Shown here piece by piece: positions 1-64,000 of a stretch of 64,000 nucleotides of DNA. The stretch's first letter is position 1. Every line of letters begins with the position of its first letter. Source of the stretch: Nonomuraea angiospora (GTDB lineage Bacteria; Actinomycetota; Actinomycetes; Streptosporangiales; Streptosporangiaceae); the NCBI RefSeq assembly GCF_014873145.1, contig NZ_JADBEK010000001.1, positions 558,001 through 622,000 on the forward strand. Direction: 5' to 3'. The notes under the pieces were generated by a model. It saw only the letters and a program-made list of their open reading frames with translations, searched no databases and had not been told where the DNA came from. The translations under genes were made by a program, and so were the position numbers.

Positions 1-29
1 GGCATCCCCGTATCTGACGCGTATCGAGG

Positions 30-704
30 TCAGAGGCTTGCGGTGTAGTGATGAGGGAGGTCCCACAAGGACGGGAGGCTGGGCGTCTGCCAGAAGGGGT
101 CGGGTTTGTAGTCGATCCATCGGCCGTCGAAGGGCGGAAGGCCCTGGGAGGCCATGCGTGTGAGTTCCTGAGCGTGTAGTCGGATCTGCTGCTCTTGCAC
201 CGCGCTGAACATGCCTTGCTCGACTACGGCGCGCAGTTCGTCCTCATCCTTCCACGTGGATGACAGATCGGGAGAGATGAGAACGTCCAGGATTCGGTCG
301 GCGGTGTCGATCCCGTAGACGGGGCTGGGGCCGGGTGTCTCCCATCGGATCTGTGGCGCCTCGAGGTTTCCGTACCAGTGGGAGAATTGCCCATCTTCGG
401 TGAAGAACCAGGAGATCGACCATTCCCGATCGGTTGGCACGAAACGGATCGCGCCGGGCCCGCGCCAGGTGCCGAGTCGTCGGACTGTAGGCACTGTGAA
501 GCGTTCTTCAATGGAGATATCCCGTAGGTCGCCACCCTGCTGCGGACAGGAGCGGATCATGGGAGAGCCGGGCGGGATCCACAGCACGAGTCCGTCGGGC
601 GAATCCTCGATGAGGATTCCCGCATTAACGAAACGCGCCCTTCCGCTCCTTCCGTAGCGGTACAGAACGGTGGAGCCTGGTTTCCAGCTGCCTGTCGTAG
701 CCAT
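30..704 (-). CDS. DUF402 domain protein
   Basis: A 224-residue protein resembling the DUF402/FomD family, several members of which hydrolyse nucleoside di/triphosphates or nucleotide-linked intermediates. The central part (roughly residues 90-180) has the family layout: a W-x-I-x-W strand, F-x-x-W-Y-x-N-L-x-x-P, a G-I-D-T-x-D-x-x-L-D-V segment, then the acidic W-K-D-E-D-E-L stretch that usually binds divalent metal. The ATG at 702-704 follows an AGGA-containing purine stretch. It lies 12 bases downstream of the methyltransferase stop in the same direction, so it may be the last gene of the left-arm operon or an unrelated neighbour. The family call rests on motif layout only; the substrate is unknown. 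Confidence 0.6.
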   Translation of the reverse strand: MATTGSWKPGSTVLYRYGRSGRARFVNAGILIEDSPDGLVLWIPPGSPMIRSCPQQGGDLRDISIEERFTVPTVRRLGTWRGPGAIRFVPTDREWSISWFFTEDGQFSHWYGNLEAPQIRWETPGPSPVYGIDTADRILDVLISPDLSSTWKDEDELRAVVEQGMFSAVQEQQIRLHAQELTRMASQGLPPFDGRWIDYKPDPFWQTPSLPSLWDLPHHYTASL

Positions 705-716
705 CCCTCTTCCTGG

Positions 717-1580
717 CTAACCCTGTCCCTTGCGCACCAGATAGCCTATGCCCCACGGCCGGATGACGAGTTCCATGGCGGCGTACCTGTCGAGGGGATC
801 CACCACGGACGACGCGATCAACTGGGCCAGGGCGGGTTCCAGTTCGACGGCTTCCAGCGTCGGTACGGCGGTTATGGTAAAGCCGGTGCCGCGCAGCAGT
901 TCGGCGGCGTCCCGGATCGAGTAATGGTCGGCGATGGGATTGACGTAGCGATCCATGTATCGGGCCTTCCGCTCGTCGTCCCGGGTCCAGGCCGGGTCGT
1001 CGCCGGCCCAGTCCAGGAGATCCCGTTCTTCCGCGGCGTACAGGCTCGAGTAGGCGGGGCGTACGGTCTCCAGTATGGCGAGCAGGTCCTCCACGGGACG
1101 GTTCTCGGCGCCGAATATGGCAAGGAGTTCGCGGATCTGGGCGATCTCGACGCGACCGTGCCGCGAATAGAGCCAGATGTATCCGGCCATATCCTGGCTC
1201 GTCGCCGCATAGATGTTTCTGAGGGCTGCCGCGGGATCGTTCATGTGGTGCAGGACGCCCTGGCAGAAGATGAAATCGAAGACGTCGCCCCCGCCGGGCA
1301 CCTCGGTCTCGAGATCGAGCACTTCGAAAGTGACGTTCGGCAGGCCACCGTGCCTCTGCCGGGCCAGCTCGATGGAGGCGGTCGAGCGGTCGACGGCGAG
1401 CACCGACGCCTCGGGGAAGTGCATCGCCAGTTGGCAGGTCATGGCGCCGGTGCCGCAGCCGGCGTCGAGGATGCGGTGCGGTGAAAGCGACTCGAAGAAG
1501 TGCCGGAGTTCCTTCTCGTAGAGGCCACCGTGATTGCCGTGCATCGGATAGGGATTGTCAATGTAGAAAGAATTGGTCAT
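717..1580 (-). CDS. SAM-dependent class I methyltransferase
   Basis: A 287-residue class I methyltransferase. Residues about 30-45 hold motif I (ILDAGCGTGAM), followed by the acidic loop ending strand beta-2 (AVDRS) and a motif IV-like segment (FDFIFCQGVLHHM). The start chosen is the ATG at 1578-1580, preceded by GGGAG; a longer open frame upstream has no ribosome site and overlaps the transporter gene. It starts 19 bases after the MFS stop, so it is probably the last gene of the MurA/MurB operon. The C-terminal half carries many Asp/Glu and Arg residues and no recognised second domain. The methyl acceptor is unknown; a small amino-sugar-derived product is plausible from context. Confidence 0.8.
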   Translation of the reverse strand: MTNSFYIDNPYPMHGNHGGLYEKELRHFFESLSPHRILDAGCGTGAMTCQLAMHFPEASVLAVDRSTASIELARQRHGGLPNVTFEVLDLETEVPGGGDVFDFIFCQGVLHHMNDPAAALRNIYAATSQDMAGYIWLYSRHGRVEIAQIRELLAIFGAENRPVEDLLAILETVRPAYSSLYAAEERDLLDWAGDDPAWTRDDERKARYMDRYVNPIADHYSIRDAAELLRGTGFTITAVPTLEAVELEPALAQLIASSVVDPLDRYAAMELVIRPWGIGYLVRKGQG

Positions 1581-1599
1581 TTCCCGCTCCCTTGGTTCA

Positions 1600-2853
1600 T
1601 CACGTCTGGGCGCGCGACTTGCGGACCCATCGGAAGATCTGAAGGCCGGCAAAGAGGAAGAGCACGAGTTGTGAGCTGAGGGCCAAGGCGAAGGCCGCAT
1701 TGACCGGGAGACCGTTCCGCTGGCCGAGGTCCAGCAGCCACCCGATGGAAAGGATCGTGAGTAGGGCGGCGACATAACCGCCGAGGTTCGCCATGGCGGC
1801 CGCGGTCGCCACCCGTGTGGCGTCGTTGGAGGTGCGGGCGACGTCCACGCCGAGCATGGTCGCGGGGCCGCACAGACCGAGCACCAGGACCAGGGCCACG
1901 ACCGCGGCGCTGGGAGCTCGGCCGGGCCAGAGCAGAAGCACCACCCACATGAGGCACACCAGCGTGATCACGAGTCCGCTCAATCGGATCCGCAGCTCGG
2001 GACGTCGTGATGCGAGCAGGCCGAACAGCGGTCCCGTGATCATGTTGGTCAGGATCAGCACGGTGAGCAGCCGGCTCGCGGAGTCGGCGCCCAGTCCCTG
2101 AGCCCGGGTCAAATACGGATATCCCCACAATGTCGAGAAGGAGACGAAGGAGAAGGCGGACGCGATGACCATCCACATCCCCAAGCGGGTGCCGGGTACG
2201 AGCCACACGCTCCGCAGATCGCGGAAGAGCCCGGGCAGGACCGACGGGGATCGAGGGGCGGGAGGATCACTCGTCACCGTGAGGAGTACCACGACGCCGA
2301 GACAGATCGTCGCCACGCCCGTGCTGAGAAAAGTAGGGGTCCAGCCTATCGTCGTCAGTGCGAGCGACAAGGGGATCGTGCTGATCAGGCTGCCCGCCAT
2401 CCCGATCACTGACATCAGCTGGACCTGCAGAGCCACCCGGTTCGAGGCGTTCCACGCGGTGATGAGGCGAAGGCCTCCCATGAACGTGAGCGCGTCTCCC
2501 ACGCCGAGAATCCCCCTGGCGAGCAAGGCCAGCGGGTAGGCAGTGGCGAGCGAGAACCCGATCTGGCCGCCACCGATGAGCACCATGGCCACCAAGAGCG
2601 TTCTCCGGGGCCCGAGCCGGTCGGCGGCCAGTCCTGCCGGCAACTGCAGGATGGCGTAGGCGAGCAATTGGTAGACCGCCAGCAACGACAGGGCACCGGG
2701 ACCGATCTGGAACCTCTGCTCGGCCAGGTCCACGGCCACGGTAAGGCTGGTGCGGTGGAACATCGCAGTGGCGTAGATCAGCGAGGCCAGGCCCCACATG
2801 ATCCAGCCGCGCCTGGCGGACTGGGGCGAGGTCCTGAGGGCGGGTGTCGTCAT
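1600..2853 (-). CDS. MFS family transporter
   Basis: A 417-residue polytopic membrane protein with about twelve hydrophobic segments and a central hydrophilic loop near residues 195-215. The first half holds the major facilitator loop signature (A-D-R-L-G-P-R-R after TM2), and the N-terminus begins with a typical positive-inside segment before TM1. Its ATG overlaps the stop of the HAD gene as ATGA, so the two are probably translationally coupled. In a biosynthetic operon it is most simply an exporter of the product or a shunt intermediate. Import of cell-wall sugars (as by AmpG) is possible but no sequence feature shows it. Confidence 0.82.
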   Translation of the reverse strand: MTTPALRTSPQSARRGWIMWGLASLIYATAMFHRTSLTVAVDLAEQRFQIGPGALSLLAVYQLLAYAILQLPAGLAADRLGPRRTLLVAMVLIGGGQIGFSLATAYPLALLARGILGVGDALTFMGGLRLITAWNASNRVALQVQLMSVIGMAGSLISTIPLSLALTTIGWTPTFLSTGVATICLGVVVLLTVTSDPPAPRSPSVLPGLFRDLRSVWLVPGTRLGMWMVIASAFSFVSFSTLWGYPYLTRAQGLGADSASRLLTVLILTNMITGPLFGLLASRRPELRIRLSGLVITLVCLMWVVLLLWPGRAPSAAVVALVLVLGLCGPATMLGVDVARTSNDATRVATAAAMANLGGYVAALLTILSIGWLLDLGQRNGLPVNAAFALALSSQLVLFLFAGLQIFRWVRKSRAQT

Positions 2854-3491
2854 GTAACAGGACCGCGGGATAGTTCACGATAGGGACGTATGTCCACCGC
2901 CACCATGCCCGCGCGCCGCGCCGCCTCAAAGCCGAGATCGGTGTCTTCCAGCACGACACAGGTGTGGGGCGGAGCAGCGAGTCGGTCAGCCGCGGCAAGG
3001 AAGAGATCGGGCGCCGGTTTGCCGCGCGCGACATGCTCCCGGGTGATCACCACGTTGAACAACCCGGCCAGCCCGCCGCCGGTCAGCAGCGCGCTTGCCA
3101 CCGGCTGGCTGCTCCCGGTGGCCACGGCCGCGGGTAAGCGCGGCTCCAGTCCGTGCGCCCATCGCGCCAGCGCCGCTACCGGCTCGATCACGGGTGCCAG
3201 CGCAGCCTGCTCGATGACCGCCCGCTCGCCGAGCTCCTTGAACCGCTCGGGGGACATGCCCCTCGGCAGCCGCCCGTGGTCCGCGAGTAACCGGACCCAG
3301 TCGGTGAACGCGGTCCCCTGAGGGGGACGAGGGACCCCCGTCAGATCGATGTCGTGGGTTGCGAGGATCATGCCGAGGGCCGCGCGGTTGACCGACCTGG
3401 TGTCGACCAGGGTGCCGTCGAGGTCGAAAATCAGACCACCGATTTGGTCGAGGGACAGCGGGAGCGTGATCGGCGTAGCGGTGCTCTCCAT
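2850..3491 (-). CDS. HAD-superfamily phosphatase (phosphoglycolate phosphatase-like)
   Basis: A 213-residue haloacid dehalogenase-type hydrolase. Motif I (DLDGTLVD, about residues 23-30) carries the nucleophile Asp and the +2 general acid Asp. Motif II is the Thr/Ser in AVATGSS, motif III the Lys in RGKPAPD, and motif IV the acidic pair in VLEDTDLG. The alpha-helical cap between motifs I and II is typical of subfamily I. The ATG at 3489-3491 is preceded by AAGGAG, which overlaps the MurB stop codon, so expression is probably coupled. The likely substrate is a phosphorylated sugar or nucleotide intermediate of the neighbouring MurA/MurB pathway; that assignment is inference. Confidence 0.8.
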   Translation of the reverse strand: MESTATPITLPLSLDQIGGLIFDLDGTLVDTRSVNRAALGMILATHDIDLTGVPRPPQGTAFTDWVRLLADHGRLPRGMSPERFKELGERAVIEQAALAPVIEPVAALARWAHGLEPRLPAAVATGSSQPVASALLTGGGLAGLFNVVITREHVARGKPAPDLFLAAADRLAAPPHTCVVLEDTDLGFEAARRAGMVAVDIRPYRELSRGPVT

Positions 3492-3500
3492 GCATTCTCC

Positions 3501-4568
3501 TTATGTGTCCATGACGCCGATGAAGCGAGGCTCCGGCATCAGCGTCACGCCGAAGAGCTCGCGGACTTGCTCGACGATGGTCCTGGCGGCGAAGGCGATG
3601 TCCGCGGCTGTCGTGCCGTCGTCCGCGACGAGGGCGAGCGTGTGCTTACGGGAGATGCGGGCCGAACGGAAACGTTGGCCGCGCTGGAACCCGGCCTTCT
3701 CCATCAGCCATCCCGCACTGGTGCGGACGTGACCGTCGCTCCCGGACAGCGCAGGAGGCTCGTGGCCGGTCAACGCGATCACTCGCCGTTTCACTTCTGC
3801 CCAGGCCCCTGCCGAGAGGAGGGGGTTGAGGAAGAAGGAGCCCGCGGACCTGCTTTCGGGATCTGCCGGGTCCACCACCATCCCTTTGCGGCGCCGGATC
3901 GCCAGGATGGCCGGCACGAGCTCCGAGATCGGCACCCGCGCGCCGAGGCCGGTCCCCAGCTCGACGGCCACCTGATCGTAGGTGATCGGTTCGCTCACGA
4001 AGCCGCGGCTCAGCCGGAAGGACACCGACATCACGGTGTGGCGATCCGGGTTCTCCTTGAACAGGCTCGACCGGTACCCGAAGCGGCACTCGGCCGGGGT
4101 GAGCTGCCGGCGTCCCCGCCTGGCCCAGTCCCAGACCTCGACCCTGGTGATGGTCTGCGCAACCTCCTGGCCGTACGCTCCCACGTTCTGGATGGGGAGC
4201 GCGCCCACGGTGCCGGGGATGCCCGCGAGGCACTCCAGGCCGGAAAACCCTTCGGCCACCACGAAGTCGATCAGGCGGGCGAACGGCTCGCCGGCCGCGA
4301 CGGTGACTTCGGCCGTGGAGTCGTCGATGACGGAGACCACCAGCCCTCGGGTCCTCATGAGCAGCACCGCATGCGGGTAGCCTTGATCGGAGACGACGAC
4401 GTTGCTGCCTTCGCCCAGGGTCAGCGGGGGAGGGCCGGGGCTGGTCATGGCGTGGTCGATGAGGTCGTCCGGTGTACGGATCTCCAACAGCCTGTCGCAC
4501 GGACCGCCGACACCGAAGGTGGTGAGTGGTCCTAAGGGCACGCCGGCGGTGGTGGACTGTCCACTCAT
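3501..4568 (-). CDS. murB: MurB-like UDP-N-acetylenolpyruvoylglucosamine reductase
   Basis: A 355-residue FAD enzyme of the MurB family, which reduces UDP-GlcNAc-enolpyruvate to UDP-MurNAc using NADPH. Visible landmarks are the N-terminal TTFGVGG, the FAD loop LGEGSNVVVSD (about 51-61), the segment LAGIPGTVGALPIQNVGAYG (about 114-133), the Arg of FGYRSSLF (Arg166) and the proton-donor Ser in SAGSFFLNP (Ser244). All catalytic residues that can be placed are present, so the enzyme looks functional. Its ATG overlaps the stop of the serine hydrolase gene by four bases. A MurB next to a MurA in a secondary-metabolite operon is unusual; it may supply a dedicated muramyl nucleotide or be a spare copy of a drug target. 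Confidence 0.93.
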   Translation of the reverse strand: MSGQSTTAGVPLGPLTTFGVGGPCDRLLEIRTPDDLIDHAMTSPGPPPLTLGEGSNVVVSDQGYPHAVLLMRTRGLVVSVIDDSTAEVTVAAGEPFARLIDFVVAEGFSGLECLAGIPGTVGALPIQNVGAYGQEVAQTITRVEVWDWARRGRRQLTPAECRFGYRSSLFKENPDRHTVMSVSFRLSRGFVSEPITYDQVAVELGTGLGARVPISELVPAILAIRRRKGMVVDPADPESRSAGSFFLNPLLSAGAWAEVKRRVIALTGHEPPALSGSDGHVRTSAGWLMEKAGFQRGQRFRSARISRKHTLALVADDGTTAADIAFAARTIVEQVRELFGVTLMPEPRFIGVMDT

Positions 4569-5584
4569 CGTTCCGCCAGCCCCTTGATGTTTTGTCGCAG
4601 CGCCGCCAGGCCCCGCCGGTCTCTCGAGTTGTACACCGCGTTGGACAGCACCGTGACATACGCCGCCTTCTCCTTGAAGACGAATATGCTGCTTCCTGTG
4701 AAGCCGTGGTGGTACATGGTGCGGCCGTCGTCCGACAGCAGCCAGGCCAGGCCGCGATGTTCGTCGCCGCCGGCATGGACCTGGATGCTCTGCTCGACGT
4801 AGCGGGCGAAGCCCGTGTCCGTCCAGTCGTCGGTGAGCACCCGTCGGCAGAACGCGGCCAGGTCGCGTGCCGTGGTGAAGACTCCGGCATGGCCTGCGAC
4901 CCCTCCCATCTGCGCGGCGTTCTCGTCGTGAACGACACCCCAGACAGGACGGGTGCCCGGGAGCCTGGTTTCTGTCGGGGCGACGGCGGGTGAGGCGGCG
5001 AGGGGACCGAAGCTCGTGTCGTTCATCGACCAGGGCTGCCAGACCCGCTCGGACATCAGCTGATCGAGCGGGCGCTTGTACAGCCTCTCGAGGAGCAGTC
5101 CGAGCAGCACGAAGCCTCTGTTGACGTACCGGTAGGAGGCGCCGGGCGGCGTGTCCAGCGGTTCGGAAAGAATCAGCTCCACGAGGTCGCGCCCCGAGCC
5201 GACGTAACGGTCGAACCGGGTCGCCGCCATGAGGCCGCTGGTGTGCGAAAGGATCTGCCGAGTGGTCACGACCGATCCCGGCAGGGACTCTTCGCCGAAA
5301 TACTCGCCGACAGGCGTGTCGAGGTCGAGGTCGTTGGCGGCGACGGCCTGGCCGACTCCGACCCAGGTCGCGACGATTTTCGTGAGCGAGGCGATATCGA
5401 ACAGCACGGTCTCGTGCGGAGGAAGGTCGACCAAGCCTGGTGCGATCACCCCGTGTGTCAGCACTCGCGTTCGCTCGACTGTGCCCACGATGGCGACGGC
5501 ACCGGGTGCGCCACCACTCGCGACCAATTCGTCAAGCCACGAAGAGACGGACTCCGCCGCCAGGTCCAGCCACTTTCCTGTCAT
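4565..5584 (-). CDS. Serine hydrolase, beta-lactamase / class C PBP fold
   Basis: A 339-residue serine hydrolase of the beta-lactamase (PF00144) family. The SxxK motif is S-L-T-K at residues 66-69. The second motif is Y-x-N in SYRYVNRGF (near 150), and HHGFTG near residue 286 is in the place of the KTG/HTG box. No signal peptide is visible, so it is probably cytoplasmic, unlike penicillin-binding proteins or secreted beta-lactamases. Members include esterases, D-aminopeptidases and acyltransferases. The ATG at 5582-5584 has GGAG nine bases upstream. It sits between MurA and MurB in one operon, suggesting hydrolysis or transacylation of a muramyl-type intermediate, but the substrate is not known. 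Confidence 0.82.
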   Translation of the reverse strand: MTGKWLDLAAESVSSWLDELVASGGAPGAVAIVGTVERTRVLTHGVIAPGLVDLPPHETVLFDIASLTKIVATWVGVGQAVAANDLDLDTPVGEYFGEESLPGSVVTTRQILSHTSGLMAATRFDRYVGSGRDLVELILSEPLDTPPGASYRYVNRGFVLLGLLLERLYKRPLDQLMSERVWQPWSMNDTSFGPLAASPAVAPTETRLPGTRPVWGVVHDENAAQMGGVAGHAGVFTTARDLAAFCRRVLTDDWTDTGFARYVEQSIQVHAGGDEHRGLAWLLSDDGRTMYHHGFTGSSIFVFKEKAAYVTVLSNAVYNSRDRRGLAALRQNIKGLAER

Positions 5585-5598
5585 GTGTTCAATCTCCG

Positions 5599-6870
5599 CT
5601 AGAGGTCAGAAAAAGAGATGTCTGCCCCGAGATTCGCCAGCTTCGGGACGAGAGAACTATATCCGCGATTCAGGTGAAAGACGCCGGATATGTGGGAGGT
5701 CCCTGCAGCGGTCAGAGCGGCCAGTAATAATGCCGTGACGCAGCGGATGTCCACTCCGGTCGCGCGGGTCCCCGCTAGTACGCGTGGGCCGCGCACGGTC
5801 AGCGTATTGCCATTCTCGCGAATATCGGCGCCGAATTCACGAAGGCCGGCGACATGGGTGGCGCGTTTCGGGTAGACAGCCTCCGTGATGGTGCTCTGCC
5901 CGTCCGCCAGCGTGAGCAACGCCGTCATCTGAGGCTGCAGGTCGGTGGGGAATCCCGGGTGCGGGGCGGTGGCGAAGTCGGTGGCCCTGAGGTCATGCCT
6001 CCGGGCGACGGCAACCCCTCCGGGAATGTCCGACATCTCGATGCCGACGGCATTGACGGCATCGTGGAAGGCCGACGGAAAATCCGCGAGCCGGGCGCCT
6101 TCCAGCGTGGTCCGGCCGTCGGTGGCGGCCGTGGCCATCACCAGCGTGCCGGCCTCCAGCCGATCAACGGGCACCGTGTAGTCCGCGGCGCGCAGGCCGT
6201 CCACGCCCTGGATCTCAATGCGTCCATCGTGCTGGACGGTGATGTCGGCCCCGGCCCTGTTGAGGAATTCGATCGTGTGCATCACCTCGGGCTCGATACT
6301 CGCGTCCGTCAGCACAGACCTTCCGCTCGCTGTCACCGCGAGGAAGAGAGCGGTCACGGTGGCCCCCAGACTGGGCCCGAAGGCGGTGTCCAACGATGCG
6401 GAGAACGCCTGGGGCCGCCCCGCGGCCAGCGTGGCCTCCACCCGGCCGGCGTGAAGCGTGATGTCGGCGCCGGCCGCGGCCATCACCGCCAGGTGCCGAT
6501 CGATGGGGCGGTCGCAGAACGCGTCACCTCCCGGCAGCGGGAAAGTCGCCTGCCCGGCGCGGACGAGCACGGCCGCGCCGAAGCACGCGGTCGGGCGGAT
6601 CCGGCCGCCCAGCTCGGCCGGGATCATTGCGCTGATCTTCCCTGCGGCTTTCGTCTTCAACCTCTGGTCGTCGTAGTCGGCGTCCGCGCCCAGGCTCCGC
6701 AACAGTTCCGCGCAGACGTGCGTGTCGATGATGTCCGGGGCGTTGGACAGCTCGACCACGTCCGGTATGAGGAGTGACGCTGCGTAGAGGTGCAGGGCGA
6801 TGTTCTTGGACCCCTGCACCAGGCATCGGCCGTGCAGCGGCCGGCCGCCGTTTACCAGGAGTCGGTTCAT
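5599..6870 (-). CDS. murA: MurA-like UDP-N-acetylglucosamine 1-carboxyvinyltransferase with Asp at the Cys115 position
   Basis: A 423-residue enolpyruvyl transferase of the EPSP-synthase fold. MurA transfers the enolpyruvyl group of PEP to UDP-GlcNAc. The Lys of GSKN (Lys22), an Arg near 92 in RIRPTACF, and the Asp of GFPTDLQPQ (Asp310) match the expected active site. The loop that in E. coli reads PGGC reads PGGD here (Asp116), a substitution known to give fosfomycin insensitivity while keeping activity (as in mycobacterial MurA). The ATG at 6868-6870 follows AGGTGAG; a GTG at 6877-6879 overlapping the upstream TGA is an alternative. It is the third enzyme of a murA-murB-type set, either biosynthetic or for self-resistance. 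Confidence 0.92.
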   Translation of the reverse strand: MNRLLVNGGRPLHGRCLVQGSKNIALHLYAASLLIPDVVELSNAPDIIDTHVCAELLRSLGADADYDDQRLKTKAAGKISAMIPAELGGRIRPTACFGAAVLVRAGQATFPLPGGDAFCDRPIDRHLAVMAAAGADITLHAGRVEATLAAGRPQAFSASLDTAFGPSLGATVTALFLAVTASGRSVLTDASIEPEVMHTIEFLNRAGADITVQHDGRIEIQGVDGLRAADYTVPVDRLEAGTLVMATAATDGRTTLEGARLADFPSAFHDAVNAVGIEMSDIPGGVAVARRHDLRATDFATAPHPGFPTDLQPQMTALLTLADGQSTITEAVYPKRATHVAGLREFGADIRENGNTLTVRGPRVLAGTRATGVDIRCVTALLLAALTAAGTSHISGVFHLNRGYSSLVPKLANLGADISFSDL

Positions 6871-6875
6871 GGCGC

Positions 6876-7595
6876 TCACCTGATTCTCGAGTCGGCGGGC
6901 AGAACGCCGCCGATCTGGTTCCTGGGATAGATCACGGTGCGTGGTCCGATCAGCGTGCCCGGCGACGTAGAGATCAGCGCGGGCAGTTGCGCGTGGTCAC
7001 CGATCACCGCACCGAACTTCGTGTAGCCGGTCGGCACCGGGTGCCCATCGACGTTCACCGAAATCTCGTCCACGGCAGGCTCCTGGACCGGCCGGTCGAC
7101 TCTGAGGTTGGTGGTGACGCACGAGCTCCCGATGTTCACGTGGTTGCCGACCACCGAATCGCCGATGAACACCATGTGCGTCGCCTGTGATTCGGACATG
7201 ACTATTGTTCGGGTTACCTCGGTGCAATGACCGATTTTGCAGCGCGGTCCGATAATGACGTTATCGCGTATATAGGCATGCGATCGGACGACGGAACCAG
7301 CGCAGATGAGCGCCGGCCCTTCGATGTAGGCGCCGGCCTCGACAACGGCGCCGCGCTGCACGATCACGTCGCCCTCCACATGCGCGGCGTGGTGCACGGA
7401 GCCGCGAATGTCGCGCCGCGCGCGGTCGCCCAGCCAATCCGTCATCGCCTGCTTGATGTGCAGCACGGAAGTGCAACTCTCGAAGAGATCGGCGAAGGGC
7501 AGATGCTTGACGTCGAAGTAGTACGAGATCTGGAGCTTCTCGAATACGAGATTCTCGGTAGTGTGTTGAGTCGTTCCAGGTAAATTCCCGCTCAC
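6876..7595 (-). CDS. Left-handed beta-helix (GlmU C-domain-like) acyltransferase-type protein
   Basis: A 239-residue protein with a hexapeptide-repeat left-handed beta-helix from about residue 50 onward. The repeats (I/V/L-G/A-x-x-x-x) run through VIVQRGAVVEAGAYI, LICAGSVVRSHAYI and VIIGPRCKIGHC. It resembles the C-terminal domain of GlmU and sugar-phosphate nucleotidyltransferases, but the nucleotidyltransferase domain is missing. The GTG at 7593-7595 is preceded by GGAG six bases upstream; an ATG at 7605-7607 is also in frame but lacks a good site. It is the first gene of the MurA/MurB operon, so N- or O-acylation of an amino-sugar nucleotide is a reasonable guess. The acyl donor is unknown. 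Confidence 0.75.
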   Translation of the reverse strand: MSGNLPGTTQHTTENLVFEKLQISYYFDVKHLPFADLFESCTSVLHIKQAMTDWLGDRARRDIRGSVHHAAHVEGDVIVQRGAVVEAGAYIEGPALICAGSVVRSHAYIRDNVIIGPRCKIGHCTEVTRTIVMSESQATHMVFIGDSVVGNHVNIGSSCVTTNLRVDRPVQEPAVDEISVNVDGHPVPTGYTKFGAVIGDHAQLPALISTSPGTLIGPRTVIYPRNQIGGVLPADSRIR

Positions 7596-7624
7596 GTGGC
7601 GCTCCATGGAGAAGAGGTTCTGCT

Positions 7625-8407
7625 ATGCGGCAGGTCGGACTGGTCGCGGAGGACGGCGTTCTGCTGGACGCTGTGTTGCATGAGCCGGCCGGTGAGCCGA
7701 GGGGAATGGTGGTCGCCCTTCACGGCATAACGGGGGACATGGAGGCGCGAGGAAAGTTCCCCCGGCTGGCGGACATTCTCGTGGCGGCAGGCTGCGCAAT
7801 GCTGAGGTTCTCCTTTCGCGGGCATGGAAGGAGCGGCGGAACGCCGGCGAACGTGACGATCGCGGGGGAGGTCCTGGATCTGCAGGCGGCGCTTGCCTAC
7901 GTGAGATCCCTGGGCGATCTGCCCTTGTCCCTCGTCGCGACCAGCTTCGGCGCAGTGAGCGCGACACTCTCGTTGCCCGATCTCGAAGGCCGGCTGACCG
8001 GACTGGTGCTCTGGTGCCCGGTCCTGGACCTTCGCCACACGTTTCTTGAGCCACAACTGCCGTGGGGACGGGCCAACTTCGGCCCTCAGCAGCAGCAACG
8101 CATGCTCGCGGACGGCGAGTTGCTGATTGATGGGAGATTCGCGATCGGACGTGCGTTGTGGGAGGAATTCGCGCTCCGCCGTCCGCTCGATCATCTGTTG
8201 AGCAGCTCGGTCCCTGCCCTCATCATCCACGGGGACCAGGACAGCTATGTTTCCTACGAGGTTGCGAGGGCCGCGTCCCGAGGCCGCGCCGCGTGTGAGT
8301 TCCGGACCATCTCCGGCGCGGAGCACGGTTTCGACACCCGCGAACGCGAGGATGAGGCGATCCTGGTGACAGCGGACTGGCTGCTGGGAAGGCACAACGC
8401 CTCATGA
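7625..8407 (+). CDS. Alpha/beta hydrolase
   Basis: A 260-residue alpha/beta hydrolase. The oxyanion region ALHGITGD (about 31-38) and FRGHGRSGG precede the nucleophile elbow, where the usual G-x-S-x-G reads A-T-S-F-G (Ser near 107). The acid is the Asp of IIHGDQDSYV and the His is in GAEHGF near residue 238. It is the only plus-strand gene in the first 15 kb. It starts 29 bases from the divergent LbH gene and its 3' end overlaps the 3' end of the carbamoyltransferase gene by six bases, so the two mRNAs are antisense at their ends. Likely roles are ester or thioester hydrolysis, or editing of ACP-bound chains. Confidence 0.83.
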   Translation: MRQVGLVAEDGVLLDAVLHEPAGEPRGMVVALHGITGDMEARGKFPRLADILVAAGCAMLRFSFRGHGRSGGTPANVTIAGEVLDLQAALAYVRSLGDLPLSLVATSFGAVSATLSLPDLEGRLTGLVLWCPVLDLRHTFLEPQLPWGRANFGPQQQQRMLADGELLIDGRFAIGRALWEEFALRRPLDHLLSSSVPALIIHGDQDSYVSYEVARAASRGRAACEFRTISGAEHGFDTREREDEAILVTADWLLGRHNAS

Positions 8408-10123
8408 GGCCGGTGCGTCGTCCTGCTCGATCAGGAGGTTGCCCAGGGCCAGGTAACGCAGGCCCGACAGGTCGAAAACCCGCAACGCCTGGGCCGGCGA
8501 TTCCACGATCGGATAGCCGTGCAGGTTGAAGGAGGTGTTGAGAACGGCGCCGATCCCCGTGCGCTCTTCGAACAGCTTGATGAGCCGGTGGTAGCGGGGG
8601 TTCGCCTCGGCCGAGAGGATCTGCGGCCTGCACGTGTGGTCCTGCGGGTGCACGGCGGCTCTCAGCTCGTGAAATTTCTCCTCGTTCAAGGAGAATGCCT
8701 GAGCCATGTACTCACCGCCGAACTCCCGCCAGTCGGTGAGGTAGTCGTGCGCTCTCTCACGTAGGACGGTGGGTGCGAAAGGCATCCAGAAGTCCCGCTT
8801 CTTGACCATCTGATTGATGATCAGGGTGGCATCCGGGTCACTGGGATTGGCCAGGATGGAGCGGTTTCCCAGGGCCCGCGCGCCGAATTCCATGCGGCCG
8901 GCGAAGCGTGCGACGATCTTCTTGTCCGCGAGCAGAGCGGCGCATCGGTCTTCGATGTCGTCGACCTCGTGCACGCGTACGCTCTTGAGGAAGGTGTGCT
9001 GGTCGACCGCCGCCGCCACGTCGGCGTCGGTGTACTCGGACCCCAGATACAGGCCGGGAAGCGGGCGGCGGCCGGAATCCGTAGGGGAAGGCGCGGTGTC
9101 CGCCGCGACCCAGGCCGCGCCGAGCGAGTTGCTCTCGTCCCCGCCGGAAGGGCAGAAGAAGGCCGAGGTGACCTCGGGCAGCGCGGCGATGCGCTGGTTG
9201 ATCTTGACATTCATGAAGAGCCCGCCGCCGAAGGCCAGATCGGTGATGCCCAGCGAACGAACGACGTTCGTCACCCACTGCGTGGTGACGCGCTCCGCGA
9301 ACATCTGCAAGCCGGCCATCACCGTGTCGAAGCGGCGGAAGCGCAGCAGGTCGAGGAGCATCGGAGCCATCTCGGTCACCGGCGGCGTGCCCTGTCGCCT
9401 CTTCCAGATCAGTGGCTCGGCCGGGTCCATTTCGAACATGGACTCGAAGAGGGCGCAAATCTCGCTTGCCGCCTTCGTGTTCTCCGCGTAGGGTGCCATG
9501 CCCATGAGCTTGTATTCATGCTCAAGTGGTACAAACCCCAGCAAGTACGTCACGTAGCCATAGATGGCCGCGATCGAGTCGTCCCGAGGGACGGCGGCCA
9601 AGCGTGTCAGCTTGCCATTGCTGCCGACTGAGACCGAGGCGCACAGGTCGTCTCCATGGCCGTCGCTGGTGAGGACGAGGACCTCTTGGTCGAACGTCCC
9701 CCTGGCGAAGTAGGCGGTCGCTGCATGGCAGGTGTGGTGATCGATGAACTGGATCCGCTCCTCGGGATATCCCGCGTCCCGCAGAAACTCCGCTCTCCGG
9801 CGCTGCTGCTCCACCGCGCCGCCTCGTGACTCGAGCGCCAGTTGTTCGGCCGGTGCGGTAAATGTGCGACCGAAGACCGTCATGACGTCGGCTGTGGTGT
9901 GCAATCCGGGATTGCGGAACTCAAGCGTGCTGAACGCAACTTGATCGATTTCATGCAGCGACGTTCCAGTGAGTTCGAGAATGCGCTGAACTGCCGCCTT
10001 GGGAGCTCCTCCGCGATTCTTTTCCCGCGTTAATCGCTCTTCTTGAATAGCGGCAACGACCTGGTCGTCGTCGATTATGCACGCGGACGCAGAATGACCA
10101 TCGTGCACACCGAGAACCTTCAC
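8402..10123 (-). CDS. NodU/CmcH-family O-carbamoyltransferase
   Basis: A 573-residue carbamoyltransferase. These enzymes make carbamoyladenylate from carbamoyl phosphate and ATP and then transfer the carbamoyl group to a hydroxyl. The N-terminal Kae1/YgjD-like domain begins VLGVHDGHSAS and has the metal-binding cluster DHHTCHAATAY (His129, His130, His133). The C-terminal YrdC-like part contains EFGARALGNRSILANPSD and the FAPTVL segment around residues 410-455. Length and both domains match NodU, CmcH, NovN and TobZ. The GTG start at 10121-10123 has GGAG four bases upstream. It appears to be transcribed alone from the 10124-10580 spacer. A sugar hydroxyl is a likely acceptor given the amino-sugar enzymes nearby. 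Confidence 0.92.
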   Translation of the reverse strand: MKVLGVHDGHSASACIIDDDQVVAAIQEERLTREKNRGGAPKAAVQRILELTGTSLHEIDQVAFSTLEFRNPGLHTTADVMTVFGRTFTAPAEQLALESRGGAVEQQRRRAEFLRDAGYPEERIQFIDHHTCHAATAYFARGTFDQEVLVLTSDGHGDDLCASVSVGSNGKLTRLAAVPRDDSIAAIYGYVTYLLGFVPLEHEYKLMGMAPYAENTKAASEICALFESMFEMDPAEPLIWKRRQGTPPVTEMAPMLLDLLRFRRFDTVMAGLQMFAERVTTQWVTNVVRSLGITDLAFGGGLFMNVKINQRIAALPEVTSAFFCPSGGDESNSLGAAWVAADTAPSPTDSGRRPLPGLYLGSEYTDADVAAAVDQHTFLKSVRVHEVDDIEDRCAALLADKKIVARFAGRMEFGARALGNRSILANPSDPDATLIINQMVKKRDFWMPFAPTVLRERAHDYLTDWREFGGEYMAQAFSLNEEKFHELRAAVHPQDHTCRPQILSAEANPRYHRLIKLFEERTGIGAVLNTSFNLHGYPIVESPAQALRVFDLSGLRYLALGNLLIEQDDAPAS

Positions 10124-10580
10124 ACTGCTCCTTCGTCGGCTTGACCGTCATGTCAGATCGGACGAGTCCAAACCATATGTACGACAATCCGCAATGTCAA
10201 GTGTCCGGCATTCTCGATGAATTGTCACAGAATGCTGCGAACCGAATACGCGCGCATCTGAAATATGGCCATCTTTTCGCGCAGGTTTCGGTCGCCTCCT
10301 TTTCGGCTTCCCCTGGTCGCGCCCTCGGAGTGGTGTGAATAAACACGACGGGGTGGTTGCCGTGGGCGATCCTAAACGCCGCGATAGCGGCTGCCAAGGC
10401 CGGAGCAGCGCCGGATGAAAGACTCGCGGGTATGCGAGTCTTTGCCTCCGGCGGTGCGTTCGGCGGCTGCGCTGGTGCCGTTCGATCGGCAGGCGTGGAA
10501 GGACGTCGGGCTGTAGCGGCCGGTCAGCGGGGTACGACGTGTCGTGCTCGGGCGACGACGCCCTCTGGGAGCCGTACCCT
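10124..10580. other. Intergenic region upstream of the carbamoyltransferase gene
   Basis: This 457-base spacer lies between the carbamoyltransferase start and the AcpS stop. The part nearest the carbamoyltransferase gene is noticeably AT-richer than the flanks, as expected for a promoter region. No StrR-type dyad, terminator hairpin or coding signal was recognised in it. Small open frames here lack ribosome sites and family features. Confidence 0.5.
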
Positions 10581-10955
10581 TCACTGGCAGCGCACGGCGG
10601 CGACGCAGATGACGAGATCATTCTGGTGGGTGAGCGAAAGGTCGATCGCGCCGACTCCCGCGGCCGCTGCGATGCGGGAGGCTCCACTGTGGAGGAAAAC
10701 GGAGGGGGCACCCCAGTCGTCGGTAAGGATCTCTATGTCGCGCCATTCCAGGCCTTGGCCGAATCCACGGCCCAGCACTTTGGCGACGGCCTCCTTGCCG
10801 CAGAAGCGCCCGGCGAGATACTCGCCGAGCCGGGGCTGACGCATGTGCCGAGCCGCCTGGAGCTCCTTCGCGGAGAACAGCATCCGACGGAAACGCGGGC
10901 GCTCCGCGATGCGGTTGAACCGCGAGATGTGAAGAAGGTCGACGCCTATTCTCAT
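10581..10955 (-). CDS. acpS: Holo-[acyl-carrier-protein] synthase (AcpS-type phosphopantetheinyl transferase)
   Basis: A 124-residue AcpS-type enzyme that attaches the 4'-phosphopantetheine arm of CoA to carrier proteins. It starts IGVDLLHISRF, the conserved metal-binding Asp segment, and has FCGKEAVAKVLG (about 52-63) with the second acidic residue and Lys. The length is typical of the family. The ATG at 10953-10955 overlaps the stop of the upstream ACAD gene as ATGA and is preceded by GGAGG. A longer upstream frame has no support. Encoded with three free-standing ACP genes in this cluster, it probably activates them, although the housekeeping AcpS elsewhere in the genome could overlap in function. 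Confidence 0.9.
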   Translation of the reverse strand: MRIGVDLLHISRFNRIAERPRFRRMLFSAKELQAARHMRQPRLGEYLAGRFCGKEAVAKVLGRGFGQGLEWRDIEILTDDWGAPSVFLHSGASRIAAAAGVGAIDLSLTHQNDLVICVAAVRCQ

Positions 10956-12157
10956 GACATACCTCCAGGCATCCGTCCCTGCGGTTGCGGAAGTTCCGTG
11001 TCCCGTACGGGAGATGGCATGCGCTTCTGACCAGGTGCTCCGGCGGTGTGCGCAGGATAGTTTAGAAAGGTGCGCGCGATATGCAGCCGCTGGATGTTGC
11101 TGGTGCCGTCCATGAACTCGAACCCGGCCACGTCCCTGGTCCATTTCTCCAGCAGCGGATGCTCCAGCAATGACGCCGGCCCGAGAGCCTTCGCCGCCCA
11201 TCTGGCGGTTCTCATGGCCTGCCGTGTCGCGAGCAGTTTCACGACCGAGGAACGGTGTCCTCGCTCGGTGCCGGCGTCCAAGCCTGCGGCGGCCTGCCAA
11301 ACGAGGTCCTGGCAAGCCTCATTGGCGGCCTGCACGTGCGACAGGCCGGGGGCTTGCGGACGATGAGCTCGTACGTGGTCGAGGATGCCCGCGGAGGTTC
11401 CCATCGCCATCGCGGCCACCTGGATCCGCATGTTGTGAAAGACCTTGATCGCAGCCCAGAGCCCTCGGCGAGTGACGGTCAGATGGTCGCCCAGCAGATC
11501 GATGACGGGCACTCCTTCGAGCCGGATCTCGGCCAGGCACGCGCCACGCAGACCGATCATGTCCAGGGATTCCGCCGTCCAGCCTGGTGCCGGTACCTCG
11601 ACAAGCGCGGCTCTGATGGACAGGAGATGCGGGCCCGTCCTTCCGAAAACCACGCCGATTCGACCGCGGGCGCCGTTGCCGATGTACCGTTTGACCCCGT
11701 ACAGCTGTCCGTCTTCGATGCGTGTCTCCATCGAGGTGGCGTTGCTCCCGAGGTCCGGCTCGCTCATCGCGAAGAACGTCCAGGTCCTTCCGTCGGCGAT
11801 CCGCGAGTAGAAGAGGTGACGCTGCGCTTCGGTGCCCAGCAGATCGACGATTAGTCCGGCAACGTCGGGCATCGGGCACGCGAGCAGGCTGCTCGCGTCG
11901 CCGCGTGACAGTTCGGTGACGGCTATGACCCACTCGAGCGCCGAATCCGCACGGAAGGTCCAGGAGCCGATGCGGAAAGGCTCACCATACGGGCAGGGCG
12001 TGCTCCACTGCCGGATTCGGGAGAAGACCTCCCTCCCGAGGTGAGGCTTCATGTCGTAAGGGTCCCGGTCGATCGGCGGTGCGAGATCGCGTAACTCGGC
12101 CGCGGTCTCGGCGCAGACTATGCGCCACGCTTGCAGACGTCGGTCCAGATCGATCAC
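10952..12157 (-). CDS. Acyl-CoA dehydrogenase family protein (large partner)
   Basis: A 401-residue flavoprotein of the acyl-CoA dehydrogenase fold. The middle beta domain has FFAMSEPDLGSNATSMET (about 128-145), the FAD/substrate loop of the family, and the C-terminal part has the R-x-x-x-I-x-A helix and EFMDGTSNIQRLHIAR. The position that is Glu in medium-chain ACADs (YEGT) is Asp here. The start codon overlaps the stop of the next gene upstream by four bases, so it is coupled to the 186-residue ACAD-like protein. It probably oxidises (alpha,beta-desaturates) an acyl chain carried on the ACP encoded two genes upstream. Substrate and electron acceptor are inference. Confidence 0.85.
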   Translation of the reverse strand: MIDLDRRLQAWRIVCAETAAELRDLAPPIDRDPYDMKPHLGREVFSRIRQWSTPCPYGEPFRIGSWTFRADSALEWVIAVTELSRGDASSLLACPMPDVAGLIVDLLGTEAQRHLFYSRIADGRTWTFFAMSEPDLGSNATSMETRIEDGQLYGVKRYIGNGARGRIGVVFGRTGPHLLSIRAALVEVPAPGWTAESLDMIGLRGACLAEIRLEGVPVIDLLGDHLTVTRRGLWAAIKVFHNMRIQVAAMAMGTSAGILDHVRAHRPQAPGLSHVQAANEACQDLVWQAAAGLDAGTERGHRSSVVKLLATRQAMRTARWAAKALGPASLLEHPLLEKWTRDVAGFEFMDGTSNIQRLHIARTFLNYPAHTAGAPGQKRMPSPVRDTELPQPQGRMPGGMS

Positions 12158-12714
12158 CGAGTCGCTCCCCAGACATTCGCGATCATGGCGGAGACATAGA
12201 GGGCGCGGGTAGGCTGATCGGTGATGTAGCCGGCGCCACCGAAGAGCATGATGATCCCTTCATCGAGCTCCGTGATCAGATCGTGGGCTTCATACGGCGC
12301 ATTCAGCATGGCTCGGGCGAGCTCGATGCCGGCAACAGTGTCGGCGACGCTGCCGGTCACGAGCTGGCGCCGCAGGAGCGGTTCACCAGAGGACTGGCGG
12401 TTGCCCAGACGGTGGACGACCGCGTCGAAGGCCCGCCTTGTCGCGCCCAGCCGGGCGGCGGCGAGCCGGGAGCCGAGCTGCTGGTCAGGTGAGCCGGGAG
12501 GTGTGTCGCGAAGAAAGACGATCCCTTCTGCGGCGGCCAGCCGATGGTGCACCACCTCACCCACTGCCTGGCCGGCGGGGACCGCTGCACAGCTGCCCGG
12601 CCTCGACCCGGCCAACGCCGTCCTCAGCCCTTCGGCCAGCCCTCCTTCGTAGCCACACGTCTCGCAGGCATGAACCGCCATGACGTCTCGCCGACCTGAG
12701 TCGTGCCGGAGCAT
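12154..12714 (-). CDS. Short ACAD-like protein containing only the C-terminal helical domain
   Basis: A 186-residue protein matching only the C-terminal four-helix domain of acyl-CoA dehydrogenases. Residues from about 80 on fit RLG-x-x-x-R-A-F helices, and the end holds ELDEGIIMLFGGAGYITDQP, in place of the usual FGGxGY-x-x-x-P segment. There is no N-terminal helical or central beta domain. It is coupled to the adjacent 401-residue ACAD, suggesting a heteromeric enzyme like the two-gene ACADs known in actinobacteria. The first 70 residues (with Cys-x-x-Cys at about 17-20 and Ala/Gly-rich sequence) do not match a family. The start at 12712-12714 has a poor ribosome site; an internal ATG at 12681 is also possible. 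Confidence 0.65.
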   Translation of the reverse strand: MLRHDSGRRDVMAVHACETCGYEGGLAEGLRTALAGSRPGSCAAVPAGQAVGEVVHHRLAAAEGIVFLRDTPPGSPDQQLGSRLAAARLGATRRAFDAVVHRLGNRQSSGEPLLRRQLVTGSVADTVAGIELARAMLNAPYEAHDLITELDEGIIMLFGGAGYITDQPTRALYVSAMIANVWGATR

Positions 12715-12717
12715 CGG

Positions 12718-12972
12718 CTAGGCCGTCTTCCTGGCCAGGCACTTATCGACATAATCGGTCAGTGAACCGATGGTGGCGAACACCTCGGCACTGATCTCAT
12801 CGGGGTCGACCTCGATTCCCACATTGTCCTCCAGGTTCATCAGCAGCTCGAGGAGGCTGGTCGAATCCAGGGCGAGGTCTTCGAACAGTCGCACATCGGG
12901 AGAGGGGCTGGCGATCTCGTGACCGAGAAGAGACTCCAGTTCGATCCGGACGGATGCCGATGCCTCACGCAT
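12718..12972 (-). CDS. Acyl carrier protein
   Basis: An 84-residue free-standing carrier protein. The phosphopantetheine attachment Ser is in LALDSTSLLELLMNLED (Ser at about residue 37), with the usual acidic helix II after it and a hydrophobic helix III/IV. The ATG at 12970-12972 has AAGGAG a few bases upstream. It ends three bases before the short ACAD gene begins. Its operon also encodes an AcpS, two ACAD components, a transglutaminase-fold protein and a condensation-domain protein, so it is probably the carrier on which an acyl or aminoacyl unit is loaded, oxidised and amidated. Confidence 0.92.
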   Translation of the reverse strand: MREASASVRIELESLLGHEIASPSPDVRLFEDLALDSTSLLELLMNLEDNVGIEVDPDEISAEVFATIGSLTDYVDKCLARKTA

Positions 12973-13057
12973 AAGGACTCCTTCTCAATAGAGACCAGGT
13001 GCTCGGAGCGATGCTCCGTCGCTGGGCATATCTCACGGTCCAGGGGTTCCTGAACAC

Positions 13058-13972
13058 TCAGGGCTTCACCGAGACGGGGGCGGAACTGATCATTATGGAA
13101 GTCTCTGCCGGTGAACCTCGGTGACTGATCAGCTGATCGGCGCTGTCGAGCTTCCACAGCAATCCGTCGAGGCACCGGTCCGCCGGCCACTGGTCCGGCG
13201 AGATCATGCCCCACCCGCTGAGCGTCCGCAGAAGGAAGGGGTCAGCGGCATGCCGTTCCCCGTTCACTTCCAGCTCCACCCAGGCGTGCCGCACGGGGTA
13301 GGGGCGTGCGATGTAATAGCCGGTGGCGGACCGCAGCGGGATCTCCTGCTGCCGGGCGACCGTGGCGAGATGGAGGCTTCCCAAGTGGCAGTCGGCGAGC
13401 CCGGAGTCGGTGAAAAAGGTCAAGTCGGAGCCCAGCGGCTCCGGAAGGATGTGATAAGTCATCTCTCCTGCTGCCTTGACGATTGGTTCGAATACTGACC
13501 CCAGGCACAATCGAGTGCCGCTCACGGACGCCTGCACAGAATAACTCTGGGCATTGTGTTTGGTCAGGGAACCGACCGCGAAATCTGCCAGTTTCCGCTT
13601 GTCGAAGGCGAATTGGCATTGACCTGGGTGGCCGGGCTCAGAGCATCGAGCTGTGATGCGCACCGACATGACCAGGCGCCCGTGCCGATCCGTCTCCTCA
13701 AGGATTCGTGCCCACGAGCGCATTCCCATCCACACGAAACTGGGTAACCGCAGATCGAGGCTGACGTTCTGGAGATCCAGGGAGTCGAACATGCGCTCGC
13801 CCGCAACGGAACGGTGAGGTAAGCCCAGGTCCAGGAGCTTCTCCAGGAGGGCGGGCCCGATCCGGTAACCCTTGGTGACCCGGTGATGATTGATCTGGAA
13901 ATCACGCCATCGATCCGGTACCCGGAGCAGCTTCGCCACCGCCCGTGTGACCTCATCGTCCGCATGGGTCAT
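13058..13972 (-). CDS. Transglutaminase-fold protein (putative ACP-dependent amide synthase), paralogue 1
   Basis: A 304-residue protein with a transglutaminase-like Cys-His-Asp triad: Cys195 in SGLADC, His229 in PVRHAWVEL and Asp244 in HAADPFLL. The N-terminal half is shared with the protein at 20832-21749: GYRIGPALLEKLLDLGLP and SLDLQNVSLDLRL align with GYRFTRELLERLLAYGLP and DLDLRNVALRLGF. The ATG at 13970-13972 is preceded by GGAGG; a longer frame has no site. Transglutaminase-fold enzymes such as AdmF in andrimid synthesis form amide bonds between carrier-bound acyl groups and amines. That is the favoured role next to an ACP and a C-domain, but proteolysis or hydrolysis cannot be excluded. 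Confidence 0.75.
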   Translation of the reverse strand: MTHADDEVTRAVAKLLRVPDRWRDFQINHHRVTKGYRIGPALLEKLLDLGLPHRSVAGERMFDSLDLQNVSLDLRLPSFVWMGMRSWARILEETDRHGRLVMSVRITARCSEPGHPGQCQFAFDKRKLADFAVGSLTKHNAQSYSVQASVSGTRLCLGSVFEPIVKAAGEMTYHILPEPLGSDLTFFTDSGLADCHLGSLHLATVARQQEIPLRSATGYYIARPYPVRHAWVELEVNGERHAADPFLLRTLSGWGMISPDQWPADRCLDGLLWKLDSADQLISHRGSPAETSIMISSAPVSVKP

Positions 13973-14041
13973 CGAAACCTCCGTTCTGTCGCCGAGACCC
14001 GCACCGCCGCACGTCTGCAATCGCCGAGGCGAAGGCGCCGG

Positions 14042-15409
14042 TCAGTCCAAGGGCAGGTCTCCCGCGCGGACCGAGCTCCCTTCTGCCATCGCCTGAAGTG
14101 CGGACTCCACCCCCGACAGCAGTCTCGTCAACATGTTCCGGCTGAGCAGCCGGGAATTCACGCGGGCCGTGACAAAGATGCGCCCCTCTTCGTCGTAGCC
14201 GATCCGGAAAGAGCAGTGACTCGGCATGTAATTCCAACTCGGCAACCATTCGAAAACCGTGTCCTCCATGACCGGTCGATCGTGCGGCTCGAAAACCCGC
14301 GCCTCTGTGATGAAGTTGTTGAAGAGAAAACTGGTGACCCGATCATGTATGTCATCGAATCCGCAATCGCGCAGGGAGGCCTGCAGGGAAGAGGGAGGCC
14401 AGTAGGCGCTCAGGTAGGCCCGTGGCATATCGGCGTTGATGCTCTGAACCATCTCCGTGAGTGTTCTCGCCGAGGAGCATGGCGCTGCGATGACGCCTCC
14501 CTGAGCCAAGGGGCCGGCATATTCGCCGGCTCGGCGGAGGTACCGGTTGGCGAAGACGATCTCCACGGCCGCGTGGCCGTCATGGTCGGTGACGGCGGCG
14601 ACGGCCGCTGAAACCGCCGCGAGCAGCACGCTTCCCGCAGATGCGTTATGAAGTGTCACCGCGGTCGGCAGGGCCTTCGCCGCTCGGCACGAAGTCATCT
14701 TGGCGTGAATGATCGGGGCGTCCTCACCTTTCAGCCGCGGAGCGCCCCACAGATGTGGGCCGGTTCGCCGAAGTGCCTTACTCCACTGGTCGCAGGCGCG
14801 CTGGCCCTTGGACCTCGCGAGGCGTGTCTTCTCCAGCTGTACCTGATCGAATGGTTGCCAATACGTCTCGCCGGGGGAGATGTGTTGCCCGTTGACGAAC
14901 TTCAGGAACGACGTCTCCAAAACCTTAAGCCCTTGGCGGTCGACCGCGAGGTGGGATATGTTGGGAAACACGAATCGTGGCACACCGCGATCGGTGAAGA
15001 CCGTGAAGGTGAATTGGGGTCCATGCGCGTGGTCGAATACCCTTGCGAGGCTCTCCTGCACCTCACCGTATACTGACTCGCGCCTCTCGCCTGCGATGTC
15101 CACTATTTCGACAGGCATTTTGGTCGGCTGGGTCACTTTCTGTGCAGGGCCCTCGGGGGTCTCCTGGAAAACGGTGCGAAGAGTTGCATGCGCGCGTATG
15201 AGATTGGCCAATGCGCTCAAAACCGCGGGCATCGTGACTCCCCCGGGAAGTCTCCATTGCAGTCCTACATTGAGCAGGTTCGCATCTTGGCCGAAGCGAA
15301 CGAGGCCTTGCCACACAGAGTGCTGCCCCCAGGTCTGCGGGAACGAGTAGTCAGCCTCCTGCGGCAGCTCAGAATAGTCGATCTCCACATATTCCGTGTT
15401 CTTCTTCAT
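14042..15409 (-). CDS. Free-standing NRPS condensation-domain protein
   Basis: A 455-residue stand-alone condensation-fold protein. The start of the domain has the family pattern (FPQTWGQHSVWQG), and RAHATLRTVF (72-81) is core motif C2. The catalytic HHxxxDG motif reads S-H-L-A-V-D-R at 152-158, so the second His (His153) and the Asp (Asp157) are kept while the first His and the Gly are not. The ATG at 15407-15409 has GGAG seven bases upstream; an ATG at 15509-15511 would add 34 residues. No adenylation or carrier domain is attached. It probably condenses an ACP-bound acyl group with an amine or alcohol, or is an acyltransferase like those in lipopeptide or phthiocerol pathways. Confidence 0.83.
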   Translation of the reverse strand: MKKNTEYVEIDYSELPQEADYSFPQTWGQHSVWQGLVRFGQDANLLNVGLQWRLPGGVTMPAVLSALANLIRAHATLRTVFQETPEGPAQKVTQPTKMPVEIVDIAGERRESVYGEVQESLARVFDHAHGPQFTFTVFTDRGVPRFVFPNISHLAVDRQGLKVLETSFLKFVNGQHISPGETYWQPFDQVQLEKTRLARSKGQRACDQWSKALRRTGPHLWGAPRLKGEDAPIIHAKMTSCRAAKALPTAVTLHNASAGSVLLAAVSAAVAAVTDHDGHAAVEIVFANRYLRRAGEYAGPLAQGGVIAAPCSSARTLTEMVQSINADMPRAYLSAYWPPSSLQASLRDCGFDDIHDRVTSFLFNNFITEARVFEPHDRPVMEDTVFEWLPSWNYMPSHCSFRIGYDEEGRIFVTARVNSRLLSRNMLTRLLSGVESALQAMAEGSSVRAGDLPLD

Positions 15410-15522
15410 CGACGCGCTCCACTCGTCGGGCGGGAGTGAGTGACCGTACTCGATCCGCGGGCGCGTGGCGCCGAACCTGTATTCTGCGGGCCCTGCCGCT
15501 ACGCCACTCATTCTTCGGTCAG

Positions 15523-15559
15523 AGACTCGAGCGCGGTCTCCGTCTCGGGGGTCGAGTCT
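15523..15559. promoter_or_regulatory. Inverted repeat upstream of the C-domain operon
   Basis: A perfect 8-base inverted repeat, AGACTCGA at 15523-15530 and TCGAGTCT at 15552-15559, with a 21-base spacer. It lies upstream of the operon that runs from the condensation-domain gene to acpS. The arms are not the GTTCGACT half-site of StrR-type operators, and the spacer is longer. An operator for another regulator or an mRNA hairpin are both possible. Confidence 0.4.
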
Positions 15560-15971
15560 TATGGAGAATAGGCTGCACCAACCATGCCGCCCCCGCCAAG
15601 GGGTGACGCCGGCGCGCGGGCCACGCTGCTCCGTTCCCGGCTTCACGGTGCTCAGGCCTGGGCAGCGCATACAACGCTAGGGTGCGTGTCGACACATCGG
15701 CGTGGCGCCCGGCCAGGTTCACGCCGGTGAGTGTGCCGTCCAGCTTGATCAGCTTGTTGCGCTTGATCGGTGCCGGACCTTGGACGACGATGACCGACAG
15801 GATCGTTTGTCCGATGTCCACCTCGCGGGCTGTCAACCGCGCCTGAGACCCAGCCTGGTCTGGCGGGTGGAAATCCGCCGCGGCGTCACGTCTCAGTTTT
15901 CGTGCTCCGTGACGTCATGGGTGCACCCAGTGGGCTTGACATGCCGCGAACCTCGGTATACCTAACCCCTG
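15560..15971. other. Intergenic stretch with no recognised gene
   Basis: Between the C-domain operon promoter region and the decayed transposase. A minus-strand frame over 15519-15836 has a first half (VDIGQTILSVIVVQGPAP) that reads like degraded protein sequence, but no family was recognised and no ribosome site is present. It may be part of the same decayed mobile element or a lost gene. Confidence 0.3.
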
Positions 15972-17205
15972 CACGTCACCGGGCTGGACCGGGTGCTGTC
16001 GGCGCAGCTGGAGCGCTGGCGGCCTGAACACGCGCTGCACGATCCCAGCAAGACCGTGGCCGACCTGGCCGTAGCTCTCGCCCCCGGCGGGGGACTGCCT
16101 GGCCGACATCGCCCTGCTGTGCGCCCAGCCCGACCTGTTCGGCCCGGTGGCCTCCGACCCGACCGTCTCCCGCCTGATCGACGGGCTCGCCCGCGACGAG
16201 GTCAAAGTGCTCAAGGCCCTGCGCGCGGCCTGGGCCCTCGTCCGCGAACGCGCCTGGGGCCTGGCCGGAATCTTGGCTCGGGCAGCGACGGTGAGCTGAT
16301 CCCCCCTCGACATCGACGCCACCACCGTCATCGCCCACTCCGACAAACAACACGCCGCCCCAACCTGGAACACACCTTCTGCTTCCACCCCACGAGGGTC
16401 TTCGCCGACCGCGCCCCCGGCGGTTCCGGCGAACCGCCGGCCATCCTGCTGCGGCCGGGCAACGCCGGCTCCAATACCGCCGCCGACCACATCGAGGCCA
16501 CCCGTCTGGCCCTGGCCCAGCTGCCCCGGCACCGCCAGCGGCAGGTGCTCATCCGCACCGACTCCGGCGGCGGCACCCACGAGTTCCTGGCCTGGCTCGT
16601 CAAGCCTGGCCGCCGCCTGTCGTACTTGATCGGGTTCACTCTCACCGAAGAGATCCAGCAGGCCATTCTGCGCCTAGGAAAACCGCATGGACGCCCGCCT
16701 ACGACGCCGACCGGCAGGTACGGCCGGCGCCTGGGTGGCCGAGCTGACCGGACTGCTGGAGTTGTCCGGCTGGCCCAAAGGGATGCGCGTCGTCGCGCGC
16801 AAGGAACGCCTGCATCCCGGCGCCCAGCTGTGCTTCACCGACGTCGATGAATGCCGCGTCACCTGCTTCATTACCGATGCCAAGCAAGGTCAGCTCGCCG
16901 ACCTGGAGTTGCGGCACCGCCGCCGGGCCCGCCGGAGACCGCATCCGCTGCGCCGAGGACACCGGCCTGGCCAACCTGCCGCTGCACCACTTCGCTCGCA
17001 ACCAGATCTGGTGCGAGCTCGTCGCCTTGGCCTGTGAATTCCTGGCCTGGATGCGGATGCTCGCACTACCGGCACCACCGCCCAAAGCTACGAACCCAAA
17101 TGCCTGCGCTCGTTCGCCGTGGTCGGCCGGCTGGGGCGCGGCAGTCGGCGGCTACGTCCGCGACTCGCCGCCCGATGACCCTTGGCCCGCGACATCCTCA
17201 CCGCC
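15972..17205 (+). pseudogene. IS1380-type DDE transposase, broken by several frameshifts
   Basis: Fragments in changing frames reassemble an IS1380-like transposase. They include LDRVLSAQLERWRPEHAL with KTVADLAVALAPGG, then LFGPVASDPTVSRLIDGLA, the first catalytic Asp segment DIDATTVIAHSDK, then FHPTRVFADRAPGGSGEPPA with LLRPGNAGSNTAADH, RTDSGGGTHEFLAWL with the second Asp, and C-terminal pieces near 16690-17040 (ELTGLLELSGWPKGMRVVARKE). At least four frameshifts and one in-frame stop separate them, so the gene is dead. The N-terminus seems missing. I could not define terminal repeats. The remnant lies between the AcpS/C-domain operon and the regulator, a scar of insertion within the cluster. 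Confidence 0.8.
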
Positions 17206-18322
17206 CTGACCCGCCTGCAGGCGCCGCCAGCCACACCCTGACCAGCCACAAAAACGACACCACGACCCAGGAAAGGACACCCGCGGGCCCGTGGAACCCC
17301 GCCCACCCGACGTGACAGCCGGGCTTACGCGCTGGCCACAGCACGCAATGCAATCCTCAGCCGGGCCGCTCAGCCGACCACATCCTGATCACGAAAGATC
17401 GAGGCTAAGACTGCATGATTAGCACCGCTCCCGCGCCCGCAGAACGAGGTCCGTGTTTTCGAACAACGGCTGATCAGAGGGTGAAAGGGTGCCCAAAAGT
17501 GGCACGAGAACCTCGGCTGCGATCCATGAACATCCGTTACCTGCGGCGTTGTCAGCAGTTATGTGTTGAGTTAACCTCGACTGGATCAACGAACTGAAGG
17601 CACTCCTGAAGGCCGCAACCTGGTGGTCGGCGCAGGATTGTGACGGAGGTGTGCACGGTCAGGTATGTTACTTCGCAGACAATTCCGCGAGCTGCTCATC
17701 TATAGCCTGACCCTGAGCGTCCTGTGCGGGATGTCCCCGGAAATGCCATTAAGTTCTGCCGGCTTGCTGCGCTTGGGACGGCGTTGTCGCGCGTCAAGCG
17801 AACACTTTGCGTGATGAGAGATTCTCTAAGTCAGATTCTGAAAGGGTCAAGTGGTGCTGGGAAGCCTTGGGCTGGAGAAGAATGCCGACCCCGTGTCGGA
17901 AACAGGTTGTGTCAGCTCTCCAGGCTATCCGCCCAATCACTTTAGTCGTGCAACGACACGGGTGGACCGCTCAAGCTGCGACGATGGGCGTCAGGCTGAT
18001 ACTGAACGGGGTGTCCGCGCTGGTCGTGCCACCGCCTTCCTCATTTCTGCGGAGGGAGTGCCCGGCGCGGCGCCTGCGTTATTGTGACCCGGGGAGGACC
18101 GATCTCGGGTCCATTGACCGGCTCGAGAGCGCCGAACACCCGAGCCGGACGTCATAGTGACGTCTGCCCTTGTTTTCCTGTCACATGCCTGTCGAACGCG
18201 TGTTGGTGCGGCATTGCAGGGGTCATTGATCCGCAACATGAGACATCAGAGGTCAGCGGACTTCGCCTGAAGCAGGCTCACAAAATGGACTGCGGGACGC
18301 GTGGATGCGAGGAGAGATTAGT
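17206..18322. other. About 1.1 kb without a recognisable gene
   Basis: This region follows the transposase remnant and precedes the StrR-family activator. Several short frames of 60-120 codons exist, but none has a good ribosome site, consistent third-position GC bias or a familiar motif. It should contain the promoter of the activator gene. No tRNA, terminator or full StrR-type dyad was found in it. Confidence 0.5.
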
Positions 18323-19405
18323 TTGGGTGGACAAGTCGAGAGGTATTTCTCCGAAGGCGAGATCGCGGCCGCCGGGATTCATCCGCTTCCTGTGCGGGAG
18401 AACGTCGGTGATCAGTCAGAGGTTAAGTGGATACTCATCGATGAGTTAGTGCCTGGCCACTCTCCGCGACTTGAGGGAGAGGACCCGGGGCATGTGCAGG
18501 TTCTCGCGGAGACGCAGGCAGAGTTGCCTCCGATCCTCGTGCACTGGCCGAGCATGCGGGTGATCGACGGAATGCACCGACTGGTTGCCGCGCGGCTCAA
18601 GCAAGAACGGACGATCAAGGTCAGATTCTTCGAAGGTGACGAGTGCGAGGCATTCATCGCCGCCGTGAAGGCCAACGTCACCCACGGATTACCGCTCACC
18701 GTCGCTGATCGGGAAGCCGCGGCGGTCCAGATCATCGAGATCCACCCTCATGCCTCTGACCGGTCGATCGCCGCGATGGCCGGCCTCGGGCCGCGTAGGG
18801 TGGCCGCCCTACGTCAGCGGATGGGTACAGAAGAGGCCCGGTCGCTGGTACGCCTCGGACGTGACGGTCGGCTCCGGCCGTTGAACAGCGCCGACGGCCG
18901 GCGCGTGGCCAGCGAGATCATGGCGAAGCGGCCCGACGCCTCATTACGGGAAGTGGCGAAGCTGGCGGGCATCTCCCCGGCGACGGTGCAGGACGTGCGG
19001 AGGCGGATGGAGCGTGGAGAAGACCCCGTTCCGGCTAAGCTGCGTACCGAACACGAGGAGCCTCGGCCACACAACGGCACCGGCCATGAGGATTCGCCTT
19101 CCGCGCGGAAGAGTCACGTGGATCCTCTTGCCCGAGATTGTGACCGCGGGCCGACGCGGGACCGTGCCTCGATGCTGGAGAGTCTCCGAAAGGATCCATC
19201 GCTGCGCCTCAGCGTCAACGGACGTAAGGTGCTGCACTGGCTGTACACGCACACGGCGGGTCCGAGAGGTTGGGAGGACATCGTGCACGAGATCCCCACT
19301 CATTCCGCCTATGTTGTCGCTCAAATGGCACGCGACTGTGCGTTCGAATGGTCGGTGTTCGCGCAGCAGCTGGAGCGGCGGCTGCAAACCTCCGAAGAGA
19401 GATAG
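18323..19405 (+). CDS. StrR/NovG-family cluster-situated transcriptional activator (ParB-like fold)
   Basis: A protein of about 360 residues closely resembling StrR, NovG and Bbr, pathway activators with a ParB-like N-terminal domain and a helix-turn-helix. Shared landmarks are ELPPILVHWPSMRVIDGMHR, VRFFEGDE, ANVTHGLPL and the HTH segment DASLREVAKLAGISPATVQDV. The TTG at 18323 has GGAGAG just upstream; an ATG six codons earlier lacks a site. Three TTA leucine codons are in frame (18446-18448, 18689-18691 and 18944-18946), so translation probably needs the bldA tRNA. Matching operators lie at 21767-21796 and 38343-38371. It is very probably the activator of Region A. Confidence 0.93.
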   Translation: MGGQVERYFSEGEIAAAGIHPLPVRENVGDQSEVKWILIDELVPGHSPRLEGEDPGHVQVLAETQAELPPILVHWPSMRVIDGMHRLVAARLKQERTIKVRFFEGDECEAFIAAVKANVTHGLPLTVADREAAAVQIIEIHPHASDRSIAAMAGLGPRRVAALRQRMGTEEARSLVRLGRDGRLRPLNSADGRRVASEIMAKRPDASLREVAKLAGISPATVQDVRRRMERGEDPVPAKLRTEHEEPRPHNGTGHEDSPSARKSHVDPLARDCDRGPTRDRASMLESLRKDPSLRLSVNGRKVLHWLYTHTAGPRGWEDIVHEIPTHSAYVVAQMARDCAFEWSVFAQQLERRLQTSEER

Positions 19406-19498
19406 GCGCGCCGCCGAGCCCTTCAGCGGGCGATCGCATGCGGTGCGGGGCCGGACAGCCGGCGGCTTCGCTCCGATGACTGTTCCGGCTCGACCCGC

Positions 19499-20416
19499 TC
19501 AGCTCGGTGAGATGGCCGGACGGGGCGGTCTCCCCTGGGCAGCCTGCAGATCCGGGCGAAGGACGATACGTAGCCCCCGGCAGTGATGGCGGACGACGCC
19601 AAGTTCGCCCTTCGCCAACGGCAACGCGCGATTCAGCGTCGAGCCGAAACAGAACGCGGCATATTCCTTGGTGAAGAACCTGGGCGCCAGGCAAGCCAGT
19701 GAGAGATCCAGCGTCTTGGTCAAGCCGTCACTGTCCACGACCTCCACCCAGGCATGCCTCTGGGCGCCAAGCCCCGCGACCAGGTAGCCGACTCGCATGT
19801 GCGAGTCCCTTTTGATGTCCTTGAGGTGGTCGGCGAGTGCCAAGGAGAGGCCGACGCAATCACCGATGTTCCACCGGGAGGTGTAGGAAACCTCTATGGA
19901 CAGTTTGGGCGGGGTGTAGTGGTACCGATACCGCTGTAGCGCGTACTGCCATACCTCACCGATCCGGGTGTCCTGGATGGTCGCGTTCGTGCCCTGGCGT
20001 GTGATCACTCCATGCCACTCGGCCCGGCCCGCTACGGTGATTCTTTTATCCCATGCGCTGCCACACAGTTCTGGCGCCTCCCAATCGTAGCTCTCGCATG
20101 CGGTGGCCTGTGGGCAAGTGGCGCTCATGACGACGTTGAACCACAGCGCGCGGGTTCGATCCGAGTGCACGACAATGCGGCCGAGATGCTTCATCTCGAG
20201 CTCCGGCTGGGTGTTGCCCAGACCGGAGTACAAGGCCAGGTTGTACATGTCCCGGGCGTCATAATACGTTCGGCCCTCGACCTGAATGGCACCCGGGATG
20301 GAAGCTGGATCAAGACGGGGGCAGCGAAGTATCTGCCGAGTACGATCGAGGTCGATCAGATCGCGATACTCCGGCGGCGTGGGGACCACTTGCCGCCATG
20401 CGTGACGCAGGTCCAT
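19499..20416 (-). CDS. Transglutaminase-fold protein (putative amide synthase), paralogue 2
   Basis: A 305-residue transglutaminase-fold protein with Cys187 in WNIGDC, His221 in AQRHAWVEV and Asp237 in KTLDLSLA as the probable triad. It is more divergent than the other two paralogues but shares the overall layout: an N-terminal helical part, a central beta part with ATCP near residue 100, and the triad in the last third. The ATG at 20414-20416 follows GGAGAGG. It converges on the activator gene (93-base gap) and is divergent from paralogue 3 across a 415-base spacer. Formation of amide bonds with carrier-bound acyl groups is the favoured role, from context and from AdmF-like enzymes. Confidence 0.72.
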   Translation of the reverse strand: MDLRHAWRQVVPTPPEYRDLIDLDRTRQILRCPRLDPASIPGAIQVEGRTYYDARDMYNLALYSGLGNTQPELEMKHLGRIVVHSDRTRALWFNVVMSATCPQATACESYDWEAPELCGSAWDKRITVAGRAEWHGVITRQGTNATIQDTRIGEVWQYALQRYRYHYTPPKLSIEVSYTSRWNIGDCVGLSLALADHLKDIKRDSHMRVGYLVAGLGAQRHAWVEVVDSDGLTKTLDLSLACLAPRFFTKEYAAFCFGSTLNRALPLAKGELGVVRHHCRGLRIVLRPDLQAAQGRPPRPAISPS

Positions 20417-20831
20417 TTCCAACCTCTCCGGATCATCGGTGGATACGTTGCCTGGGCTCGGTAGTCCATTTCAGCCAGGCGTCATCAGTTGAGCAACACG
20501 CGGGTGCTCACCCTATGGGGCTCTTGTCCATGATTCTTGGACGACGGCGAGCAGCGATCCCCGCCCAAATATGTATCATCTCTTGCACCGCGCGCCCCCG
20601 CGTGAGCGGTCTGACAACCGTCGGATTCCGTCGAGGGCCCAAGAGCTGTCCATGGGTGCAGTTGTGGGCGAAGAGATTCCCTGTCGATCGTAGGAACGAT
20701 GCGATCAGTCGCGTTCGGTGATATTCGCGGACGCAGGCCGCCATATGAACAGCTGCCATAGACGATCGGGAACGGTGCCGAAGCCAGGCGGGCCTCCTGT
20801 CGATGGCCGTCCCGGGTGAGGAGAGCCAGCC
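20417..20831. other. Divergent intergenic region between transglutaminase-fold paralogues 2 and 3
   Basis: A 415-base spacer that must hold the promoters of both divergent genes. A short inverted repeat (TGAGCA and TGCTCA separated by nine bases, near 20493-20513) is present. No StrR-type operator was found. It shows no coding signal in either strand. Confidence 0.45.
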
Positions 20832-21749
20832 GTGGCCATGGACCTGACTGATGAGCTTGACCGACACATGCGCACCTTGCTGCCGAAGCTCAAGCTCATC
20901 CCCGACGAGGCGCGGGCGTTCACGATGTCGATGGACGACGCGATCCGGGGCTACCGCTTCACTCGTGAGCTACTGGAACGCCTGCTGGCTTACGGACTGC
21001 CGGCTGCCGGTGGGCCCGACGGGCCGCGCATGGACGATCTGGATCTGCGCAACGTAGCCCTGCGCCTCGGGTTCGGGCCGGTCGCGCTGGCGGCCCGACG
21101 GTTCTGGGCGGCCAGCCTCAACCAATCGGGTGGTCAGGCGCGAACCTATGAAATCTTCTATCACGCGACCTGCCCCACGCCCGGCCATGGATCGGTCTGC
21201 CGCTACAGATTCGCGCTACCGGGCGGAGGGCACGTCGATTGCGAAATCCCGGCGGACGGCGGCGCCTCGTACAAGACCACGTTTTCCCTCGACACAGAAT
21301 GGCCGTTGCTTCCCTCAGAAAGCCGGCACATCCTCGAGGTCATGGAGGGACTGGAATTCATGTACCTCCCGGGACCGCTCAAGACCGATCTCGACTTCAT
21401 CCGGCGGACCGGTCTGTCCGACTGCCGCGGTACGACCGAGTTCCTGGTGCGCGAGGGTCGTCGCCATGGAGTACCGGTGCGGCCATCATTCGGATTCATC
21501 GTCGCCCCGCCGTACTCCTCCCGCCACAACTGGGCGGAGTTTCTGGTGGGGGACCGATGGGTGCCGATTGATCCGGTGCTGATCAGGTTGATGGTCGACA
21601 TGGGGCTGCTTGACGCGCGTGACTGGCCCGGTTTCCGCTCGCCGGGAACAATGCTGGTGCGCATCGGCGATGGACCGACGTGGATAGTCGCGCACGAGGG
21701 CGATCCCGTTCCCGCCGAGGTACGGACCAGACGGCTGCGCCGGGACTGA
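20832..21749 (+). CDS. Transglutaminase-fold protein (putative amide synthase), paralogue 3
   Basis: A 305-residue close paralogue of the protein at 13058-13972. The triad is Cys198 in TGLSDC, His232 in SSRHNWAEF and Asp247 in VPIDPVLI. The blocks DLDLRNVALRL, GPLKTDLDF and the W-P ending also match between the two. The GTG at 20832-20834 has GAGGAG upstream; an ATG two codons later is the alternative. It is followed by the first StrR-type operator, so it is not part of the aminotransferase operon. Having two close paralogues and one distant one suggests that several different amide bonds are made, or that one copy has taken a hydrolase role. Confidence 0.74.
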   Translation: MAMDLTDELDRHMRTLLPKLKLIPDEARAFTMSMDDAIRGYRFTRELLERLLAYGLPAAGGPDGPRMDDLDLRNVALRLGFGPVALAARRFWAASLNQSGGQARTYEIFYHATCPTPGHGSVCRYRFALPGGGHVDCEIPADGGASYKTTFSLDTEWPLLPSESRHILEVMEGLEFMYLPGPLKTDLDFIRRTGLSDCRGTTEFLVREGRRHGVPVRPSFGFIVAPPYSSRHNWAEFLVGDRWVPIDPVLIRLMVDMGLLDARDWPGFRSPGTMLVRIGDGPTWIVAHEGDPVPAEVRTRRLRRD

Positions 21750-21766
21750 TTCCGCACCGTGCGGCC

Positions 21767-21796
21767 GTTCGACTAGTGCTGCCGAATCAGTCGAAC
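21767..21796. promoter_or_regulatory. StrR-family operator (dyad) upstream of the aminotransferase operon
   Basis: A perfect 8-base dyad: GTTCGACT at 21767-21774 and AGTCGAAC at 21789-21796, 30 bases overall. The published StrR-family consensus is GTTCGACTG-N11-CAGTCGAAC (29 bases), so this site has one extra spacer base. It lies about 200 bases upstream of the aminotransferase start, in the only spacer ahead of that operon. With a StrR homologue 2.4 kb away the match is unlikely to be chance. Confidence 0.8.
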
Positions 21797-21994
21797 ACGA
21801 TTACCTTCGGGCGGAGCGGTGCACCCTTTTCGTCCGGAGGCGAATACGTGCTTCGAGCCGCGTCGGCGCCTCCCCTAATGGGCTTGGTCTTGCGCTGGCC
21901 AAACAGCGCAGAAGGCTGCTTAGGTGGCTGACGTGTTGGAATCGCCCGTCCGTGTAGACCCTGAGCTGCTTTCCCCACACCCGGAGGGCCTGTC

Positions 21995-23272
21995 TTGGGC
22001 GAATTAGGAATGCACACCACCGCTGCTCCCTCCGCGACCGCACGTATGGCTTTCACTCACATGAAACGCCATTTGCCGCCGAAGCAGGCACTCAGCGGCC
22101 GGCTGACGGGCAACGGGGCCGTCGAGGTCGGTGCGTCTGGATGCCACGTGGAACTGTCCGACGGGCGGAGCGCGCTCGACTTCGGGTCCTACGCGGTGAC
22201 GATCCTGGGGCACCGGCACCCCGACGTACTGGAGGCCGTGCACCGCCAGCTCGACCTCATGCCGACAGCCACCCGGCTGCTCACCAACCCGGTGACCGCG
22301 GCGGCCGCTGCGGCGCTCGCCGCCTATCTCGGCGGCGCGCTCAACCGCGTCTTCTTCGGAGCGAACGGCGCGGACGCCGTAGAGGCCGCTATCAAGCTCG
22401 CGCGCCTGGCGAGTGGACGCGACCGGATCGTGGCGGTGCAAGGAGGCTTCCACGGCAAGTCCCTCGGGGCGCTGGCGCTCACGCACCATGAGCGCTTTCG
22501 CGGCGGGCTGCACGACGTGCTGGCACCAGTGGTTCACGTCTCACCGGACGATCCGGACGCCGTGGCGAGGGAGTGCGCCGCAGGGGACGTGGCGGCCCTG
22601 GTGTTCGAGCCGTTGCAGGGGGAGAACGGGGTCCGCCCCCTGGACGGTGAGGTGGTGCGCGCGTGGTGTGCGGCAGCGGCCGACCACGACACGTTCGTCG
22701 TCGCCGATGAGATCCAGACCGGTCTTCGCCGCTGCGGCGAGCGCTCGCTCGCGCTGGTCACGGGGCTCCCTGTCGACGCCGTCCTGCTGGGGAAGTCGCT
22801 GGGAGGCGGCGTGCTGCCGCTGTCGGCCGCTGTGTGTAGCGAGCGCTTGTACGCGCCGTTGCTCGCTGATCCCACCGTTCATTCGACGACGTTCTCCGGG
22901 CACCCGCTGGCGTGCGCGGCCCTGCCCGTCGCGCTCGAAGCCATCGAGGCGTCGGCCGTTCAGGGGCGGGTGGTGGCCGCCGCGATGGAACGCGGGCTGG
23001 CGCGCATACGGCATGAGCACGCTCACCTCGTCGAGGAGGTGCGGGGGAGAGGCCTGCTATGGGGTCTCGACCTGCCCTCCGAGGATCTCACAGCGAAGCT
23101 GATCGTACGGCTCGCGCACGCCGGGCTTCTGGTGTCGCCGTGCATGAGCAGGCCCGCCACGCTGAGACTGATGCCGCCGATGGTGGCGGGCGTCGCCGAG
23201 GTCGAACAGGCATTGGAGATCCTCTCGTCGGTCCTGTCCGAACTGCCCGCGCATCCTGGGGCGAAGACCTGA
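21995..23272 (+). CDS. Class III PLP-dependent aminotransferase
   Basis: A 425-residue fold-type I aminotransferase of class III (acetylornithine/omega-amino acid type). The cofactor Asp is in VVADEIQTG (Asp238) and the Schiff-base Lys is Lys267 in LLGKSLGGGVLPL. The segments GANGADAVEAAIKLAR and GGFHGKSLGAL also fit. The TTG at 21995 is preceded by GGAGGG six bases upstream; an ATG at 22010 lies in frame but has a poorer site. It leads an operon with a diiron protein and a long ACAD and has a StrR-type operator upstream. It probably aminates an aldehyde or keto group of a carrier-bound or free intermediate; the substrate is not evident. Confidence 0.9.
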   Translation: MGELGMHTTAAPSATARMAFTHMKRHLPPKQALSGRLTGNGAVEVGASGCHVELSDGRSALDFGSYAVTILGHRHPDVLEAVHRQLDLMPTATRLLTNPVTAAAAAALAAYLGGALNRVFFGANGADAVEAAIKLARLASGRDRIVAVQGGFHGKSLGALALTHHERFRGGLHDVLAPVVHVSPDDPDAVARECAAGDVAALVFEPLQGENGVRPLDGEVVRAWCAAAADHDTFVVADEIQTGLRRCGERSLALVTGLPVDAVLLGKSLGGGVLPLSAAVCSERLYAPLLADPTVHSTTFSGHPLACAALPVALEAIEASAVQGRVVAAAMERGLARIRHEHAHLVEEVRGRGLLWGLDLPSEDLTAKLIVRLAHAGLLVSPCMSRPATLRLMPPMVAGVAEVEQALEILSSVLSELPAHPGAKT

Positions 23273-23416
23273 ACCGTGCGGCCCGTGCTCAAAGGCGGGC
23301 GATCAGGTACGCCGTCCCCAGCGGCCCTCCATGCCGGTCGGCCGGCGGAAGGCCTACATCCAGGAACTGCCCGCGTGACCCGGCGACACGCGGCTGAGGG
23401 AAGACAGGGAGTCCTC

Positions 23417-24382
23417 ATGACGGAAAGGATCGGATCGACCGACATCGAATCTCTGGTCATCACGAGATTCAACTGGGACTACGCCGCGAAGCAGCCGAGG
23501 CTGCGTGCCCTCTACGAAAAGGGAAAGGCAGCTCAATGGAATGCGGTGACCGACATCGACTGGACGCCGCAGTTGCACTACGGAGCTCCGCTGACGGACA
23601 GTCCGTCGACGGGGGCGGCGCAGGCGCGCCGCCCTGACAACTGCCCCGTACCGAGGGAGCTGTGGAACGACTACCGCTGGGAGTACCACGCCTGGATCAC
23701 CAGCCAGTTCCTCCACGGCGAGCAGGGCGCGCTCCTGGCGACCGCCCGCCTGGTGGAGACCGCCCCTGACCTCGACGACAAGTTCTACGCCGCCAGCCAG
23801 GTCACTGACGAGGCGCGGCACGTCGAGGCCTTCTCCATGTACCTTGAGCGGCTCGGGCACGGTTACCCGATCAACCCGGCACTCCACGCGATGCTGTCGA
23901 ACATCGTGTCCGATAGTCGTTGGGACATCATCTACCTCGGTATGCAGATCATTGTGGAAGGGCTGGCGCTCGCCGTCTTCAGGATGAGCCAGGTCTCGGG
24001 GTTCGACCCGATCATCCGGCAGATCACCAGGCTGGTCGCGCGGGACGAGGCCAGGCATGTGGCGTTCGGAGTGCTCGCTCTGGAGGGACTGTCCAACGAG
24101 CTGAGCAGCCGGGAGAAGTCCGATCGGGAGGAGTTCATCAAGGAGTCGGCACTGCTCATGTCGCGCCGATTCCGGCTCGAAGAGGTGTGGGAGCGTATGG
24201 ATATCAATGTGGCGGCCGGGGTGGAGTTCGCGACGACGGATCCGGTGATGTGTGATTTCCGCCGGCTGATGTTCTCGAAAATCATCAGTAGTCTGGCCAA
24301 GCTGGAACTGCTCACCGAGGGCGTGCGGGAACACATGGAGCAGTTGTCCCTGCTGCGACGCTCGGTGGGTGGCCGCCGATGA
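23417..24382 (+). CDS. Ferritin-like diiron oxygenase/oxidase
   Basis: A 321-residue helical protein with a complete ferritin-like diiron site: Glu102 in HGEQGALL, Glu132 and His135 in TDEARHVEAF, Glu181 in IIVEGLALAVF, and Glu211 and His214 in RDEARHVAF. This E-ExxH-E-ExxH pattern is typical of diiron N-oxygenases, desaturases and related enzymes. The ATG at 23417 follows AGGGAG; the longer frame before it has no site. Its last four bases overlap the ACAD start (ATGA). With an aminotransferase before and an ACAD after it, oxidation of an amine or of an acyl chain is likely. I could not place it in a named subfamily such as AurF. Confidence 0.82.
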   Translation: MTERIGSTDIESLVITRFNWDYAAKQPRLRALYEKGKAAQWNAVTDIDWTPQLHYGAPLTDSPSTGAAQARRPDNCPVPRELWNDYRWEYHAWITSQFLHGEQGALLATARLVETAPDLDDKFYAASQVTDEARHVEAFSMYLERLGHGYPINPALHAMLSNIVSDSRWDIIYLGMQIIVEGLALAVFRMSQVSGFDPIIRQITRLVARDEARHVAFGVLALEGLSNELSSREKSDREEFIKESALLMSRRFRLEEVWERMDINVAAGVEFATTDPVMCDFRRLMFSKIISSLAKLELLTEGVREHMEQLSLLRRSVGGRR

Positions 24383-26097
24383 CCGATCGGGGCGAGATCG
24401 CCTGGCAGCGGTTGATGCGGGACGACATTTGCCGTACCGGGCCATTGAGTGACATCGAGGATTATCTCGCGCAGCCGTCGACGACGGCGATGCTCGACGA
24501 GGCGGAACGGCGCGGTGCGTATCCGCGTGCCGTGATCGGTGGCCTCCGCGCTCGGGCCCTGGCCGAGCTGTTCGTGCCGGACCGGGCCAACTGCCTGGAA
24601 CTGAACACGCTCGACGCGCTCACGGCGCGACGGAGCGGGAGCCTGGCCGTCTCCATCGGAAGCACCGCCTTGGCATTGCTGCCCGTGTACCTGTCGGGCA
24701 GCGACGAGCAGTGCGGGTGGGTGGCCCGGCGCCTGCGTGCCGGAGCGTCCGCGGCGATGCTTCTCACCGAGCTGGACCACGGCTCGAACCTGCTGCGCAA
24801 CGAGGCCGCCGCACGACGTGGCGACGGCGGTTTCACGCTCCAGGGGGAGAAGCATCTCATCAACGGCGGATCAGAGCACGACCTGCTGATGGCGTTCCTG
24901 CGTACCCGCCCTGGACCTCCTGCCGAGCAGCGGTTGGCCGGGCTTCGCGATTTCTCCCTCTTCCTGCTGGAACGCGACGCGACCGTCGAGCCGCTGCCCC
25001 GGTGGCGGACCATGCCGGTACGGGCGGCGGACATCTCCGGCGTGCGGTTCCGCGACACGTGGGCGCCGGACGACGCAGTGGTCGGGAGACTGGGGGAGGG
25101 CTTCGCCATCGTCCAGAAGAGTCTGATGCTGTCGCATGGAGGCGTTGCCGCGTTCGCGTCCGGCGCGGTCTCCGGAGCACTTGAGATCGCGCTGCGCCAC
25201 GCGAGAACGCGTGATGTGTACGGCGGTCCCATCGTGTCGCTGGGTGCCATCGCCGAGCACCTCGTTCGCATGACAGTCCTTGACGTCGTCATCGCGGCCC
25301 TGGCCGTCAAGGCCGCATATGCGAGCAATCGGTTCGGTTCTGGAGCAGGTTATTTTGGCGCGGTCGCCAAGTACGCCTGTTGCCGGCTCGCGGAGGAGGC
25401 CGTGGGCGAGGGACGGCACGTCCTGGGGGCACGCGCCTTCCTTGAGTCCCTGCCCTACGCCCGGTTCGTCCGTGACGTGCCGCTGTATGGCGTGTTCGAC
25501 GGCACCAGTCATGTCATGCTCGACGAGCTCGGCGCGCAGATGATGCGCTTCGCCACCACGGCGCGCACCCGTCCGAGCACGGACGCGCTCCGGAGCGTCT
25601 ACCTGGCCAAGCCGCAGCCCATCCGTGCGACGCGTCGCACCTGGCGGCCCTACGCCCCCGCTTTGGCCGGTCGGTGCGGCGATCTCGCGTCCGAGTCGGG
25701 TAGCGCGCCCGTTGAGGCGCTGGCGGACTTGGCGCTCGCGCTGGACGGAGTGACGCGGGCCGCGCGCGCCACTGGCCGCTGGGCCGCCGAACAAGCCCTC
25801 CGGTTCGAGCTGGCGGCCGTGCTGGCCGAGATCGAGGCGCTGCTGGCGGTGTGCGAGCTGGCGTCGCCCGCGTGCCGCGTGACCTTGGGGCTGCCCGACG
25901 GGGTGACGGAGACGGATGCCGCCGTTCCCGGCGTCGCTGTGGAGTGGCTCGGCGGCCGGCTGGCAGACCGCCTGCGGGGCCTCAGCCGCGCCGTCGGCTC
26001 GCCCGAGGCCGAGAAGGCGGTCGGTGTGTTGTCCACCTACCAGGCTCCGGGCCAGGACAGGGCCCTACTGCGAGAGGCCGTGACGCGGACGGATTAG
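24379..26097 (+). CDS. Long acyl-CoA dehydrogenase family protein
   Basis: A 572-residue flavoprotein, longer than ordinary ACADs (about 380-400). The core has MLLTELDHGSNLLRNEAA (about 130-147), and the C-terminal helical domain has LGAIAEHLVRM and VPLYGVFDGTSHVMLDELG. In this last motif Asp replaces the medium-chain catalytic Glu. About 150 extra residues follow (from roughly 420), Ala/Leu/Glu-rich and helical, as in the longer ACADs of the VLCAD/ACAD9 or PigA type. It is coupled to the diiron gene. A combined role in desaturating or oxidising a carrier-bound or aminated intermediate is probable, but the exact reaction is unknown. Confidence 0.8.
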   Translation: MTDRGEIAWQRLMRDDICRTGPLSDIEDYLAQPSTTAMLDEAERRGAYPRAVIGGLRARALAELFVPDRANCLELNTLDALTARRSGSLAVSIGSTALALLPVYLSGSDEQCGWVARRLRAGASAAMLLTELDHGSNLLRNEAAARRGDGGFTLQGEKHLINGGSEHDLLMAFLRTRPGPPAEQRLAGLRDFSLFLLERDATVEPLPRWRTMPVRAADISGVRFRDTWAPDDAVVGRLGEGFAIVQKSLMLSHGGVAAFASGAVSGALEIALRHARTRDVYGGPIVSLGAIAEHLVRMTVLDVVIAALAVKAAYASNRFGSGAGYFGAVAKYACCRLAEEAVGEGRHVLGARAFLESLPYARFVRDVPLYGVFDGTSHVMLDELGAQMMRFATTARTRPSTDALRSVYLAKPQPIRATRRTWRPYAPALAGRCGDLASESGSAPVEALADLALALDGVTRAARATGRWAAEQALRFELAAVLAEIEALLAVCELASPACRVTLGLPDGVTETDAAVPGVAVEWLGGRLADRLRGLSRAVGSPEAEKAVGVLSTYQAPGQDRALLREAVTRTD

Positions 26098-26173
26098 CCA
26101 AGGCCCGGGCTGGCCGGCCGGGGATGGATCAGCCCGAACGCGAGCAGGCCGGCCGGGGCGATCGGGCTTCGGG

Positions 26174-26530
26174 CTACAGGAAGTCCAGCGCGGCGGCGTC
26201 GATGGCGGCCTCGACGGCGCCCATGGCCGGCAGCGTGGCCTCATTCGTGCACACCTTCTCTGTGAGGTACTCGCACAGCTCGCTCACGGTGCCGACCGGA
26301 GGAGCCTCGCCCATACTCGCCGGATCCATCATGAAGAGGTCTTCCAGATTGAAGGCGAGCTCCAGCAAACGCATCGAGTCGAACCCCAGGTCCTCCAGAA
26401 GCCGGGCGTCGAGGTGAGCGTGCTCGGAAGGCTCCGGTGCGAACATTCCGACCATCCGTTGTACGACATCGTCTACTTTCGGTCGGAGAGCCTCATGGTC
26501 GTGACGCGTGCACGCGTGGGTGTCGGACAT
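26174..26530 (-). CDS. Acyl carrier protein with C-terminal extension
   Basis: A 118-residue carrier protein. The attachment Ser is in LEDLGFDSMRLLELAFNLED (Ser about residue 52), flanked by the typical acidic helix II. About 25 residues beyond the normal end (MGAVEAAIDAAALDFL) form a possible extra helix. The ATG at 26528-26530 has AGAGAGG upstream. It converges on the ACAD operon (76-base gap) and is divergent from the FAAL gene. Position suggests it is the partner of the FAAL or of the CoA-ligase-like enzyme; the sequence cannot decide which. Confidence 0.9.
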   Translation of the reverse strand: MSDTHACTRHDHEALRPKVDDVVQRMVGMFAPEPSEHAHLDARLLEDLGFDSMRLLELAFNLEDLFMMDPASMGEAPPVGTVSELCEYLTEKVCTNEATLPAMGAVEAAIDAAALDFL

Positions 26531-26876
26531 GCATGGCCTCTCTGCGATTGTCGCTCGTCACTGATGAGCTGACCGTTGCGTGGCGGCAGGCGGTGAGGCG
26601 GTCGCGCGGACGCGGGGGCAATGCTCACGTCTTGACCGGACCGACGATCCATCGAGGCGACGTGGGGCCTGCGGCCTTCAGATTATCCCAGTCTGCTCGT
26701 CCGGCGAATGATCAGACTCTTGTACGCCCGCAAGCCAGTGCGATGGCGCGCCCGAACGGCATCCCGGTGTTGGGACAGACGTTCGACATGCTCATTGACT
26801 GTCTTCACATCCCGTAGGTAGAGACGTACTGACGTGCGCGGTGGCCGCCACGTGGCTGGGGCCGAGGAGGACGAGG
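26531..26876. other. Divergent spacer between the ACP and FAAL genes
   Basis: This 346-base spacer should hold promoters for both divergent genes. A single GTTCGACA half-site occurs near 26770, but the second arm of a StrR-type dyad is missing. No coding signal or hairpin terminator was seen. Confidence 0.45.
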
Positions 26877-28529
26877 GTGGCACTGCTGACATGGTTGGAG
26901 AACCCACCGGCTGACCGTGGCATGCGGATCCTCGACCGGGACGGCAGCACGTGGAGCTTCTACTCCTACGCCGACCTGGCCCTGCTGACCAGGCGGGCGG
27001 CGAGCCGGTTGCGGGCGGCAGGAGTGTCCGCCGGCGACGTGGTCGTTCTGGTCCGGCGGACCTCGCCCGAGTTCATGGCCGACTTCTTCGCCGCGCTCCT
27101 GCTGGGCGCCACACCTTCGCCCGTGGCACAGCCCTCGGTGCTGCGGGACCGGACGGCGTACCTGAACCATCTCGATCGAATCGTCCGGATGGTGTCACCG
27201 TCCGCGGTCGCCACCACGGACGATGTGGCGGCGATCATCGAGCCCGTCGTAGGTGCGCATGGATGCGCCGTCGTCACCGACATTCCAGACGACATCGCGC
27301 CGTTGGAGACGCGTGCGGCGACACCAGAGATCGGAGTGATCCAGTTCAGTTCGGGGTCTGTAGGACCTCCTCGTGGTGTCGCGGTGCCTTTCGCCTCCCT
27401 GCAGTCGAATGTGTCGGCCATGCACACCTGGCTGGAGATCACCGACACCGACTCGTATGCGAGCTGGCTGCCGCTCCACCATGACATGGGGCTGGTCGGC
27501 ATGTTCCTGCTGCCGATCGAAGGTGTGTCGGATATGTGGCTGATGCAGCCGGAGGACTTCGTGCGGTCGCCGTTGCGCTGGCTCCGGTGTTTCGGGGACA
27601 ACGGCGCGACGGTGACCGCGATGCCCGCGTTCGGGCTGGCGCACATCGCCGGCCGCGTACGGCAGGACCAGATCACCGAGCTCGACCTCAGCAGATGGCG
27701 GGTGGCCGTCGTCGGTGCCGAGCGCATCCATGCCCACGTGGTCCGCCGGTTCCTGGACCTGCTGGCGCCGTGCGGCCTACGGCCCGAGGTGGTCGTCCCG
27801 GCGTACGGCATGGCGGAGTCGACCCTTGCTGTCACGGGCAGTCCGTGCGCGGCGGACCTCAGCACCATGACTGTGGACGGGAGAAGGCTGGCGCTCGGCA
27901 GCCCCGTCCACGTCGTCACCGGCGAAGGCGAGGGAACGACGCTGGTAGCCTGCGGGGCCCCGATTCGCGGGGTGGAGATGCGAGTGGTGGACGAGGACGG
28001 CGGCCCGGTCGCGGAAGGCACGCTCGGTGAGATCGAGGTGCGAGGTGAGTCCCTGGCGGCCGGATATGTGCGAGAGGCCGGCAGCATCGAGAAGTTCGGC
28101 GGAGTGCTGAGGACCGGAGACGCCGGCTTCGTGCGAGGCGGGCAGCTGTACGTCGTCGGCCGCCTCGGCGACGGGGTCAAGCGGTACGGCCGGTGGCTCT
28201 TCGCCGAGGACGCTGAACAGGTGGCGACCAGGGTCTCGCCACGGCCGCGGCAAACCGTGGCGCTGGTCGGCTCCTTTGAGGGGCGCGACACGGTCGCCGT
28301 GCTGGTCGAGGGAGGCATGGAGGCCGGCGCCGAGCACATCGGCCGCACCGTGGCCAGGCACCTGAGCGGCTTGAGGGTGATCGTATTCGTGGTGCCGCGC
28401 GGCGTTGTCATGCGGACAACGAGCGGGAAGCCGAGACGCCGGGCCATGTGGGGGCGACTGGTGGAGGGTGCCCTGGCCACGAACCTGGTCTGGGACTCCG
28501 ACGCGCTCGCCGACGGCGCGCGTGCCTAA
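26877..28529 (+). CDS. Fatty acyl-AMP ligase (FAAL)-like adenylating enzyme
   Basis: A 550-residue AMP-forming ligase of the FAAL type, which activates an acid as acyl-AMP and passes it directly to an ACP. Typical blocks are IQFSSGSVGPPRGVAVPF (P-loop), SWLPLHHDMGLVGMFLLPI, and the FAAL-like GAERIHAHVVRRF with YGMAESTLAV. The C-terminal Lys is in MRTTSGKPRRR. The P-loop has Arg where Lys is usual. The GTG at 26877-26879 follows GGAGG, whereas the earlier in-frame GTG at 26841 has no site. Its stop overlaps the stop of the convergent ligase gene by four bases. The likely partner is one of the cluster's free-standing ACPs. Confidence 0.86.
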   Translation: MALLTWLENPPADRGMRILDRDGSTWSFYSYADLALLTRRAASRLRAAGVSAGDVVVLVRRTSPEFMADFFAALLLGATPSPVAQPSVLRDRTAYLNHLDRIVRMVSPSAVATTDDVAAIIEPVVGAHGCAVVTDIPDDIAPLETRAATPEIGVIQFSSGSVGPPRGVAVPFASLQSNVSAMHTWLEITDTDSYASWLPLHHDMGLVGMFLLPIEGVSDMWLMQPEDFVRSPLRWLRCFGDNGATVTAMPAFGLAHIAGRVRQDQITELDLSRWRVAVVGAERIHAHVVRRFLDLLAPCGLRPEVVVPAYGMAESTLAVTGSPCAADLSTMTVDGRRLALGSPVHVVTGEGEGTTLVACGAPIRGVEMRVVDEDGGPVAEGTLGEIEVRGESLAAGYVREAGSIEKFGGVLRTGDAGFVRGGQLYVVGRLGDGVKRYGRWLFAEDAEQVATRVSPRPRQTVALVGSFEGRDTVAVLVEGGMEAGAEHIGRTVARHLSGLRVIVFVVPRGVVMRTTSGKPRRRAMWGRLVEGALATNLVWDSDALADGARA

Positions 28530-30001
28530 TCCAGGAGTGACGACAGCGCTGTTCTGTCGATCTTGCCGTTGTGGTTGATCGGCATGTTTGGGAGGACCTC
28601 ACATCGTTTCGGCACTTTGTACTGCTCCATCTGTGCGCCGAGCTGTTTGAGTACGTCGTAGGCGTCGAGCAGGCCGGACACGAACAGCACGGCCTCTTTC
28701 CGGGCCCTGTTGGGGGGAAGCACGGCCGCCATGTCGACTCCCGGAATGCGCAGGCAGGCCGTCTCGATCTCGATGCCGCTCACCCGGAAGCCGTTGGATT
28801 TGTAGATGTCGTCACGACGCCCCGAGTAATAGAGATATCCATCGACGTCCACCCGCCCGTAGTCGCCGGTTCTCAGCTCGGGGAGAAGCCCGTCCCTTCT
28901 GGGGAAACGTTCGTCGGTCAAACCGGGGCTGCGCCAGTAGCCGGCCATGACGTTCCGCCCTCTGACCGTGATCTCCCCGTAGGTCTCGGGAGGCAGCCGC
29001 CGCCCTTGGTCGTCCACTGTGAACACCTCGGTGCCTGGCAGGGCGCGTCCGCACGATCCGGGACGGCGCAGGTCCTCGTCCATCGGCATGATCGTCGCGC
29101 GCTTGCACTCCGTGAGGCCGTACATGAGCTGGATGCGGAGCCCGGGCAGGAGTGATCGCAGCCTGGCAGGGACATCTTCCGGCATGGCGGCGCCGGTGTT
29201 CGTCAGCAGACGCAGCTTCGGCAGCTCACCGCCGAACCTGTCGAGCATGCGGACCAGGTTCTGGGCCATAGACGGTACGGCCGGTAACACGGTCGCGCTC
29301 GATTCTCGCAGGCTGCGTACCAGCACGGGACCGGCCTCGTGCTGTTTTGCCAGGTGGACTGCGGCGCCGCTGAGGGCGGCGAGGAAGAGCTGGTACAACC
29401 CGTAGTCGAAGGAGAGCGGAAGACAGACGAAAACGACGTCGCCCGGCCGGTAACACAGCTGGGATTGGATGGCCTGGGCGGCGAAGAGCAACTGGTCGTG
29501 GGTCGAGACCACTGCCTTGGGCAGGCTGGTGCTTCCTGAGGTATAGATCAGGCAGACCGGGTCCACGGCCAGGGGCGCCGCCCAGGATCCATCCGTCACT
29601 GGCGCGTGGGTCGCCATGACGAGATCGTCGACTCCCACCGCGCGGGCCCCGGCCGCCCGAGCCTGGGTCAGGGCCGCCGGATCGTCGCCGACCAGGAGGA
29701 AGGGCTCGGCATCCGACAGGATGTGATCGAGAGCAGGGCCTCGCACCTGTTCGTGCAGGATGATGAACGGCGCCCCGAGGCGGGCGCAGCCGTACAGCAG
29801 CGGGACCGTCAGGAGGGACTGGGCGAGCAGGATCGCGACCCTGTCGCCACGCCGCACCCCCTGTTCGTGCAGCCACGTGGCGGCGCCCAGCGCGGCATGA
29901 TGCAGCTCTCCGTACGTGAGGCGTTGGTCGCCCAGGCCGACGGCCCTGGCATCGCCGTGAACGTGAGCGGCGTTTTCCAGTACATCAAAAAGGCAACTCA
30001 T
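28526..30001 (-). CDS. AMP-dependent acyl/aminoacyl ligase (exosortase-associated ligase-like)
   Basis: A 491-residue adenylate-forming enzyme. It has the P-loop IYTSGSTSLPKAVVSTH (about 165-181), YGLTECKRATIMP, the hinge Asp segment RTGDYGRVD with YYSGRRDDIYKSNGFRVSG, and the C-terminal Lys in INHNGKIDRTAL. It is the size of an amino acid- or acyl-activating enzyme without a carrier domain. The ATG at 29999-30001 follows GAGGAG. It is divergent from a BtrK-like decarboxylase. A ligase, a free ACP and a PLP decarboxylase form the same trio found in butirosin starter synthesis and in exosortase-A-associated loci, suggesting loading of an amino acid onto an ACP before decarboxylation. Confidence 0.83.
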   Translation of the reverse strand: MSCLFDVLENAAHVHGDARAVGLGDQRLTYGELHHAALGAATWLHEQGVRRGDRVAILLAQSLLTVPLLYGCARLGAPFIILHEQVRGPALDHILSDAEPFLLVGDDPAALTQARAAGARAVGVDDLVMATHAPVTDGSWAAPLAVDPVCLIYTSGSTSLPKAVVSTHDQLLFAAQAIQSQLCYRPGDVVFVCLPLSFDYGLYQLFLAALSGAAVHLAKQHEAGPVLVRSLRESSATVLPAVPSMAQNLVRMLDRFGGELPKLRLLTNTGAAMPEDVPARLRSLLPGLRIQLMYGLTECKRATIMPMDEDLRRPGSCGRALPGTEVFTVDDQGRRLPPETYGEITVRGRNVMAGYWRSPGLTDERFPRRDGLLPELRTGDYGRVDVDGYLYYSGRRDDIYKSNGFRVSGIEIETACLRIPGVDMAAVLPPNRARKEAVLFVSGLLDAYDVLKQLGAQMEQYKVPKRCEVLPNMPINHNGKIDRTALSSLLD

Positions 30002-30205
30002 GTGCACTCCTCTATGGACGGCTGAACTGCGCCCTCGGCCCGGCAACGCTCGCGCGGGTATTCCCGGTCCGTCCTACCGGACGGCCTGCTCGCTGTGGTA
30101 TTTCATGATGAGGACGATGTCCGGTGCTCGTCACAGGTCATTATGACGTGGTGACGGTATTTCGCTGTCTTCCGAGAATCGGTTCTTTGCGGCCAGGAGG
30201 CTGTG

Positions 30206-31450
30206 ATGGAGATTCCTTATCACGATCTGGTGCTGGAGTTCGGGACGCCCACGTACGTGTATGAGGGTTCCCGCATGACCAGGACGCTTGCTCATGTTCG
30301 AAATGTCCTGCATCCTCGTCTGGAGGTCTTCTACTCGCTGAAGGCTAATCCAAATATCAGCGTGTTCGCGCTGCTGCACGCGAACGGGGCGCGGGCCGAG
30401 GTTTCGTCTCTCGGCGAGCTGAGAACGGTTCTCGCCGCCGGTGCGGTACCCGAGGACATCATTTTTCTGGGCCCCGGAAAGAGCGATGACGAACTCGCCG
30501 CATGTATATCGGCCAATATCTACGCCATTGTCTGCGAGGCCTTCGACGAACTCGACCGGATCGAGCGCCTGGCTGGCGAGCGCGGCGTGCGGCAAAGGGT
30601 GCTCCTGCGGATCAACCCGGCCTCGTCCGCCCCGGGCGCGCGATTGGCGATGGGCGGGAAACCGAGGCAGTTCGGCATCGACGAGAAGGCGCTGCTGGCC
30701 GAGCCGGGGCTCGCCAACCGGTTCCGGCACGCCGACCTGGCCGGGGTCCAGGTTTACTGCGGCTCGAGGATCCTGGACTGGCAGGCGATCGCAGCCAACA
30801 CCCGCTATGCGCTCGACCTGGCCGAGGAGGTCGCCGCCGCCACGGGAATACGCCTGGATGCCGTGGACATCGGCGGTGGGTTTGGCGTGCCGTACTTCGA
30901 AGGCGAGCACGCACTCGATCTGGATGCGCTGGCGGAGGTCATGAACCCGGCGATCGAGAGGTTCGCCCGCAACCACCCCGACACCAGGATGATCCTGGAG
31001 ATGGGGCGGTTCCTGGTCGCCGCCGCTGGCGTATACCTCGTCCGGGTGCGCTCGGTGAAGGAATCCCACGGGCAGAGTTTCGTGATCACCGATGGGGGAA
31101 CCCACCATCATCTGCCCGCCGTGGGCATCGGCTCCATCGCGAGAAGGAACTTCCCCATCAGGCTCTTGGAGGACGCGGCCGGGCCCGATGAAGTCTGCCA
31201 GGTCGCGGGCCTCCTCTGTACGCCCAACGATCTGCTCGGCAGGAATGTCCTGCTGCCGAAGCCCCGCATCGGTGACGTCCTCGGCATCTTCCAGTCAGGG
31301 GCGTACGGGCTCTCCGCGTCCCCTGGCCTGTTCATCAGCCACGGCTTCCCCGCCGAGGTGCTCGTCCACGAGGGGAGGTCTTACCTCGTACGCGAGAGAG
31401 ACGACCCGGATGACCTGCTCCGCAAGCAACGTCACCACAATTTCCAGTAG
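30206..31450 (+). CDS. PLP-dependent decarboxylase, BtrK/exosortase-associated type (fold type III)
   Basis: A 414-residue alanine-racemase-fold decarboxylase of the ornithine/diaminopimelate decarboxylase superfamily. The Schiff-base Lys is Lys46 in FYSLKANPN. A Gly-rich phosphate-binding turn (DIGGGFGVP), the EMGR segment (EPGR in relatives), the C-terminal catalytic Cys in GLLCTPNDLL and the Tyr in SGAYGLS are all present. The closest pattern I recognise is BtrK of butirosin synthesis, which decarboxylates an ACP-bound glutamyl group. The ATG at 30206 follows AGGAGG; a GTG one codon earlier is also possible. The paired ligase gene is divergent. The substrate is probably an ACP-bound or free amino diacid. 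Confidence 0.85.
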   Translation: MEIPYHDLVLEFGTPTYVYEGSRMTRTLAHVRNVLHPRLEVFYSLKANPNISVFALLHANGARAEVSSLGELRTVLAAGAVPEDIIFLGPGKSDDELAACISANIYAIVCEAFDELDRIERLAGERGVRQRVLLRINPASSAPGARLAMGGKPRQFGIDEKALLAEPGLANRFRHADLAGVQVYCGSRILDWQAIAANTRYALDLAEEVAAATGIRLDAVDIGGGFGVPYFEGEHALDLDALAEVMNPAIERFARNHPDTRMILEMGRFLVAAAGVYLVRVRSVKESHGQSFVITDGGTHHHLPAVGIGSIARRNFPIRLLEDAAGPDEVCQVAGLLCTPNDLLGRNVLLPKPRIGDVLGIFQSGAYGLSASPGLFISHGFPAEVLVHEGRSYLVRERDDPDDLLRKQRHHNFQ

Positions 31451-31514
31451 GGCGGCCGGTGCCGACCAGGGGCTCGACCGCTGCGACCGTCCGCGGGACC
31501 AGGCGAGGGCCAGT

Positions 31515-33173
31515 TCACGAACTGTCGTTCGTCATGCTCACCGGCAGGGTTCCCCTCGGGGAATGGTGGCCGGTGAGGATATCCGCCAGCGCATCGACAG
31601 AAGGCAGGGACGCCGAGTAGGCGCAGAGGGCGGTGCCGAGGTCGGGTGACAGGTGTGTGATGTCGAAGGGCTCGGCGAGAGAGACATGAATGATCGGGAC
31701 ATTGAGGCCCGCGAGGGCCGACACGAGCTCGCGCTGCCCGAAGCGTTCCCCTATCCAGGCGCGTTCCGTCATCGCGATGATCAAGTCGGTAGGCTCGACG
31801 TTCCGCGTCAAGCGCTTGACGTCGTCGAGGGACGGCAGGTGATGCAGGTCGGTAGGAGCCGAGGGGTGGCCGGCGGAAGCCAGTTTGTCGGCCAATCGTT
31901 TCGCGACGAGGAAGGCCGGGCTGTCGCAGGTGGCGATCACCCGCACGCGCGTGTATCGACCAGCATGTAGGGGGAGTAGCCCGGCGTCGTCTTTGATCAA
32001 CGTGACGGAAGCATGTCCGATCGTCCGGGCGATCGTTGTGTGCTCGGGAACGGCCACCGCCTCTGAAATGCCTGCCAGGTCTACCGGTGCGCCACCCAGA
32101 ATGCGTCGGCGTGCCTTCACCCGGAGAATCCGCAGTACCGATTCGTGCAGACGGTCCTCGCCGATCTCTCCCGATTCGACCGCTCGGAGAACGGCATCGT
32201 ACGCGTTCGGAAGGTTGGACGGCCGCATCAGCAGATCGGCGCCGGCCTGGAACGCCTCCACGACATGAGATTGATCCGCCGAGTCGATGGCACCCATGTC
32301 CAGGGCGTCCGTGATGATCAGCCCTGAGTAGTTCAGTTCGCTCCGCAGTATGTCGGTGAGTATGCGTCGCGAGAGCGTCGCGGGCCGTCCACGGGGGTCC
32401 AGGGCGGGAACGGATATATGGGCGGTCATGATGGCATCGACACCTACTCGGATGGCATCGAGGAAAGGAGGTAGATCCCACCTGCTCCAGTCGTGGTCCC
32501 GCTGGATCGTGGGTAGCGACGTATGGGAGTCGATATCGGTTGCTCCGTGCCCCGGAAAGTGCTTGGCTACCGCCGAAACATACTGCTGCAGGCCCAAGGT
32601 GTTTGCGGCGGCGAACGCGCCGACGCGAGCCGGGTCGCTCCCGAACGAACGAGTGCCTATGACCGCGTTGTTCGAGTCGGCCAGGACATCGCACACCGGA
32701 GCGTAGATCTGGTTGATCCCGACCCGCTTGAGCTCTTTTCCGACAACGCGGCCGACGGCATGTGCATGCTGCGGGTCTTCGGTCGCTCCCAGGGCCAGCG
32801 CTCCCGGAAACTGGGTGAACGCCGTCCCCAGCCGATCCACCCGGCCATTCTCTTGGTCGATCGCGATGAAGAGCTCGGTCGGTGTCTCACGCTGGATGTC
32901 ATTCGACAGCCGGGCGATTTGATGAGGGTTCACCAGATTTACCGCCCATTTATAATAGATTACACCTCCCAAGTGGTAGGTCGATATTAGCTCTCGCGCA
33001 TCTTGCACGCCGAAATCCGCTAGATTCCTCTGCGCCGCCCATGGTGGAACGTGCATGGACGTGTGACCGTGCACGTGCGACATGAACAGTTGCCCGACCT
33101 TCTCCCTGAGGCTTAGATCGGCCAGCCAGGTCAAGGCTTGGGTCTCCGCGGCCGCGGCATTCGCCTGTTGCAT
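31515..33173 (-). CDS. nagZ: Glycoside hydrolase family 3, NagZ-type beta-N-acetylhexosaminidase
   Basis: A 552-residue GH3 enzyme. It carries the NagZ-specific stretch KHFPGHG (204-210) with the D-S-H triplet at 215-217 that provides the acid/base His-Asp pair. The nucleophile is in ITDALDMGA (Asp289), and FIAIDQENGRVDRLG matches the substrate loop. A C-terminal half of about 200 residues follows, as in two-domain actinobacterial and Gram-positive NagZ proteins. The ATG at 33171-33173 has an AAAGG upstream and no signal peptide, so it is probably cytoplasmic. NagZ removes terminal GlcNAc from cell-wall muropeptides. Here it could recycle or trim a GlcNAc-containing intermediate, or confer resistance to a wall-active product. 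Confidence 0.88.
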   Translation of the reverse strand: MQQANAAAAETQALTWLADLSLREKVGQLFMSHVHGHTSMHVPPWAAQRNLADFGVQDARELISTYHLGGVIYYKWAVNLVNPHQIARLSNDIQRETPTELFIAIDQENGRVDRLGTAFTQFPGALALGATEDPQHAHAVGRVVGKELKRVGINQIYAPVCDVLADSNNAVIGTRSFGSDPARVGAFAAANTLGLQQYVSAVAKHFPGHGATDIDSHTSLPTIQRDHDWSRWDLPPFLDAIRVGVDAIMTAHISVPALDPRGRPATLSRRILTDILRSELNYSGLIITDALDMGAIDSADQSHVVEAFQAGADLLMRPSNLPNAYDAVLRAVESGEIGEDRLHESVLRILRVKARRRILGGAPVDLAGISEAVAVPEHTTIARTIGHASVTLIKDDAGLLPLHAGRYTRVRVIATCDSPAFLVAKRLADKLASAGHPSAPTDLHHLPSLDDVKRLTRNVEPTDLIIAMTERAWIGERFGQRELVSALAGLNVPIIHVSLAEPFDITHLSPDLGTALCAYSASLPSVDALADILTGHHSPRGTLPVSMTNDSS

Positions 33174-33334
33174 GTTGAGCCTTTCGTGAACCCATGAAAA
33201 GAGCTTCTGCGCGGGGAGACTGCGACCGAGAACGAGCCCGCGCCGACCAGCTGGCCGGTGTCGCGGCGGCATACCGGCTGGGGCGGAGCAACCGGCCGGT
33301 GGACGCGGTCGCTCACGACCACGGTCATTCACGG

Positions 33335-33601
33335 TCATTCGGTCAAGCTCTGGACCAGCAGCGAGTCGATGACCGACCACAATCCGGCCGGCGTCGCGAA
33401 CATGCTCGCGGTCAGCATGTGGTCGGGAACCGCCACTCCGAACGTCTCCTCCAGGTCCAGTAGCAGGCTAACCGCTGCCAAGGAGTCCACACCGTGGTCG
33501 GCGAGGCTGAGGTCGGGAGAGATCGGCTCGCCGGGGCGAAGGGGGGCCAGATAGGTGCGCAGTGTCTCCTCGAAGGGAACGGGCCACGTGTGCTCGGTCA
33601 T
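33335..33601 (-). CDS. Acyl carrier protein
   Basis: An 88-residue carrier protein. The attachment Ser is in LADHGVDSLAAVSLLLDLEE (Ser about residue 40), a typical D-S-L motif. The ATG at 33599-33601 has AAGGAAGG upstream; seven earlier in-frame codons are unsupported. It lies between the NagZ-like gene and an ACAD gene on the same strand with gaps of 161 and 85 bases, so it is probably in one operon with them. It is the third free-standing ACP of the cluster and may carry the substrate of the two ACADs encoded upstream (33687-36194). Confidence 0.92.
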   Translation of the reverse strand: MTEHTWPVPFEETLRTYLAPLRPGEPISPDLSLADHGVDSLAAVSLLLDLEETFGVAVPDHMLTASMFATPAGLWSVIDSLLVQSLTE

Positions 33602-33686
33602 GCGAACACCTTCCTTGTCCAAACCGGATATCTCCCACGGGGATACGGATCAGCCGCACACGCTGAGGACGCGTCGTCGCGTGTGC

Positions 33687-34859
33687 TTATGGCGCCCAGG
33701 ACAGCGGCCCGGCGCCGTCGAGCAGAGTCAGCGCGCCGATGGCGGTCAGCAGCCGGTCATTGGAGTAATTGAGGCTCGCCGAGCGCAGATCCCTGAAGTG
33801 TCGTTCCAGAGGTACGGGCGCATCCCGCTGGTACCCGATCATTGCCCCGCCCAGCTGCACGAGGCGGTCCACCGCCGAGAACGTCAGCTCTGCACAGGCG
33901 ACCTTCAAGGTGTCCAGCCGGATATGCAGCGGACGGTCGTTCAGAGGAGCCCCTGCGAGCCGACGCCGCAGCACCTCGTCGCGCATGTGAAGGAGATACG
34001 CGCCCGACAGTTCCAGGTCGATACGAGCGCGGGCGAGCCGGTGCCGGACCAGGTCGCTGTCCGTGGAGATGCCACGCGGGCGCTGCCCTGACCGGATTAG
34101 TGCGACCAGCGCGTCCAGCGCCTCCCGGGCGGCGCCGAGCCAGCAGGACGACCAGGCCAGGTGCCCTGCCGGAATCATGCTGTCGATCGCGACCTCCCGG
34201 AATCCGCCGGGTGGTCCGATCACCTGATGGCCGGCGGCGACGCCGGACAGTTGCATGCCGACGCTGCGTGTGGCGCGCATGCCCATCGCGTCCCAGCCCC
34301 GGACGACCTGGGCGTCGACCTGAGCACGATCGAGGTGGATCAGGCTCACGCGATTCGACGGTACGTCCGGGCCAGCCCGCATGGTGATCAGGAAGCCGTC
34401 GGCGTACTCGCCGCCCGTCACCACCGGTGCGCTACGCCGTACCAGCAGGTTCTCGTCCTCGGCTAGGAGCGCTGAGTGCGCGCTCAGCAAATGGCCGCCC
34501 TTGGCCGGCTCAGTAGTGACCGACGCGAGATAGTAGCCTTCCCGCGCTATACGAGACAGGAGTTCCGCGCGTAGCCGTTCACCGGCGTGCCGTACGACGG
34601 CGTCGACCTGTTGGCAATGCATGGCCCAGATCATCGCGGTGGACAGGCAACCGCTGGCGAGGAGCGCCGCTACATCGACCAGATCGCCGAGATCGCCGCC
34701 CATGCCACCGTGCTCGGCCGGAACCAGCAGCCCGAAGAGGCCGGATGCGCGCAGCGCCTGCACGCTTTCGTGCGGAAACGCGGCCTCGGCGTCCGCCTTC
34801 GCCGCGTGCTGCGCGAGCACGGGAACCAGCTCGGTCGCGATCGCGATGGCCTTTGTCAT
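33687..34859 (-). CDS. Acyl-CoA dehydrogenase/monooxygenase-fold flavoprotein
   Basis: A 390-residue ACAD-superfamily protein. The N-terminal helical domain has LFGLLVPAEHGGMGGDL, the usual entry segment, and the middle domain has an ASVTTEPAKGGHLL loop in place of the usual Glu/Ala-rich FAD loop. The C-terminal end reads LERHFRDLRSASLNYSNDRLLTAIG, which matches the Arg-Asp-Leu segment of flavin-dependent monooxygenases related to ACADs (DszC-like and acyl-ACP oxygenases) better than the D/EGT motif of true dehydrogenases. So either oxygenation or desaturation of a carrier-bound or small-molecule substrate is possible. It starts with ATG at 34857-34859 and is adjacent to an ACP gene. Confidence 0.78.
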   Translation of the reverse strand: MTKAIAIATELVPVLAQHAAKADAEAAFPHESVQALRASGLFGLLVPAEHGGMGGDLGDLVDVAALLASGCLSTAMIWAMHCQQVDAVVRHAGERLRAELLSRIAREGYYLASVTTEPAKGGHLLSAHSALLAEDENLLVRRSAPVVTGGEYADGFLITMRAGPDVPSNRVSLIHLDRAQVDAQVVRGWDAMGMRATRSVGMQLSGVAAGHQVIGPPGGFREVAIDSMIPAGHLAWSSCWLGAAREALDALVALIRSGQRPRGISTDSDLVRHRLARARIDLELSGAYLLHMRDEVLRRRLAGAPLNDRPLHIRLDTLKVACAELTFSAVDRLVQLGGAMIGYQRDAPVPLERHFRDLRSASLNYSNDRLLTAIGALTLLDGAGPLSWAP

Positions 34860-35078
34860 GTCAGCTCCGTTTCAGTGTCAGCAGCGGTGATTTCGACTCG
34901 TGTGACAGCCGGAGCCGGGTAGCGGAGACGACCTTCATTCCATGTGGCATCACCTCAGCTGGGGCCGGGCGGCCGGACGCCGTGGACGCGGACGGGACGT
35001 CGCCCGGGCCGGGCGTAGCGCTTGGCGCATCCGCCGGGACCGATCCGCGTCTCGGCGGGAAACCCGCGTCAGCGGAGC

Positions 35079-36194
35079 TCAACTGATGCTGAGGTTCGCG
35101 GGAAGGTCGGCGCGCTCCCTGAGAACGTGAGGCGTGGATCCCTGGACAGTGCAGAAGAACAGCGCCTCGCGAGCCCAGCGCTGGGCTGGATGGTCACGCG
35201 TCATTCCAGCGGCGCCGCAGACGCTGAGGTAGGTCAACGCGATCTCGTTCAGCAACCAAAGGGCACTGTTCTTCAGCTTGATCTTCTCGGAGATCTCCTC
35301 ATCGGGACGTGAGTGATCCACCAAGTGATACGCCCTGCTCCGAATGTGCTCAACCTGGCCGACAAGGCGATCTGCTGTCTCGCGGACGCGCGGCTGCCCG
35401 CGCTCGACGCCGCGATCTCGCAATGCGGCGAGGATCGCCCGGGCGATGCCGAACACAGCGGGACTGGCGTTGATCAGGCGCAGGGCGTCAGGCCTGCGCC
35501 ATGCGTCCATGCCGACGGCTTCGATCACGTTCGCTTCTTCCACGAATGCGCCATCCAGTCGCAGGCTCACGGTACGCGTACCACCCATGGCCGCCAGTGG
35601 CAGATCGGCGGATGCTCGTAGACAATCCTGCTCTTCTGCGTTCATCACCAGGAAGACCACTCTGCCGTCGTGGGTGTGAGCACCGACCACCATGATGTCA
35701 TTGAGTCCCCACCCGCTATACCAGTCGGTCTTTCCGGTGATTCGCCAGCCCTCCTTCTCCGGCACCGCGACAAGGGCCGGTCGCCTGGGTCGCCGAAGAT
35801 GTGACACGGCCGCTCCCGCGATGACCGAGCCGGAGCACATCTTCCCCAGTATCTGCTTCTTCAGGGCATCGTTGGGGGATTCCGCGATCATCCGCATCGC
35901 CGGGAAATGCTGCCCGGCGGTCAGCCAGGTCGACGCGCATGCACCGGCGAGAATCTCCATGAACTCACGCATGACTGTCGCAGGAACGTCCGCCCCTCCG
36001 AAAGCCGTTGGGCCGCTCAGCCCGAAGGCGCCGATCTCGGCGAGTGTTGTGAGGTGCGACGGAGGGACTGTTCCTTGGTCGACCAGCTGGGCATTCGGTA
36101 TGAGTACCTGGTTTGCGACCTGCGTGATCGCGGCGATGAAAGGATTCTCGCGGCACTCTTCCGCGGGGGGCAGCGGCCACGACGTCACATCCAT
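35079..36194 (-). CDS. Acyl-CoA dehydrogenase family protein
   Basis: A 371-residue ACAD-superfamily protein. It has LAEIGAFGLSGPTAFGGADVP (N-terminal domain), VIAGAAVSHLRRPRRP in place of the FAD loop, the KTDWYSGWG strand, and a C-terminal helical domain ending FCTVQGSTPHVLRE, which stands where the catalytic E/DGT loop usually lies; the acidic base is not obvious. This suggests a non-dehydrogenase role such as an oxygenase or N-oxygenase-like enzyme. The ATG at 36192-36194 follows the TGA of the radical SAM gene by one base, so the two are translationally coupled. A purine-rich site overlaps the radical SAM 3' end. Confidence 0.76.
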   Translation of the reverse strand: MDVTSWPLPPAEECRENPFIAAITQVANQVLIPNAQLVDQGTVPPSHLTTLAEIGAFGLSGPTAFGGADVPATVMREFMEILAGACASTWLTAGQHFPAMRMIAESPNDALKKQILGKMCSGSVIAGAAVSHLRRPRRPALVAVPEKEGWRITGKTDWYSGWGLNDIMVVGAHTHDGRVVFLVMNAEEQDCLRASADLPLAAMGGTRTVSLRLDGAFVEEANVIEAVGMDAWRRPDALRLINASPAVFGIARAILAALRDRGVERGQPRVRETADRLVGQVEHIRSRAYHLVDHSRPDEEISEKIKLKNSALWLLNEIALTYLSVCGAAGMTRDHPAQRWAREALFFCTVQGSTPHVLRERADLPANLSIS

Positions 36195-36195
36195 C

Positions 36196-38151
36196 TCAAT
36201 TGCCTTCCTGGAATTCCTGGTCTCGCGCCGGGCTGGCTTGGGAGGCGACAACGCCCATATAATGCATGATCTCTTCGTGGTTGGTCGAGAGTACTGCGTT
36301 CAAGGCGCCGGTCTTGTAATAGAGGTCGATTCTCGTCTTCTTCGGCACCGAGGACACTTCCCGCCCGGCCCGCAGTTCGGCAAGCAGTGCGGGAACGTCG
36401 AAATCGAGGTCAATGCCTGCTCTGACGTAGTGATCGACGCCGTGGAGACGCACTATGGGCAGATCAGGGCCACGGGCGGTGTCAACAAAACTAGGGTTCG
36501 TCGGGCATACGGGCCGGGTGAGGAGATCATAGCGGAACACCTCGTCCAACAGTGGTCTGAACGTGGCGGGAATCAATGGCATCAGCCCGGCACGCCACCA
36601 TTTCTCGAGTGCTCGTGTGCCGTCAGGGTCGACGAAGAGGTACGCGATGGCTGCGGCGTAGGCCGGCGCACCGCCACCATGTGCACGCCGAGCCATGTCG
36701 CGCAAGGGCAGCACCGCGTCATCATCGCTTTTCTCGACCCAGGTGCAGATATTGTTGAGCACTTGCGACTGCGTTATGCCCGCCAGGTGTCTGAGCGGCG
36801 CCCAGATATGGCGCAGAACGGCATTCTCGGCGATGACACGAGCCCAGAAGAGGAAGCGTAGCATCTGCTGGTTCTCGTCGAACGTGAGATGCCGGTGGGC
36901 TAGGACGTACTCGAAGTCGTCGCTGTCGCCGCGAATCGAAATGATGCCGAGCTCCTCCTTCTTCTTGCTGAATCCGGTGTTCGGCAGGAGCATGAGCGGA
37001 TAGACGGCGATGCGTGATACGACTTCCGAGAGCTCGTCATAGCCTCGGAGAAATGAGTCGACGGTCTCACCCGGCAGGCCCCAGATCAGCTCCGCATAGC
37101 AGTCCAAGCCTTCGTTCTGCAGCCAGGCGGCCAGGTCCTTCCACTTGTTGAGTTTCATGTTCTTACGGTCCATCAGCCGCAGCGCCTCTTGATCGAGCGA
37201 CTGGAGCGCCATGGTGAAGGAGCTCTTCAGGCCGGCGTCCTTCATCGTGCGGACGATGTCGTAGAACAGGGCGGATTTGTTCTTCGCCCACGAGGTCTCG
37301 AAGGCTTTTGGGAAGCCGTACGCCTCTTTGACCTCCAGGAGATCCTGGACGAACTCCATGTCGATGGGCAGCATGCCGAAGTTGGCGTCGCAGGCCACGA
37401 TCGTATGGACGCCAAGCTTCGCGAAGAGCTCTATCTCGGCGCGGAGCCGTTCTCGGGAGAAGGCTCGGACACGCTGACCTATCGCGCCTCCCCAATAACA
37501 GAACGAGCATTTGTACGGGCATCCGCGATTGGTCTCGAGGAGTGCCACGTCGTATCGAAAGTGTCCGGCCGCGTCGATCATGTCGATCGCCCCCGTGAGA
37601 TACGGGGACGGGATGACGTCGAGCTGGTCCAGCGGAGGACGCGAGGCATTGGTGACGGCCGAACCGTCTTCTCCTCTCCAGGAGATTCCCGCGATCTCTG
37701 GCAGCGACTCGGCCCAGGTCCCGGCTGTTCTCGCCCTGAGGAGCTCTCGGAAGGTTATTTCTCCCTCCCCGTTCACGACGATGTCGACGTCCGGACACAG
37801 GCGAAACACCCGTACCGCCTGCTGGGACACGTGCGTACCGCCGAAAACGACCAGACCTCCGGGATTGAGCCGTTTGTAAACGGTCGCCAGCGCACTGAAC
37901 GCAGAGAAGTTCCACCCGAACACCGAAAAGGCAATGACATCGGGGATCTCCTGGCGGAAGAGCTTGAACGCCATCTCGGTATGCGTCACTTTTCCGCGAA
38001 AATTGTGAATCTCTATCTCTGTGGCTGCGCAGATTGTTTCGTCTGCCATGGCCGAGGCCTTGAGGTATCCGGCTGCCAGAGGGACGGATTCAAGAGGCAT
38101 GTCCCATACGCCCTGCTGCACTATGGCAACGCTCAACTTACTGTCCGGCAT
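36196..38151 (-). CDS. B12-binding-type radical SAM enzyme
   Basis: A 651-residue radical SAM protein with an N-terminal B12-binding-like Rossmann fold (to about residue 170) and the CxxxCxxC cluster motif CPYKCSFCYW (Cys211, Cys215, Cys218), followed by the usual GGE-type and barrel segments (TIVACDANFGM, GLPGETVDSFLRGYDE). A DxHxxG cobalamin motif was not found, so cobalamin need not be bound. The ATG at 38149-38151 has a weak ribosome site. A StrR-type operator lies at 38343-38371 upstream. Candidates for the chemistry are C-methylation, epimerisation or ring or chain rearrangement. It heads an operon that continues through two ACADs, an ACP and the NagZ-like gene. Confidence 0.88.
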   Translation of the reverse strand: MPDSKLSVAIVQQGVWDMPLESVPLAAGYLKASAMADETICAATEIEIHNFRGKVTHTEMAFKLFRQEIPDVIAFSVFGWNFSAFSALATVYKRLNPGGLVVFGGTHVSQQAVRVFRLCPDVDIVVNGEGEITFRELLRARTAGTWAESLPEIAGISWRGEDGSAVTNASRPPLDQLDVIPSPYLTGAIDMIDAAGHFRYDVALLETNRGCPYKCSFCYWGGAIGQRVRAFSRERLRAEIELFAKLGVHTIVACDANFGMLPIDMEFVQDLLEVKEAYGFPKAFETSWAKNKSALFYDIVRTMKDAGLKSSFTMALQSLDQEALRLMDRKNMKLNKWKDLAAWLQNEGLDCYAELIWGLPGETVDSFLRGYDELSEVVSRIAVYPLMLLPNTGFSKKKEELGIISIRGDSDDFEYVLAHRHLTFDENQQMLRFLFWARVIAENAVLRHIWAPLRHLAGITQSQVLNNICTWVEKSDDDAVLPLRDMARRAHGGGAPAYAAAIAYLFVDPDGTRALEKWWRAGLMPLIPATFRPLLDEVFRYDLLTRPVCPTNPSFVDTARGPDLPIVRLHGVDHYVRAGIDLDFDVPALLAELRAGREVSSVPKKTRIDLYYKTGALNAVLSTNHEEIMHYMGVVASQASPARDQEFQEGN

Positions 38152-38342
38152 CAGTCGCTCACCATATTCTTCGCGTATGTGTGTCCGACCCTGCTCTCGG
38201 GTCTCCGCGCGGGAACAGGCGGTCGATGGGCCGGCCAATTGGCGCAGACTGACCTTCGAGACGGCCTGGATACCCTCTGCACGCGGGCCTGGAGAATGTG
38301 CGGCAGAGATCCGCTGCGTGACGGCCTCTATTAAGCGTTACC

Positions 38343-38371
38343 GTTCAAGTGAGAATCGGCCGCAGTTGAAC
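38343..38371. promoter_or_regulatory. StrR-family operator (dyad) upstream of the radical SAM operon
   Basis: GTTCAAGTG at 38343-38351 and CAGTTGAAC at 38363-38371 with exactly 11 bases between them, so the full 29-base layout of the published StrR-family consensus (GTTCGACTG-N11-CAGTCGAAC). The arms differ from one another at one inner position. The site lies about 190 bases upstream of the radical SAM start, in the 371-base spacer before the methyltransferase stop. Together with the site at 21767-21796 it defines a likely StrR regulon. Confidence 0.8.
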
Positions 38372-38522
38372 GAGTCGCCGACTGCAATCTGATCTCTAGG
38401 CTGATCTTGTGACAGCAGCATGGTAGTCGAATTCGCCAGTGGGCCGCAGGTTTGCGAGTCGCGCACTCAGTGCATTCGCCAAGCCGCCGAACGTTTTCGG
38501 CTGCGCGGCCCGGCCGCGCAGC

Positions 38523-39194
38523 TCATCGGTCACTGGTCATGGCGACAGGGGCGCTTCGTTGCTGGCGAACTTCGACCTCTGCGACGAGCCCCGGCCTGGC
38601 TCGGAACGTCTCGGCAGATCCCTTGCCATAGAGTTCGAGAAGAAACTGTTCCTCGTGCCGGCTGAGAAGAACCAGGTCCGGCTGTTCGGCAAAACCGCGA
38701 TGAACTTCGTCGGCGCTCAGCGGCGTATCATCGTGAGGACGCCAGTGGGCGAGCAGGAGAATGCCGCCCTCTATGAGACTGTCGACGGTTTTGGCGACGA
38801 ATTCTCGGTAATCGCTGGGCTCGAAATAGCAGAGTGTTTCCAAGACTGCGATGAGATCAAACTTCTCATCCGGCCAGTCACGGGGTAGCACCAATCTGGC
38901 GAAATCCACTTGTCCAAGCTGATTTCTGTCCTGTGCCTGTGCGTACCGTCTGCGAGCATGCTGCAGGGCCGATCCGGAGAAATCTGCAGCAAGCACTCTC
39001 TTGCATCGCCGTGCGAATTCGAGTGTGTGCACCCCTGTTGCGCAGCCGGGCTCGAAAGCGTTGTCGTATCGCTGATCCGGTAGCATTGCGAGTGTAATTC
39101 TGCGTTTCCGTTCCTCATACCATCTGGATTCGAAGAGGAACGGGTCGGATGCTGCTTTGTAGCGCTCTTCGAAGTAGTCAATGCCGAATGTCAA
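38523..39194 (-). CDS. NodS-like SAM-dependent methyltransferase
   Basis: A 223-residue methyltransferase resembling NodS, the N-methyltransferase of rhizobial Nod factor synthesis. The start region FGIDYFEERYKAASDPFLFE and the block AMLPDQRYDNAFEPGCATG, which contains motif I, match the NodS family layout. VLETLCYFEPSDYREFV follows. The start chosen is the TTG at 39192-39194 with AGGGAG five bases upstream; an ATG 22 codons earlier has no site. It is divergent from a NodB-like deacetylase gene (258-base spacer), so the two are a likely functional pair: deacetylate an amino sugar, then N-methylate it. Confidence 0.82.
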   Translation of the reverse strand: MTFGIDYFEERYKAASDPFLFESRWYEERKRRITLAMLPDQRYDNAFEPGCATGVHTLEFARRCKRVLAADFSGSALQHARRRYAQAQDRNQLGQVDFARLVLPRDWPDEKFDLIAVLETLCYFEPSDYREFVAKTVDSLIEGGILLLAHWRPHDDTPLSADEVHRGFAEQPDLVLLSRHEEQFLLELYGKGSAETFRARPGLVAEVEVRQQRSAPVAMTSDR

Positions 39195-39452
39195 TGTGAC
39201 TCCCTGTCGGGCTTGGAGCAGGCGCTCCGTGAGCACACGGCACCCTGGAAAGGGCGGCATCGGGTCCCCAACGGCATGACACCGCGCCGGGGCTTCGTAA
39301 GAAGTTACCTGGAAGGCTGATCCTTGGAAAGTCGCTTGACGTCTCCGGGCTCATTGGCCGGCGGTTGTAGGGCGTGCCGGCATGCAGTACGCTTGCGGCC
39401 CGCCTGAAAGGTTGGTCTGCGGGCAGAATAAGCCGACTCCTGGGGGATCAAC

Positions 39453-40118
39453 ATGAGAGATGTGGCGCTTACGTTCGACGTTGAGCACCCGGATCAGCCG
39501 AATGGCGACCCGCTCATCGTGAATGCCACCCTTGACCGCCTCCATGAAGCGGCGATACAGGCCTCCTTCTTCATTCAGGGCTCGTGGGCTGCCGCGTACC
39601 CAGAAATAGCCCGTCGTATCGCGAACGAGGGGCATCTCATCGGTCTGCACTCCCAGTGGCACACTGCCTATACCTATCTCACCGACGACGGCATAGACGC
39701 GGACCTTTCTCGCGGCCACAAGATCGTCAAGAATGTTACCGGCCGAGATCCACTGCCTTGGTTCCGGTTGCCGTTCGGCCGTGGCGCGGACGATGCACAT
39801 GTGCTCGCGCTTCTGGCTGAGTCCGGGTTCAGAAGTGTTTACTGGAATGTTGACCCCGTGGACTGGGACTGTACGGCGACGGCCGCCGAGGTCTGTCATG
39901 CCATGGCGGCCGGCACGCGCGAGGTGGAGGGCCCTGCGGTGATCGTTTGTCACTCTTGGTCGCAGCTGACCATGGCGGCATTACCTTCGTTCATCAAGGA
40001 TGCGCGAGAAGAATGTCAGTTCGTGACCCTTGATCAATTGCCGGCCGAGGCCGTTTCTCTGCTGGGTCCCACATCAGTATGGAGCCGAGCAGGTGCACAG
40101 AGTCCATTCGTGGGCTGA
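39453..40118 (+). CDS. NodB-like polysaccharide deacetylase family protein
   Basis: A 221-residue carbohydrate esterase 4-type deacetylase. The first motif reads TFDVEH (Asp9), the metal-binding His-x3-His is H-S-Q-W-H at 66-70, the third motif is FRLPFGRG, and a His in VIVCHSW ends the domain. No signal peptide or membrane segment is visible, so it acts in the cytoplasm, unlike wall-modifying deacetylases. The ATG at 39453 follows GGGGGA. NodB and its relatives remove acetyl groups from GlcNAc residues. Next to a NodS-like methyltransferase, and in a cluster with NodU- and MurA/MurB-type enzymes, an N-acetylated amino sugar or its nucleotide is the likely substrate. Confidence 0.88.
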   Translation: MRDVALTFDVEHPDQPNGDPLIVNATLDRLHEAAIQASFFIQGSWAAAYPEIARRIANEGHLIGLHSQWHTAYTYLTDDGIDADLSRGHKIVKNVTGRDPLPWFRLPFGRGADDAHVLALLAESGFRSVYWNVDPVDWDCTATAAEVCHAMAAGTREVEGPAVIVCHSWSQLTMAALPSFIKDAREECQFVTLDQLPAEAVSLLGPTSVWSRAGAQSPFVG

Positions 40119-41275
40119 GTGATCCAGCCTCCGAGTCCACGTGGCGTTCTATCGCGCACTGGGCTCAGGACTCGGCTCATGGACATCGGGGATGCGGAGT
40201 CGGTGCCGGGTCATATGGCAAGGCGGAGCGGAAATGGGCATGATTCGATGGCGTACAACTGAGGCAACGCGGCAGTTGGACAGGGTCGCGCAGACCTCGG
40301 TTTCACCGGCAACGGCCCGGTGAACGACGATCGTGAGGTGGTCAGTCCACCTCGCGAGTGCCCCGGCGGGCACTCGTTTCCGGGCGCCCGCCCGCCTGCC
40401 GGAGCTCCTCTGACCGCTACCCGGCTGCGGCGCGCAGGAGCGCCTCATCACTGAAAAACCATCGAACGGCATATCGACCGCACCGTCGCCGCCGCCCATT
40501 CTCGGGCGCGCAGCTTGACGCGTCGCATCCACAAACCCCAGGCCAGATGGGCATTCGGCAAGATTCGGGATCGCCTGCGATGCAGTCCAGGCGCACCCCG
40601 TCGGTGTGGGCATCGCGCAGCAGGTCGATGGCCGGCTCGCCCTTGGTCGCGACTGTCAGCTCCAATGGGAGAGCCGTCGTCCCCTTTTTCTCCTCCTCGG
40701 ACTCCTCCAGGGCTCCCACGGTCAAGCCGGCTCGCCAGGCGGCGGCATCCAGGCGGGTGACGGTGAAGCGCGGATGGCGCGCACCGCGTTCAGGGTGTCC
40801 CACGTGGCGCGATTCAACAGGCGCTGGGTGGCGTCAGGGCTGGGGTCGCCGACCCTCTCGGGCGATGGTCCAGCCGTTACGTTTAGGCAGGTCGGACATC
40901 ACAGCCCGGACCTACTTGCTGGCCTGCAACCGCAGCTCGACCCTGACGAACATCGACGCCAGCGCGTCCGTCGTGCTCGATATCCCGGGAGCCCCTGGAG
41001 GAGCGGACGATCTGCACCGCACGCGCCCTGGAGGCGGTCTTCACGGTGCGGATGTAGGCCACCCGACCACCCTAGAGCCATGATTTAGTGCGCAAGTTTT
41101 CCCCACCTCGGTGACGAACACCCAGGTCAGCGAGTCGCACTGCCGATCAGCCCCGGTTCGTGACCCAAGTCAGGTCCCAACGACATCACCAACGCCGAAC
41201 CCGTCCAGTACCCCGGGAGGGGGATCTCTTCACCCGCCAACCGTTCACCAGCGATGGCGCCATCCCGTTCACCCC
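40119..41275. other. Non-coding stretch with decayed transposase sequence
   Basis: This 1.16 kb carries no intact gene. A minus-strand piece at about 40417-40803 has ELTVATKGEPAIDLL and GVRLDCIAGD, which resembles the region around a catalytic Asp of IS701-type DDE transposases, with other parts lost. The remaining frames are short and lack ribosome sites. It marks the right edge of Region A. Confidence 0.5.
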
Positions 41276-41659
41276 GAATGACGTGCAACAACCTCGCCGA
41301 TCCCACGATCGCGCCCAGCCTGCTGGAGCACGCCAACGATTGAGTGCTGGCCGACCGCGCCTACGGCGGCACCGCGCTGGCTCAGCGCTTGCACGAGCAG
41401 GGACTGCACCTGTTCGCCCCGCCCCTGGCCAAGACGGCCGCGGACCGCCCGCCGCGCAGGAGAGTCGGCAAACGCCGCCTTCGAGACCGTCATCGGCCAG
41501 CCGACCTCGCGCTACCACCTCAGACAGGTCTGGGCCAGGGACGCCTGGCACCTGTGGTCACGCTGGTTACGCAAGATCCTCAGCCACACCACCGCGATCC
41601 TGCTGTGTCAACGCACCGGCCTACCGCCACTGCGATTCGCCGAACTCGTCACTTGCTAA
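41276..41659 (+). pseudogene. IS982-like transposase fragment with an in-frame stop
   Basis: Translation gives DPTIAPSLLEHAND, an in-frame TGA at 41342-41344 where Trp is expected, then VLADRAYGGTALAQRLHEQG and, after a frameshift, AAFETVIGQPTSRYHLRQVW and ARDAWHLWSRWLRKILSHTT, ending at TAA (41657-41659). The layout (DRAYG-type Asp, then ETV-x-x-Q, then R-K-I/L-x-H-T) fits IS982-type DDE transposases. With a stop, a frameshift and a missing N-terminus the gene is dead. It lies just upstream of the nucleotidyltransferase-like gene, so it helped to bound or import Region B. Confidence 0.7.
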
Positions 41660-41676
41660 CCCGCACACTGGGTCAG

Positions 41677-42771
41677 CTAGGCGCGGCCGAGTGTCGCGGG
41701 GAACCCCCGCTGCAGGCGATCGGTCATATCGCCGGACCAGCGAAGGGTCTCCCCGTTCTTCGCCCGGGCACTCGACACCCACTCCTCGCCGGCGTGGGTA
41801 TCCAGGCCGAGATCGTGCACGATCTTGGTCCCGAAGAGCTCGTCCGTGTGGTGGAGCACCCAGGCGACCGGGGCGAAGAGCACGTGTGTCTCGATCACGT
41901 CACCCAGCCGCCCTGCCAGGGAGCGCCTGTACAACGACCAGTAACGGACGATGTCCGCGAACTGGCTGAGGTTCACGTCCTTGCCCAACGAGGTTCTTTC
42001 GAACCAGGCTTCACGGAAGAGGTGAAGGGCAGCGAATAGGAAGCTGTGCACGTGCGACAGCGCGGGTACGGTGACGGAGTCTTCACCCATGCCGATGCGC
42101 GCCTGCCGTACCTCGCTCAGGACCTCCTCCAGCGGAATCGTCCACTGGCTCTCCCACCAGGTGAGACTATGCGCGAGATCGACGGCGATGTAGGGGAGAG
42201 CGTCGTCCGGCCCCGGACGCATCAGGTGGGGGGAGTGGTCGGGGGACAGCTTGTACATGAGGAGGTCCGCCCTCGGCATGTCCACGAGGTGGCCGTCAAG
42301 GTCGGAGAAGGTGCGGTTCTGCTGGTAGCCGAGCCCGGCGAGGGCTTCGGCGGCCTTCTGCGCGTCCCTGAGGCTCATCATGGCATCGATGTCGTTCAGC
42401 TCGCGTGTCTCGGGCGCCTCGTACAGCTCCGTCTGGAAGACGATCCCCTTGGTGAACGCGAAGGTGACACCGGCGGCGCGCAGTGCCGCCGCGACCCGCC
42501 CCGCCTCGGCCGTGAGATGGCGGGCACGATGTTTGCTGAGGCGCCGCTGGCCCTCCATCAGTCCCGACATACGCCGGGGCGGCTCGTCTTCGAGGCCGTT
42601 CTCGATGAGCCAGCGCGACAGTGCGGGAACGAGCCGGTTACGGCTCGCCAACTCGAGAAGCCGTGGATAGTCGACACCCGTGGCCAATTGATCCGAAGGT
42701 GGATCATCTTCGGCGGTGACCGCATTGCCCACTGCCACCCGGAGAAGGATTCTCCATTCCCGATCCGACAT
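41677..42771 (-). CDS. Nucleotidyltransferase-fold protein (NTP_transf_5-like)
   Basis: A 364-residue protein resembling the uncharacterised nucleotidyltransferase family PF14907, often found near peptide-modification loci. The core is AFTKGIVFQTELYEAPETRELNDID, in which the Gly, Glu and Asp-x-Asp resemble a nucleotidyltransferase metal site, followed by a helical second half with LSHVHSFLFAALHLFREAW. The ATG at 42769-42771 has GGAGG seven bases upstream; an earlier in-frame ATG at 42786 is possible. It is on the minus strand, away from the main peptide operon, with a decayed transposase at its 3' end. Its role is unknown. Confidence 0.7.
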   Translation of the reverse strand: MSDREWRILLRVAVGNAVTAEDDPPSDQLATGVDYPRLLELASRNRLVPALSRWLIENGLEDEPPRRMSGLMEGQRRLSKHRARHLTAEAGRVAAALRAAGVTFAFTKGIVFQTELYEAPETRELNDIDAMMSLRDAQKAAEALAGLGYQQNRTFSDLDGHLVDMPRADLLMYKLSPDHSPHLMRPGPDDALPYIAVDLAHSLTWWESQWTIPLEEVLSEVRQARIGMGEDSVTVPALSHVHSFLFAALHLFREAWFERTSLGKDVNLSQFADIVRYWSLYRRSLAGRLGDVIETHVLFAPVAWVLHHTDELFGTKIVHDLGLDTHAGEEWVSSARAKNGETLRWSGDMTDRLQRGFPATLGRA

Positions 42772-42969
42772 CTCCTGTGCCTCCATTTCGTGGCCAAACC
42801 TTCCCGTCGTAGCGTGGTGGCAACTCTGATATGAAGATCGACAATATTCCACAGCATACCCATGAGAGGTAGTCGGCAGGCGCTGGAATGCGAGCCTCGC
42901 CCAACCTCGATTACTCGCAACGTGGCTCTCCCAAGTAACGAGTGTGGTGTGCGAGGCCGACATGCGGAT

Positions 42970-43515
42970 TCATTCTGTGTATAAAACCCTATGCCTGTGC
43001 ACCCCGGTAGTACGCAACCATGTCCCTGGGCGCCATGCTCTTGTCCGAACGCCGTCCAAGGAAATAGGAACACGCGGCGGAGTCGTTTTGCAGCGCCTGG
43101 GCACGAATCGGTCCAGGTACGTGAACACTGGTTTCGTGAACCGTCTGGTCGTACTGCCAGCCGGGTTGCTACGCAGCATGCCGCAAAGGAAGAAATCGGT
43201 GTTCCGGACCGCCTGCAATCCTGGTCCGCCTATGGGACCCGAGTCTATCTGGGTGAAGTTCCGGAAGAGCCGGCGACGACCGCTCTCGGTGAACCTGCAG
43301 AAGTCATACGCACCTTCATGGACCTGCTGCATAAAGGGCGTCTCAGCATAGACGACGCCGTCCAGGCGAAGCACCCTGTGGATCTCGGAGACGACGAGCC
43401 AGGGATCCGGGACATGCTCCAGCACGGCCTGTGCTATGACCGCATCGACACTGCCGTCAGGCAACGAAATCTCATGCGCGTCGGCGACGAACTGCGTGAG
43501 CTCACTCGCTTTCAC
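42970..43515 (-). pseudogene. Truncated and frameshifted type 11 methyltransferase
   Basis: The frame starts in the middle of a class I methyltransferase (DAHEISLPDGSVDAVIAQAVLEHVPDP, the region after motif I), so the SAM-binding N-terminus is absent. Near the 3' end the continuing frame turns to nonsense after TYLDRFVPR, while in the neighbouring frame the expected sequence (SYFLGRRSDKSMAPRDMVAYY) appears. So a frameshift near 43080-43110 plus 5' truncation inactivated it. It lies between the nucleotidyltransferase-like gene and the start of the peptide operon. It may be a degraded remnant of an earlier version of the locus or of mobile DNA. Confidence 0.72.
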
Positions 43516-44027
43516 GTCGTGGATTCAGGCTAAGGCAGGGGGTAGAGCCCTCTGTGGAAGCACATACGCGGGTCAAGTTGCGCTGCGGAACCGTTGACAG
43601 TTATCGGTTGATCTTTCAGTATGTCAGGCGATGTACCACGATCTGTCGGGGAGTCGGTCTTGTGACGCTCCGTTATCCCACCGTACGAAAGCTGGAAAAG
43701 GTTGGTTTTGCGTATCCACTCTTACTCGTGAGAAGAGAGTGAGGAGGTGGTGTCCCGTCTCCGGATACAGCTCTTGAACATGGGCGTGGGACGGTTTACG
43801 GGCGACCTCCGTCAACAGTGTGCAGGCTGCGAACCGCACTGCATGGACATGGAACGCGAACCGCTCGATCGAACTCGCTGTGGATGAGCGACTGCCTGAT
43901 CGGACATGCCGACACGACAGTATTGTATGAGAAGCCAGCTATTTCGCCGGGTTCTCGTCCCGCATCGCCACGGGAAGAATCAACGGCGCCCATAACCATC
44001 TCGCGAGTAAGCGACAGGGAAGCAGAC
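43516..44027. other. Intergenic region with no recognised gene
   Basis: This 512-base stretch separates the dead methyltransferase from the plus-strand genes. It is AT-richer than its surroundings in places, as a promoter region should be. No family motif, clear ribosome site or terminator was found. Confidence 0.45.
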
Positions 44028-45017
44028 ATGGGTCTATGGAACGCGCTGCCGATCGAATTGGAGAACCGGCTCAACGCCAAGATGTTCGACGGCCGGCTGA
44101 TTCACTTCCATCTCCAATTTGTGGAGCCGCTCCGGCGTGCCAGGGAAGTCTCCTGCACCTTGGACACGTCCGGGTTCGTCGACCTGCCGCCGCGCACCGA
44201 CGACCAGATACGCATAGTGCCAGTCAGAACTGCCCTGGCCGACCTGCGGAACGCCCCCGATCCTGGGTTCGATCTCGAGCCGTTCCTCCGGGCGCCGTCA
44301 TATCTGGAGGTCGCCTCAGACTTCCCCGTGGCCGTACTGGAGCTCCGAGACGGAGCGCTGCGGATGAACACGTGCCACCCCGCCGGAGCGGAGAAGATCG
44401 AAGCGATCGAGGCGGCTCTCGGCCTCCTGTCCGAGGTCGGTCTGGCGTTCCTAGTGGAGCTGGCCGTAGGGGTGGTGAACGTCGGCGGAGTCTCCGCCGC
44501 GCCCCTGCCGGCGTACGTGATCCGGGTCGACGTGAGCGGTTCGCAGTCCCACGACGCCGCACGGCTCGTCGAAGCGGCTGCGGAGCAGCTCGCGTGGGTC
44601 TGGATCGACGAGGAGACACGGCTAGAGACCTCGCTGCCGGCCGACCGCAGTGATCCGAGGCTGATGTTTCTCGCCACGCTGTACGCCGAATGCGTCGTGA
44701 GCGAGTTGCACCAGCGACTCGACGACAGGGGGTGGCTGCCGAGCGCTCAGCGCGAGGCGTGGCAGGCGTGGATATGGCGGCACCGCCGGACGGTGCCCAA
44801 CCTCCTCCAGTTGCTGGACGAGGTGCCGGGTGTGCCGCTGACCAAGGAGCTGGCATGCATTTGGACACCCGGCTGGAGACGCTCGGCGTTCATCTACGAC
44901 TCCCCGTTCGACCACATCAAGGAACTCCCGCTACCGCACAGCCACGGTTCGCCTGTGGCCACATTCCTCAAATTGAGGGACCGGGATATCTTCGCATCCC
45001 TTTTCGAGGGCCAATAA
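44028..45017 (+). CDS. Protein of unknown function
   Basis: A 329-residue protein that I do not recognise. It begins MGLWNALPIELENRLNAK and shows no signal peptide or membrane segment. The sequence is rich in Leu, Ala, Arg and Glu and reads as a folded soluble protein with consistent third-position GC. A conserved-looking central part includes AVLELRDGALRMNTCHPAG and ends in RRSAFIYDSPFDHIKELPLPHSHG, with His and Asp that could bind metal, although no HExxH is present. The ATG at 44028-44030 follows AGGGA. It lies upstream of the DUF483-like gene on the same strand (142-base gap), so it may serve the same pathway. Confidence 0.55.
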   Translation: MGLWNALPIELENRLNAKMFDGRLIHFHLQFVEPLRRAREVSCTLDTSGFVDLPPRTDDQIRIVPVRTALADLRNAPDPGFDLEPFLRAPSYLEVASDFPVAVLELRDGALRMNTCHPAGAEKIEAIEAALGLLSEVGLAFLVELAVGVVNVGGVSAAPLPAYVIRVDVSGSQSHDAARLVEAAAEQLAWVWIDEETRLETSLPADRSDPRLMFLATLYAECVVSELHQRLDDRGWLPSAQREAWQAWIWRHRRTVPNLLQLLDEVPGVPLTKELACIWTPGWRRSAFIYDSPFDHIKELPLPHSHGSPVATFLKLRDRDIFASLFEGQ

Positions 45018-45159
45018 CGGCACCACCTCTGCTGATTTCCTGTATACGCCCACAGACGGTTGGCGATCCTGACCGCCCATGATCGCCTCCGTGGAACCGG
45101 CCGGCATCGTCGGCCGTGTTGGCGCTATTGAACAGCAATGTGACAGAAAGGCCACAGAC

Positions 45160-46077
45160 GTGACTGCAAGGACAAGACTGGAGCAACTCGGCCTGCTCTT
45201 GGCGGCAGGGCTGACAAACATCCAAGCCCGAGAGCTGTTCGAGGCGGCGGCGGGTTTTAAAATGTCCCGGATCAACCTGTTCGACCATGAGTTGCCGGCG
45301 GTGATCAAGTTCTGTGACGAGCAACGCCTCAGCTACGAGCTGTCAGACTACCGCGTGCTCGAGTTCATGTCGGAGGAAGGCAAAGGGCATTTCTCCAACA
45401 TGGGAACTCGGACAGACGATCCGGCCGGCCTTCGCTACTGCTACGTCAGCCGGGATCCCGAGGAGTCAAGGCGGGGCAAAGAGGCCGAGCGTGCGGAGGA
45501 CTTCGGGCCCTGGGAGATGGGGGAGCTGCTCCGCGTACCGAAGTGCTGCACTGATTTCTTCGTGCGCAACAAGCAGGAGGCGATCGACAGGTATTCGGAC
45601 GACTACGCTCTGATCACCTCACGTGAGACTGGCTCGCCGGGCCCCTTCGACTTCAGGCTCAACTACCAGGCGCAGTACTTCGGCTACAGTCTTTTCACGT
45701 ACTTCCTATGCAACTGGCGCTGCGAGGAGTCCATCCGGCGTTCCGAGGCGATCCTGGAGATCGTCGGCGACGTGTCACCTTCTTGGCGGCGCACCTTCGA
45801 GCGCAACCTCGCGTCCGTGATCGTCTACGAGAATCTGGTCGCCGTGCACCGTGTGCACGGTGAGTTCGTCGGCGGGCGCGAGCTGGCTTTCTACCCGCAC
45901 GACCTGCGATCCACCTCGTCCACCCCGCTCCGCGAGTTCCTGCTCAGGGAACGGCGGTTGCGCTGGGAACAGGACGGTTCGTTGCGCTTCACGGCGGGCG
46001 GAGGCGCGGCGCTGCTAGCCGCCGACGAGACCAGAGTCATCCCCTTTACGGCGGAAACGAGTTCCGCTGATGTCTGA
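45160..46077 (+). CDS. DUF483-like protein
   Basis: A 305-residue protein whose middle part has WEMGELLRVPKCCTDFF, resembling the DUF483 pattern (L-G-x-L-L-x-x-P-x-C-C-x-x-F-F). DUF483 proteins occur near radical SAM and peptide-modification genes, but their biochemical role is not established. The GTG at 45160-45162 has AGAAAGG upstream; an ATG 27 codons earlier lacks a site. Its 3' end overlaps the kinase-like gene by eight bases, so the two are probably co-translated. The paired Cys may coordinate a metal or cluster; this cannot be shown from the sequence alone. Confidence 0.68.
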   Translation: MTARTRLEQLGLLLAAGLTNIQARELFEAAAGFKMSRINLFDHELPAVIKFCDEQRLSYELSDYRVLEFMSEEGKGHFSNMGTRTDDPAGLRYCYVSRDPEESRRGKEAERAEDFGPWEMGELLRVPKCCTDFFVRNKQEAIDRYSDDYALITSRETGSPGPFDFRLNYQAQYFGYSLFTYFLCNWRCEESIRRSEAILEIVGDVSPSWRRTFERNLASVIVYENLVAVHRVHGEFVGGRELAFYPHDLRSTSSTPLREFLLRERRLRWEQDGSLRFTAGGGAALLAADETRVIPFTAETSSADV

Positions 46078-46744
46078 CGCAGCTCTGAGACCGGCCTTTC
46101 TCGCGTTGGAGGGACCCGACGGCGCCGGCAAGTCGTCCATCCGCAACATTCTCCACGCCGAGCTCGTCCGCCGCGGTCATGGCTGCATCATCGTTGGTCA
46201 GCACGCATGGCTGGACGTGGCGACGGCGAGAATCATGATCAACGCACGCGAGCAGCGTTTCCAGTACCCCTCAGGCGAGCTCGTCGACGCATACTTCCTG
46301 GACAAGAACCTTCACGCGACGCAGACAATCCGCCCCGCGCTCGAACACGCCTCCGTGATCGCCGACAGGTCCTTCCTCAGCGACGCTGTTTACCAGGAGG
46401 TCCTGTACGGAATTAACGCGGAGTCAACTCTGCGGCGTTACCACGAGAACGGCGCGTTACTGCCCGAGCTCATCATCTGGATAGAGGTGGACAGCGAGGA
46501 GGCATACCGGCGGGTCATCGCGCGGGGCGGGCAGGCGCGTCACTATGAGCGGCCTGCGCCACTCCGCGAGATCAGCCGGGTCTATCAGCGTGTTCTCATC
46601 GATCACGCGCCTCCCTGGCTCCCCCCGGTGATCAAGTATGTTAACGAGCGCCACGGTGACTGGAGGAGCGTTGTGAAGCGGGACCTGCTTCCTCAGGTGT
46701 GCGACGCGCTCGCAAGTCGGCAGGGGGGCGGTCGTACCCGTTAG
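46070..46744 (+). CDS. Thymidylate kinase-like P-loop protein
   Basis: A 224-residue P-loop kinase of the thymidylate kinase fold. The Walker A is EGPDGAGKSS (about 14-23). The DRS-type motif, here ADRSFLSDAVYQE (about 102-114), supplies the base-binding and catalytic Asp/Arg, and IIWIEVDSEEAYRR stands where kinases carry the next strand and lid. It is the usual length of Tmk proteins. The ATG overlaps the DUF483-like gene by eight bases. A housekeeping Tmk is expected elsewhere in the genome, so a phosphorylation role in the local pathway is likely, on a nucleotide or another small molecule. Confidence 0.78.
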   Translation: MSDAALRPAFLALEGPDGAGKSSIRNILHAELVRRGHGCIIVGQHAWLDVATARIMINAREQRFQYPSGELVDAYFLDKNLHATQTIRPALEHASVIADRSFLSDAVYQEVLYGINAESTLRRYHENGALLPELIIWIEVDSEEAYRRVIARGGQARHYERPAPLREISRVYQRVLIDHAPPWLPPVIKYVNERHGDWRSVVKRDLLPQVCDALASRQGGGRTR

Positions 46745-47002
46745 GGAGCCCGTGGCGAGTCCTTAGGCATCCCGGTCGGGCGTCCACGGAAAAGGCCGGA
46801 TTTGATTTTCCTGGATTCTTGGATCCGTCGGAGCGCTTCGCGCCCGGTAAAGTTCTCTGAATGCTTTTTGGCATGGCCGTTTCTGTCCCAATGCCGTGAG
46901 GGCAAATGCCGAAATGGTGGCGAAATTCGACTTGAGAAGCTCGAAAATGTATGGCAGTGTGAACGGCGATAAGGATAATTCGAGCGGGAGAGGAGGGAAG
47001 AG

Positions 47003-47182
47003 ATGAACGGGGATGTCGACTTCGATCGCTTCGTCGAGGCCGTCAAGGCCGCCGGGCTCGCCAGTGAGCACGGTGTGGATGTGATCAAAAACTGGGAGTC
47101 GGTGCCGCTGACCCACTCCTCAGGCGTTACGCCCAAGGACTGGGAGCGCGTCCAGGAGACGCTTAATGGTGGCCCTCAGTAA
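47003..47182 (+). CDS. Small 59-residue peptide, candidate RiPP precursor
   Basis: A 59-codon gene with ATG at 47003 after a strong AGGAGGG site six bases upstream, ending with TAA at 47180-47182, 97 bases before the SPASM radical SAM gene. The N-terminal part (DFDRFVEAVKAAGLASEHG) reads as an amphipathic leader-type helix. The C-terminal part contains Trp31 and Trp47, Lys29 and Lys45, several Ser/Thr and an NGGPQ end. It has no Cys, no membrane segment and no signal peptide. It is the only small gene in the modification operon, so it is the best precursor candidate, but no core motif matches a known class and it could instead be a small regulator or chaperone. Confidence 0.6.
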   Translation: MNGDVDFDRFVEAVKAAGLASEHGVDVIKNWESVPLTHSSGVTPKDWERVQETLNGGPQ

Positions 47183-47279
47183 AAGGTCATAGGGATTGGC
47201 CGTCCGTGGCGTTCGCATACTCCGCGGGCGGCCAAGTCTCGACTTGTGAAGAGTATCGCCTAAAAAGCAGGGGGTTGCG

Positions 47280-48521
47280 GTGCGGAAGCAGAACGTCAAG
47301 CAGCTTAGCCTTCCAGGGCCGGGTAATGCGCTCTCGGTGATACTCAAGCTTCCTGGCGAAACGTGCAACATTAATTGTTTTTATTGCTACGAGAAGCGAA
47401 AGCCTTATCCGGAAGCCGTCCAGCTTCAGCCCGAGATGCTCCGGCGGTTCCTCGGCCTGTGCGGGCAACGGCCGCTCAGAATCGAGTTGCACGGCGGTGA
47501 GCCGCTGATGCTGCGGCGCGAGCTGATGGCGGAACTGCTCGCCGAGTTGCGCGCCTACCCCGGGACGGTTTCGCTCGCGATCCAGACCAACGGGATCCTG
47601 CTCAACGACGCGTGGATCGAGTTCTTCAAGCGGGAGTGGCCGGACATCGAGATCGGAGTCAGTCTCGACGGCCCAACGGAGATCAACGATGCGTACCGGG
47701 TGGACTACCGTGACCGGGGCACCGCCGGTCGGGTGGAGGCCACACTGCGCCGCCTGAACGCGCACGGGCTCAGGATCGGGGTGATCGCCGTCGTCGCCAG
47801 GCGGTCCCTAGGACACGCCCGCGAGCTGATCTCCTACTTCGGTGGCTTCCCGGCGATCCGCTTCCTGAAGCTGGTCCCCTGCCTGGACTACAACGTGACA
47901 ACCGAGATGCTCGCGCCCGCCGATCGCAAGGAGAATCTGCTCACCCTGAATCCCAGTGGGCGCGGCGCCCCGGACTGGGCCACCAGCCCGAAAGAGTACG
48001 CGGACTTCATCAACGAGGCCTTCGACGTGTGGCGCGAGGACGGATTCCGGCACTTCGTGCTCGAACCGGTGTACAGCGCCATGCGCGGCCTCCTGGGCGA
48101 CGCCCCGTCGTTCTGCCACTTCTCCGATACCAAGTGCGCGTGGGTGTTGACGCTCTACCCCGATGGGCGCCTGGGTAGTTGCGACGAGTTGAGGATGCCG
48201 GAGGCGGAACACGCCAAGATCGGCGAGCTAGAGGACATTGATGAGGTGCTGCGCATGCAGCGCAATCCCGCGCTGGGCCACCGCCTGAACGCCTTGTACG
48301 GCAAGTGCAGCACCTGTGACTACCAGGACACCTGCCGGGGTGGCTGCCTCGCCACTCGCCTGCAGTTCCTCGGAACGGCCTACGACGACGAGTACTGCAT
48401 GCAGCGCATTCAGATCATCGAGCACGTGGCATCGGCGCTCCGGCTGGACCCAGTAGGAGGCGGGACTCCGGGAACGCGCACCCCGGACGCGGTGACACGG
48501 AAATCCCAGTGGGAGGACTAG
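47280..48521 (+). CDS. Radical SAM/SPASM maturase
   Basis: A 413-residue radical SAM enzyme. The cluster motif is CNINCFYCYE (Cys29, Cys33, Cys36), GGEP follows in LHGGEPLML, and the SPASM region holds CAWVLTLYPDGRLGSCDEL and CSTCDYQDTCRGGC, ligands for auxiliary iron-sulphur clusters. This layout is typical of peptide-modifying maturases that form ether, thioether or C-C cross-links. The GTG at 47280-47282 has AGGGGG upstream. It directly follows the candidate precursor gene and precedes an HExxH protein by six bases. No obvious peptide-recognition (RRE) domain was seen in it. Confidence 0.88.
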   Translation: MRKQNVKQLSLPGPGNALSVILKLPGETCNINCFYCYEKRKPYPEAVQLQPEMLRRFLGLCGQRPLRIELHGGEPLMLRRELMAELLAELRAYPGTVSLAIQTNGILLNDAWIEFFKREWPDIEIGVSLDGPTEINDAYRVDYRDRGTAGRVEATLRRLNAHGLRIGVIAVVARRSLGHARELISYFGGFPAIRFLKLVPCLDYNVTTEMLAPADRKENLLTLNPSGRGAPDWATSPKEYADFINEAFDVWREDGFRHFVLEPVYSAMRGLLGDAPSFCHFSDTKCAWVLTLYPDGRLGSCDELRMPEAEHAKIGELEDIDEVLRMQRNPALGHRLNALYGKCSTCDYQDTCRGGCLATRLQFLGTAYDDEYCMQRIQIIEHVASALRLDPVGGGTPGTRTPDAVTRKSQWED

Positions 48522-48527
48522 AACGCC

Positions 48528-49532
48528 ATGACTGTTTCGAAAGAGGAGACGCAACGCGCCAAGGCCACGGGGGTGACCCGAACCCGGCTGCTGGAGTCTC
48601 TGGAACCCCGGCTGCTGGAGCGCAGACGGATGGCCGGCGGCAGGCTGAGGGAATCGCTCGCGGCGCTGGTCCCGCTGGTCCCAGGCGCCGACGTCCGGCG
48701 GGTCTTCGGCGGCCTTGAGCCGGAGAGCAGGAAGGGTTTCGCGCTGCTGCACCACATGGCCGAGGAGGTCCGTGAGGCGACGGCCTCGCGAGACGCCGAG
48801 CGGCTCGTCCAGGGCTTCCAGATCCCGGCCGCAGGTGAGGGAAGCCCCGCCGAGCTGGACACGGAGGCCGGACCCGTAAGGTTCGTGGACGGGGCCCTGT
48901 GCCACTCAGCGTTTTCGGCCGAGAGCGGCACGACCACGACCTGGCTGTCCGCGGAGGCGCTCCGGTCGCCCGCGCCGATCTCGGCGGAGTTCGCGAGGGA
49001 CGCCTGCGCCGCGGTGTGGCGCACCGGGTTCGGCGCTTATCTCCAGCACGGGCTATCAGCGGTGGTCCTTCGCGGCCACTTCGACGAAACGGGGACCCTC
49101 TTCAGCTACAGCATGGCGAAGTTCCCGTACACCATCTTCCTGGACTGGTCGGACGACCCCTTCATCTTCGGCGAGTGCCTGCTGCACGAAAGCGCGCACT
49201 GTTGGCTGAACGACGCGTTCCTCGCGTTCGAGGAGCCGCTCTCCACCGAGCCGTTCGGCCCCTCCCCATGGAAGGACGGCGTCATGCGGCCGGCCTTCGG
49301 GCTCATCCACGCCGCGCACGCCTTCTCCATCCTCACGAGCTACTTCCGGGACGTGAAGGACGACCCCTCCGTCTCCAGCGAAACCCGGGAGTACTGCGCT
49401 GTGCGCGAGAAGGTGGAGCGGGCACGCCTGCGCTCGGCCGAGGTGACGGTGACCCGGGCGCTGGATCAGATGCGCGCGCAGGAACTGGCCGAGGTGGTGC
49501 GGTTTGAGATGTCCTATGCGATCAATGGGTAG
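48528..49532 (+). CDS. HExxH-type peptide beta-hydroxylase-like protein 1
   Basis: A 334-residue protein of the HExxH peptide-modification family, some members of which are alpha-ketoglutarate-dependent peptide beta-hydroxylases. The motif is H-E-S-A-H at 220-224 in LLHESAHCWLN, with a further conserved His region in GPSPWKDGVMRPAFGLIHAAH downstream. The first 120 residues are helical and Arg/Glu-rich. The ATG at 48528 is six bases after the maturase stop, with GGAGG within the preceding gene. A second, shorter relative is encoded at 55773-56738. The likely substrate is the peptide made by the same operon. Confidence 0.8.
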   Translation: MTVSKEETQRAKATGVTRTRLLESLEPRLLERRRMAGGRLRESLAALVPLVPGADVRRVFGGLEPESRKGFALLHHMAEEVREATASRDAERLVQGFQIPAAGEGSPAELDTEAGPVRFVDGALCHSAFSAESGTTTTWLSAEALRSPAPISAEFARDACAAVWRTGFGAYLQHGLSAVVLRGHFDETGTLFSYSMAKFPYTIFLDWSDDPFIFGECLLHESAHCWLNDAFLAFEEPLSTEPFGPSPWKDGVMRPAFGLIHAAHAFSILTSYFRDVKDDPSVSSETREYCAVREKVERARLRSAEVTVTRALDQMRAQELAEVVRFEMSYAING

Positions 49533-49552
49533 CGCGTCTCGCGGATCTCGGT

Positions 49553-50830
49553 ATGTGGACAGCGGATGTGGCAGTGAACCGATATAGCTCAAGCATTCGC
49601 GAGACACCCATCGAGGAGTTCCTGCCGCTGGCGCTAAGACGCGCGACCGAGCTCGGAATGACCAGGGTCACCGACATCACCTGGCTCGACAGGATTGGCC
49701 TGCCGGTGTTCGTCAGCGTCAGGCCCGACGCCCAGGAGGGCTCGCTCTGCGTCAACGCGGGCAAAGGACTGCATCCCGATGAGGCGCTGATCGGCGCCAT
49801 CATGGAGGCGGTCGAGTTCGCCCTGGCGGAGTATGGGCGCGCTACGGCGGTCTCCACCGTGTGGGCTACGGCCCACGACCTGCTCGACGGGCGCCGGACG
49901 GCCGTGCTGGATCTTTGCCCCCGGATGGGCGTGACGTTCGACCTGGCGCGGCCGATGTTCTGCGCCGAGGCCGAGGAGATCGTGGGCGGCAAGTCCTACC
50001 TGGTGCCTGCCGAACTCGTCTTCATGCCCGCGCCTCCCGAGTCGCTGGCGAACCTCTGCTTCGGTTCTAACACCAACGGTCTGGCCAGCGGGACGACCAG
50101 ACAGGAGGCGGTGGCGCACGGCCTCGCCGAGGTGATCGAGCGAGACATCCGGTCGTTCCAGCGGGTGCTGGACGACGCGTGGGCGGTGCGGATCACCACG
50201 CTGCCCGAGGAGGCGGCGCTCCTGGCGCGGGAAATCCACGCCGCGGATCTGGAGCTCTACCTCACCTACCAGCCCAACCCCTTCGAGATGCCGTATTTCG
50301 CTGCGGTCATCGCCGAGCCGTCGCAGAAGCACCCGGCGTATCTGAACGCTGGCTACGGGTGCCACCCCGACGCCAGTATCGCCGCGGTCCGGGCGATCGC
50401 CGAGGCGGTGCAGACCCGCCTGCAGATGATTCACGGAGGGCGCGACGACTTCATCGAGTACTACGAGGGATTCGCGCGGTTCACTGACGAGCAGCTCAAC
50501 ATGATCACGCGGCGTCACCTGCAGCTACTGCGTCGGCCGGCCGTCGTCAAGGACTTCGGCGATCTGCCGGGGGCGAGCCGGGTCGTGCCCGACGTCGCCA
50601 CCTGCATGGACATGATGATCGACGCGCTGGCCGCCAACGGTATGAAAGAGATCTGCGTGGTGCCGTATACGGAGGCTGGCGACCCCGTCCAGGTCTGCCG
50701 GGTGATCGTGCCCCAGTGCGAGCTGTACTTCGAGGGGAAGACCGGGCGGGTGGGCCGCAGGCTCGCCGACTTCGCCTCGCGCACCCAAGCCACGGTGGCC
50801 AGGACGGCCGGATCAGGAGTGAGCCGGTGA
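49553..50830 (+). CDS. YcaO-domain protein
   Basis: A 425-residue YcaO protein, ATP-dependent enzymes that activate peptide amide oxygens. The ATP-binding features include IMEAVEFALAEYG and the block CFGSNTNGLASGTTRQEAVA followed by GLAEVIERD, the classic E-x-x-E region. A TfuA protein is encoded downstream, and YcaO-TfuA pairs are known for peptide thioamide formation. No C-terminal PxPxP motif, characteristic of azoline cyclodehydratases, is visible. Alternative YcaO roles (amidine, macroamidine) remain possible. The ATG at 49553 has a weak ribosome site. The stop overlaps the next GTG start (GTGA). Confidence 0.86.
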   Translation: MWTADVAVNRYSSSIRETPIEEFLPLALRRATELGMTRVTDITWLDRIGLPVFVSVRPDAQEGSLCVNAGKGLHPDEALIGAIMEAVEFALAEYGRATAVSTVWATAHDLLDGRRTAVLDLCPRMGVTFDLARPMFCAEAEEIVGGKSYLVPAELVFMPAPPESLANLCFGSNTNGLASGTTRQEAVAHGLAEVIERDIRSFQRVLDDAWAVRITTLPEEAALLAREIHAADLELYLTYQPNPFEMPYFAAVIAEPSQKHPAYLNAGYGCHPDASIAAVRAIAEAVQTRLQMIHGGRDDFIEYYEGFARFTDEQLNMITRRHLQLLRRPAVVKDFGDLPGASRVVPDVATCMDMMIDALAANGMKEICVVPYTEAGDPVQVCRVIVPQCELYFEGKTGRVGRRLADFASRTQATVARTAGSGVSR

Positions 50831-53160
50831 GGCCAGGAACACTGCTTGTAAACCCGCCACTGTGGAACGCCTACGCCCCGCACCTAGCGGTGCCGCTGCT
50901 CCTGGGCGTCCTGCGGTCTAGGGACTGGCCGGCGCGAGGGCTGGACCTGGGCATCGAGTGTATGGACTTCCTCCTTTCCGAGACGGGCCTGACACTGCTG
51001 GCCGAGCGCCTTGAGAGGCGGGCGCAGAAGCCCAGCGACAGGCGCGCCCGTCGGGGAGCGCTGCTCGCCCCCAGCGCGATCGGCGAGATCGAGAAGGCGA
51101 AGGCGGTGCTTCGGTCTTTTGAAGGGCTGGAGGATGCCGAGCTCTACGCCGCGGCCCAGGTGACCCTGCGCAACGCGATGTGGTGCGTGTCGGCGGCCTT
51201 CGACGGCCTGCGGTTCGACCTGACCGCCAACGACCTCTACTACTCGGCCAGGTCCGCCGCCTCGGTGTTGGAGGCCACTACCGACCCCGAACGCAATGTG
51301 TACCGGTGGGCGATGGACCACCTCGACCTGGACGACGTTATCGACGACCCCGGGCTCGGCCTGGTCGGCGTGTCCGTCTCTGCCGACACTCAGCTCGTCG
51401 CGGCGATGACCTTCGCCCGCATGGTCAAGCAGTGCCGCCCCGACATGCACGTCGTGATGGGCGGTAACTTCACCACCCGGATGGTCACCCGGTGGGAGGA
51501 GCGTCATCCCTTCTTCGACTACGTCGACTCCTTCATTCTGTACGAGGGGGAGGAGGCCCTGCCTGCGCTCTGCGAGGAGCTGTTCGAGAACGGCCGCAGG
51601 CCGGTTCCCGGCCTGGTCAGGGCGGGCAGAGACGGACTGACGCGCACGCCGCCCCAAGACATCGACGTGTCGGCGGTCCCCTTCCCCGACTACTCCGACT
51701 CGCCGCTGGACAAGTACTTCGCACCCGGACCCATCCTCCCCACCTACGCGTCGCGGAGTTGCGCGTGGAACTGCGCCTTCTGCGCCATCCCCTTCGCAAG
51801 CAACAAGTTCCGGATGCGGAGCGGGGAGCGGGTGGCCGACGAGATGGATGCCCTGTCCGAGCGTTACGGGACGCAGTATTTCTACCTGGTGGACGAGATC
51901 ATCACCCTGCGGAGTTTCCAGGAGGTCGGCAGGGAATTGCTGACGCGTGGCCGGGAGTACCTTTGGTACGGGGAGACCCGCTTCTTCGGCGGGTTGGACA
52001 AGGAGATGGCCCAGGGAATGCACGACGCGGGCTGCCGTCGCCTGAGCCTGGGAATGGAGTCCTACAACCAGCGCGTGCTCGACCTGATGGGCAAGGGGAC
52101 GCAGCTGGAGTGGATAGAGCCGAACCTGGACGCCCTGCTGTCGGCGGGTATCCCCGTCCACCTGTTCTGCATCGTTGGCTTCCCGGGTGAGACACGGGAC
52201 GAGGCGGAACGCACCGTCGCCTTCGCCACGGAGACTTGTCGGAGGGCGACGTCCGACTACGGGGTGGACCACACGACGTGGGCGGCGGCGCCGTTTGTGC
52301 TCGACCTGCACTCCCCGATAGGCCGTGATCCCATGCGCTTCGGTGTTGTCCTGATGAAGCCTCCGCCCGAGGAGGACCTGGCGCTCACCACGAACTACCG
52401 GGTCCTCAACGGCGTCAGCCAGGAGGAGAGCTGGACGATCGCCCGCCGGGCGGACAACACGGAGGCTGTGCCGGACCCGGGAGACACGTTCTGGTTTGAC
52501 CCTCCGGTAAGGCACTACGTCGAGGAGCGCCTGTTCCTGCGCACCTGCCTGGGCCTCGGCCCGGAGCAGGACCCCGAGCGGCCGGTGCGGGCGTGGCGGG
52601 GGCCGGACGTGCCCGTGGCGCTGGACGACGGGGTTACCTGCCGCTGGTTCGACTCCTCGCCGATGTCCGGCCGCCCTGCGCTCGTCCTGTACTCGCCCGC
52701 CGCGGACGCCGTGCTGGAGTTTCCCGGCCTGGCCGAAAGCGCTGCCAACGTGCTGCGTCGTCACTCCAGCGTGGCGGAGAAGGCCGCTGGCCTGGCCGGC
52801 GACGACGAGCAGCGCGTGCTGTTGCTGGAGACGCTCGGCGCGGCTGATCGCCTCGGGTTCTTCCGCGGCGGCTCCGCCGCCGAGACCGAGTTGGTCGCGT
52901 GTGAGTTCCGCCAGGAGATCGGCGTGTCGGGCCACTTCGACCTCGAAGGGAACACCGGCAGGCTCCGCAGCGAGCCTCTCGGGCGCACCGTGACCGTCGG
53001 TGCACGGTCCTACGGCGCGTATCTGCTGTGCAGGGACGGCTGCCGGGCCACCGACAGCCGCACGGCCAAGCTGGGATTCGACCCGGAAAACCCCCTGGAG
53101 TTCGTGGAAACCTTGCGTCCGCTCATCGCGCATGGGCTCGTGTACGCCACACCCGCTTGA
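50827..53160 (+). CDS. Large B12-binding-type radical SAM enzyme with RRE-like extension
   Basis: A 777-residue protein. The N-terminal part (to about 290) looks like a B12-binding domain (LLVNPPLWNAYAPHLAVPLL, GLVGVSVSADTQL). The radical SAM motif is CAWNCAFCAIP (Cys312, Cys316, Cys319). After the barrel, about 200 residues follow. Around 620-675 the stretch LEFPGLAESAANVLRR through LLLETLGAADRLGFF resembles a PqqD/RRE-type winged helix, which would bind a peptide leader; this is inference from pattern only. The GTG at 50827-50829 overlaps the YcaO stop and has GGAG upstream. Likely chemistry is C-methylation or another radical change of the peptide. Confidence 0.84.
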   Translation: MRPGTLLVNPPLWNAYAPHLAVPLLLGVLRSRDWPARGLDLGIECMDFLLSETGLTLLAERLERRAQKPSDRRARRGALLAPSAIGEIEKAKAVLRSFEGLEDAELYAAAQVTLRNAMWCVSAAFDGLRFDLTANDLYYSARSAASVLEATTDPERNVYRWAMDHLDLDDVIDDPGLGLVGVSVSADTQLVAAMTFARMVKQCRPDMHVVMGGNFTTRMVTRWEERHPFFDYVDSFILYEGEEALPALCEELFENGRRPVPGLVRAGRDGLTRTPPQDIDVSAVPFPDYSDSPLDKYFAPGPILPTYASRSCAWNCAFCAIPFASNKFRMRSGERVADEMDALSERYGTQYFYLVDEIITLRSFQEVGRELLTRGREYLWYGETRFFGGLDKEMAQGMHDAGCRRLSLGMESYNQRVLDLMGKGTQLEWIEPNLDALLSAGIPVHLFCIVGFPGETRDEAERTVAFATETCRRATSDYGVDHTTWAAAPFVLDLHSPIGRDPMRFGVVLMKPPPEEDLALTTNYRVLNGVSQEESWTIARRADNTEAVPDPGDTFWFDPPVRHYVEERLFLRTCLGLGPEQDPERPVRAWRGPDVPVALDDGVTCRWFDSSPMSGRPALVLYSPAADAVLEFPGLAESAANVLRRHSSVAEKAAGLAGDDEQRVLLLETLGAADRLGFFRGGSAAETELVACEFRQEIGVSGHFDLEGNTGRLRSEPLGRTVTVGARSYGAYLLCRDGCRATDSRTAKLGFDPENPLEFVETLRPLIAHGLVYATPA

Positions 53161-53194
53161 TCTCGCGCAACTCGATCGTTGAAGGGAGAACAGC

Positions 53195-54253
53195 ATGAAG
53201 TACCGATCACTCGGGCGCTCCGGGATGAAGGTGAGCACTCTCTGCGTCGGCGGCCAGTATTTCGGTCGTGCGGGCGTGACCGGGAACGACGAGGCGGAAC
53301 GGATCATCGGCACCGCCCTGGACGCCGGTGTGAACTTCATCGACACGGCCGATGTCTACGGCGCGTCCGAAGAGATCATCGGTGATTGTCTCAAGCGAAG
53401 CGGACGCCGGGACGACGTCGTGATTGGGACAAAATTTGGCGTCAAGGGTATGGGCTCGGACCCGAACTCCAAGGGCGGCTCCCGCCGGTGGATGATCCGG
53501 GCCGTCGAGGGCAGCCTGCGGAGACTGCAGACTGACTATATCGACCTGTACCAGTACTATCGGCCGGACAAGGCGACCGACATTGACGAGACGCTCTCGG
53601 CGCTCAGCGACCTGGTCAGCTCGGGCAAGGTACGGGTCGTTGGGTGCTCCACCTTCCCGCCGGAGATGATCGTGGAGGCGCAGTGGTCCTCACAGAGGGA
53701 CGGCTACGTGCGGTTCCGCTCGGAGCAGTCGCCGTACTCGATCTTCGCCCGTGCCGGTGAGGCGCACCAGTTCGCCACCTGTGAGCGGTACGGCATGGGC
53801 GTCATCGCCTGGGGCGCGCTCAACGGTGGCTGGCTGAGCGGCGGCTACCGGCCCGGTCGCCCGTTCCCCGCCCTCTCGCGGGCCGCCCGCAACGGCGTGG
53901 ACCCTGAGCATCCCGGAGTGCGCCGCAAGCTGGAGCTCGTCGCGGAGCTGACCAAGCTGGCTGACGAGAACGGGCTGAGCCTGCCAGCCATAGCCGTCGC
54001 CTTCGTCCTCGAGCACCCGGCCGTCTCCTCGGCGATCGTCGGCGCCCGCACGGTCGAGCAGTTCCAGCAGGTGCTCGCCGGCGCCGACGTACGACTGAGC
54101 CCGGCCGTACTGGACCGCATCGACGAGCTCGTACCAGCGGGCACGAACGTGGACGCCTCCCCCGGCGCCTCACTGAGCTCCAACCGCGGAGACATGGGCT
54201 TCACGGCCGAGCCGATCCGTGAAGTCTCGCTGCGCCGCCGGCCCCGGTTCTAG
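53195..54253 (+). CDS. Aldo-keto reductase family protein with altered catalytic His
   Basis: A 352-residue aldo-keto reductase. The catalytic tetrad residues Asp50 (FIDTADVYG), Tyr55 and Lys80 (GTKFG) are present, but the usual His in the DLYQxHRPD segment is Tyr122 (LYQYYRPD). The NADPH-binding C-terminal part (AIVGARTVEQFQQ) is normal. The ATG at 53195 follows GGGAG. It lies in the modification operon between the B12-type radical SAM enzyme and a methyltransferase, so reduction of a carbonyl, imine or dehydro-residue on the peptide is likely. The lost His may lower activity toward ordinary carbonyls. Confidence 0.84.
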   Translation: MKYRSLGRSGMKVSTLCVGGQYFGRAGVTGNDEAERIIGTALDAGVNFIDTADVYGASEEIIGDCLKRSGRRDDVVIGTKFGVKGMGSDPNSKGGSRRWMIRAVEGSLRRLQTDYIDLYQYYRPDKATDIDETLSALSDLVSSGKVRVVGCSTFPPEMIVEAQWSSQRDGYVRFRSEQSPYSIFARAGEAHQFATCERYGMGVIAWGALNGGWLSGGYRPGRPFPALSRAARNGVDPEHPGVRRKLELVAELTKLADENGLSLPAIAVAFVLEHPAVSSAIVGARTVEQFQQVLAGADVRLSPAVLDRIDELVPAGTNVDASPGASLSSNRGDMGFTAEPIREVSLRRRPRF

Positions 54254-54261
54254 GACTCGAC

Positions 54262-55194
54262 GTGGAAACACTGCTTTCCAATCCGGCGCAGGCGGGCGCC
54301 GCATTCATGCGGGGCGGTATCTCGGCCGTCTTTCCCGGGAGGGCGCCGCTGGCGTCGCTGTCAGTGCCGGAGGCGGCGGCCCTGGCGCCGATGCCGTACC
54401 ACGATCCGGTATTCAGCGAGCGGATGCTGCGGTTGCACCTCGACACGACGACGGACGAAGCGTCGCGACGGCCGGAGCTCGTCGCGGCGCACCTCGATCT
54501 CCTGGCGCCCTTCCTGCTCTCGAGCGCAAGGCTGGAGGTGCTGCACCCCGCATGCGGGCCCGGCCTCATCGCGGAGGCCATGGTGCGCGCCGGGTGGGAA
54601 GTCAAACGCTATGTGGGGGTCGATATCGGGCCGGCCACCGTTCGCCACGCCCGTGACCATGCTCCGCCTGGATTCGACTACCGGCACGGTGATGCACGGG
54701 ACCTGGAGCAGCTGGTCCCGGAACGGGACTTCGGGCTCGCGATGCTGACCTACGAGACCCTGAATCTCTTCGCCCACGCCGACCTGCGCGAACTCCTGGC
54801 CCGCGTGGGCGACATGCTCGTGGACGGAGGAATCTTCGTCGCCGAATGCAGGGGCCCGCTCGCCGGCACGATCGACCAACGCAGGGTGCACCGTTACCCG
54901 AAGGGTTCGCTGTTCGCCGACGGGCCGCACGTCATTCTCGACGAATGGGCGACGATAGGCAGTCCTCCTACCGTTGTCGTACGGCGGATGACAGTTCTCG
55001 GAAGCTCGCGGGAACGGCCCGAGGTATATCATTCGGTAATCTGGTCGTATTCTATCGGGGAACTCAGCGGAATGTTCGAAGAGGCAGGCTTCGATATCGT
55101 TGACGTGCTTGCCGTTCCAGAGGCGGCCAGTGACGTTCCGGACGCGGTCGGCAATGTATTCGTTGTGGGCAGACGGCGTAATCGTCCGGCGTAG
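54262..55194 (+). CDS. SAM-dependent methyltransferase
   Basis: A 310-residue class I methyltransferase. Motif I is EVLHPACGPGLIAEAMV, the acidic end of beta-2 is VGVDIG, and a motif IV-like segment DFGLAMLTYETLNLF is followed by FVAECRGP. The first 90 residues are an extra N-terminal region. The GTG at 54262 is nine bases after the reductase stop and has a weak site, so translation may depend on coupling. It probably methylates the peptide product or an intermediate; position in the operon is the only evidence for that. Confidence 0.82.
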   Translation: METLLSNPAQAGAAFMRGGISAVFPGRAPLASLSVPEAAALAPMPYHDPVFSERMLRLHLDTTTDEASRRPELVAAHLDLLAPFLLSSARLEVLHPACGPGLIAEAMVRAGWEVKRYVGVDIGPATVRHARDHAPPGFDYRHGDARDLEQLVPERDFGLAMLTYETLNLFAHADLRELLARVGDMLVDGGIFVAECRGPLAGTIDQRRVHRYPKGSLFADGPHVILDEWATIGSPPTVVVRRMTVLGSSRERPEVYHSVIWSYSIGELSGMFEEAGFDIVDVLAVPEAASDVPDAVGNVFVVGRRRNRPA

Positions 55195-55251
55195 GCGAGG
55201 GAGGCCGTGGAATCGGCTCCCGGTGAAAACCCTTGAGCAAGAGGAAGGCGT

Positions 55252-55686
55252 ATGCTGGAGAAAGCCGTTGTGCAGAAAGTGGTCTGCTACATCGTCCGGG
55301 ACGATCGCCTGCTTGTGTTCAGGCACGTGGACTACAGCTACGAGGAAGTCGGGATCCAGGTGCCTGCGGGCACCGTCCGTCCCGGTGAGGCTCCTGACGC
55401 GGCGGCACTGCGGGAGGCTTGCGAGGAGACCGGGCTGTCCGGCTTCACGATCGTGCGCAAGCTGGGCGAAGTCGAGTACGACATCACGCCCGAACGTTTC
55501 GAGATTCAGCACCGCCACGTTTTTCAGCTCAGACTGGACGGTCCCGCGCCAGAGCGGTGGCCAAGCCAGGAGGACCACGACGGCCAGGGCGAGCCGACAA
55601 GGTTCGAATGTTTCTGGATTCCGTTGGAGCACGGGCACGTGCTCCAGTCGGGCCAAGGCGCGCTTGTGGGTCTCTTGGCGATCTGA
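55252..55686 (+). CDS. Nudix hydrolase
   Basis: A 144-residue Nudix hydrolase with a complete Nudix box: G-T-V-R-P-G-E-A then REACEETGL, matching G-x5-E-x7-R-E-x-x-E-E-x-G. Nudix enzymes hydrolyse nucleoside diphosphates linked to another group. The ATG at 55252 is preceded by GGAAGG. With the Tmk-like kinase and CYTH protein in the same operon, it suggests phosphate or nucleotide chemistry alongside peptide modification. Removal of inhibitory nucleotide by-products is another option. Confidence 0.85.
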   Translation: MLEKAVVQKVVCYIVRDDRLLVFRHVDYSYEEVGIQVPAGTVRPGEAPDAAALREACEETGLSGFTIVRKLGEVEYDITPERFEIQHRHVFQLRLDGPAPERWPSQEDHDGQGEPTRFECFWIPLEHGHVLQSGQGALVGLLAI

Positions 55687-55772
55687 CGGATCCTGGCTGG
55701 GGGTCGTCCGCGCGGGCGGCCCCGGCCGGGACCGGCGGTCCGATATTTCTATTCGGAGGGATTGGGCGGAAA

Positions 55773-56738
55773 ATGAAAGTACGTCGGGAGGCCACCCGAG
55801 ACGCTTGCCGAGAAACGCTGGACCTGGCAGTCAGCGACCACAGGAAGGCTTTGCGGGACAAGCTGCTCTCGTCGCTGGACGCCGCGCTGCCGGGGTGGCG
55901 GGAGAGTCGCATGCTCACCGTCCCTGCCGCGGTGGAGGACGCCTTGCTGGTCCACACCCTCTACGAATGCGGATGGGCGGGCCGCGAATCGGACGTCCGG
56001 CGCGCGCGCGACGCGTTCCAGGTATGGCGAACACGACCGGATGCGGAGTCGGTCCTGGACCTCGGCGACCGCTCGGTGGCGGTTGTGGGCGCCGGGTCGT
56101 GTCGGCGTACCGATGACCGCAACCACGGCTCTCCCGTTTACTCGGTCACCGGAGACTGCCTGGCGGCGCCTTCACCTGTGAGCGCTCGGTTCGTGGGGGA
56201 GGCGCTCGGGTATGTGGAGGACAGCGGGCTGGGCGCCTACCTCGACCACGGGCTTGGCGTGGTCGTGCTGGTGACCCACAGGGAGTTCGACGGGATGCTC
56301 GAAAGTTACAGCCTGTCGAGCTTCCCCGGCACCATGTGGGTGGACCACTCCGACGACGCCCTACGCCTGGGCGAGGTGCTCCTGCACGAGAGCGGCCATA
56401 CCTGGCTCAACCTTTGTCTCGCTGCGCTGGATGAGCGGCTGCCCGCCGAGCCCCTGTGGCACTCCCCGTGGAAGGACACACCGCGCCCGGCGTTCGGAAT
56501 CCTCCACGCGGCGCTGTCCTTCTCTCTCCTCATCCAGTACTTCCGGCACTACAGCGGCGAGCACGCGCCCGACGAACGCATGCGGCGCTACTGCGCCTTC
56601 CGCGCCCGGGTCGAGGCGGGGCGCATGGGGGACACGGTCGAATCGGTGCAGGCCGCCGCTGGGCTCCTGCGTTCTCCTGAGCTGAGGGACACCATCATGG
56701 GGGAGGTGTGGCGTGCCGTCGGCTCCCACGCACACTAG
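55773..56738 (+). CDS. HExxH-type peptide beta-hydroxylase-like protein 2
   Basis: A 321-residue paralogue of the protein at 48528-49532, with H-E-S-G-H at 205-209 in LLHESGHTWLN. The downstream block HSPWKDTPRPAFGILHAALSF matches the first paralogue. The ATG at 55773 has a purine-rich GGGCGG just upstream; the longer frame that runs back into the Nudix gene has no site. Its 3' end overlaps the TfuA gene by 26 bases. Two such proteins imply either two hydroxylation sites or a heteromeric enzyme. Confidence 0.78.
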   Translation: MKVRREATRDACRETLDLAVSDHRKALRDKLLSSLDAALPGWRESRMLTVPAAVEDALLVHTLYECGWAGRESDVRRARDAFQVWRTRPDAESVLDLGDRSVAVVGAGSCRRTDDRNHGSPVYSVTGDCLAAPSPVSARFVGEALGYVEDSGLGAYLDHGLGVVVLVTHREFDGMLESYSLSSFPGTMWVDHSDDALRLGEVLLHESGHTWLNLCLAALDERLPAEPLWHSPWKDTPRPAFGILHAALSFSLLIQYFRHYSGEHAPDERMRRYCAFRARVEAGRMGDTVESVQAAAGLLRSPELRDTIMGEVWRAVGSHAH

Positions 56739-57465
56739 CGCAAGCACTCCGCGGTGCATCGTCTACGCGGGCCCCAGTCTGTACGGCGTGCCGTCCGACC
56801 TGCTCCAGCGGCCGGACGTGACGCTCGACTGGCGGCCACCGCCCGACCGCGGCGTCATCGAGCGTCTGGTGGCGGAGGAGCCGCCGGGAACCCTGGCCCT
56901 CGTGGACGGTCTGTTCCACCAGACCCTGGCCGTCGGCCACGCCGAGCTGCGCCTGGCCCTTGAACGCGGCTGGACGGTGTGGGGCCTCGCCTCGCTCGGC
57001 GCGATCCGCGCCTGCGAGATGGCCCCCCTGGGGATGCGTGGATTTGGGCGGGTCGCCTTGATGTACGCAGAGAAAGGACTGGAGGACGACGAAGTGGCAC
57101 TGCTCCACACTGAGGAGCCGCCGCACCAGCCGCTCACCCTTCCCATGGTGCAGATCCGCGAGATCGTCCGACACCTGGTGGCCGAGCGCGCGCTTCCGGC
57201 TGGCGCCGCGGCAGCCATACTCGCCGATCTCAAGCGGCGCTGGTACGGGGAACGCTCGCCAGAGCTCCTTTTCACCCTCCTGGCGGATCACGGCCTGCAA
57301 CAGGAGCGGGTCAGGGCCCTCACCGAGCCGATCGAGCGCTTCAACATCAAGGCGCAGGACCTCATCGGGTTCCTGCGGCTTCCGGCAGCTGAGATGTGTC
57401 CCGCGGCCGGAGATCCCTCACGCGGGGCCGTTTCCACCGCAACCAGAGGAGCCCGCCACTCATGA
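56713..57465 (+). CDS. TfuA-like protein (YcaO partner)
   Basis: A 250-residue TfuA-domain protein. The start region CIVYAGPSLYG and the block WGLASLGAIRACEMAPLGM match the family (GPSL, then ASSMGALRAAEL). TfuA proteins work with YcaO enzymes in thioamide formation, probably by handling sulphur. The GTG at 56713-56715 has GGGAGG six bases upstream and overlaps the second HExxH gene. The stop overlaps the CYTH gene as ATGA. It is not next to the YcaO gene (49553-50830), which is about 5.9 kb upstream in the same operon. Confidence 0.85.
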   Translation: MPSAPTHTSASTPRCIVYAGPSLYGVPSDLLQRPDVTLDWRPPPDRGVIERLVAEEPPGTLALVDGLFHQTLAVGHAELRLALERGWTVWGLASLGAIRACEMAPLGMRGFGRVALMYAEKGLEDDEVALLHTEEPPHQPLTLPMVQIREIVRHLVAERALPAGAAAAILADLKRRWYGERSPELLFTLLADHGLQQERVRALTEPIERFNIKAQDLIGFLRLPAAEMCPAAGDPSRGAVSTATRGARHS

Positions 57466-58061
57466 CCGGCCCCCAGCCGCTCGGCACGATTGAGAGAGAG
57501 TACCGATGGCTGTCGGAGCGGATAGACCTGCCCGGGGAGGTCGGAGACTTCCTCGCTGTCCGCGCGGAGCACCGGTGTATCACCGACACCTACTTCGACA
57601 CTCCGGACTTCCGGCTTCACCACATGGGCTCACGGCTGCGCATCCGCATTCAGCCCCCCAAGCGGTTCGTGACGTTCAAGGGCGGCTCGACGACCGGATC
57701 CCCCGACGGCTACCGGGTCCGCCCCGAGCTCGAGGTCGCGGCTGATGGCGACATTGAAGGCACGGAACCCTTCCTGATCGCCAGGAGACTGGTGGACGGT
57801 GAGCTGACGGAGATCGGGACGATCACGAACAACCGTTACGCCGTCACCTACACAGGCCCGTCGGAGCAGGAGGTGGAGATAGCGGTGGACGACGTGGACT
57901 ACGGGGTCGGCGCCCGGGAGTGGCGGCTTGAGGCCGAGGGACCGGAACCGGCCGTGCATTTGGCAGCCCGAGCGCTCACCGCGATGTTCCCCTTTCTGCG
58001 CCCGGCGCCGTTCGGGAAAGTCCAGGAGATGCTGATCCGGCGCGGCAGGGTGACCTGCTGA
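57462..58061 (+). CDS. CYTH-domain protein
   Basis: A 199-residue CYTH (triphosphate tunnel metalloenzyme) protein. The signature ExExK is E-R-E-Y-R near residue 11, and charged beta strands (LRIRIQPPKRFVTFKGG, EVEIAVDDVDYG) line the expected tunnel. CYTH enzymes act on triphosphates or polyphosphates, as thiamine triphosphatases or class IV adenylate cyclases do. The ATG overlaps the TfuA stop. With Tmk-like and Nudix proteins in the operon, it suggests turnover of a nucleoside or inorganic triphosphate. A peptide-phosphate link is unproven. Confidence 0.8.
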   Translation: MTGPQPLGTIEREYRWLSERIDLPGEVGDFLAVRAEHRCITDTYFDTPDFRLHHMGSRLRIRIQPPKRFVTFKGGSTTGSPDGYRVRPELEVAADGDIEGTEPFLIARRLVDGELTEIGTITNNRYAVTYTGPSEQEVEIAVDDVDYGVGAREWRLEAEGPEPAVHLAARALTAMFPFLRPAPFGKVQEMLIRRGRVTC

Positions 58062-58098
58062 CCGCGCACCACCTTCTTTCACTGGGGGAGCGTCATTC

Positions 58099-59934
58099 GT
58101 GTTGGCACCATGGCGTGCGCTCATTGCCGAGCGACTGCGTCTGCTCGCTCTGCTGCGCCAGGCCGGTCCGCTGAACGCGGCCCGGCTCGGGTTCTGGCAC
58201 CTCGTGGCCGCGGTGATCCCCGCGCTGACGGCGCTGTGTACGGGCTGGCTGGTGCGGGAGGTAGTGGTGTCGGTCCAGGAGCAGGCGGGCCTGGAGCCGC
58301 TGTGGATGCCGCTGACGGTCCTGGTGGTGCTCTTCGCCGGCACCAATGTGGCCGACTCCGGCGTCGAGATCGCGGGTCTCGGTACGGCCCGGCGCCTCGA
58401 CCACCACGTCCGCCGGAGGCTGCGCGACATCGCGACGGGCCCGCGTGGGATCGCCCACCTTGAGACGACCGCCTTCCAGGACGACCTGACCTTGGTGTCT
58501 GACCTGGGCCCGGGGCAGCGCAGGTCCATCGGGGCGGCTGCGGTGGGTCAGGTTTTGCTGACCTCACGCCTGTTCAGTGCTCTGGTCTCGGCGGCGGTCG
58601 TGGCCCGCTTCAGCCTCGTGCTTGCGGTGCTTCTCCTAGTGGCGTGCCTGATAGTCCGAGCGAGGGTCCGTAGGCAGTGGCTGGAACTGGCCGCCCTGTT
58701 CGCGCAGCACGCGCCCTTCGAGCGTCGGGTGGACTACTGGTCCAACGTGCTGGGCGACGCGGGCGCGGCCAAGGAGGTCCGGCAGTTCGGGATCGGCGAC
58801 TGGCTCGTGGAGCGGCGGCACCAGACCGCGCTGGCTCGGCTGTCGCACATCTGGGCCGGGCGCGGATCCATCCTGCGGCGGCAGGGTACCGCCGTCACCG
58901 CGGCTTTCGGCTGCGGTGTCGCCGTACTGCTGTGGCCGGGGCTGGCGGCGGCCTTGGGGCTCATCGGGCCCGGTGAGCTGGTCACCTATATCGTGGCCGG
59001 ATGGTCCATGCTCGCCATCAGCGCCATGGGGCGCGAACCCTTCGACATAGAGATCGGGGCGGTGGCGCTGAGGGCGTTCGACAGGCTTATGGGGGAGCAC
59101 AGGCCAACCGGCGGGCCTAGCGTCGGGCCGCCCTCCACGGAAGCGCCGCATGTGCGGTTCGAGGGGGTGACGTTCACCTACCCTGCCTGCGATCGTCCGG
59201 TCCTGCATGAGCTGGACCTGGAGATCCGGCCGGGCGAGGTGCTCGCCCTCGTGGGACACAACGGCGCGGGCAAGACGACGCTGATGAAACTGCTGGCCGG
59301 GCTCTACTCGCCCACCGAGGGCAGGATAACCGTGGACGGAGTGGATCTCGAGGGCATCGATGCTGGCCACTGGCGCCGCCGGCTCACCGCCATGTTCCAG
59401 GACTTCGTGCGCTATCCCGTCAGCGTGCGGGACAACATCGTCCTCTCTGCGCCCGAGGGAGATGACGATCCCGCCGCCGCCGAGCGGGCGGTGGAGGTCG
59501 CCGCGCGGAAGTCGGGGGCCGCCGAGCTGATCTCAAAGCTTCCCGCGGGGCTGGAGACGTCGCTGTGGCGGGGCACCAGTGGTGGGGTGAACCTATCCGG
59601 CGGAGAGTGGCAGAAGATCGCCATAGCCCGGGCACTCTACGCCGTCGAGCGGGGTAGGAAGCTCCTTGTCCTGGACGAGCCGACGGCCCACCTGGACGTG
59701 AGCGCGGAAGCCGCCTTCTTCGACCGGGTCGTAGACGCCGCGAAAGGCGCCTCCGTGGTCCTGATCTCCCACCGGCTGTCCACCCTCCGACGGGCCGACC
59801 GGATCCTCCTGCTCTCCGAGGGCCGGGTGACCGAGGCGGGCGGCCACGACGAGCTGATGGCCATGGACGGGGAGTACGCGAGGCTGTTCCGTCTCCAGGC
59901 CGCGCGGTTCGACTACGAGGAGACGGGCGCATGA
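58099..59934 (+). CDS. ABC exporter half-transporter 1
   Basis: A 611-residue ABC transporter with an N-terminal transmembrane domain (several hydrophobic segments to about residue 310) and a C-terminal ATPase: Walker A GHNGAGKTT, the Q-loop FQDF, the signature LSGGEWQK and Walker B LLVLDEPTAHLD. It has the layout of a type IV (exporter) half-transporter. The GTG at 58099-58101 follows a GGGGGAG site. It overlaps the next gene by four bases (ATGA), so the two are probably a heterodimer. It most likely exports the modified peptide. Confidence 0.9.
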   Translation: MLAPWRALIAERLRLLALLRQAGPLNAARLGFWHLVAAVIPALTALCTGWLVREVVVSVQEQAGLEPLWMPLTVLVVLFAGTNVADSGVEIAGLGTARRLDHHVRRRLRDIATGPRGIAHLETTAFQDDLTLVSDLGPGQRRSIGAAAVGQVLLTSRLFSALVSAAVVARFSLVLAVLLLVACLIVRARVRRQWLELAALFAQHAPFERRVDYWSNVLGDAGAAKEVRQFGIGDWLVERRHQTALARLSHIWAGRGSILRRQGTAVTAAFGCGVAVLLWPGLAAALGLIGPGELVTYIVAGWSMLAISAMGREPFDIEIGAVALRAFDRLMGEHRPTGGPSVGPPSTEAPHVRFEGVTFTYPACDRPVLHELDLEIRPGEVLALVGHNGAGKTTLMKLLAGLYSPTEGRITVDGVDLEGIDAGHWRRRLTAMFQDFVRYPVSVRDNIVLSAPEGDDDPAAAERAVEVAARKSGAAELISKLPAGLETSLWRGTSGGVNLSGGEWQKIAIARALYAVERGRKLLVLDEPTAHLDVSAEAAFFDRVVDAAKGASVVLISHRLSTLRRADRILLLSEGRVTEAGGHDELMAMDGEYARLFRLQAARFDYEETGA

Positions 59935-61709
59935 GACGGCGTGCCGGGGCCTTCGCACATGTGGCAAGGCTGACCCTGCGATCCAACCGCGGGGTCGCGG
60001 TTCTCATCATGGTGATCGTTGCCGCGCAGGCGACCACGGTCGGCGTGGTGGCAATGGCCCAGCGATGGATCGTCGACGGCGTAGGGCTCGGCGTCACCTG
60101 GGGCCTGGTCGGTGCCGCCCTGCTCGGCGCGGTCGCCCACGCGGCGGGCGCGGCGGGCAACCGCATCCAGAGCAACCTGCGTATCGATCTCGCAGAGAGA
60201 GTAGATCTGCTGCTCGCCCGCGAGGTGCTCGGCCTGTCGGGGCGCATTCCCACGATTGAGCACCTGGAGCGCCCCCAGTACCTGGACAGGCTCGTCATCT
60301 TGCGCGCGGGTGCCCGCAGTCTAGCCGCGTCGTGCTGGTCTGCGACCGAGATGGCAGCCGCCTTCGTCAGCCTGGGGCTGAGCCTGTGGCTGCTGGCCAC
60401 CGTCCACCCCGCGCTCACGCTGCTCGCCCTGCTCGGAGTGCCGCCCCTGCTGTTCGCCCAGCGCGGCCGACGTCTGGTACGCGCCGCGCTGGACGCGAAC
60501 GCGGAGGCCATGCGCAGGGAGTGGGAGATACACGCCCTCTGCGTCCAGCCCGAACCGGCCAAGGAGGTGCGGATCGCGGGCAACGCGGAGCGGCTCGGCG
60601 ACCTGGCCGACGGGCTCTGGAACGAGATGTCGCGCAGAGAGACCCGGGCACGCGTACGTGGTGCGATGTGGCAGCTCGCTGGCTGGGCCTGCTTCGGCCT
60701 GGGCTTCGCCGCCGCGACCGTCCTCGTCACCCGACTGGCCATCTCGAACGCGGCCGGCCTGGGCGACATCGTGCTGGTGGTTTCGCTCGCCGTCCGATTG
60801 CGCGGGCAGATCGATTTGGCCGTGGACAGCGTTAACGAGGTGGCCGAGGCGGGCAACGTCGCCGAGCACTACCTGTGGCTCCGCGACTACGCCGCCGCGC
60901 ACCCTGACGGCGACCGGCCCGCGCCCGCGCGTCTTACGAGCGGGATCAGGCTCAGCGGGGTCTCGTTCAGATACCCCGGCGCGGAGAGTGACGTCCTGAC
61001 CGGCGTCACCTTGGACATCCCTGCGGGCTCCACGGTCGCCCTGGTGGGCGTCAACGGAGCGGGCAAGAGCACCTTGGTCAAGCTGCTCACGGGGATGTAC
61101 GAGCCGACTGAGGGCCACATCGAGGTGGACGGAGAGCCGCTGCCGGCCATGGCGCGCCACGGCTGGTTCGCGGTGAACTCGGGCGTCTTCCAGGACTTCG
61201 CCAAATTCCAGCTCACTGCGGGGGAGGTCGTCGGCCTGGGCGAGCTGTCGAGGCTGGATGACCGGCAGGCCATCACGTCCGCCGTGGAGCACGCCGACGC
61301 CGCCCCGGTGGTGGCCTCGCTCGCGAACGGACTGAACACGCAGCTCGGCCGTACCTTCGGCGGCGCCGAGCTCTCACATGGCCAGTGGCAGAGACTCGCC
61401 CTGGCCCGCAGCCTGATGCGGGAGCGGCCCCTGCTCCTGGTACTGGATGAGCCGACCGCGGCCCTGGACCCGCAGGCCGAACACGACCTGTTCGAGCGTT
61501 TCGTCGCCGCGTCCCGCGACGCAGGGTCCCACTACGGCACCGTGACGCTGCTGGTGTCGCACCGCCTGTCCACGGTACACATGGCCGACCACATCGTCAT
61601 GGTCGGCGGCGGCCGGATCATCGAGCAGGGGAGCCACGACGAGCTGATGGCCAGGGACGGAGACTACGCGGGCCTCTACCGTGTGCAGGCGGGAGGATAT
61701 ACGACGTGA
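59931..61709 (+). CDS. ABC exporter half-transporter 2
   Basis: A 592-residue ABC half-transporter: a transmembrane N-terminal part, then Walker A GVNGAGKST, the Q-loop FQDF, a degenerate signature LSHGQWQR (usual LSGGQ) and Walker B LLLVLDEPTAALD. It overlaps the previous gene by four bases (ATGA). The asymmetric signature motifs are typical of heterodimeric exporters with one consensus and one degenerate ATP site. It is the last gene of the plus-strand operon. No peptidase C39 domain is attached to either half, so leader removal must be by another enzyme. Confidence 0.9.
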   Translation: MRRRAGAFAHVARLTLRSNRGVAVLIMVIVAAQATTVGVVAMAQRWIVDGVGLGVTWGLVGAALLGAVAHAAGAAGNRIQSNLRIDLAERVDLLLAREVLGLSGRIPTIEHLERPQYLDRLVILRAGARSLAASCWSATEMAAAFVSLGLSLWLLATVHPALTLLALLGVPPLLFAQRGRRLVRAALDANAEAMRREWEIHALCVQPEPAKEVRIAGNAERLGDLADGLWNEMSRRETRARVRGAMWQLAGWACFGLGFAAATVLVTRLAISNAAGLGDIVLVVSLAVRLRGQIDLAVDSVNEVAEAGNVAEHYLWLRDYAAAHPDGDRPAPARLTSGIRLSGVSFRYPGAESDVLTGVTLDIPAGSTVALVGVNGAGKSTLVKLLTGMYEPTEGHIEVDGEPLPAMARHGWFAVNSGVFQDFAKFQLTAGEVVGLGELSRLDDRQAITSAVEHADAAPVVASLANGLNTQLGRTFGGAELSHGQWQRLALARSLMRERPLLLVLDEPTAALDPQAEHDLFERFVAASRDAGSHYGTVTLLVSHRLSTVHMADHIVMVGGGRIIEQGSHDELMARDGDYAGLYRVQAGGYTT

Positions 61710-61804
61710 GGGCACCTCGTGAGCGGCTCAGCGCCCCGCCGTACGATGAGGTCGTCAGTGATTGAACCGGCGAGGTTGCTGACGCTCTAAGTGGAGGTTT
61801 TCAG

Positions 61805-62002
61805 GTCAACGGCACGCCCATCATGAAGGGCGAATCCGCGCTGCTGTCGTACCCGTCGGCCAACAGGGACGAGGAGGTCTTCGCCGAACCGTTCCGCTTC
61901 GACGTCGGCCGCGACCCCAACGGGCACCTGGCCTTCGGCTTCGGCATCCACTACTGCCTGCGCGCCGCGCTCGCCCGCATGGAGATCCGCGCGCGGAACT
62001 GA
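61805..62002 (+). pseudogene. C-terminal fragment of a cytochrome P450
   Basis: This 65-codon fragment begins VNGTPIMKGESALL and contains FRFDVGRDPNGHLAFGFGIHYCL, the heme-binding loop with its Cys, then ARMEIRARN and a stop at 62000-62002. No N-terminal P450 sequence precedes it. The fragment ends where the sigma-factor frame begins, with only a 4-base overlap (61999-62002). It is a remnant left by recombination at the right edge of the peptide cluster. Confidence 0.8.
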
Positions 62003-63378
62003 CCCAGCGGGTCAGGACCGGCGACAGCCATGCCGTCGCGGAGCTGTATGAGCGGCACCACGCGGCCGTCCTCGCCTTCGCCCGCCGTCTGTCCCCGGAT
62101 CCGCAGGCCGCCGAGGACCTGGCCAGCGAGGCGTTCACCCGAACCTTACGGACCGTCCGCACGGGTGCGGGCGGTCCGTCCGGTGGGTGGCGTCCCTATC
62201 TGTATGCCGTGGTGCGTAACACGGCGGCCGAGTGGGCGCGGACCGACCAGCGTCTGGTCCTGATGGGCGAGTTCAGGGCTGAGGAGTTCGCCGATCTGCT
62301 CGTGACAGAGCCCGAGGTTTCCGACGACCTCGTCGTCCGGGACTTCCGCTCGCTGCCGCCGCGCTGGCAGACCGTGCTGTGGCACACCCTGATCGAGGAG
62401 GAGGAGCCCGAGCGGGTCGCACGGATCCTCGGCATCACTCCCGGAAATGTGAGCGTGCTGGCCTTCCGCGCACGCGAAGGGCTGCGTAAGGCCTACCTGG
62501 CCGCTCATGTTGGGGCCGGCTCGCCCGAGTGCCAAAGTTTCGCCGACCGGATGGCGACGGTTGTCCGCAAGCCCAGCGGTCGCATTCCCCGGGCGCTGCG
62601 TGCGCATCTCGACGTCTGCCCAAGCTGCGCACGGGCATTCGCCGAGCTGCGCGACCTCAACTCCACACTGCGGGCCGCGCTGCCGATCGTGCTGCTGCCG
62701 CTCGCCGTAGGGAAGGCCACCGCATCGAAGGGGGCCGCCATCGGGATGTCGGGCTGGGCGGTCCCGGTGACCGCTGCGGTAGCGGTGGTCGCCGCTACCG
62801 CAGCAGCCGTCTTGACCCTGCCGCCGGATCCCCAGCTCCCAGCGGCATCACCCCCGCAGGCGTCCGCCGGGTCGACGTGGAGGGCGGTACCGTCATCCAC
62901 ACCCACACCGAAGTCCACCTCCAAGCAGAAAGACACTCTGAAGCCGACCGCGGACTCCACGGTCAGGACGGCCCCGCGCACGCGGATCACCGACGTGGAC
63001 CGATGCACCGGGCGGGCAGGCGGCCAGGTCACGGCGCGGTCGTGCACCACCCCACGCCATCCCCGGAAGACCGCCACAGCCCCGCCCGGGCCCACGACAT
63101 CGGACATCGACCCGGTCACCACGAGCGCCCTGCGCAACGTCGGCACCCGACTCTGCCTCGACGTCCCCGAGGGCAGCCGCAACAACGTCGGGCAGATCCG
63201 GGTCTACAGCTGTAACGGCACGAGCGCCCAGCTGTGGACCAGAACGCCCTCCGGGCAGATCACCGTCTACGACGGCCAGAAGTGCCTGGATGCCCTGGAG
63301 CAGGGCAAGACCGACGGCACCGCGGTCGGCATCCGCGACTGCCAGGGAGGAGACAACCAGAGGTGGCAGGCGGTCTAG
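61999..63378 (+). CDS. ECF sigma factor fused to zinc-finger, membrane segment and ricin-type lectin, lacking a normal start
   Basis: The protein has ECF sigma regions 2 and 4 (ELYERHHAAVLAFARRL, LASEAFTRT, VARILGITPGNVSVLAFRA), a zinc-finger-like H/C-x2-C segment (HLDVCPSCARAFAEL), a hydrophobic membrane segment (VPVTAAVAVVAATAAAVL), a Ser/Thr/Pro linker and a C-terminal ricin-type beta-trefoil repeat (SAQLWTRTPSGQITVY, DNQRWQAV). Such fused sigma/anti-sigma/lectin proteins occur in actinobacteria. In-frame upstream sequence has no ATG, GTG or TTG before region 2, and the frame runs from a P450 fragment, so the start was lost or a CTG at 61999 is used. It may be inactive. Confidence 0.72.
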   Translation: MTQRVRTGDSHAVAELYERHHAAVLAFARRLSPDPQAAEDLASEAFTRTLRTVRTGAGGPSGGWRPYLYAVVRNTAAEWARTDQRLVLMGEFRAEEFADLLVTEPEVSDDLVVRDFRSLPPRWQTVLWHTLIEEEEPERVARILGITPGNVSVLAFRAREGLRKAYLAAHVGAGSPECQSFADRMATVVRKPSGRIPRALRAHLDVCPSCARAFAELRDLNSTLRAALPIVLLPLAVGKATASKGAAIGMSGWAVPVTAAVAVVAATAAAVLTLPPDPQLPAASPPQASAGSTWRAVPSSTPTPKSTSKQKDTLKPTADSTVRTAPRTRITDVDRCTGRAGGQVTARSCTTPRHPRKTATAPPGPTTSDIDPVTTSALRNVGTRLCLDVPEGSRNNVGQIRVYSCNGTSAQLWTRTPSGQITVYDGQKCLDALEQGKTDGTAVGIRDCQGGDNQRWQAV

Positions 63379-63461
63379 CGAGGTCGCGGCCGGGGGCCTG
63401 TACCGCGCCGGGAGGTCGTCTTCGCGCCCATCCGGCGCGTCGCTCGTGAGAGCATGCCCGT

Positions 63462-63492
63462 GCCGCTGCCCCGCTCGTAGCGGGGCAGCGGC
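63462..63492. terminator. Strong bidirectional terminator hairpin
   Basis: A perfect 12-base-pair inverted repeat: GCCGCTGCCCCG at 63462-63473 and CGGGGCAGCGGC at 63481-63492, with a 7-base loop. It sits between the convergent sigma/lectin gene (plus strand, ending 63378) and the secreted FIMAH-type gene (minus strand, ending at 63513), so it can end both transcripts. The stem is GC-rich and very stable. Confidence 0.85.
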
Positions 63493-63512
63493 TTATGAGG
63501 GGTGTTCGGTTG

Positions 63513-64000
63513 TCAGCCGCTGATGACCGAGATCATCTTGTCGGCGTCGCGGGTGAGCACCTGGCGTACGTCGGCACGCGGGACGAGCTTCCCGTCCGCG
63601 ACGAGTTTCTTGAATTCGGCGAGGAGCCGCACCGCTGTTTCGTCCTTGCCGGAGGCCTCGGCCTTACGGGCCTGGGTCAGTTTCCTCGTCAGCTTGTCGT
63701 GCGCGCCCGCCGACAGCCAACTGGTGGCCCGGAACCGGTCGAGCAGGTTCTGCATGTCCCGAAGCGAGGTGGTGACGTTGAACCGCACCGACGTGGTCAC
63801 AGCGTTGCCGGCGTTGTCCGTTGACGTCACTGCGACCGTGTGCTTGGCCAGCGCCTGGGTGAACAGCGGCAGCACCGAGCCCGAGGTGTGCGGGGCGCCG
63901 TCGAGGGTGCCGGTCGTGGTGCGGACGCCCGAGGTGGCGTCCACGGCCTCCCAGGTGATCACCACGTCCTGGGAATCGCCGTACACCTCGTCGTCGGCCA
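63513..64000 (-). CDS. C-terminal end of a secreted protein with Ig-like and FIMAH-type domains (partial)
   Basis: The gene begins beyond the window, so only the last 162 or so residues are seen. A beta-sandwich-like part (VVITWEAVDATSGVRTTTGT, HTVAVTSTDNAGNAVTTSVRF) is followed by a helical end (LRDMQNLLDRF to KLTQARKAEASGKDETAVRL and LLAEFKKLVADGK), which matches FIMAH-type C-terminal domains found at the ends of secreted enzymes. The catalytic part lies outside the window. It is unrelated to the clusters and marks the end of the accessory region. Confidence 0.75.
   Translation of the reverse strand, partial: ADDEVYGDSQDVVITWEAVDATSGVRTTTGTLDGAPHTSGSVLPLFTQALAKHTVAVTSTDNAGNAVTTSVRFNVTTSLRDMQNLLDRFRATSWLSAGAHDKLTRKLTQARKAEASGKDETAVRLLAEFKKLVADGKLVPRADVRQVLTRDADKMISVISG

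Follow-up and report, generated by a model that had tools for sequence, protein, structure and literature searches.

A MurA/MurB-carbamoyltransferase gene module of Nonomuraea angiospora, a candidate pathway to a muramic-acid-like sugar acid

Results

Seven genes form one module

The DNA analysed here (the window) is a 64,000-nucleotide stretch of contig NZ_JADBEK010000001.1 of the soil actinomycete Nonomuraea angiospora. Its genes for MurA, MurB, the left-handed beta-helix (LbH) protein, the serine hydrolase (SH), the HAD protein, the MFS protein and the carbamoyltransferase make up one module (Table 1), where the LbH/MurA, SH/MurB and HAD/MFS gene pairs overlap by four bases. The carbamoyltransferase gene lies upstream of the LbH gene and is separated from it by a convergent hydrolase gene, so that a single transcript for the module is putative. 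No equivalent of either this alpha/beta hydrolase or the SAM methyltransferase, whose real start is probably further in, turned up in the Kutzneria and Embleya regions compared below. Three minus-strand ORFs were discarded as genes: 7592-8395 and 30131-31111, which match no family and lie opposite an ORF that does, and 10148-10711, which matches no family. The genes named by a first-pass annotation of this DNA exist as ORFs at about the positions it gave; it had omitted the SH, HAD and MFS genes, which are members of the unit.

Table 1. Features of the window considered in this study.
Feature	Coordinates	Strand	Family match or remark
SAM methyltransferase, possible accessory	717..1775	-	PF13847 and others; 3' of the MFS gene
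MFS transporter	1600..2853	-	PF07690; weakly like galactonate and phosphoglycerate (sugar-acid/organic-anion) carriers
HAD-family phosphatase, beta-phosphoglucomutase-like	2850..3491	-	PF00702
MurB-like UDP-N-acetylenolpyruvoylglucosamine reductase	3501..4568	-	NF010478, TIGR00179
Beta-lactamase-fold serine hydrolase (SH), N-terminus not hydrophobic	4565..5584	-	PF00144
MurA-like UDP-GlcNAc enolpyruvyltransferase, Asp at the catalytic Cys position	5599..6879	-	NF006873
LbH protein	6876..7607	-	Similar to archaeal GlmU in the acetyltransferase half
Alpha/beta hydrolase, possible accessory	7625..8407	+	PF12146 (66 bits); convergent with the carbamoyltransferase gene
O-carbamoyltransferase, Carbam_trans_N + C	8402..10123	-	PF02543/PF16861
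Carrier-protein match	12718-12972
Transposase remnant	15966-16847
Carrier-protein match, just under cut-off	26174-26530
GH3 protein	within 31515-33380		GH3 Pfam
Carrier-protein match	33335-33622
Methyltransferase (NodS-like)	38523-39260
Polysaccharide deacetylase (NodB-like)	39453-40118

The family models gave a clear result for MurB and a divided one for MurA. MurA scored 369.3 bits with NF006873 (cut-off 297) and narrowly missed the TIGR01072 equivalog (351.4 versus 392.7 bits), while MurB exceeded the cut-offs of NF010478 (354.5 versus 231 bits) and TIGR00179 (154.9 versus 144.5 bits). As judged from alignments, MurA, MurB and SH retain their catalytic residues: MurA keeps the Lys, Arg and Asp that we take to be catalytic, with a further Asp as the Cys-or-Asp general acid; the active-site Arg, Ser and Glu of MurB align with those of the E. 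coli enzyme (1mbb); and SH (171 bits with PF00144) belongs to a set of 25 serine hydrolases (window, Embleya and 23 cassette copies) in which SxxK and YxN are invariant. By a crude hydropathy count, none of the 25 has a hydrophobic N-terminus; SH thus lacks an export signal, unlike a secreted beta-lactamase or PBP, and seems cytoplasmic. SH fell under the cut-off of the class C beta-lactamase model (NF033085, 30.3 versus 415 bits).

The LbH protein, which matches the structure 2ggo and has a His144 invariant in 28 of 28 sequences, scored 148.4 bits with TIGR03992 (cut-off 292.1) and covers only positions 226-391 of the 393 of this model. Hence, the earlier description of it as GlmU-like holds for the LbH acetyltransferase half and fails for full GlmU, the nucleotidyltransferase (pyrophosphorylase) half being missing. 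The HAD and MFS proteins remained under the TIGR02009 (103 versus 153 bits) and TIGR00893 (71.5 versus 395 bits) cut-offs, respectively. The carbamoyltransferase exceeds the gathering scores of its superfamily (PF02543, 105.7 versus 24 bits; PF16861, 197.6 versus 27 bits), its best-scoring solved kin are 7xb6, 9s2t (novobiocin), GdmN and TobZ, and its nearest relatives among named genomes occur in Kutzneria albida (63% identity) and Embleya hyalina (59%).

The carbamoyl form of the module recurs in Kutzneria and Embleya

In Kutzneria viridogrisea, all seven genes are consecutive on one strand, in the order LbH-MurA-SH-MurB-HAD-MFS-carbamoyltransferase, and show 50-65% identity to the window (LbH 65%, carbamoyltransferase 63%, HAD 54%, MFS 50%). 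Embleya hyalina carries five of the seven (SH, MurB, MurA, carbamoyltransferase and MFS, the last two 60% and 46% identical to the window copies) inside 8.3 kb; LbH and HAD are absent, a NUDIX ORF stands between MurB and MurA, and a different alpha/beta hydrolase ORF adjoins the SH gene. In both species the MFS gene adjoins the carbamoyltransferase gene. Since it recurs in Kutzneria and Embleya, the grouping of MurA, MurB and carbamoyltransferase goes beyond chance. Among the genomes read, only these two share the carbamoyl form with the window; in two class samples of 394 genomes each, searched with strict E limits, we found no further MurA of the module kind and, at E 1e-90, no other genome with such a carbamoyltransferase.

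The genes next to the module raise the question of whether it supplies a carbamoylated muramic-acid-like unit to the product of a neighbouring carrier-protein cluster, in which case about 1-38 kb would be one gene cluster. The partners would be the ACPs, transglutaminase-like proteins, free condensation domain, AMP ligases, ACADs and B12 radical SAM enzyme encoded at 10-38 kb. This cluster adjoins the module and holds two carrier-protein matches and a third just under the cut-off; in Embleya, a carrier-thioesterase ORF (PF00550, 35.3 bits; PF00975, 63.3 bits) lies just past the MFS gene; and a Streptomyces anulatus plasmid locus (L074/L104) combines MurA with adenylation, condensation and carrier proteins, an ACAD, PseB and an epimerase. 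From the adjacency of carrier-protein genes in the window and in Embleya, the product of the module may not be free. Against a single cluster, tblastn found no ACP (short ACPs can escape it), condensation, transglutaminase-like or ACAD relative in the 80 kb around the Kutzneria module, where the sole other match to a window gene was a 29% identical deacetylase 7 kb off, and a six-frame blastp of the same 80 kb contributed no more than ABC domains and a 27% AMP ligase. Likewise, the 18-36 kb read around each of the transglutaminase-like relatives in four other genomes contained no MurA or MurB, and in the window some 830 bases lie between the ACAD gene and that for the carbamoyltransferase. We thus regard a single cluster as possible, though rather doubtful. 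Within 15 kb of those four transglutaminase-like loci, we observed one 28% carbamoyltransferase and one 33% deacetylase.

The NodS-like, NodB-like and GH3 genes do not travel with the module

The first-pass annotation had proposed that a Nod-factor-like NodU/NodS/NodB set acts with MurA and MurB to make a deacetylated, N-methylated and carbamoylated amino sugar. These genes all lie inside 40 kb, the deacetylase and methyltransferase genes adjoin each other, and the deacetylase found 7 kb beyond the Kutzneria module speaks for the proposal as well. Nevertheless, the following lines of evidence make it highly improbable. First, the three names stand at the superfamily level and fail at the family level, as all three NCBIfam equivalog cut-offs were missed by far: NodU (NF041651, 81 bits; cut-off 1000), NodS (NF041650, 45.4 bits; cut-off 300) and NodB (TIGR04243, 82.2 bits; cut-off 240). 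The likeness to the rhizobial proteins is therefore one of superfamily. Second, 21-30 kb, with a transposase remnant and carrier-protein genes, separate the module from the GH3, methyltransferase and deacetylase genes. Third, the 45 cassette loci described below gave no NodS-like match and one weak NodB-like match (L060, 41 bits), and neither kind turned up in the 40 kb surrounding the module of Embleya. The co-occurrence predicted earlier was consequently found for MurA, MurB and carbamoyltransferase, and not for NodS-like or NodB-like genes, so that deacetylation and N-methylation of the product lost their support. What survives is the suggestion, drawn from the MurA, MurB, LbH and carbamoyltransferase unit, of a carbamoylated product derived from muramic acid or GlcNAc.

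The deacetylase fits PdaB better (TIGR02764, 112.6 bits), also under the cut-off (237.4). Its gene does not belong to a genus-conserved block, the possibility raised earlier: only one of 53 other genomes (32 of the same genus, including the single match) had a match at E 1e-35. The GH3 protein belongs to the GH3 Pfam family and came close to the NagZ-type assignment it had been given (NF003740, 185.6 bits; cut-off 207). As noted earlier, the window ORFs covered by the family scan gave no match to a glycosyltransferase family.

The module MurA belongs to a separate branch found in smaller cassettes

The module MurA is 28-35% identical to the other MurA-like genes of the same genome, and a MurA of Nonomuraea sp. 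NPDC050227 matches it at 91%. In a tree that leaves out five MurA-like copies without assigned locus, the cassette MurAs form one clade (support 99/99), which excludes the 21 other MurA-like copies, drawn from 12 genomes; within this clade, the Embleya MurA joins L031 and L074 in an unresolved fork (93/94) and not the window and Kutzneria copies. P0047 is a fusion of MurA with part of a serine hydrolase. This branch spans several actinomycete families and plasmids, mostly with its own regulator. In a scan of 84,980 genomes, 35 of 45 loci showed the LbH-MurA-SH form, with MurB in 21 of the 35 and none seen in 14, at least one of which (L050) is explained by a contig end. In other cassettes an NAD-dependent epimerase replaces LbH and SH beside MurA, and the regulators are related, which fits the biosynthesis of varied sugars.

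An XRE-type regulator adjoins the cassette in 23 of the 35 strong matches. Its site, TTTGCA-N5-TGCAAA, occurs as one copy per genome in five of 13 genomes, each time ahead of the cassette. The operator was absent from the window in a search allowing up to two mismatches, so the findings on the regulator apply to the smaller cassettes; we also noticed no relative of the regulator in the window. It matches HTH_31 above the cut-off, and one predicted model (mean pLDDT 81) suggests a TPR-like array. On the basis of this modelled HTH and TPR-like array in one cassette regulator, it may resemble the RRNPP-type XRE-TPR regulators (Rap/NprR/PlcR/AimR), from which it differs in being actinobacterial and encoded beside a sugar-enzyme cassette. 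As TPR arrays are common, this match says nothing on the ligand.

The position equivalent to Cys115 is Asp in 56 of 57 cassette MurA rows (about a dozen loci being entered twice, and the remaining row not readable); in the 21 other copies, it is Cys in 16 and Asp in five. MurA enzymes with Asp at this position are known to resist fosfomycin. The Asp would thus also be expected if the module served self-protection, with an inhibitor-insensitive spare MurA/MurB sustaining the flow to UDP-MurNAc, and the transporter and carbamoyltransferase serving to export the inhibitor or make it inactive. Both MurA and MurB are reported targets of feglymycin (PMC8698665), and the regulators of the related cassettes, with their site, would also suit protection. 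Conversely, SH is seemingly cytoplasmic, the LbH protein lacks the pyrophosphorylase half of GlmU, 14 of the 35 LbH-MurA-SH loci show no MurB (with the contig end noted above), the epimerase-MurA variants have no obvious part in a bypass, and no ORF of the window exceeds 820 aa, so that it encodes no large modular NRPS. Altogether, we consider self-protection unlikely.

Discussion

As the best explanation of 1600-10123, we propose, with middling confidence, a biosynthesis and transport module whose product would be a carbamoylated sugar acid resembling muramic acid, made from UDP-GlcNAc or a closely related UDP-amino sugar. First, MurA and MurB, which carry the catalytic residues, would make the 3-O-lactyl ether on this presumed substrate. 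Second, the LbH protein, by its fold and invariant His, could acylate an amino or hydroxyl group. Third, the HAD enzyme may strip a phosphate, and SH, acting in the cytoplasm, may hydrolyse or transfer an acyl group, with the lactyl carboxylate as a possible site. Fourth, the carbamoyltransferase, judging by its family, would carbamoylate a hydroxyl at a conjectural site. Finally, the MFS protein might carry the acidic sugar over the membrane. The genes for the NodS-like, NodB-like and GH3 proteins, at 31-40 kb, lie outside the module.

Similarly to the MurA and MurB of peptidoglycan synthesis, the module enzymes belong to the same families with the same catalytic residues, and are thus expected to perform the UDP-GlcNAc to UDP-MurNAc chemistry. 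They differ in being extra copies, with a MurA of a separate clade bearing the Asp, encoded next to LbH, SH and carbamoyltransferase genes. NikO and PolA act in the nikkomycin and polyoxin nucleoside pathways, the latter including carbamoyl transfer, and are likewise MurA-fold enolpyruvyltransferases of actinomycete natural-product pathways. However, the module MurA, which matches NikO (4fqd) weakly, scores much higher against true MurA (254 versus 97 bits) and has a MurB partner, which is not known from those pathways. The carbamoyltransferase matches the two-domain TobZ, GdmN and novobiocin-type enzymes at full or near-full length, and differs from them in that its K. viridogrisea and E. hyalina counterparts are also linked to MurA. 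No described pathway with this combination had been recognised earlier, and our search of the open-access full-text literature agrees, with no description of the arrangement among the matches listed, as judged by title.

More speculatively, and with low confidence, a dedicated actinomycete MurA branch, with or without MurB, might make a diffusible family of muramic-acid-like compounds (LbH/hydrolase, epimerase and carbamoyl variants), controlled in most cassettes by the adjacent XRE-TPR regulator and perhaps also sensed through it, i.e., a new class of peptidoglycan-precursor-derived sugar-acid signal or antibiotic.

If the proposal is true, the module would be a specialised pathway branching off the committed step of cell-wall synthesis. 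A carbamoylated muramic-acid-like product could act as an antibiotic directed at the cell wall or as a signal, or be the precursor of one, whereas with a backup MurA/MurB set, insensitivity to cell-wall inhibitors would have a source that has been overlooked.

Gene content and recurrence of the MurA/MurB module

The window, C1:558001-622000 of a genome with a single contig of 13.1 Mb, carries a module of seven minus-strand genes (table below), among which the ORF coordinates show three 4-base overlaps; a plus-strand alpha/beta hydrolase gene lies between the carbamoyltransferase and LbH (left-handed beta-helix protein) genes. Alignments showed that MurA, MurB and the serine hydrolase of the window retain the residues that are catalytic in the respective families. 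The window MurA shares 91% identity with a Nonomuraea sp. NPDC050227 copy, which makes a Nonomuraea the probable host. A 669-aa database protein (P0047), in which MurA is fused with part of the serine hydrolase, supports a functional link between both proteins.

Genes of the module and their window positions
Gene	Position	Strand	Basis
Carbamoyltransferase	10123-8402	-	ORF, superfamily match
LbH	7607-6876	-
MurA	6879-5599	-
Serine hydrolase	5584-4565	-
MurB	4568-3501	-
HAD	3491-2850	-
MFS	2853-1600	-

A genome_contigs scan of 84,980 genomes, queried with an alignment of 20 MurAs, yielded 45 loci, a lower bound obtained through two exact peptide patterns. One of them, L064 of Kutzneria viridogrisea, has all seven module genes in a row (identities to the window: LbH, 65%; MurA, serine hydrolase and MurB, 56% each; HAD, 54%; MFS, 50%; carbamoyltransferase, 63%), and it is the sole one of the 45 matched by the carbamoyltransferase, HAD and MFS profiles. 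In the surrounding 80 kb, the only further window-gene match is a 29% deacetylase 7 kb past the module, to which six-frame blastp added just an AMP ligase (27%) and ABC domains.

In Embleya hyalina, a carbamoyltransferase (61% identity) lies near the second clade MurA of the genome (47%); within 8.3 kb, the serine hydrolase and MurB genes occupy one strand and the MurA, carbamoyltransferase and MFS genes the other; a NUDIX ORF separates MurB from MurA, and a carrier-thioesterase ORF follows the MFS gene. The LbH, HAD, NodS-like and NodB-like genes were unmatched in the 40 kb read. This genome has two distinct MurA modules, the carbamoyltransferase form (L139/L140) and a smaller cassette (L043), whose MurA reading frame contains two TGA stops. 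Two metagenome proteins, a carbamoyltransferase (P0150, 68% identity to the window) and a MurA (P0033, 52%), are each assigned to a 9153-base contig, which may be one and the same.

Nod-type genes

The first-pass annotation had proposed a single Nod-factor-like set uniting NodU, NodS and NodB with MurA, MurB and a GH3 enzyme. ORF and family searches confirmed that these genes exist. The Nod identities failed, the scores being 81 bits against a curated NCBIfam cut-off of 1000 (carbamoyltransferase), 45.4 against 300 (methyltransferase) and 82.2 against 240 (deacetylase); judged by these cut-offs, the three are members of broad superfamilies and not Nod proteins. Nor do the NodS-like, NodB-like and GH3 genes belong to the module, because they lie 21-30 kb away, past a transposase remnant (15966-16847; DDE_Tnp_1_4, 54.7 bits vs a cut-off of 34.7) and carrier-protein, transglutaminase-like, acyl-CoA dehydrogenase and radical SAM genes, and do not travel with it. 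Within up to 10 kb on each side (E 1e-10), the NodS-like, KedN5 and TGL1 profiles matched none of the 45 loci; the NodB-like profile matched one (L060, 41 bits), as did the GH3 profile (L061, a Deltaproteobacteria MAG that lacks the cassette). The deacetylase is not conserved in related genomes, with a match in one of 53 others (E 1e-35).

The smaller cassette and its variants

Profile searches (E 1e-10, up to 10 kb per side, several loci ending at contig ends) matched LbH and the serine hydrolase in 36 of the 45 loci each, and both together with MurA in 35. MurB was found in 22 loci, 21 of which have all four genes. A regulator was matched in 32 loci, with more than 250 bits in 27, of which 23 fall among the 35 LbH-MurA-serine hydrolase loci. 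These strong matches stem from two profiles, one of them built on the regulator of plasmid locus L073; since the latter gave no hit to the main profile, there may be two kinds of regulator. Plasmid records annotate the order HTH regulator, LbH, MurA, serine hydrolase and MurB, LbH being called a hypothetical protein or a sugar nucleotidyltransferase.

Five of the 45 loci combine an epimerase gene with MurA and no serine hydrolase, the regulator match being strong in four and weak in L056 (74 bits); plasmids L073 and L107 are organised likewise. In L046, L048, L053, L055, L056, L073 and L107, an NAD-dependent epimerase replaces LbH and the serine hydrolase beside MurA, mostly with the regulator and a small NUDIX-family gene.

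The MurA clade

In a 71-row tree, for which the program warned of long-branch joins, the 49 cassette and module MurAs formed one clade (support 99/99), separate from 21 other MurA-like copies of 11 cassette genomes and the host (<40% identity to the window MurA), which we treated as putative housekeeping-type copies and with which L061 grouped. The window and Kutzneria MurAs are sisters (98/94); the Embleya MurA groups with L031 and L074 (93/94), at a fork that the tree does not resolve. In 56 of 57 cassette rows, Asp stands at the catalytic Cys position (the remaining row is unreadable, and about a dozen loci are counted twice); the 21 other copies have Cys in 16 cases and Asp in 5. The strongest argument for the alternative, in which the genes provide a spare, inhibitor-insensitive MurA/MurB set, is this contrast.

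Neighbouring genes

An unusual carrier-protein cluster (10952-38238) encodes two ACPs and a third slightly under the Pfam cut-off, a related transglutaminase-like pair (13058-14020 and 20832-21749; judged only by eye, 19499-20422 resembles a third), several acyl-CoA dehydrogenases, an AurF-like oxygenase, a class III aminotransferase, a FAAL, an AMP ligase adjoining a PLP-dependent (LysA-like) decarboxylase, and a KedN5-family B12 radical SAM enzyme (960.9 bits vs a cut-off of 700). Among 394 sampled genomes, four besides this one carry the transglutaminase-like family (E 1e-20); MurA and MurB were not found near these relatives (18-36 kb read in each of the four), and within 15 kb a 28% carbamoyltransferase was present in one genome and a 33% deacetylase in one. 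The carrier-protein genes (10-38 kb) may cooperate with the module: the neighbourhoods in the window, in Embleya and in S. anulatus L074 are compatible with such a link, but Kutzneria indicates that the module can exist without them.

On the Streptomyces anulatus NBC_01010 plasmid, L074 and L104 have a clade MurA with tmk and NUDIX genes, near PseB, an epimerase, condensation and adenylation proteins, ABC transporters and YcaO/TOMM genes; a tmk-like gene also occurs in the window (46070-46744). A separate RiPP-like cluster (47280-61709) comprises a radical SAM/SPASM protein, YcaO, a B12 radical SAM protein, an aldo/keto reductase, a methyltransferase, NUDIX, TfuA, CYTH and two ABC transporters. 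The window also encodes a PF14907 nucleotidyltransferase-like protein (41677-42963) and a protein with a ricin-type lectin domain and weak sigma-region-4 matches (62209-63378).

Proposed function

Among the matches listed from the open-access full-text literature, we found no description of a natural-product cluster that combines MurA and MurB with a carbamoyltransferase, nor one of the smaller MurA cassette. The small number of genomes with the carbamoyl form of the module (three) counts against a biosynthetic role, as does the Asp pattern of MurA, which fits resistance as well. The observed basis for biosynthesis is the gene content, its recurrence, the MurA clade and the catalytic residues; we infer all substrates, the order of the steps and the direction of transport. 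Our favoured reading, to which we give an even chance, is that the module serves the biosynthesis of a carbamoylated UDP-MurNAc-derived sugar acid, its predicted product.
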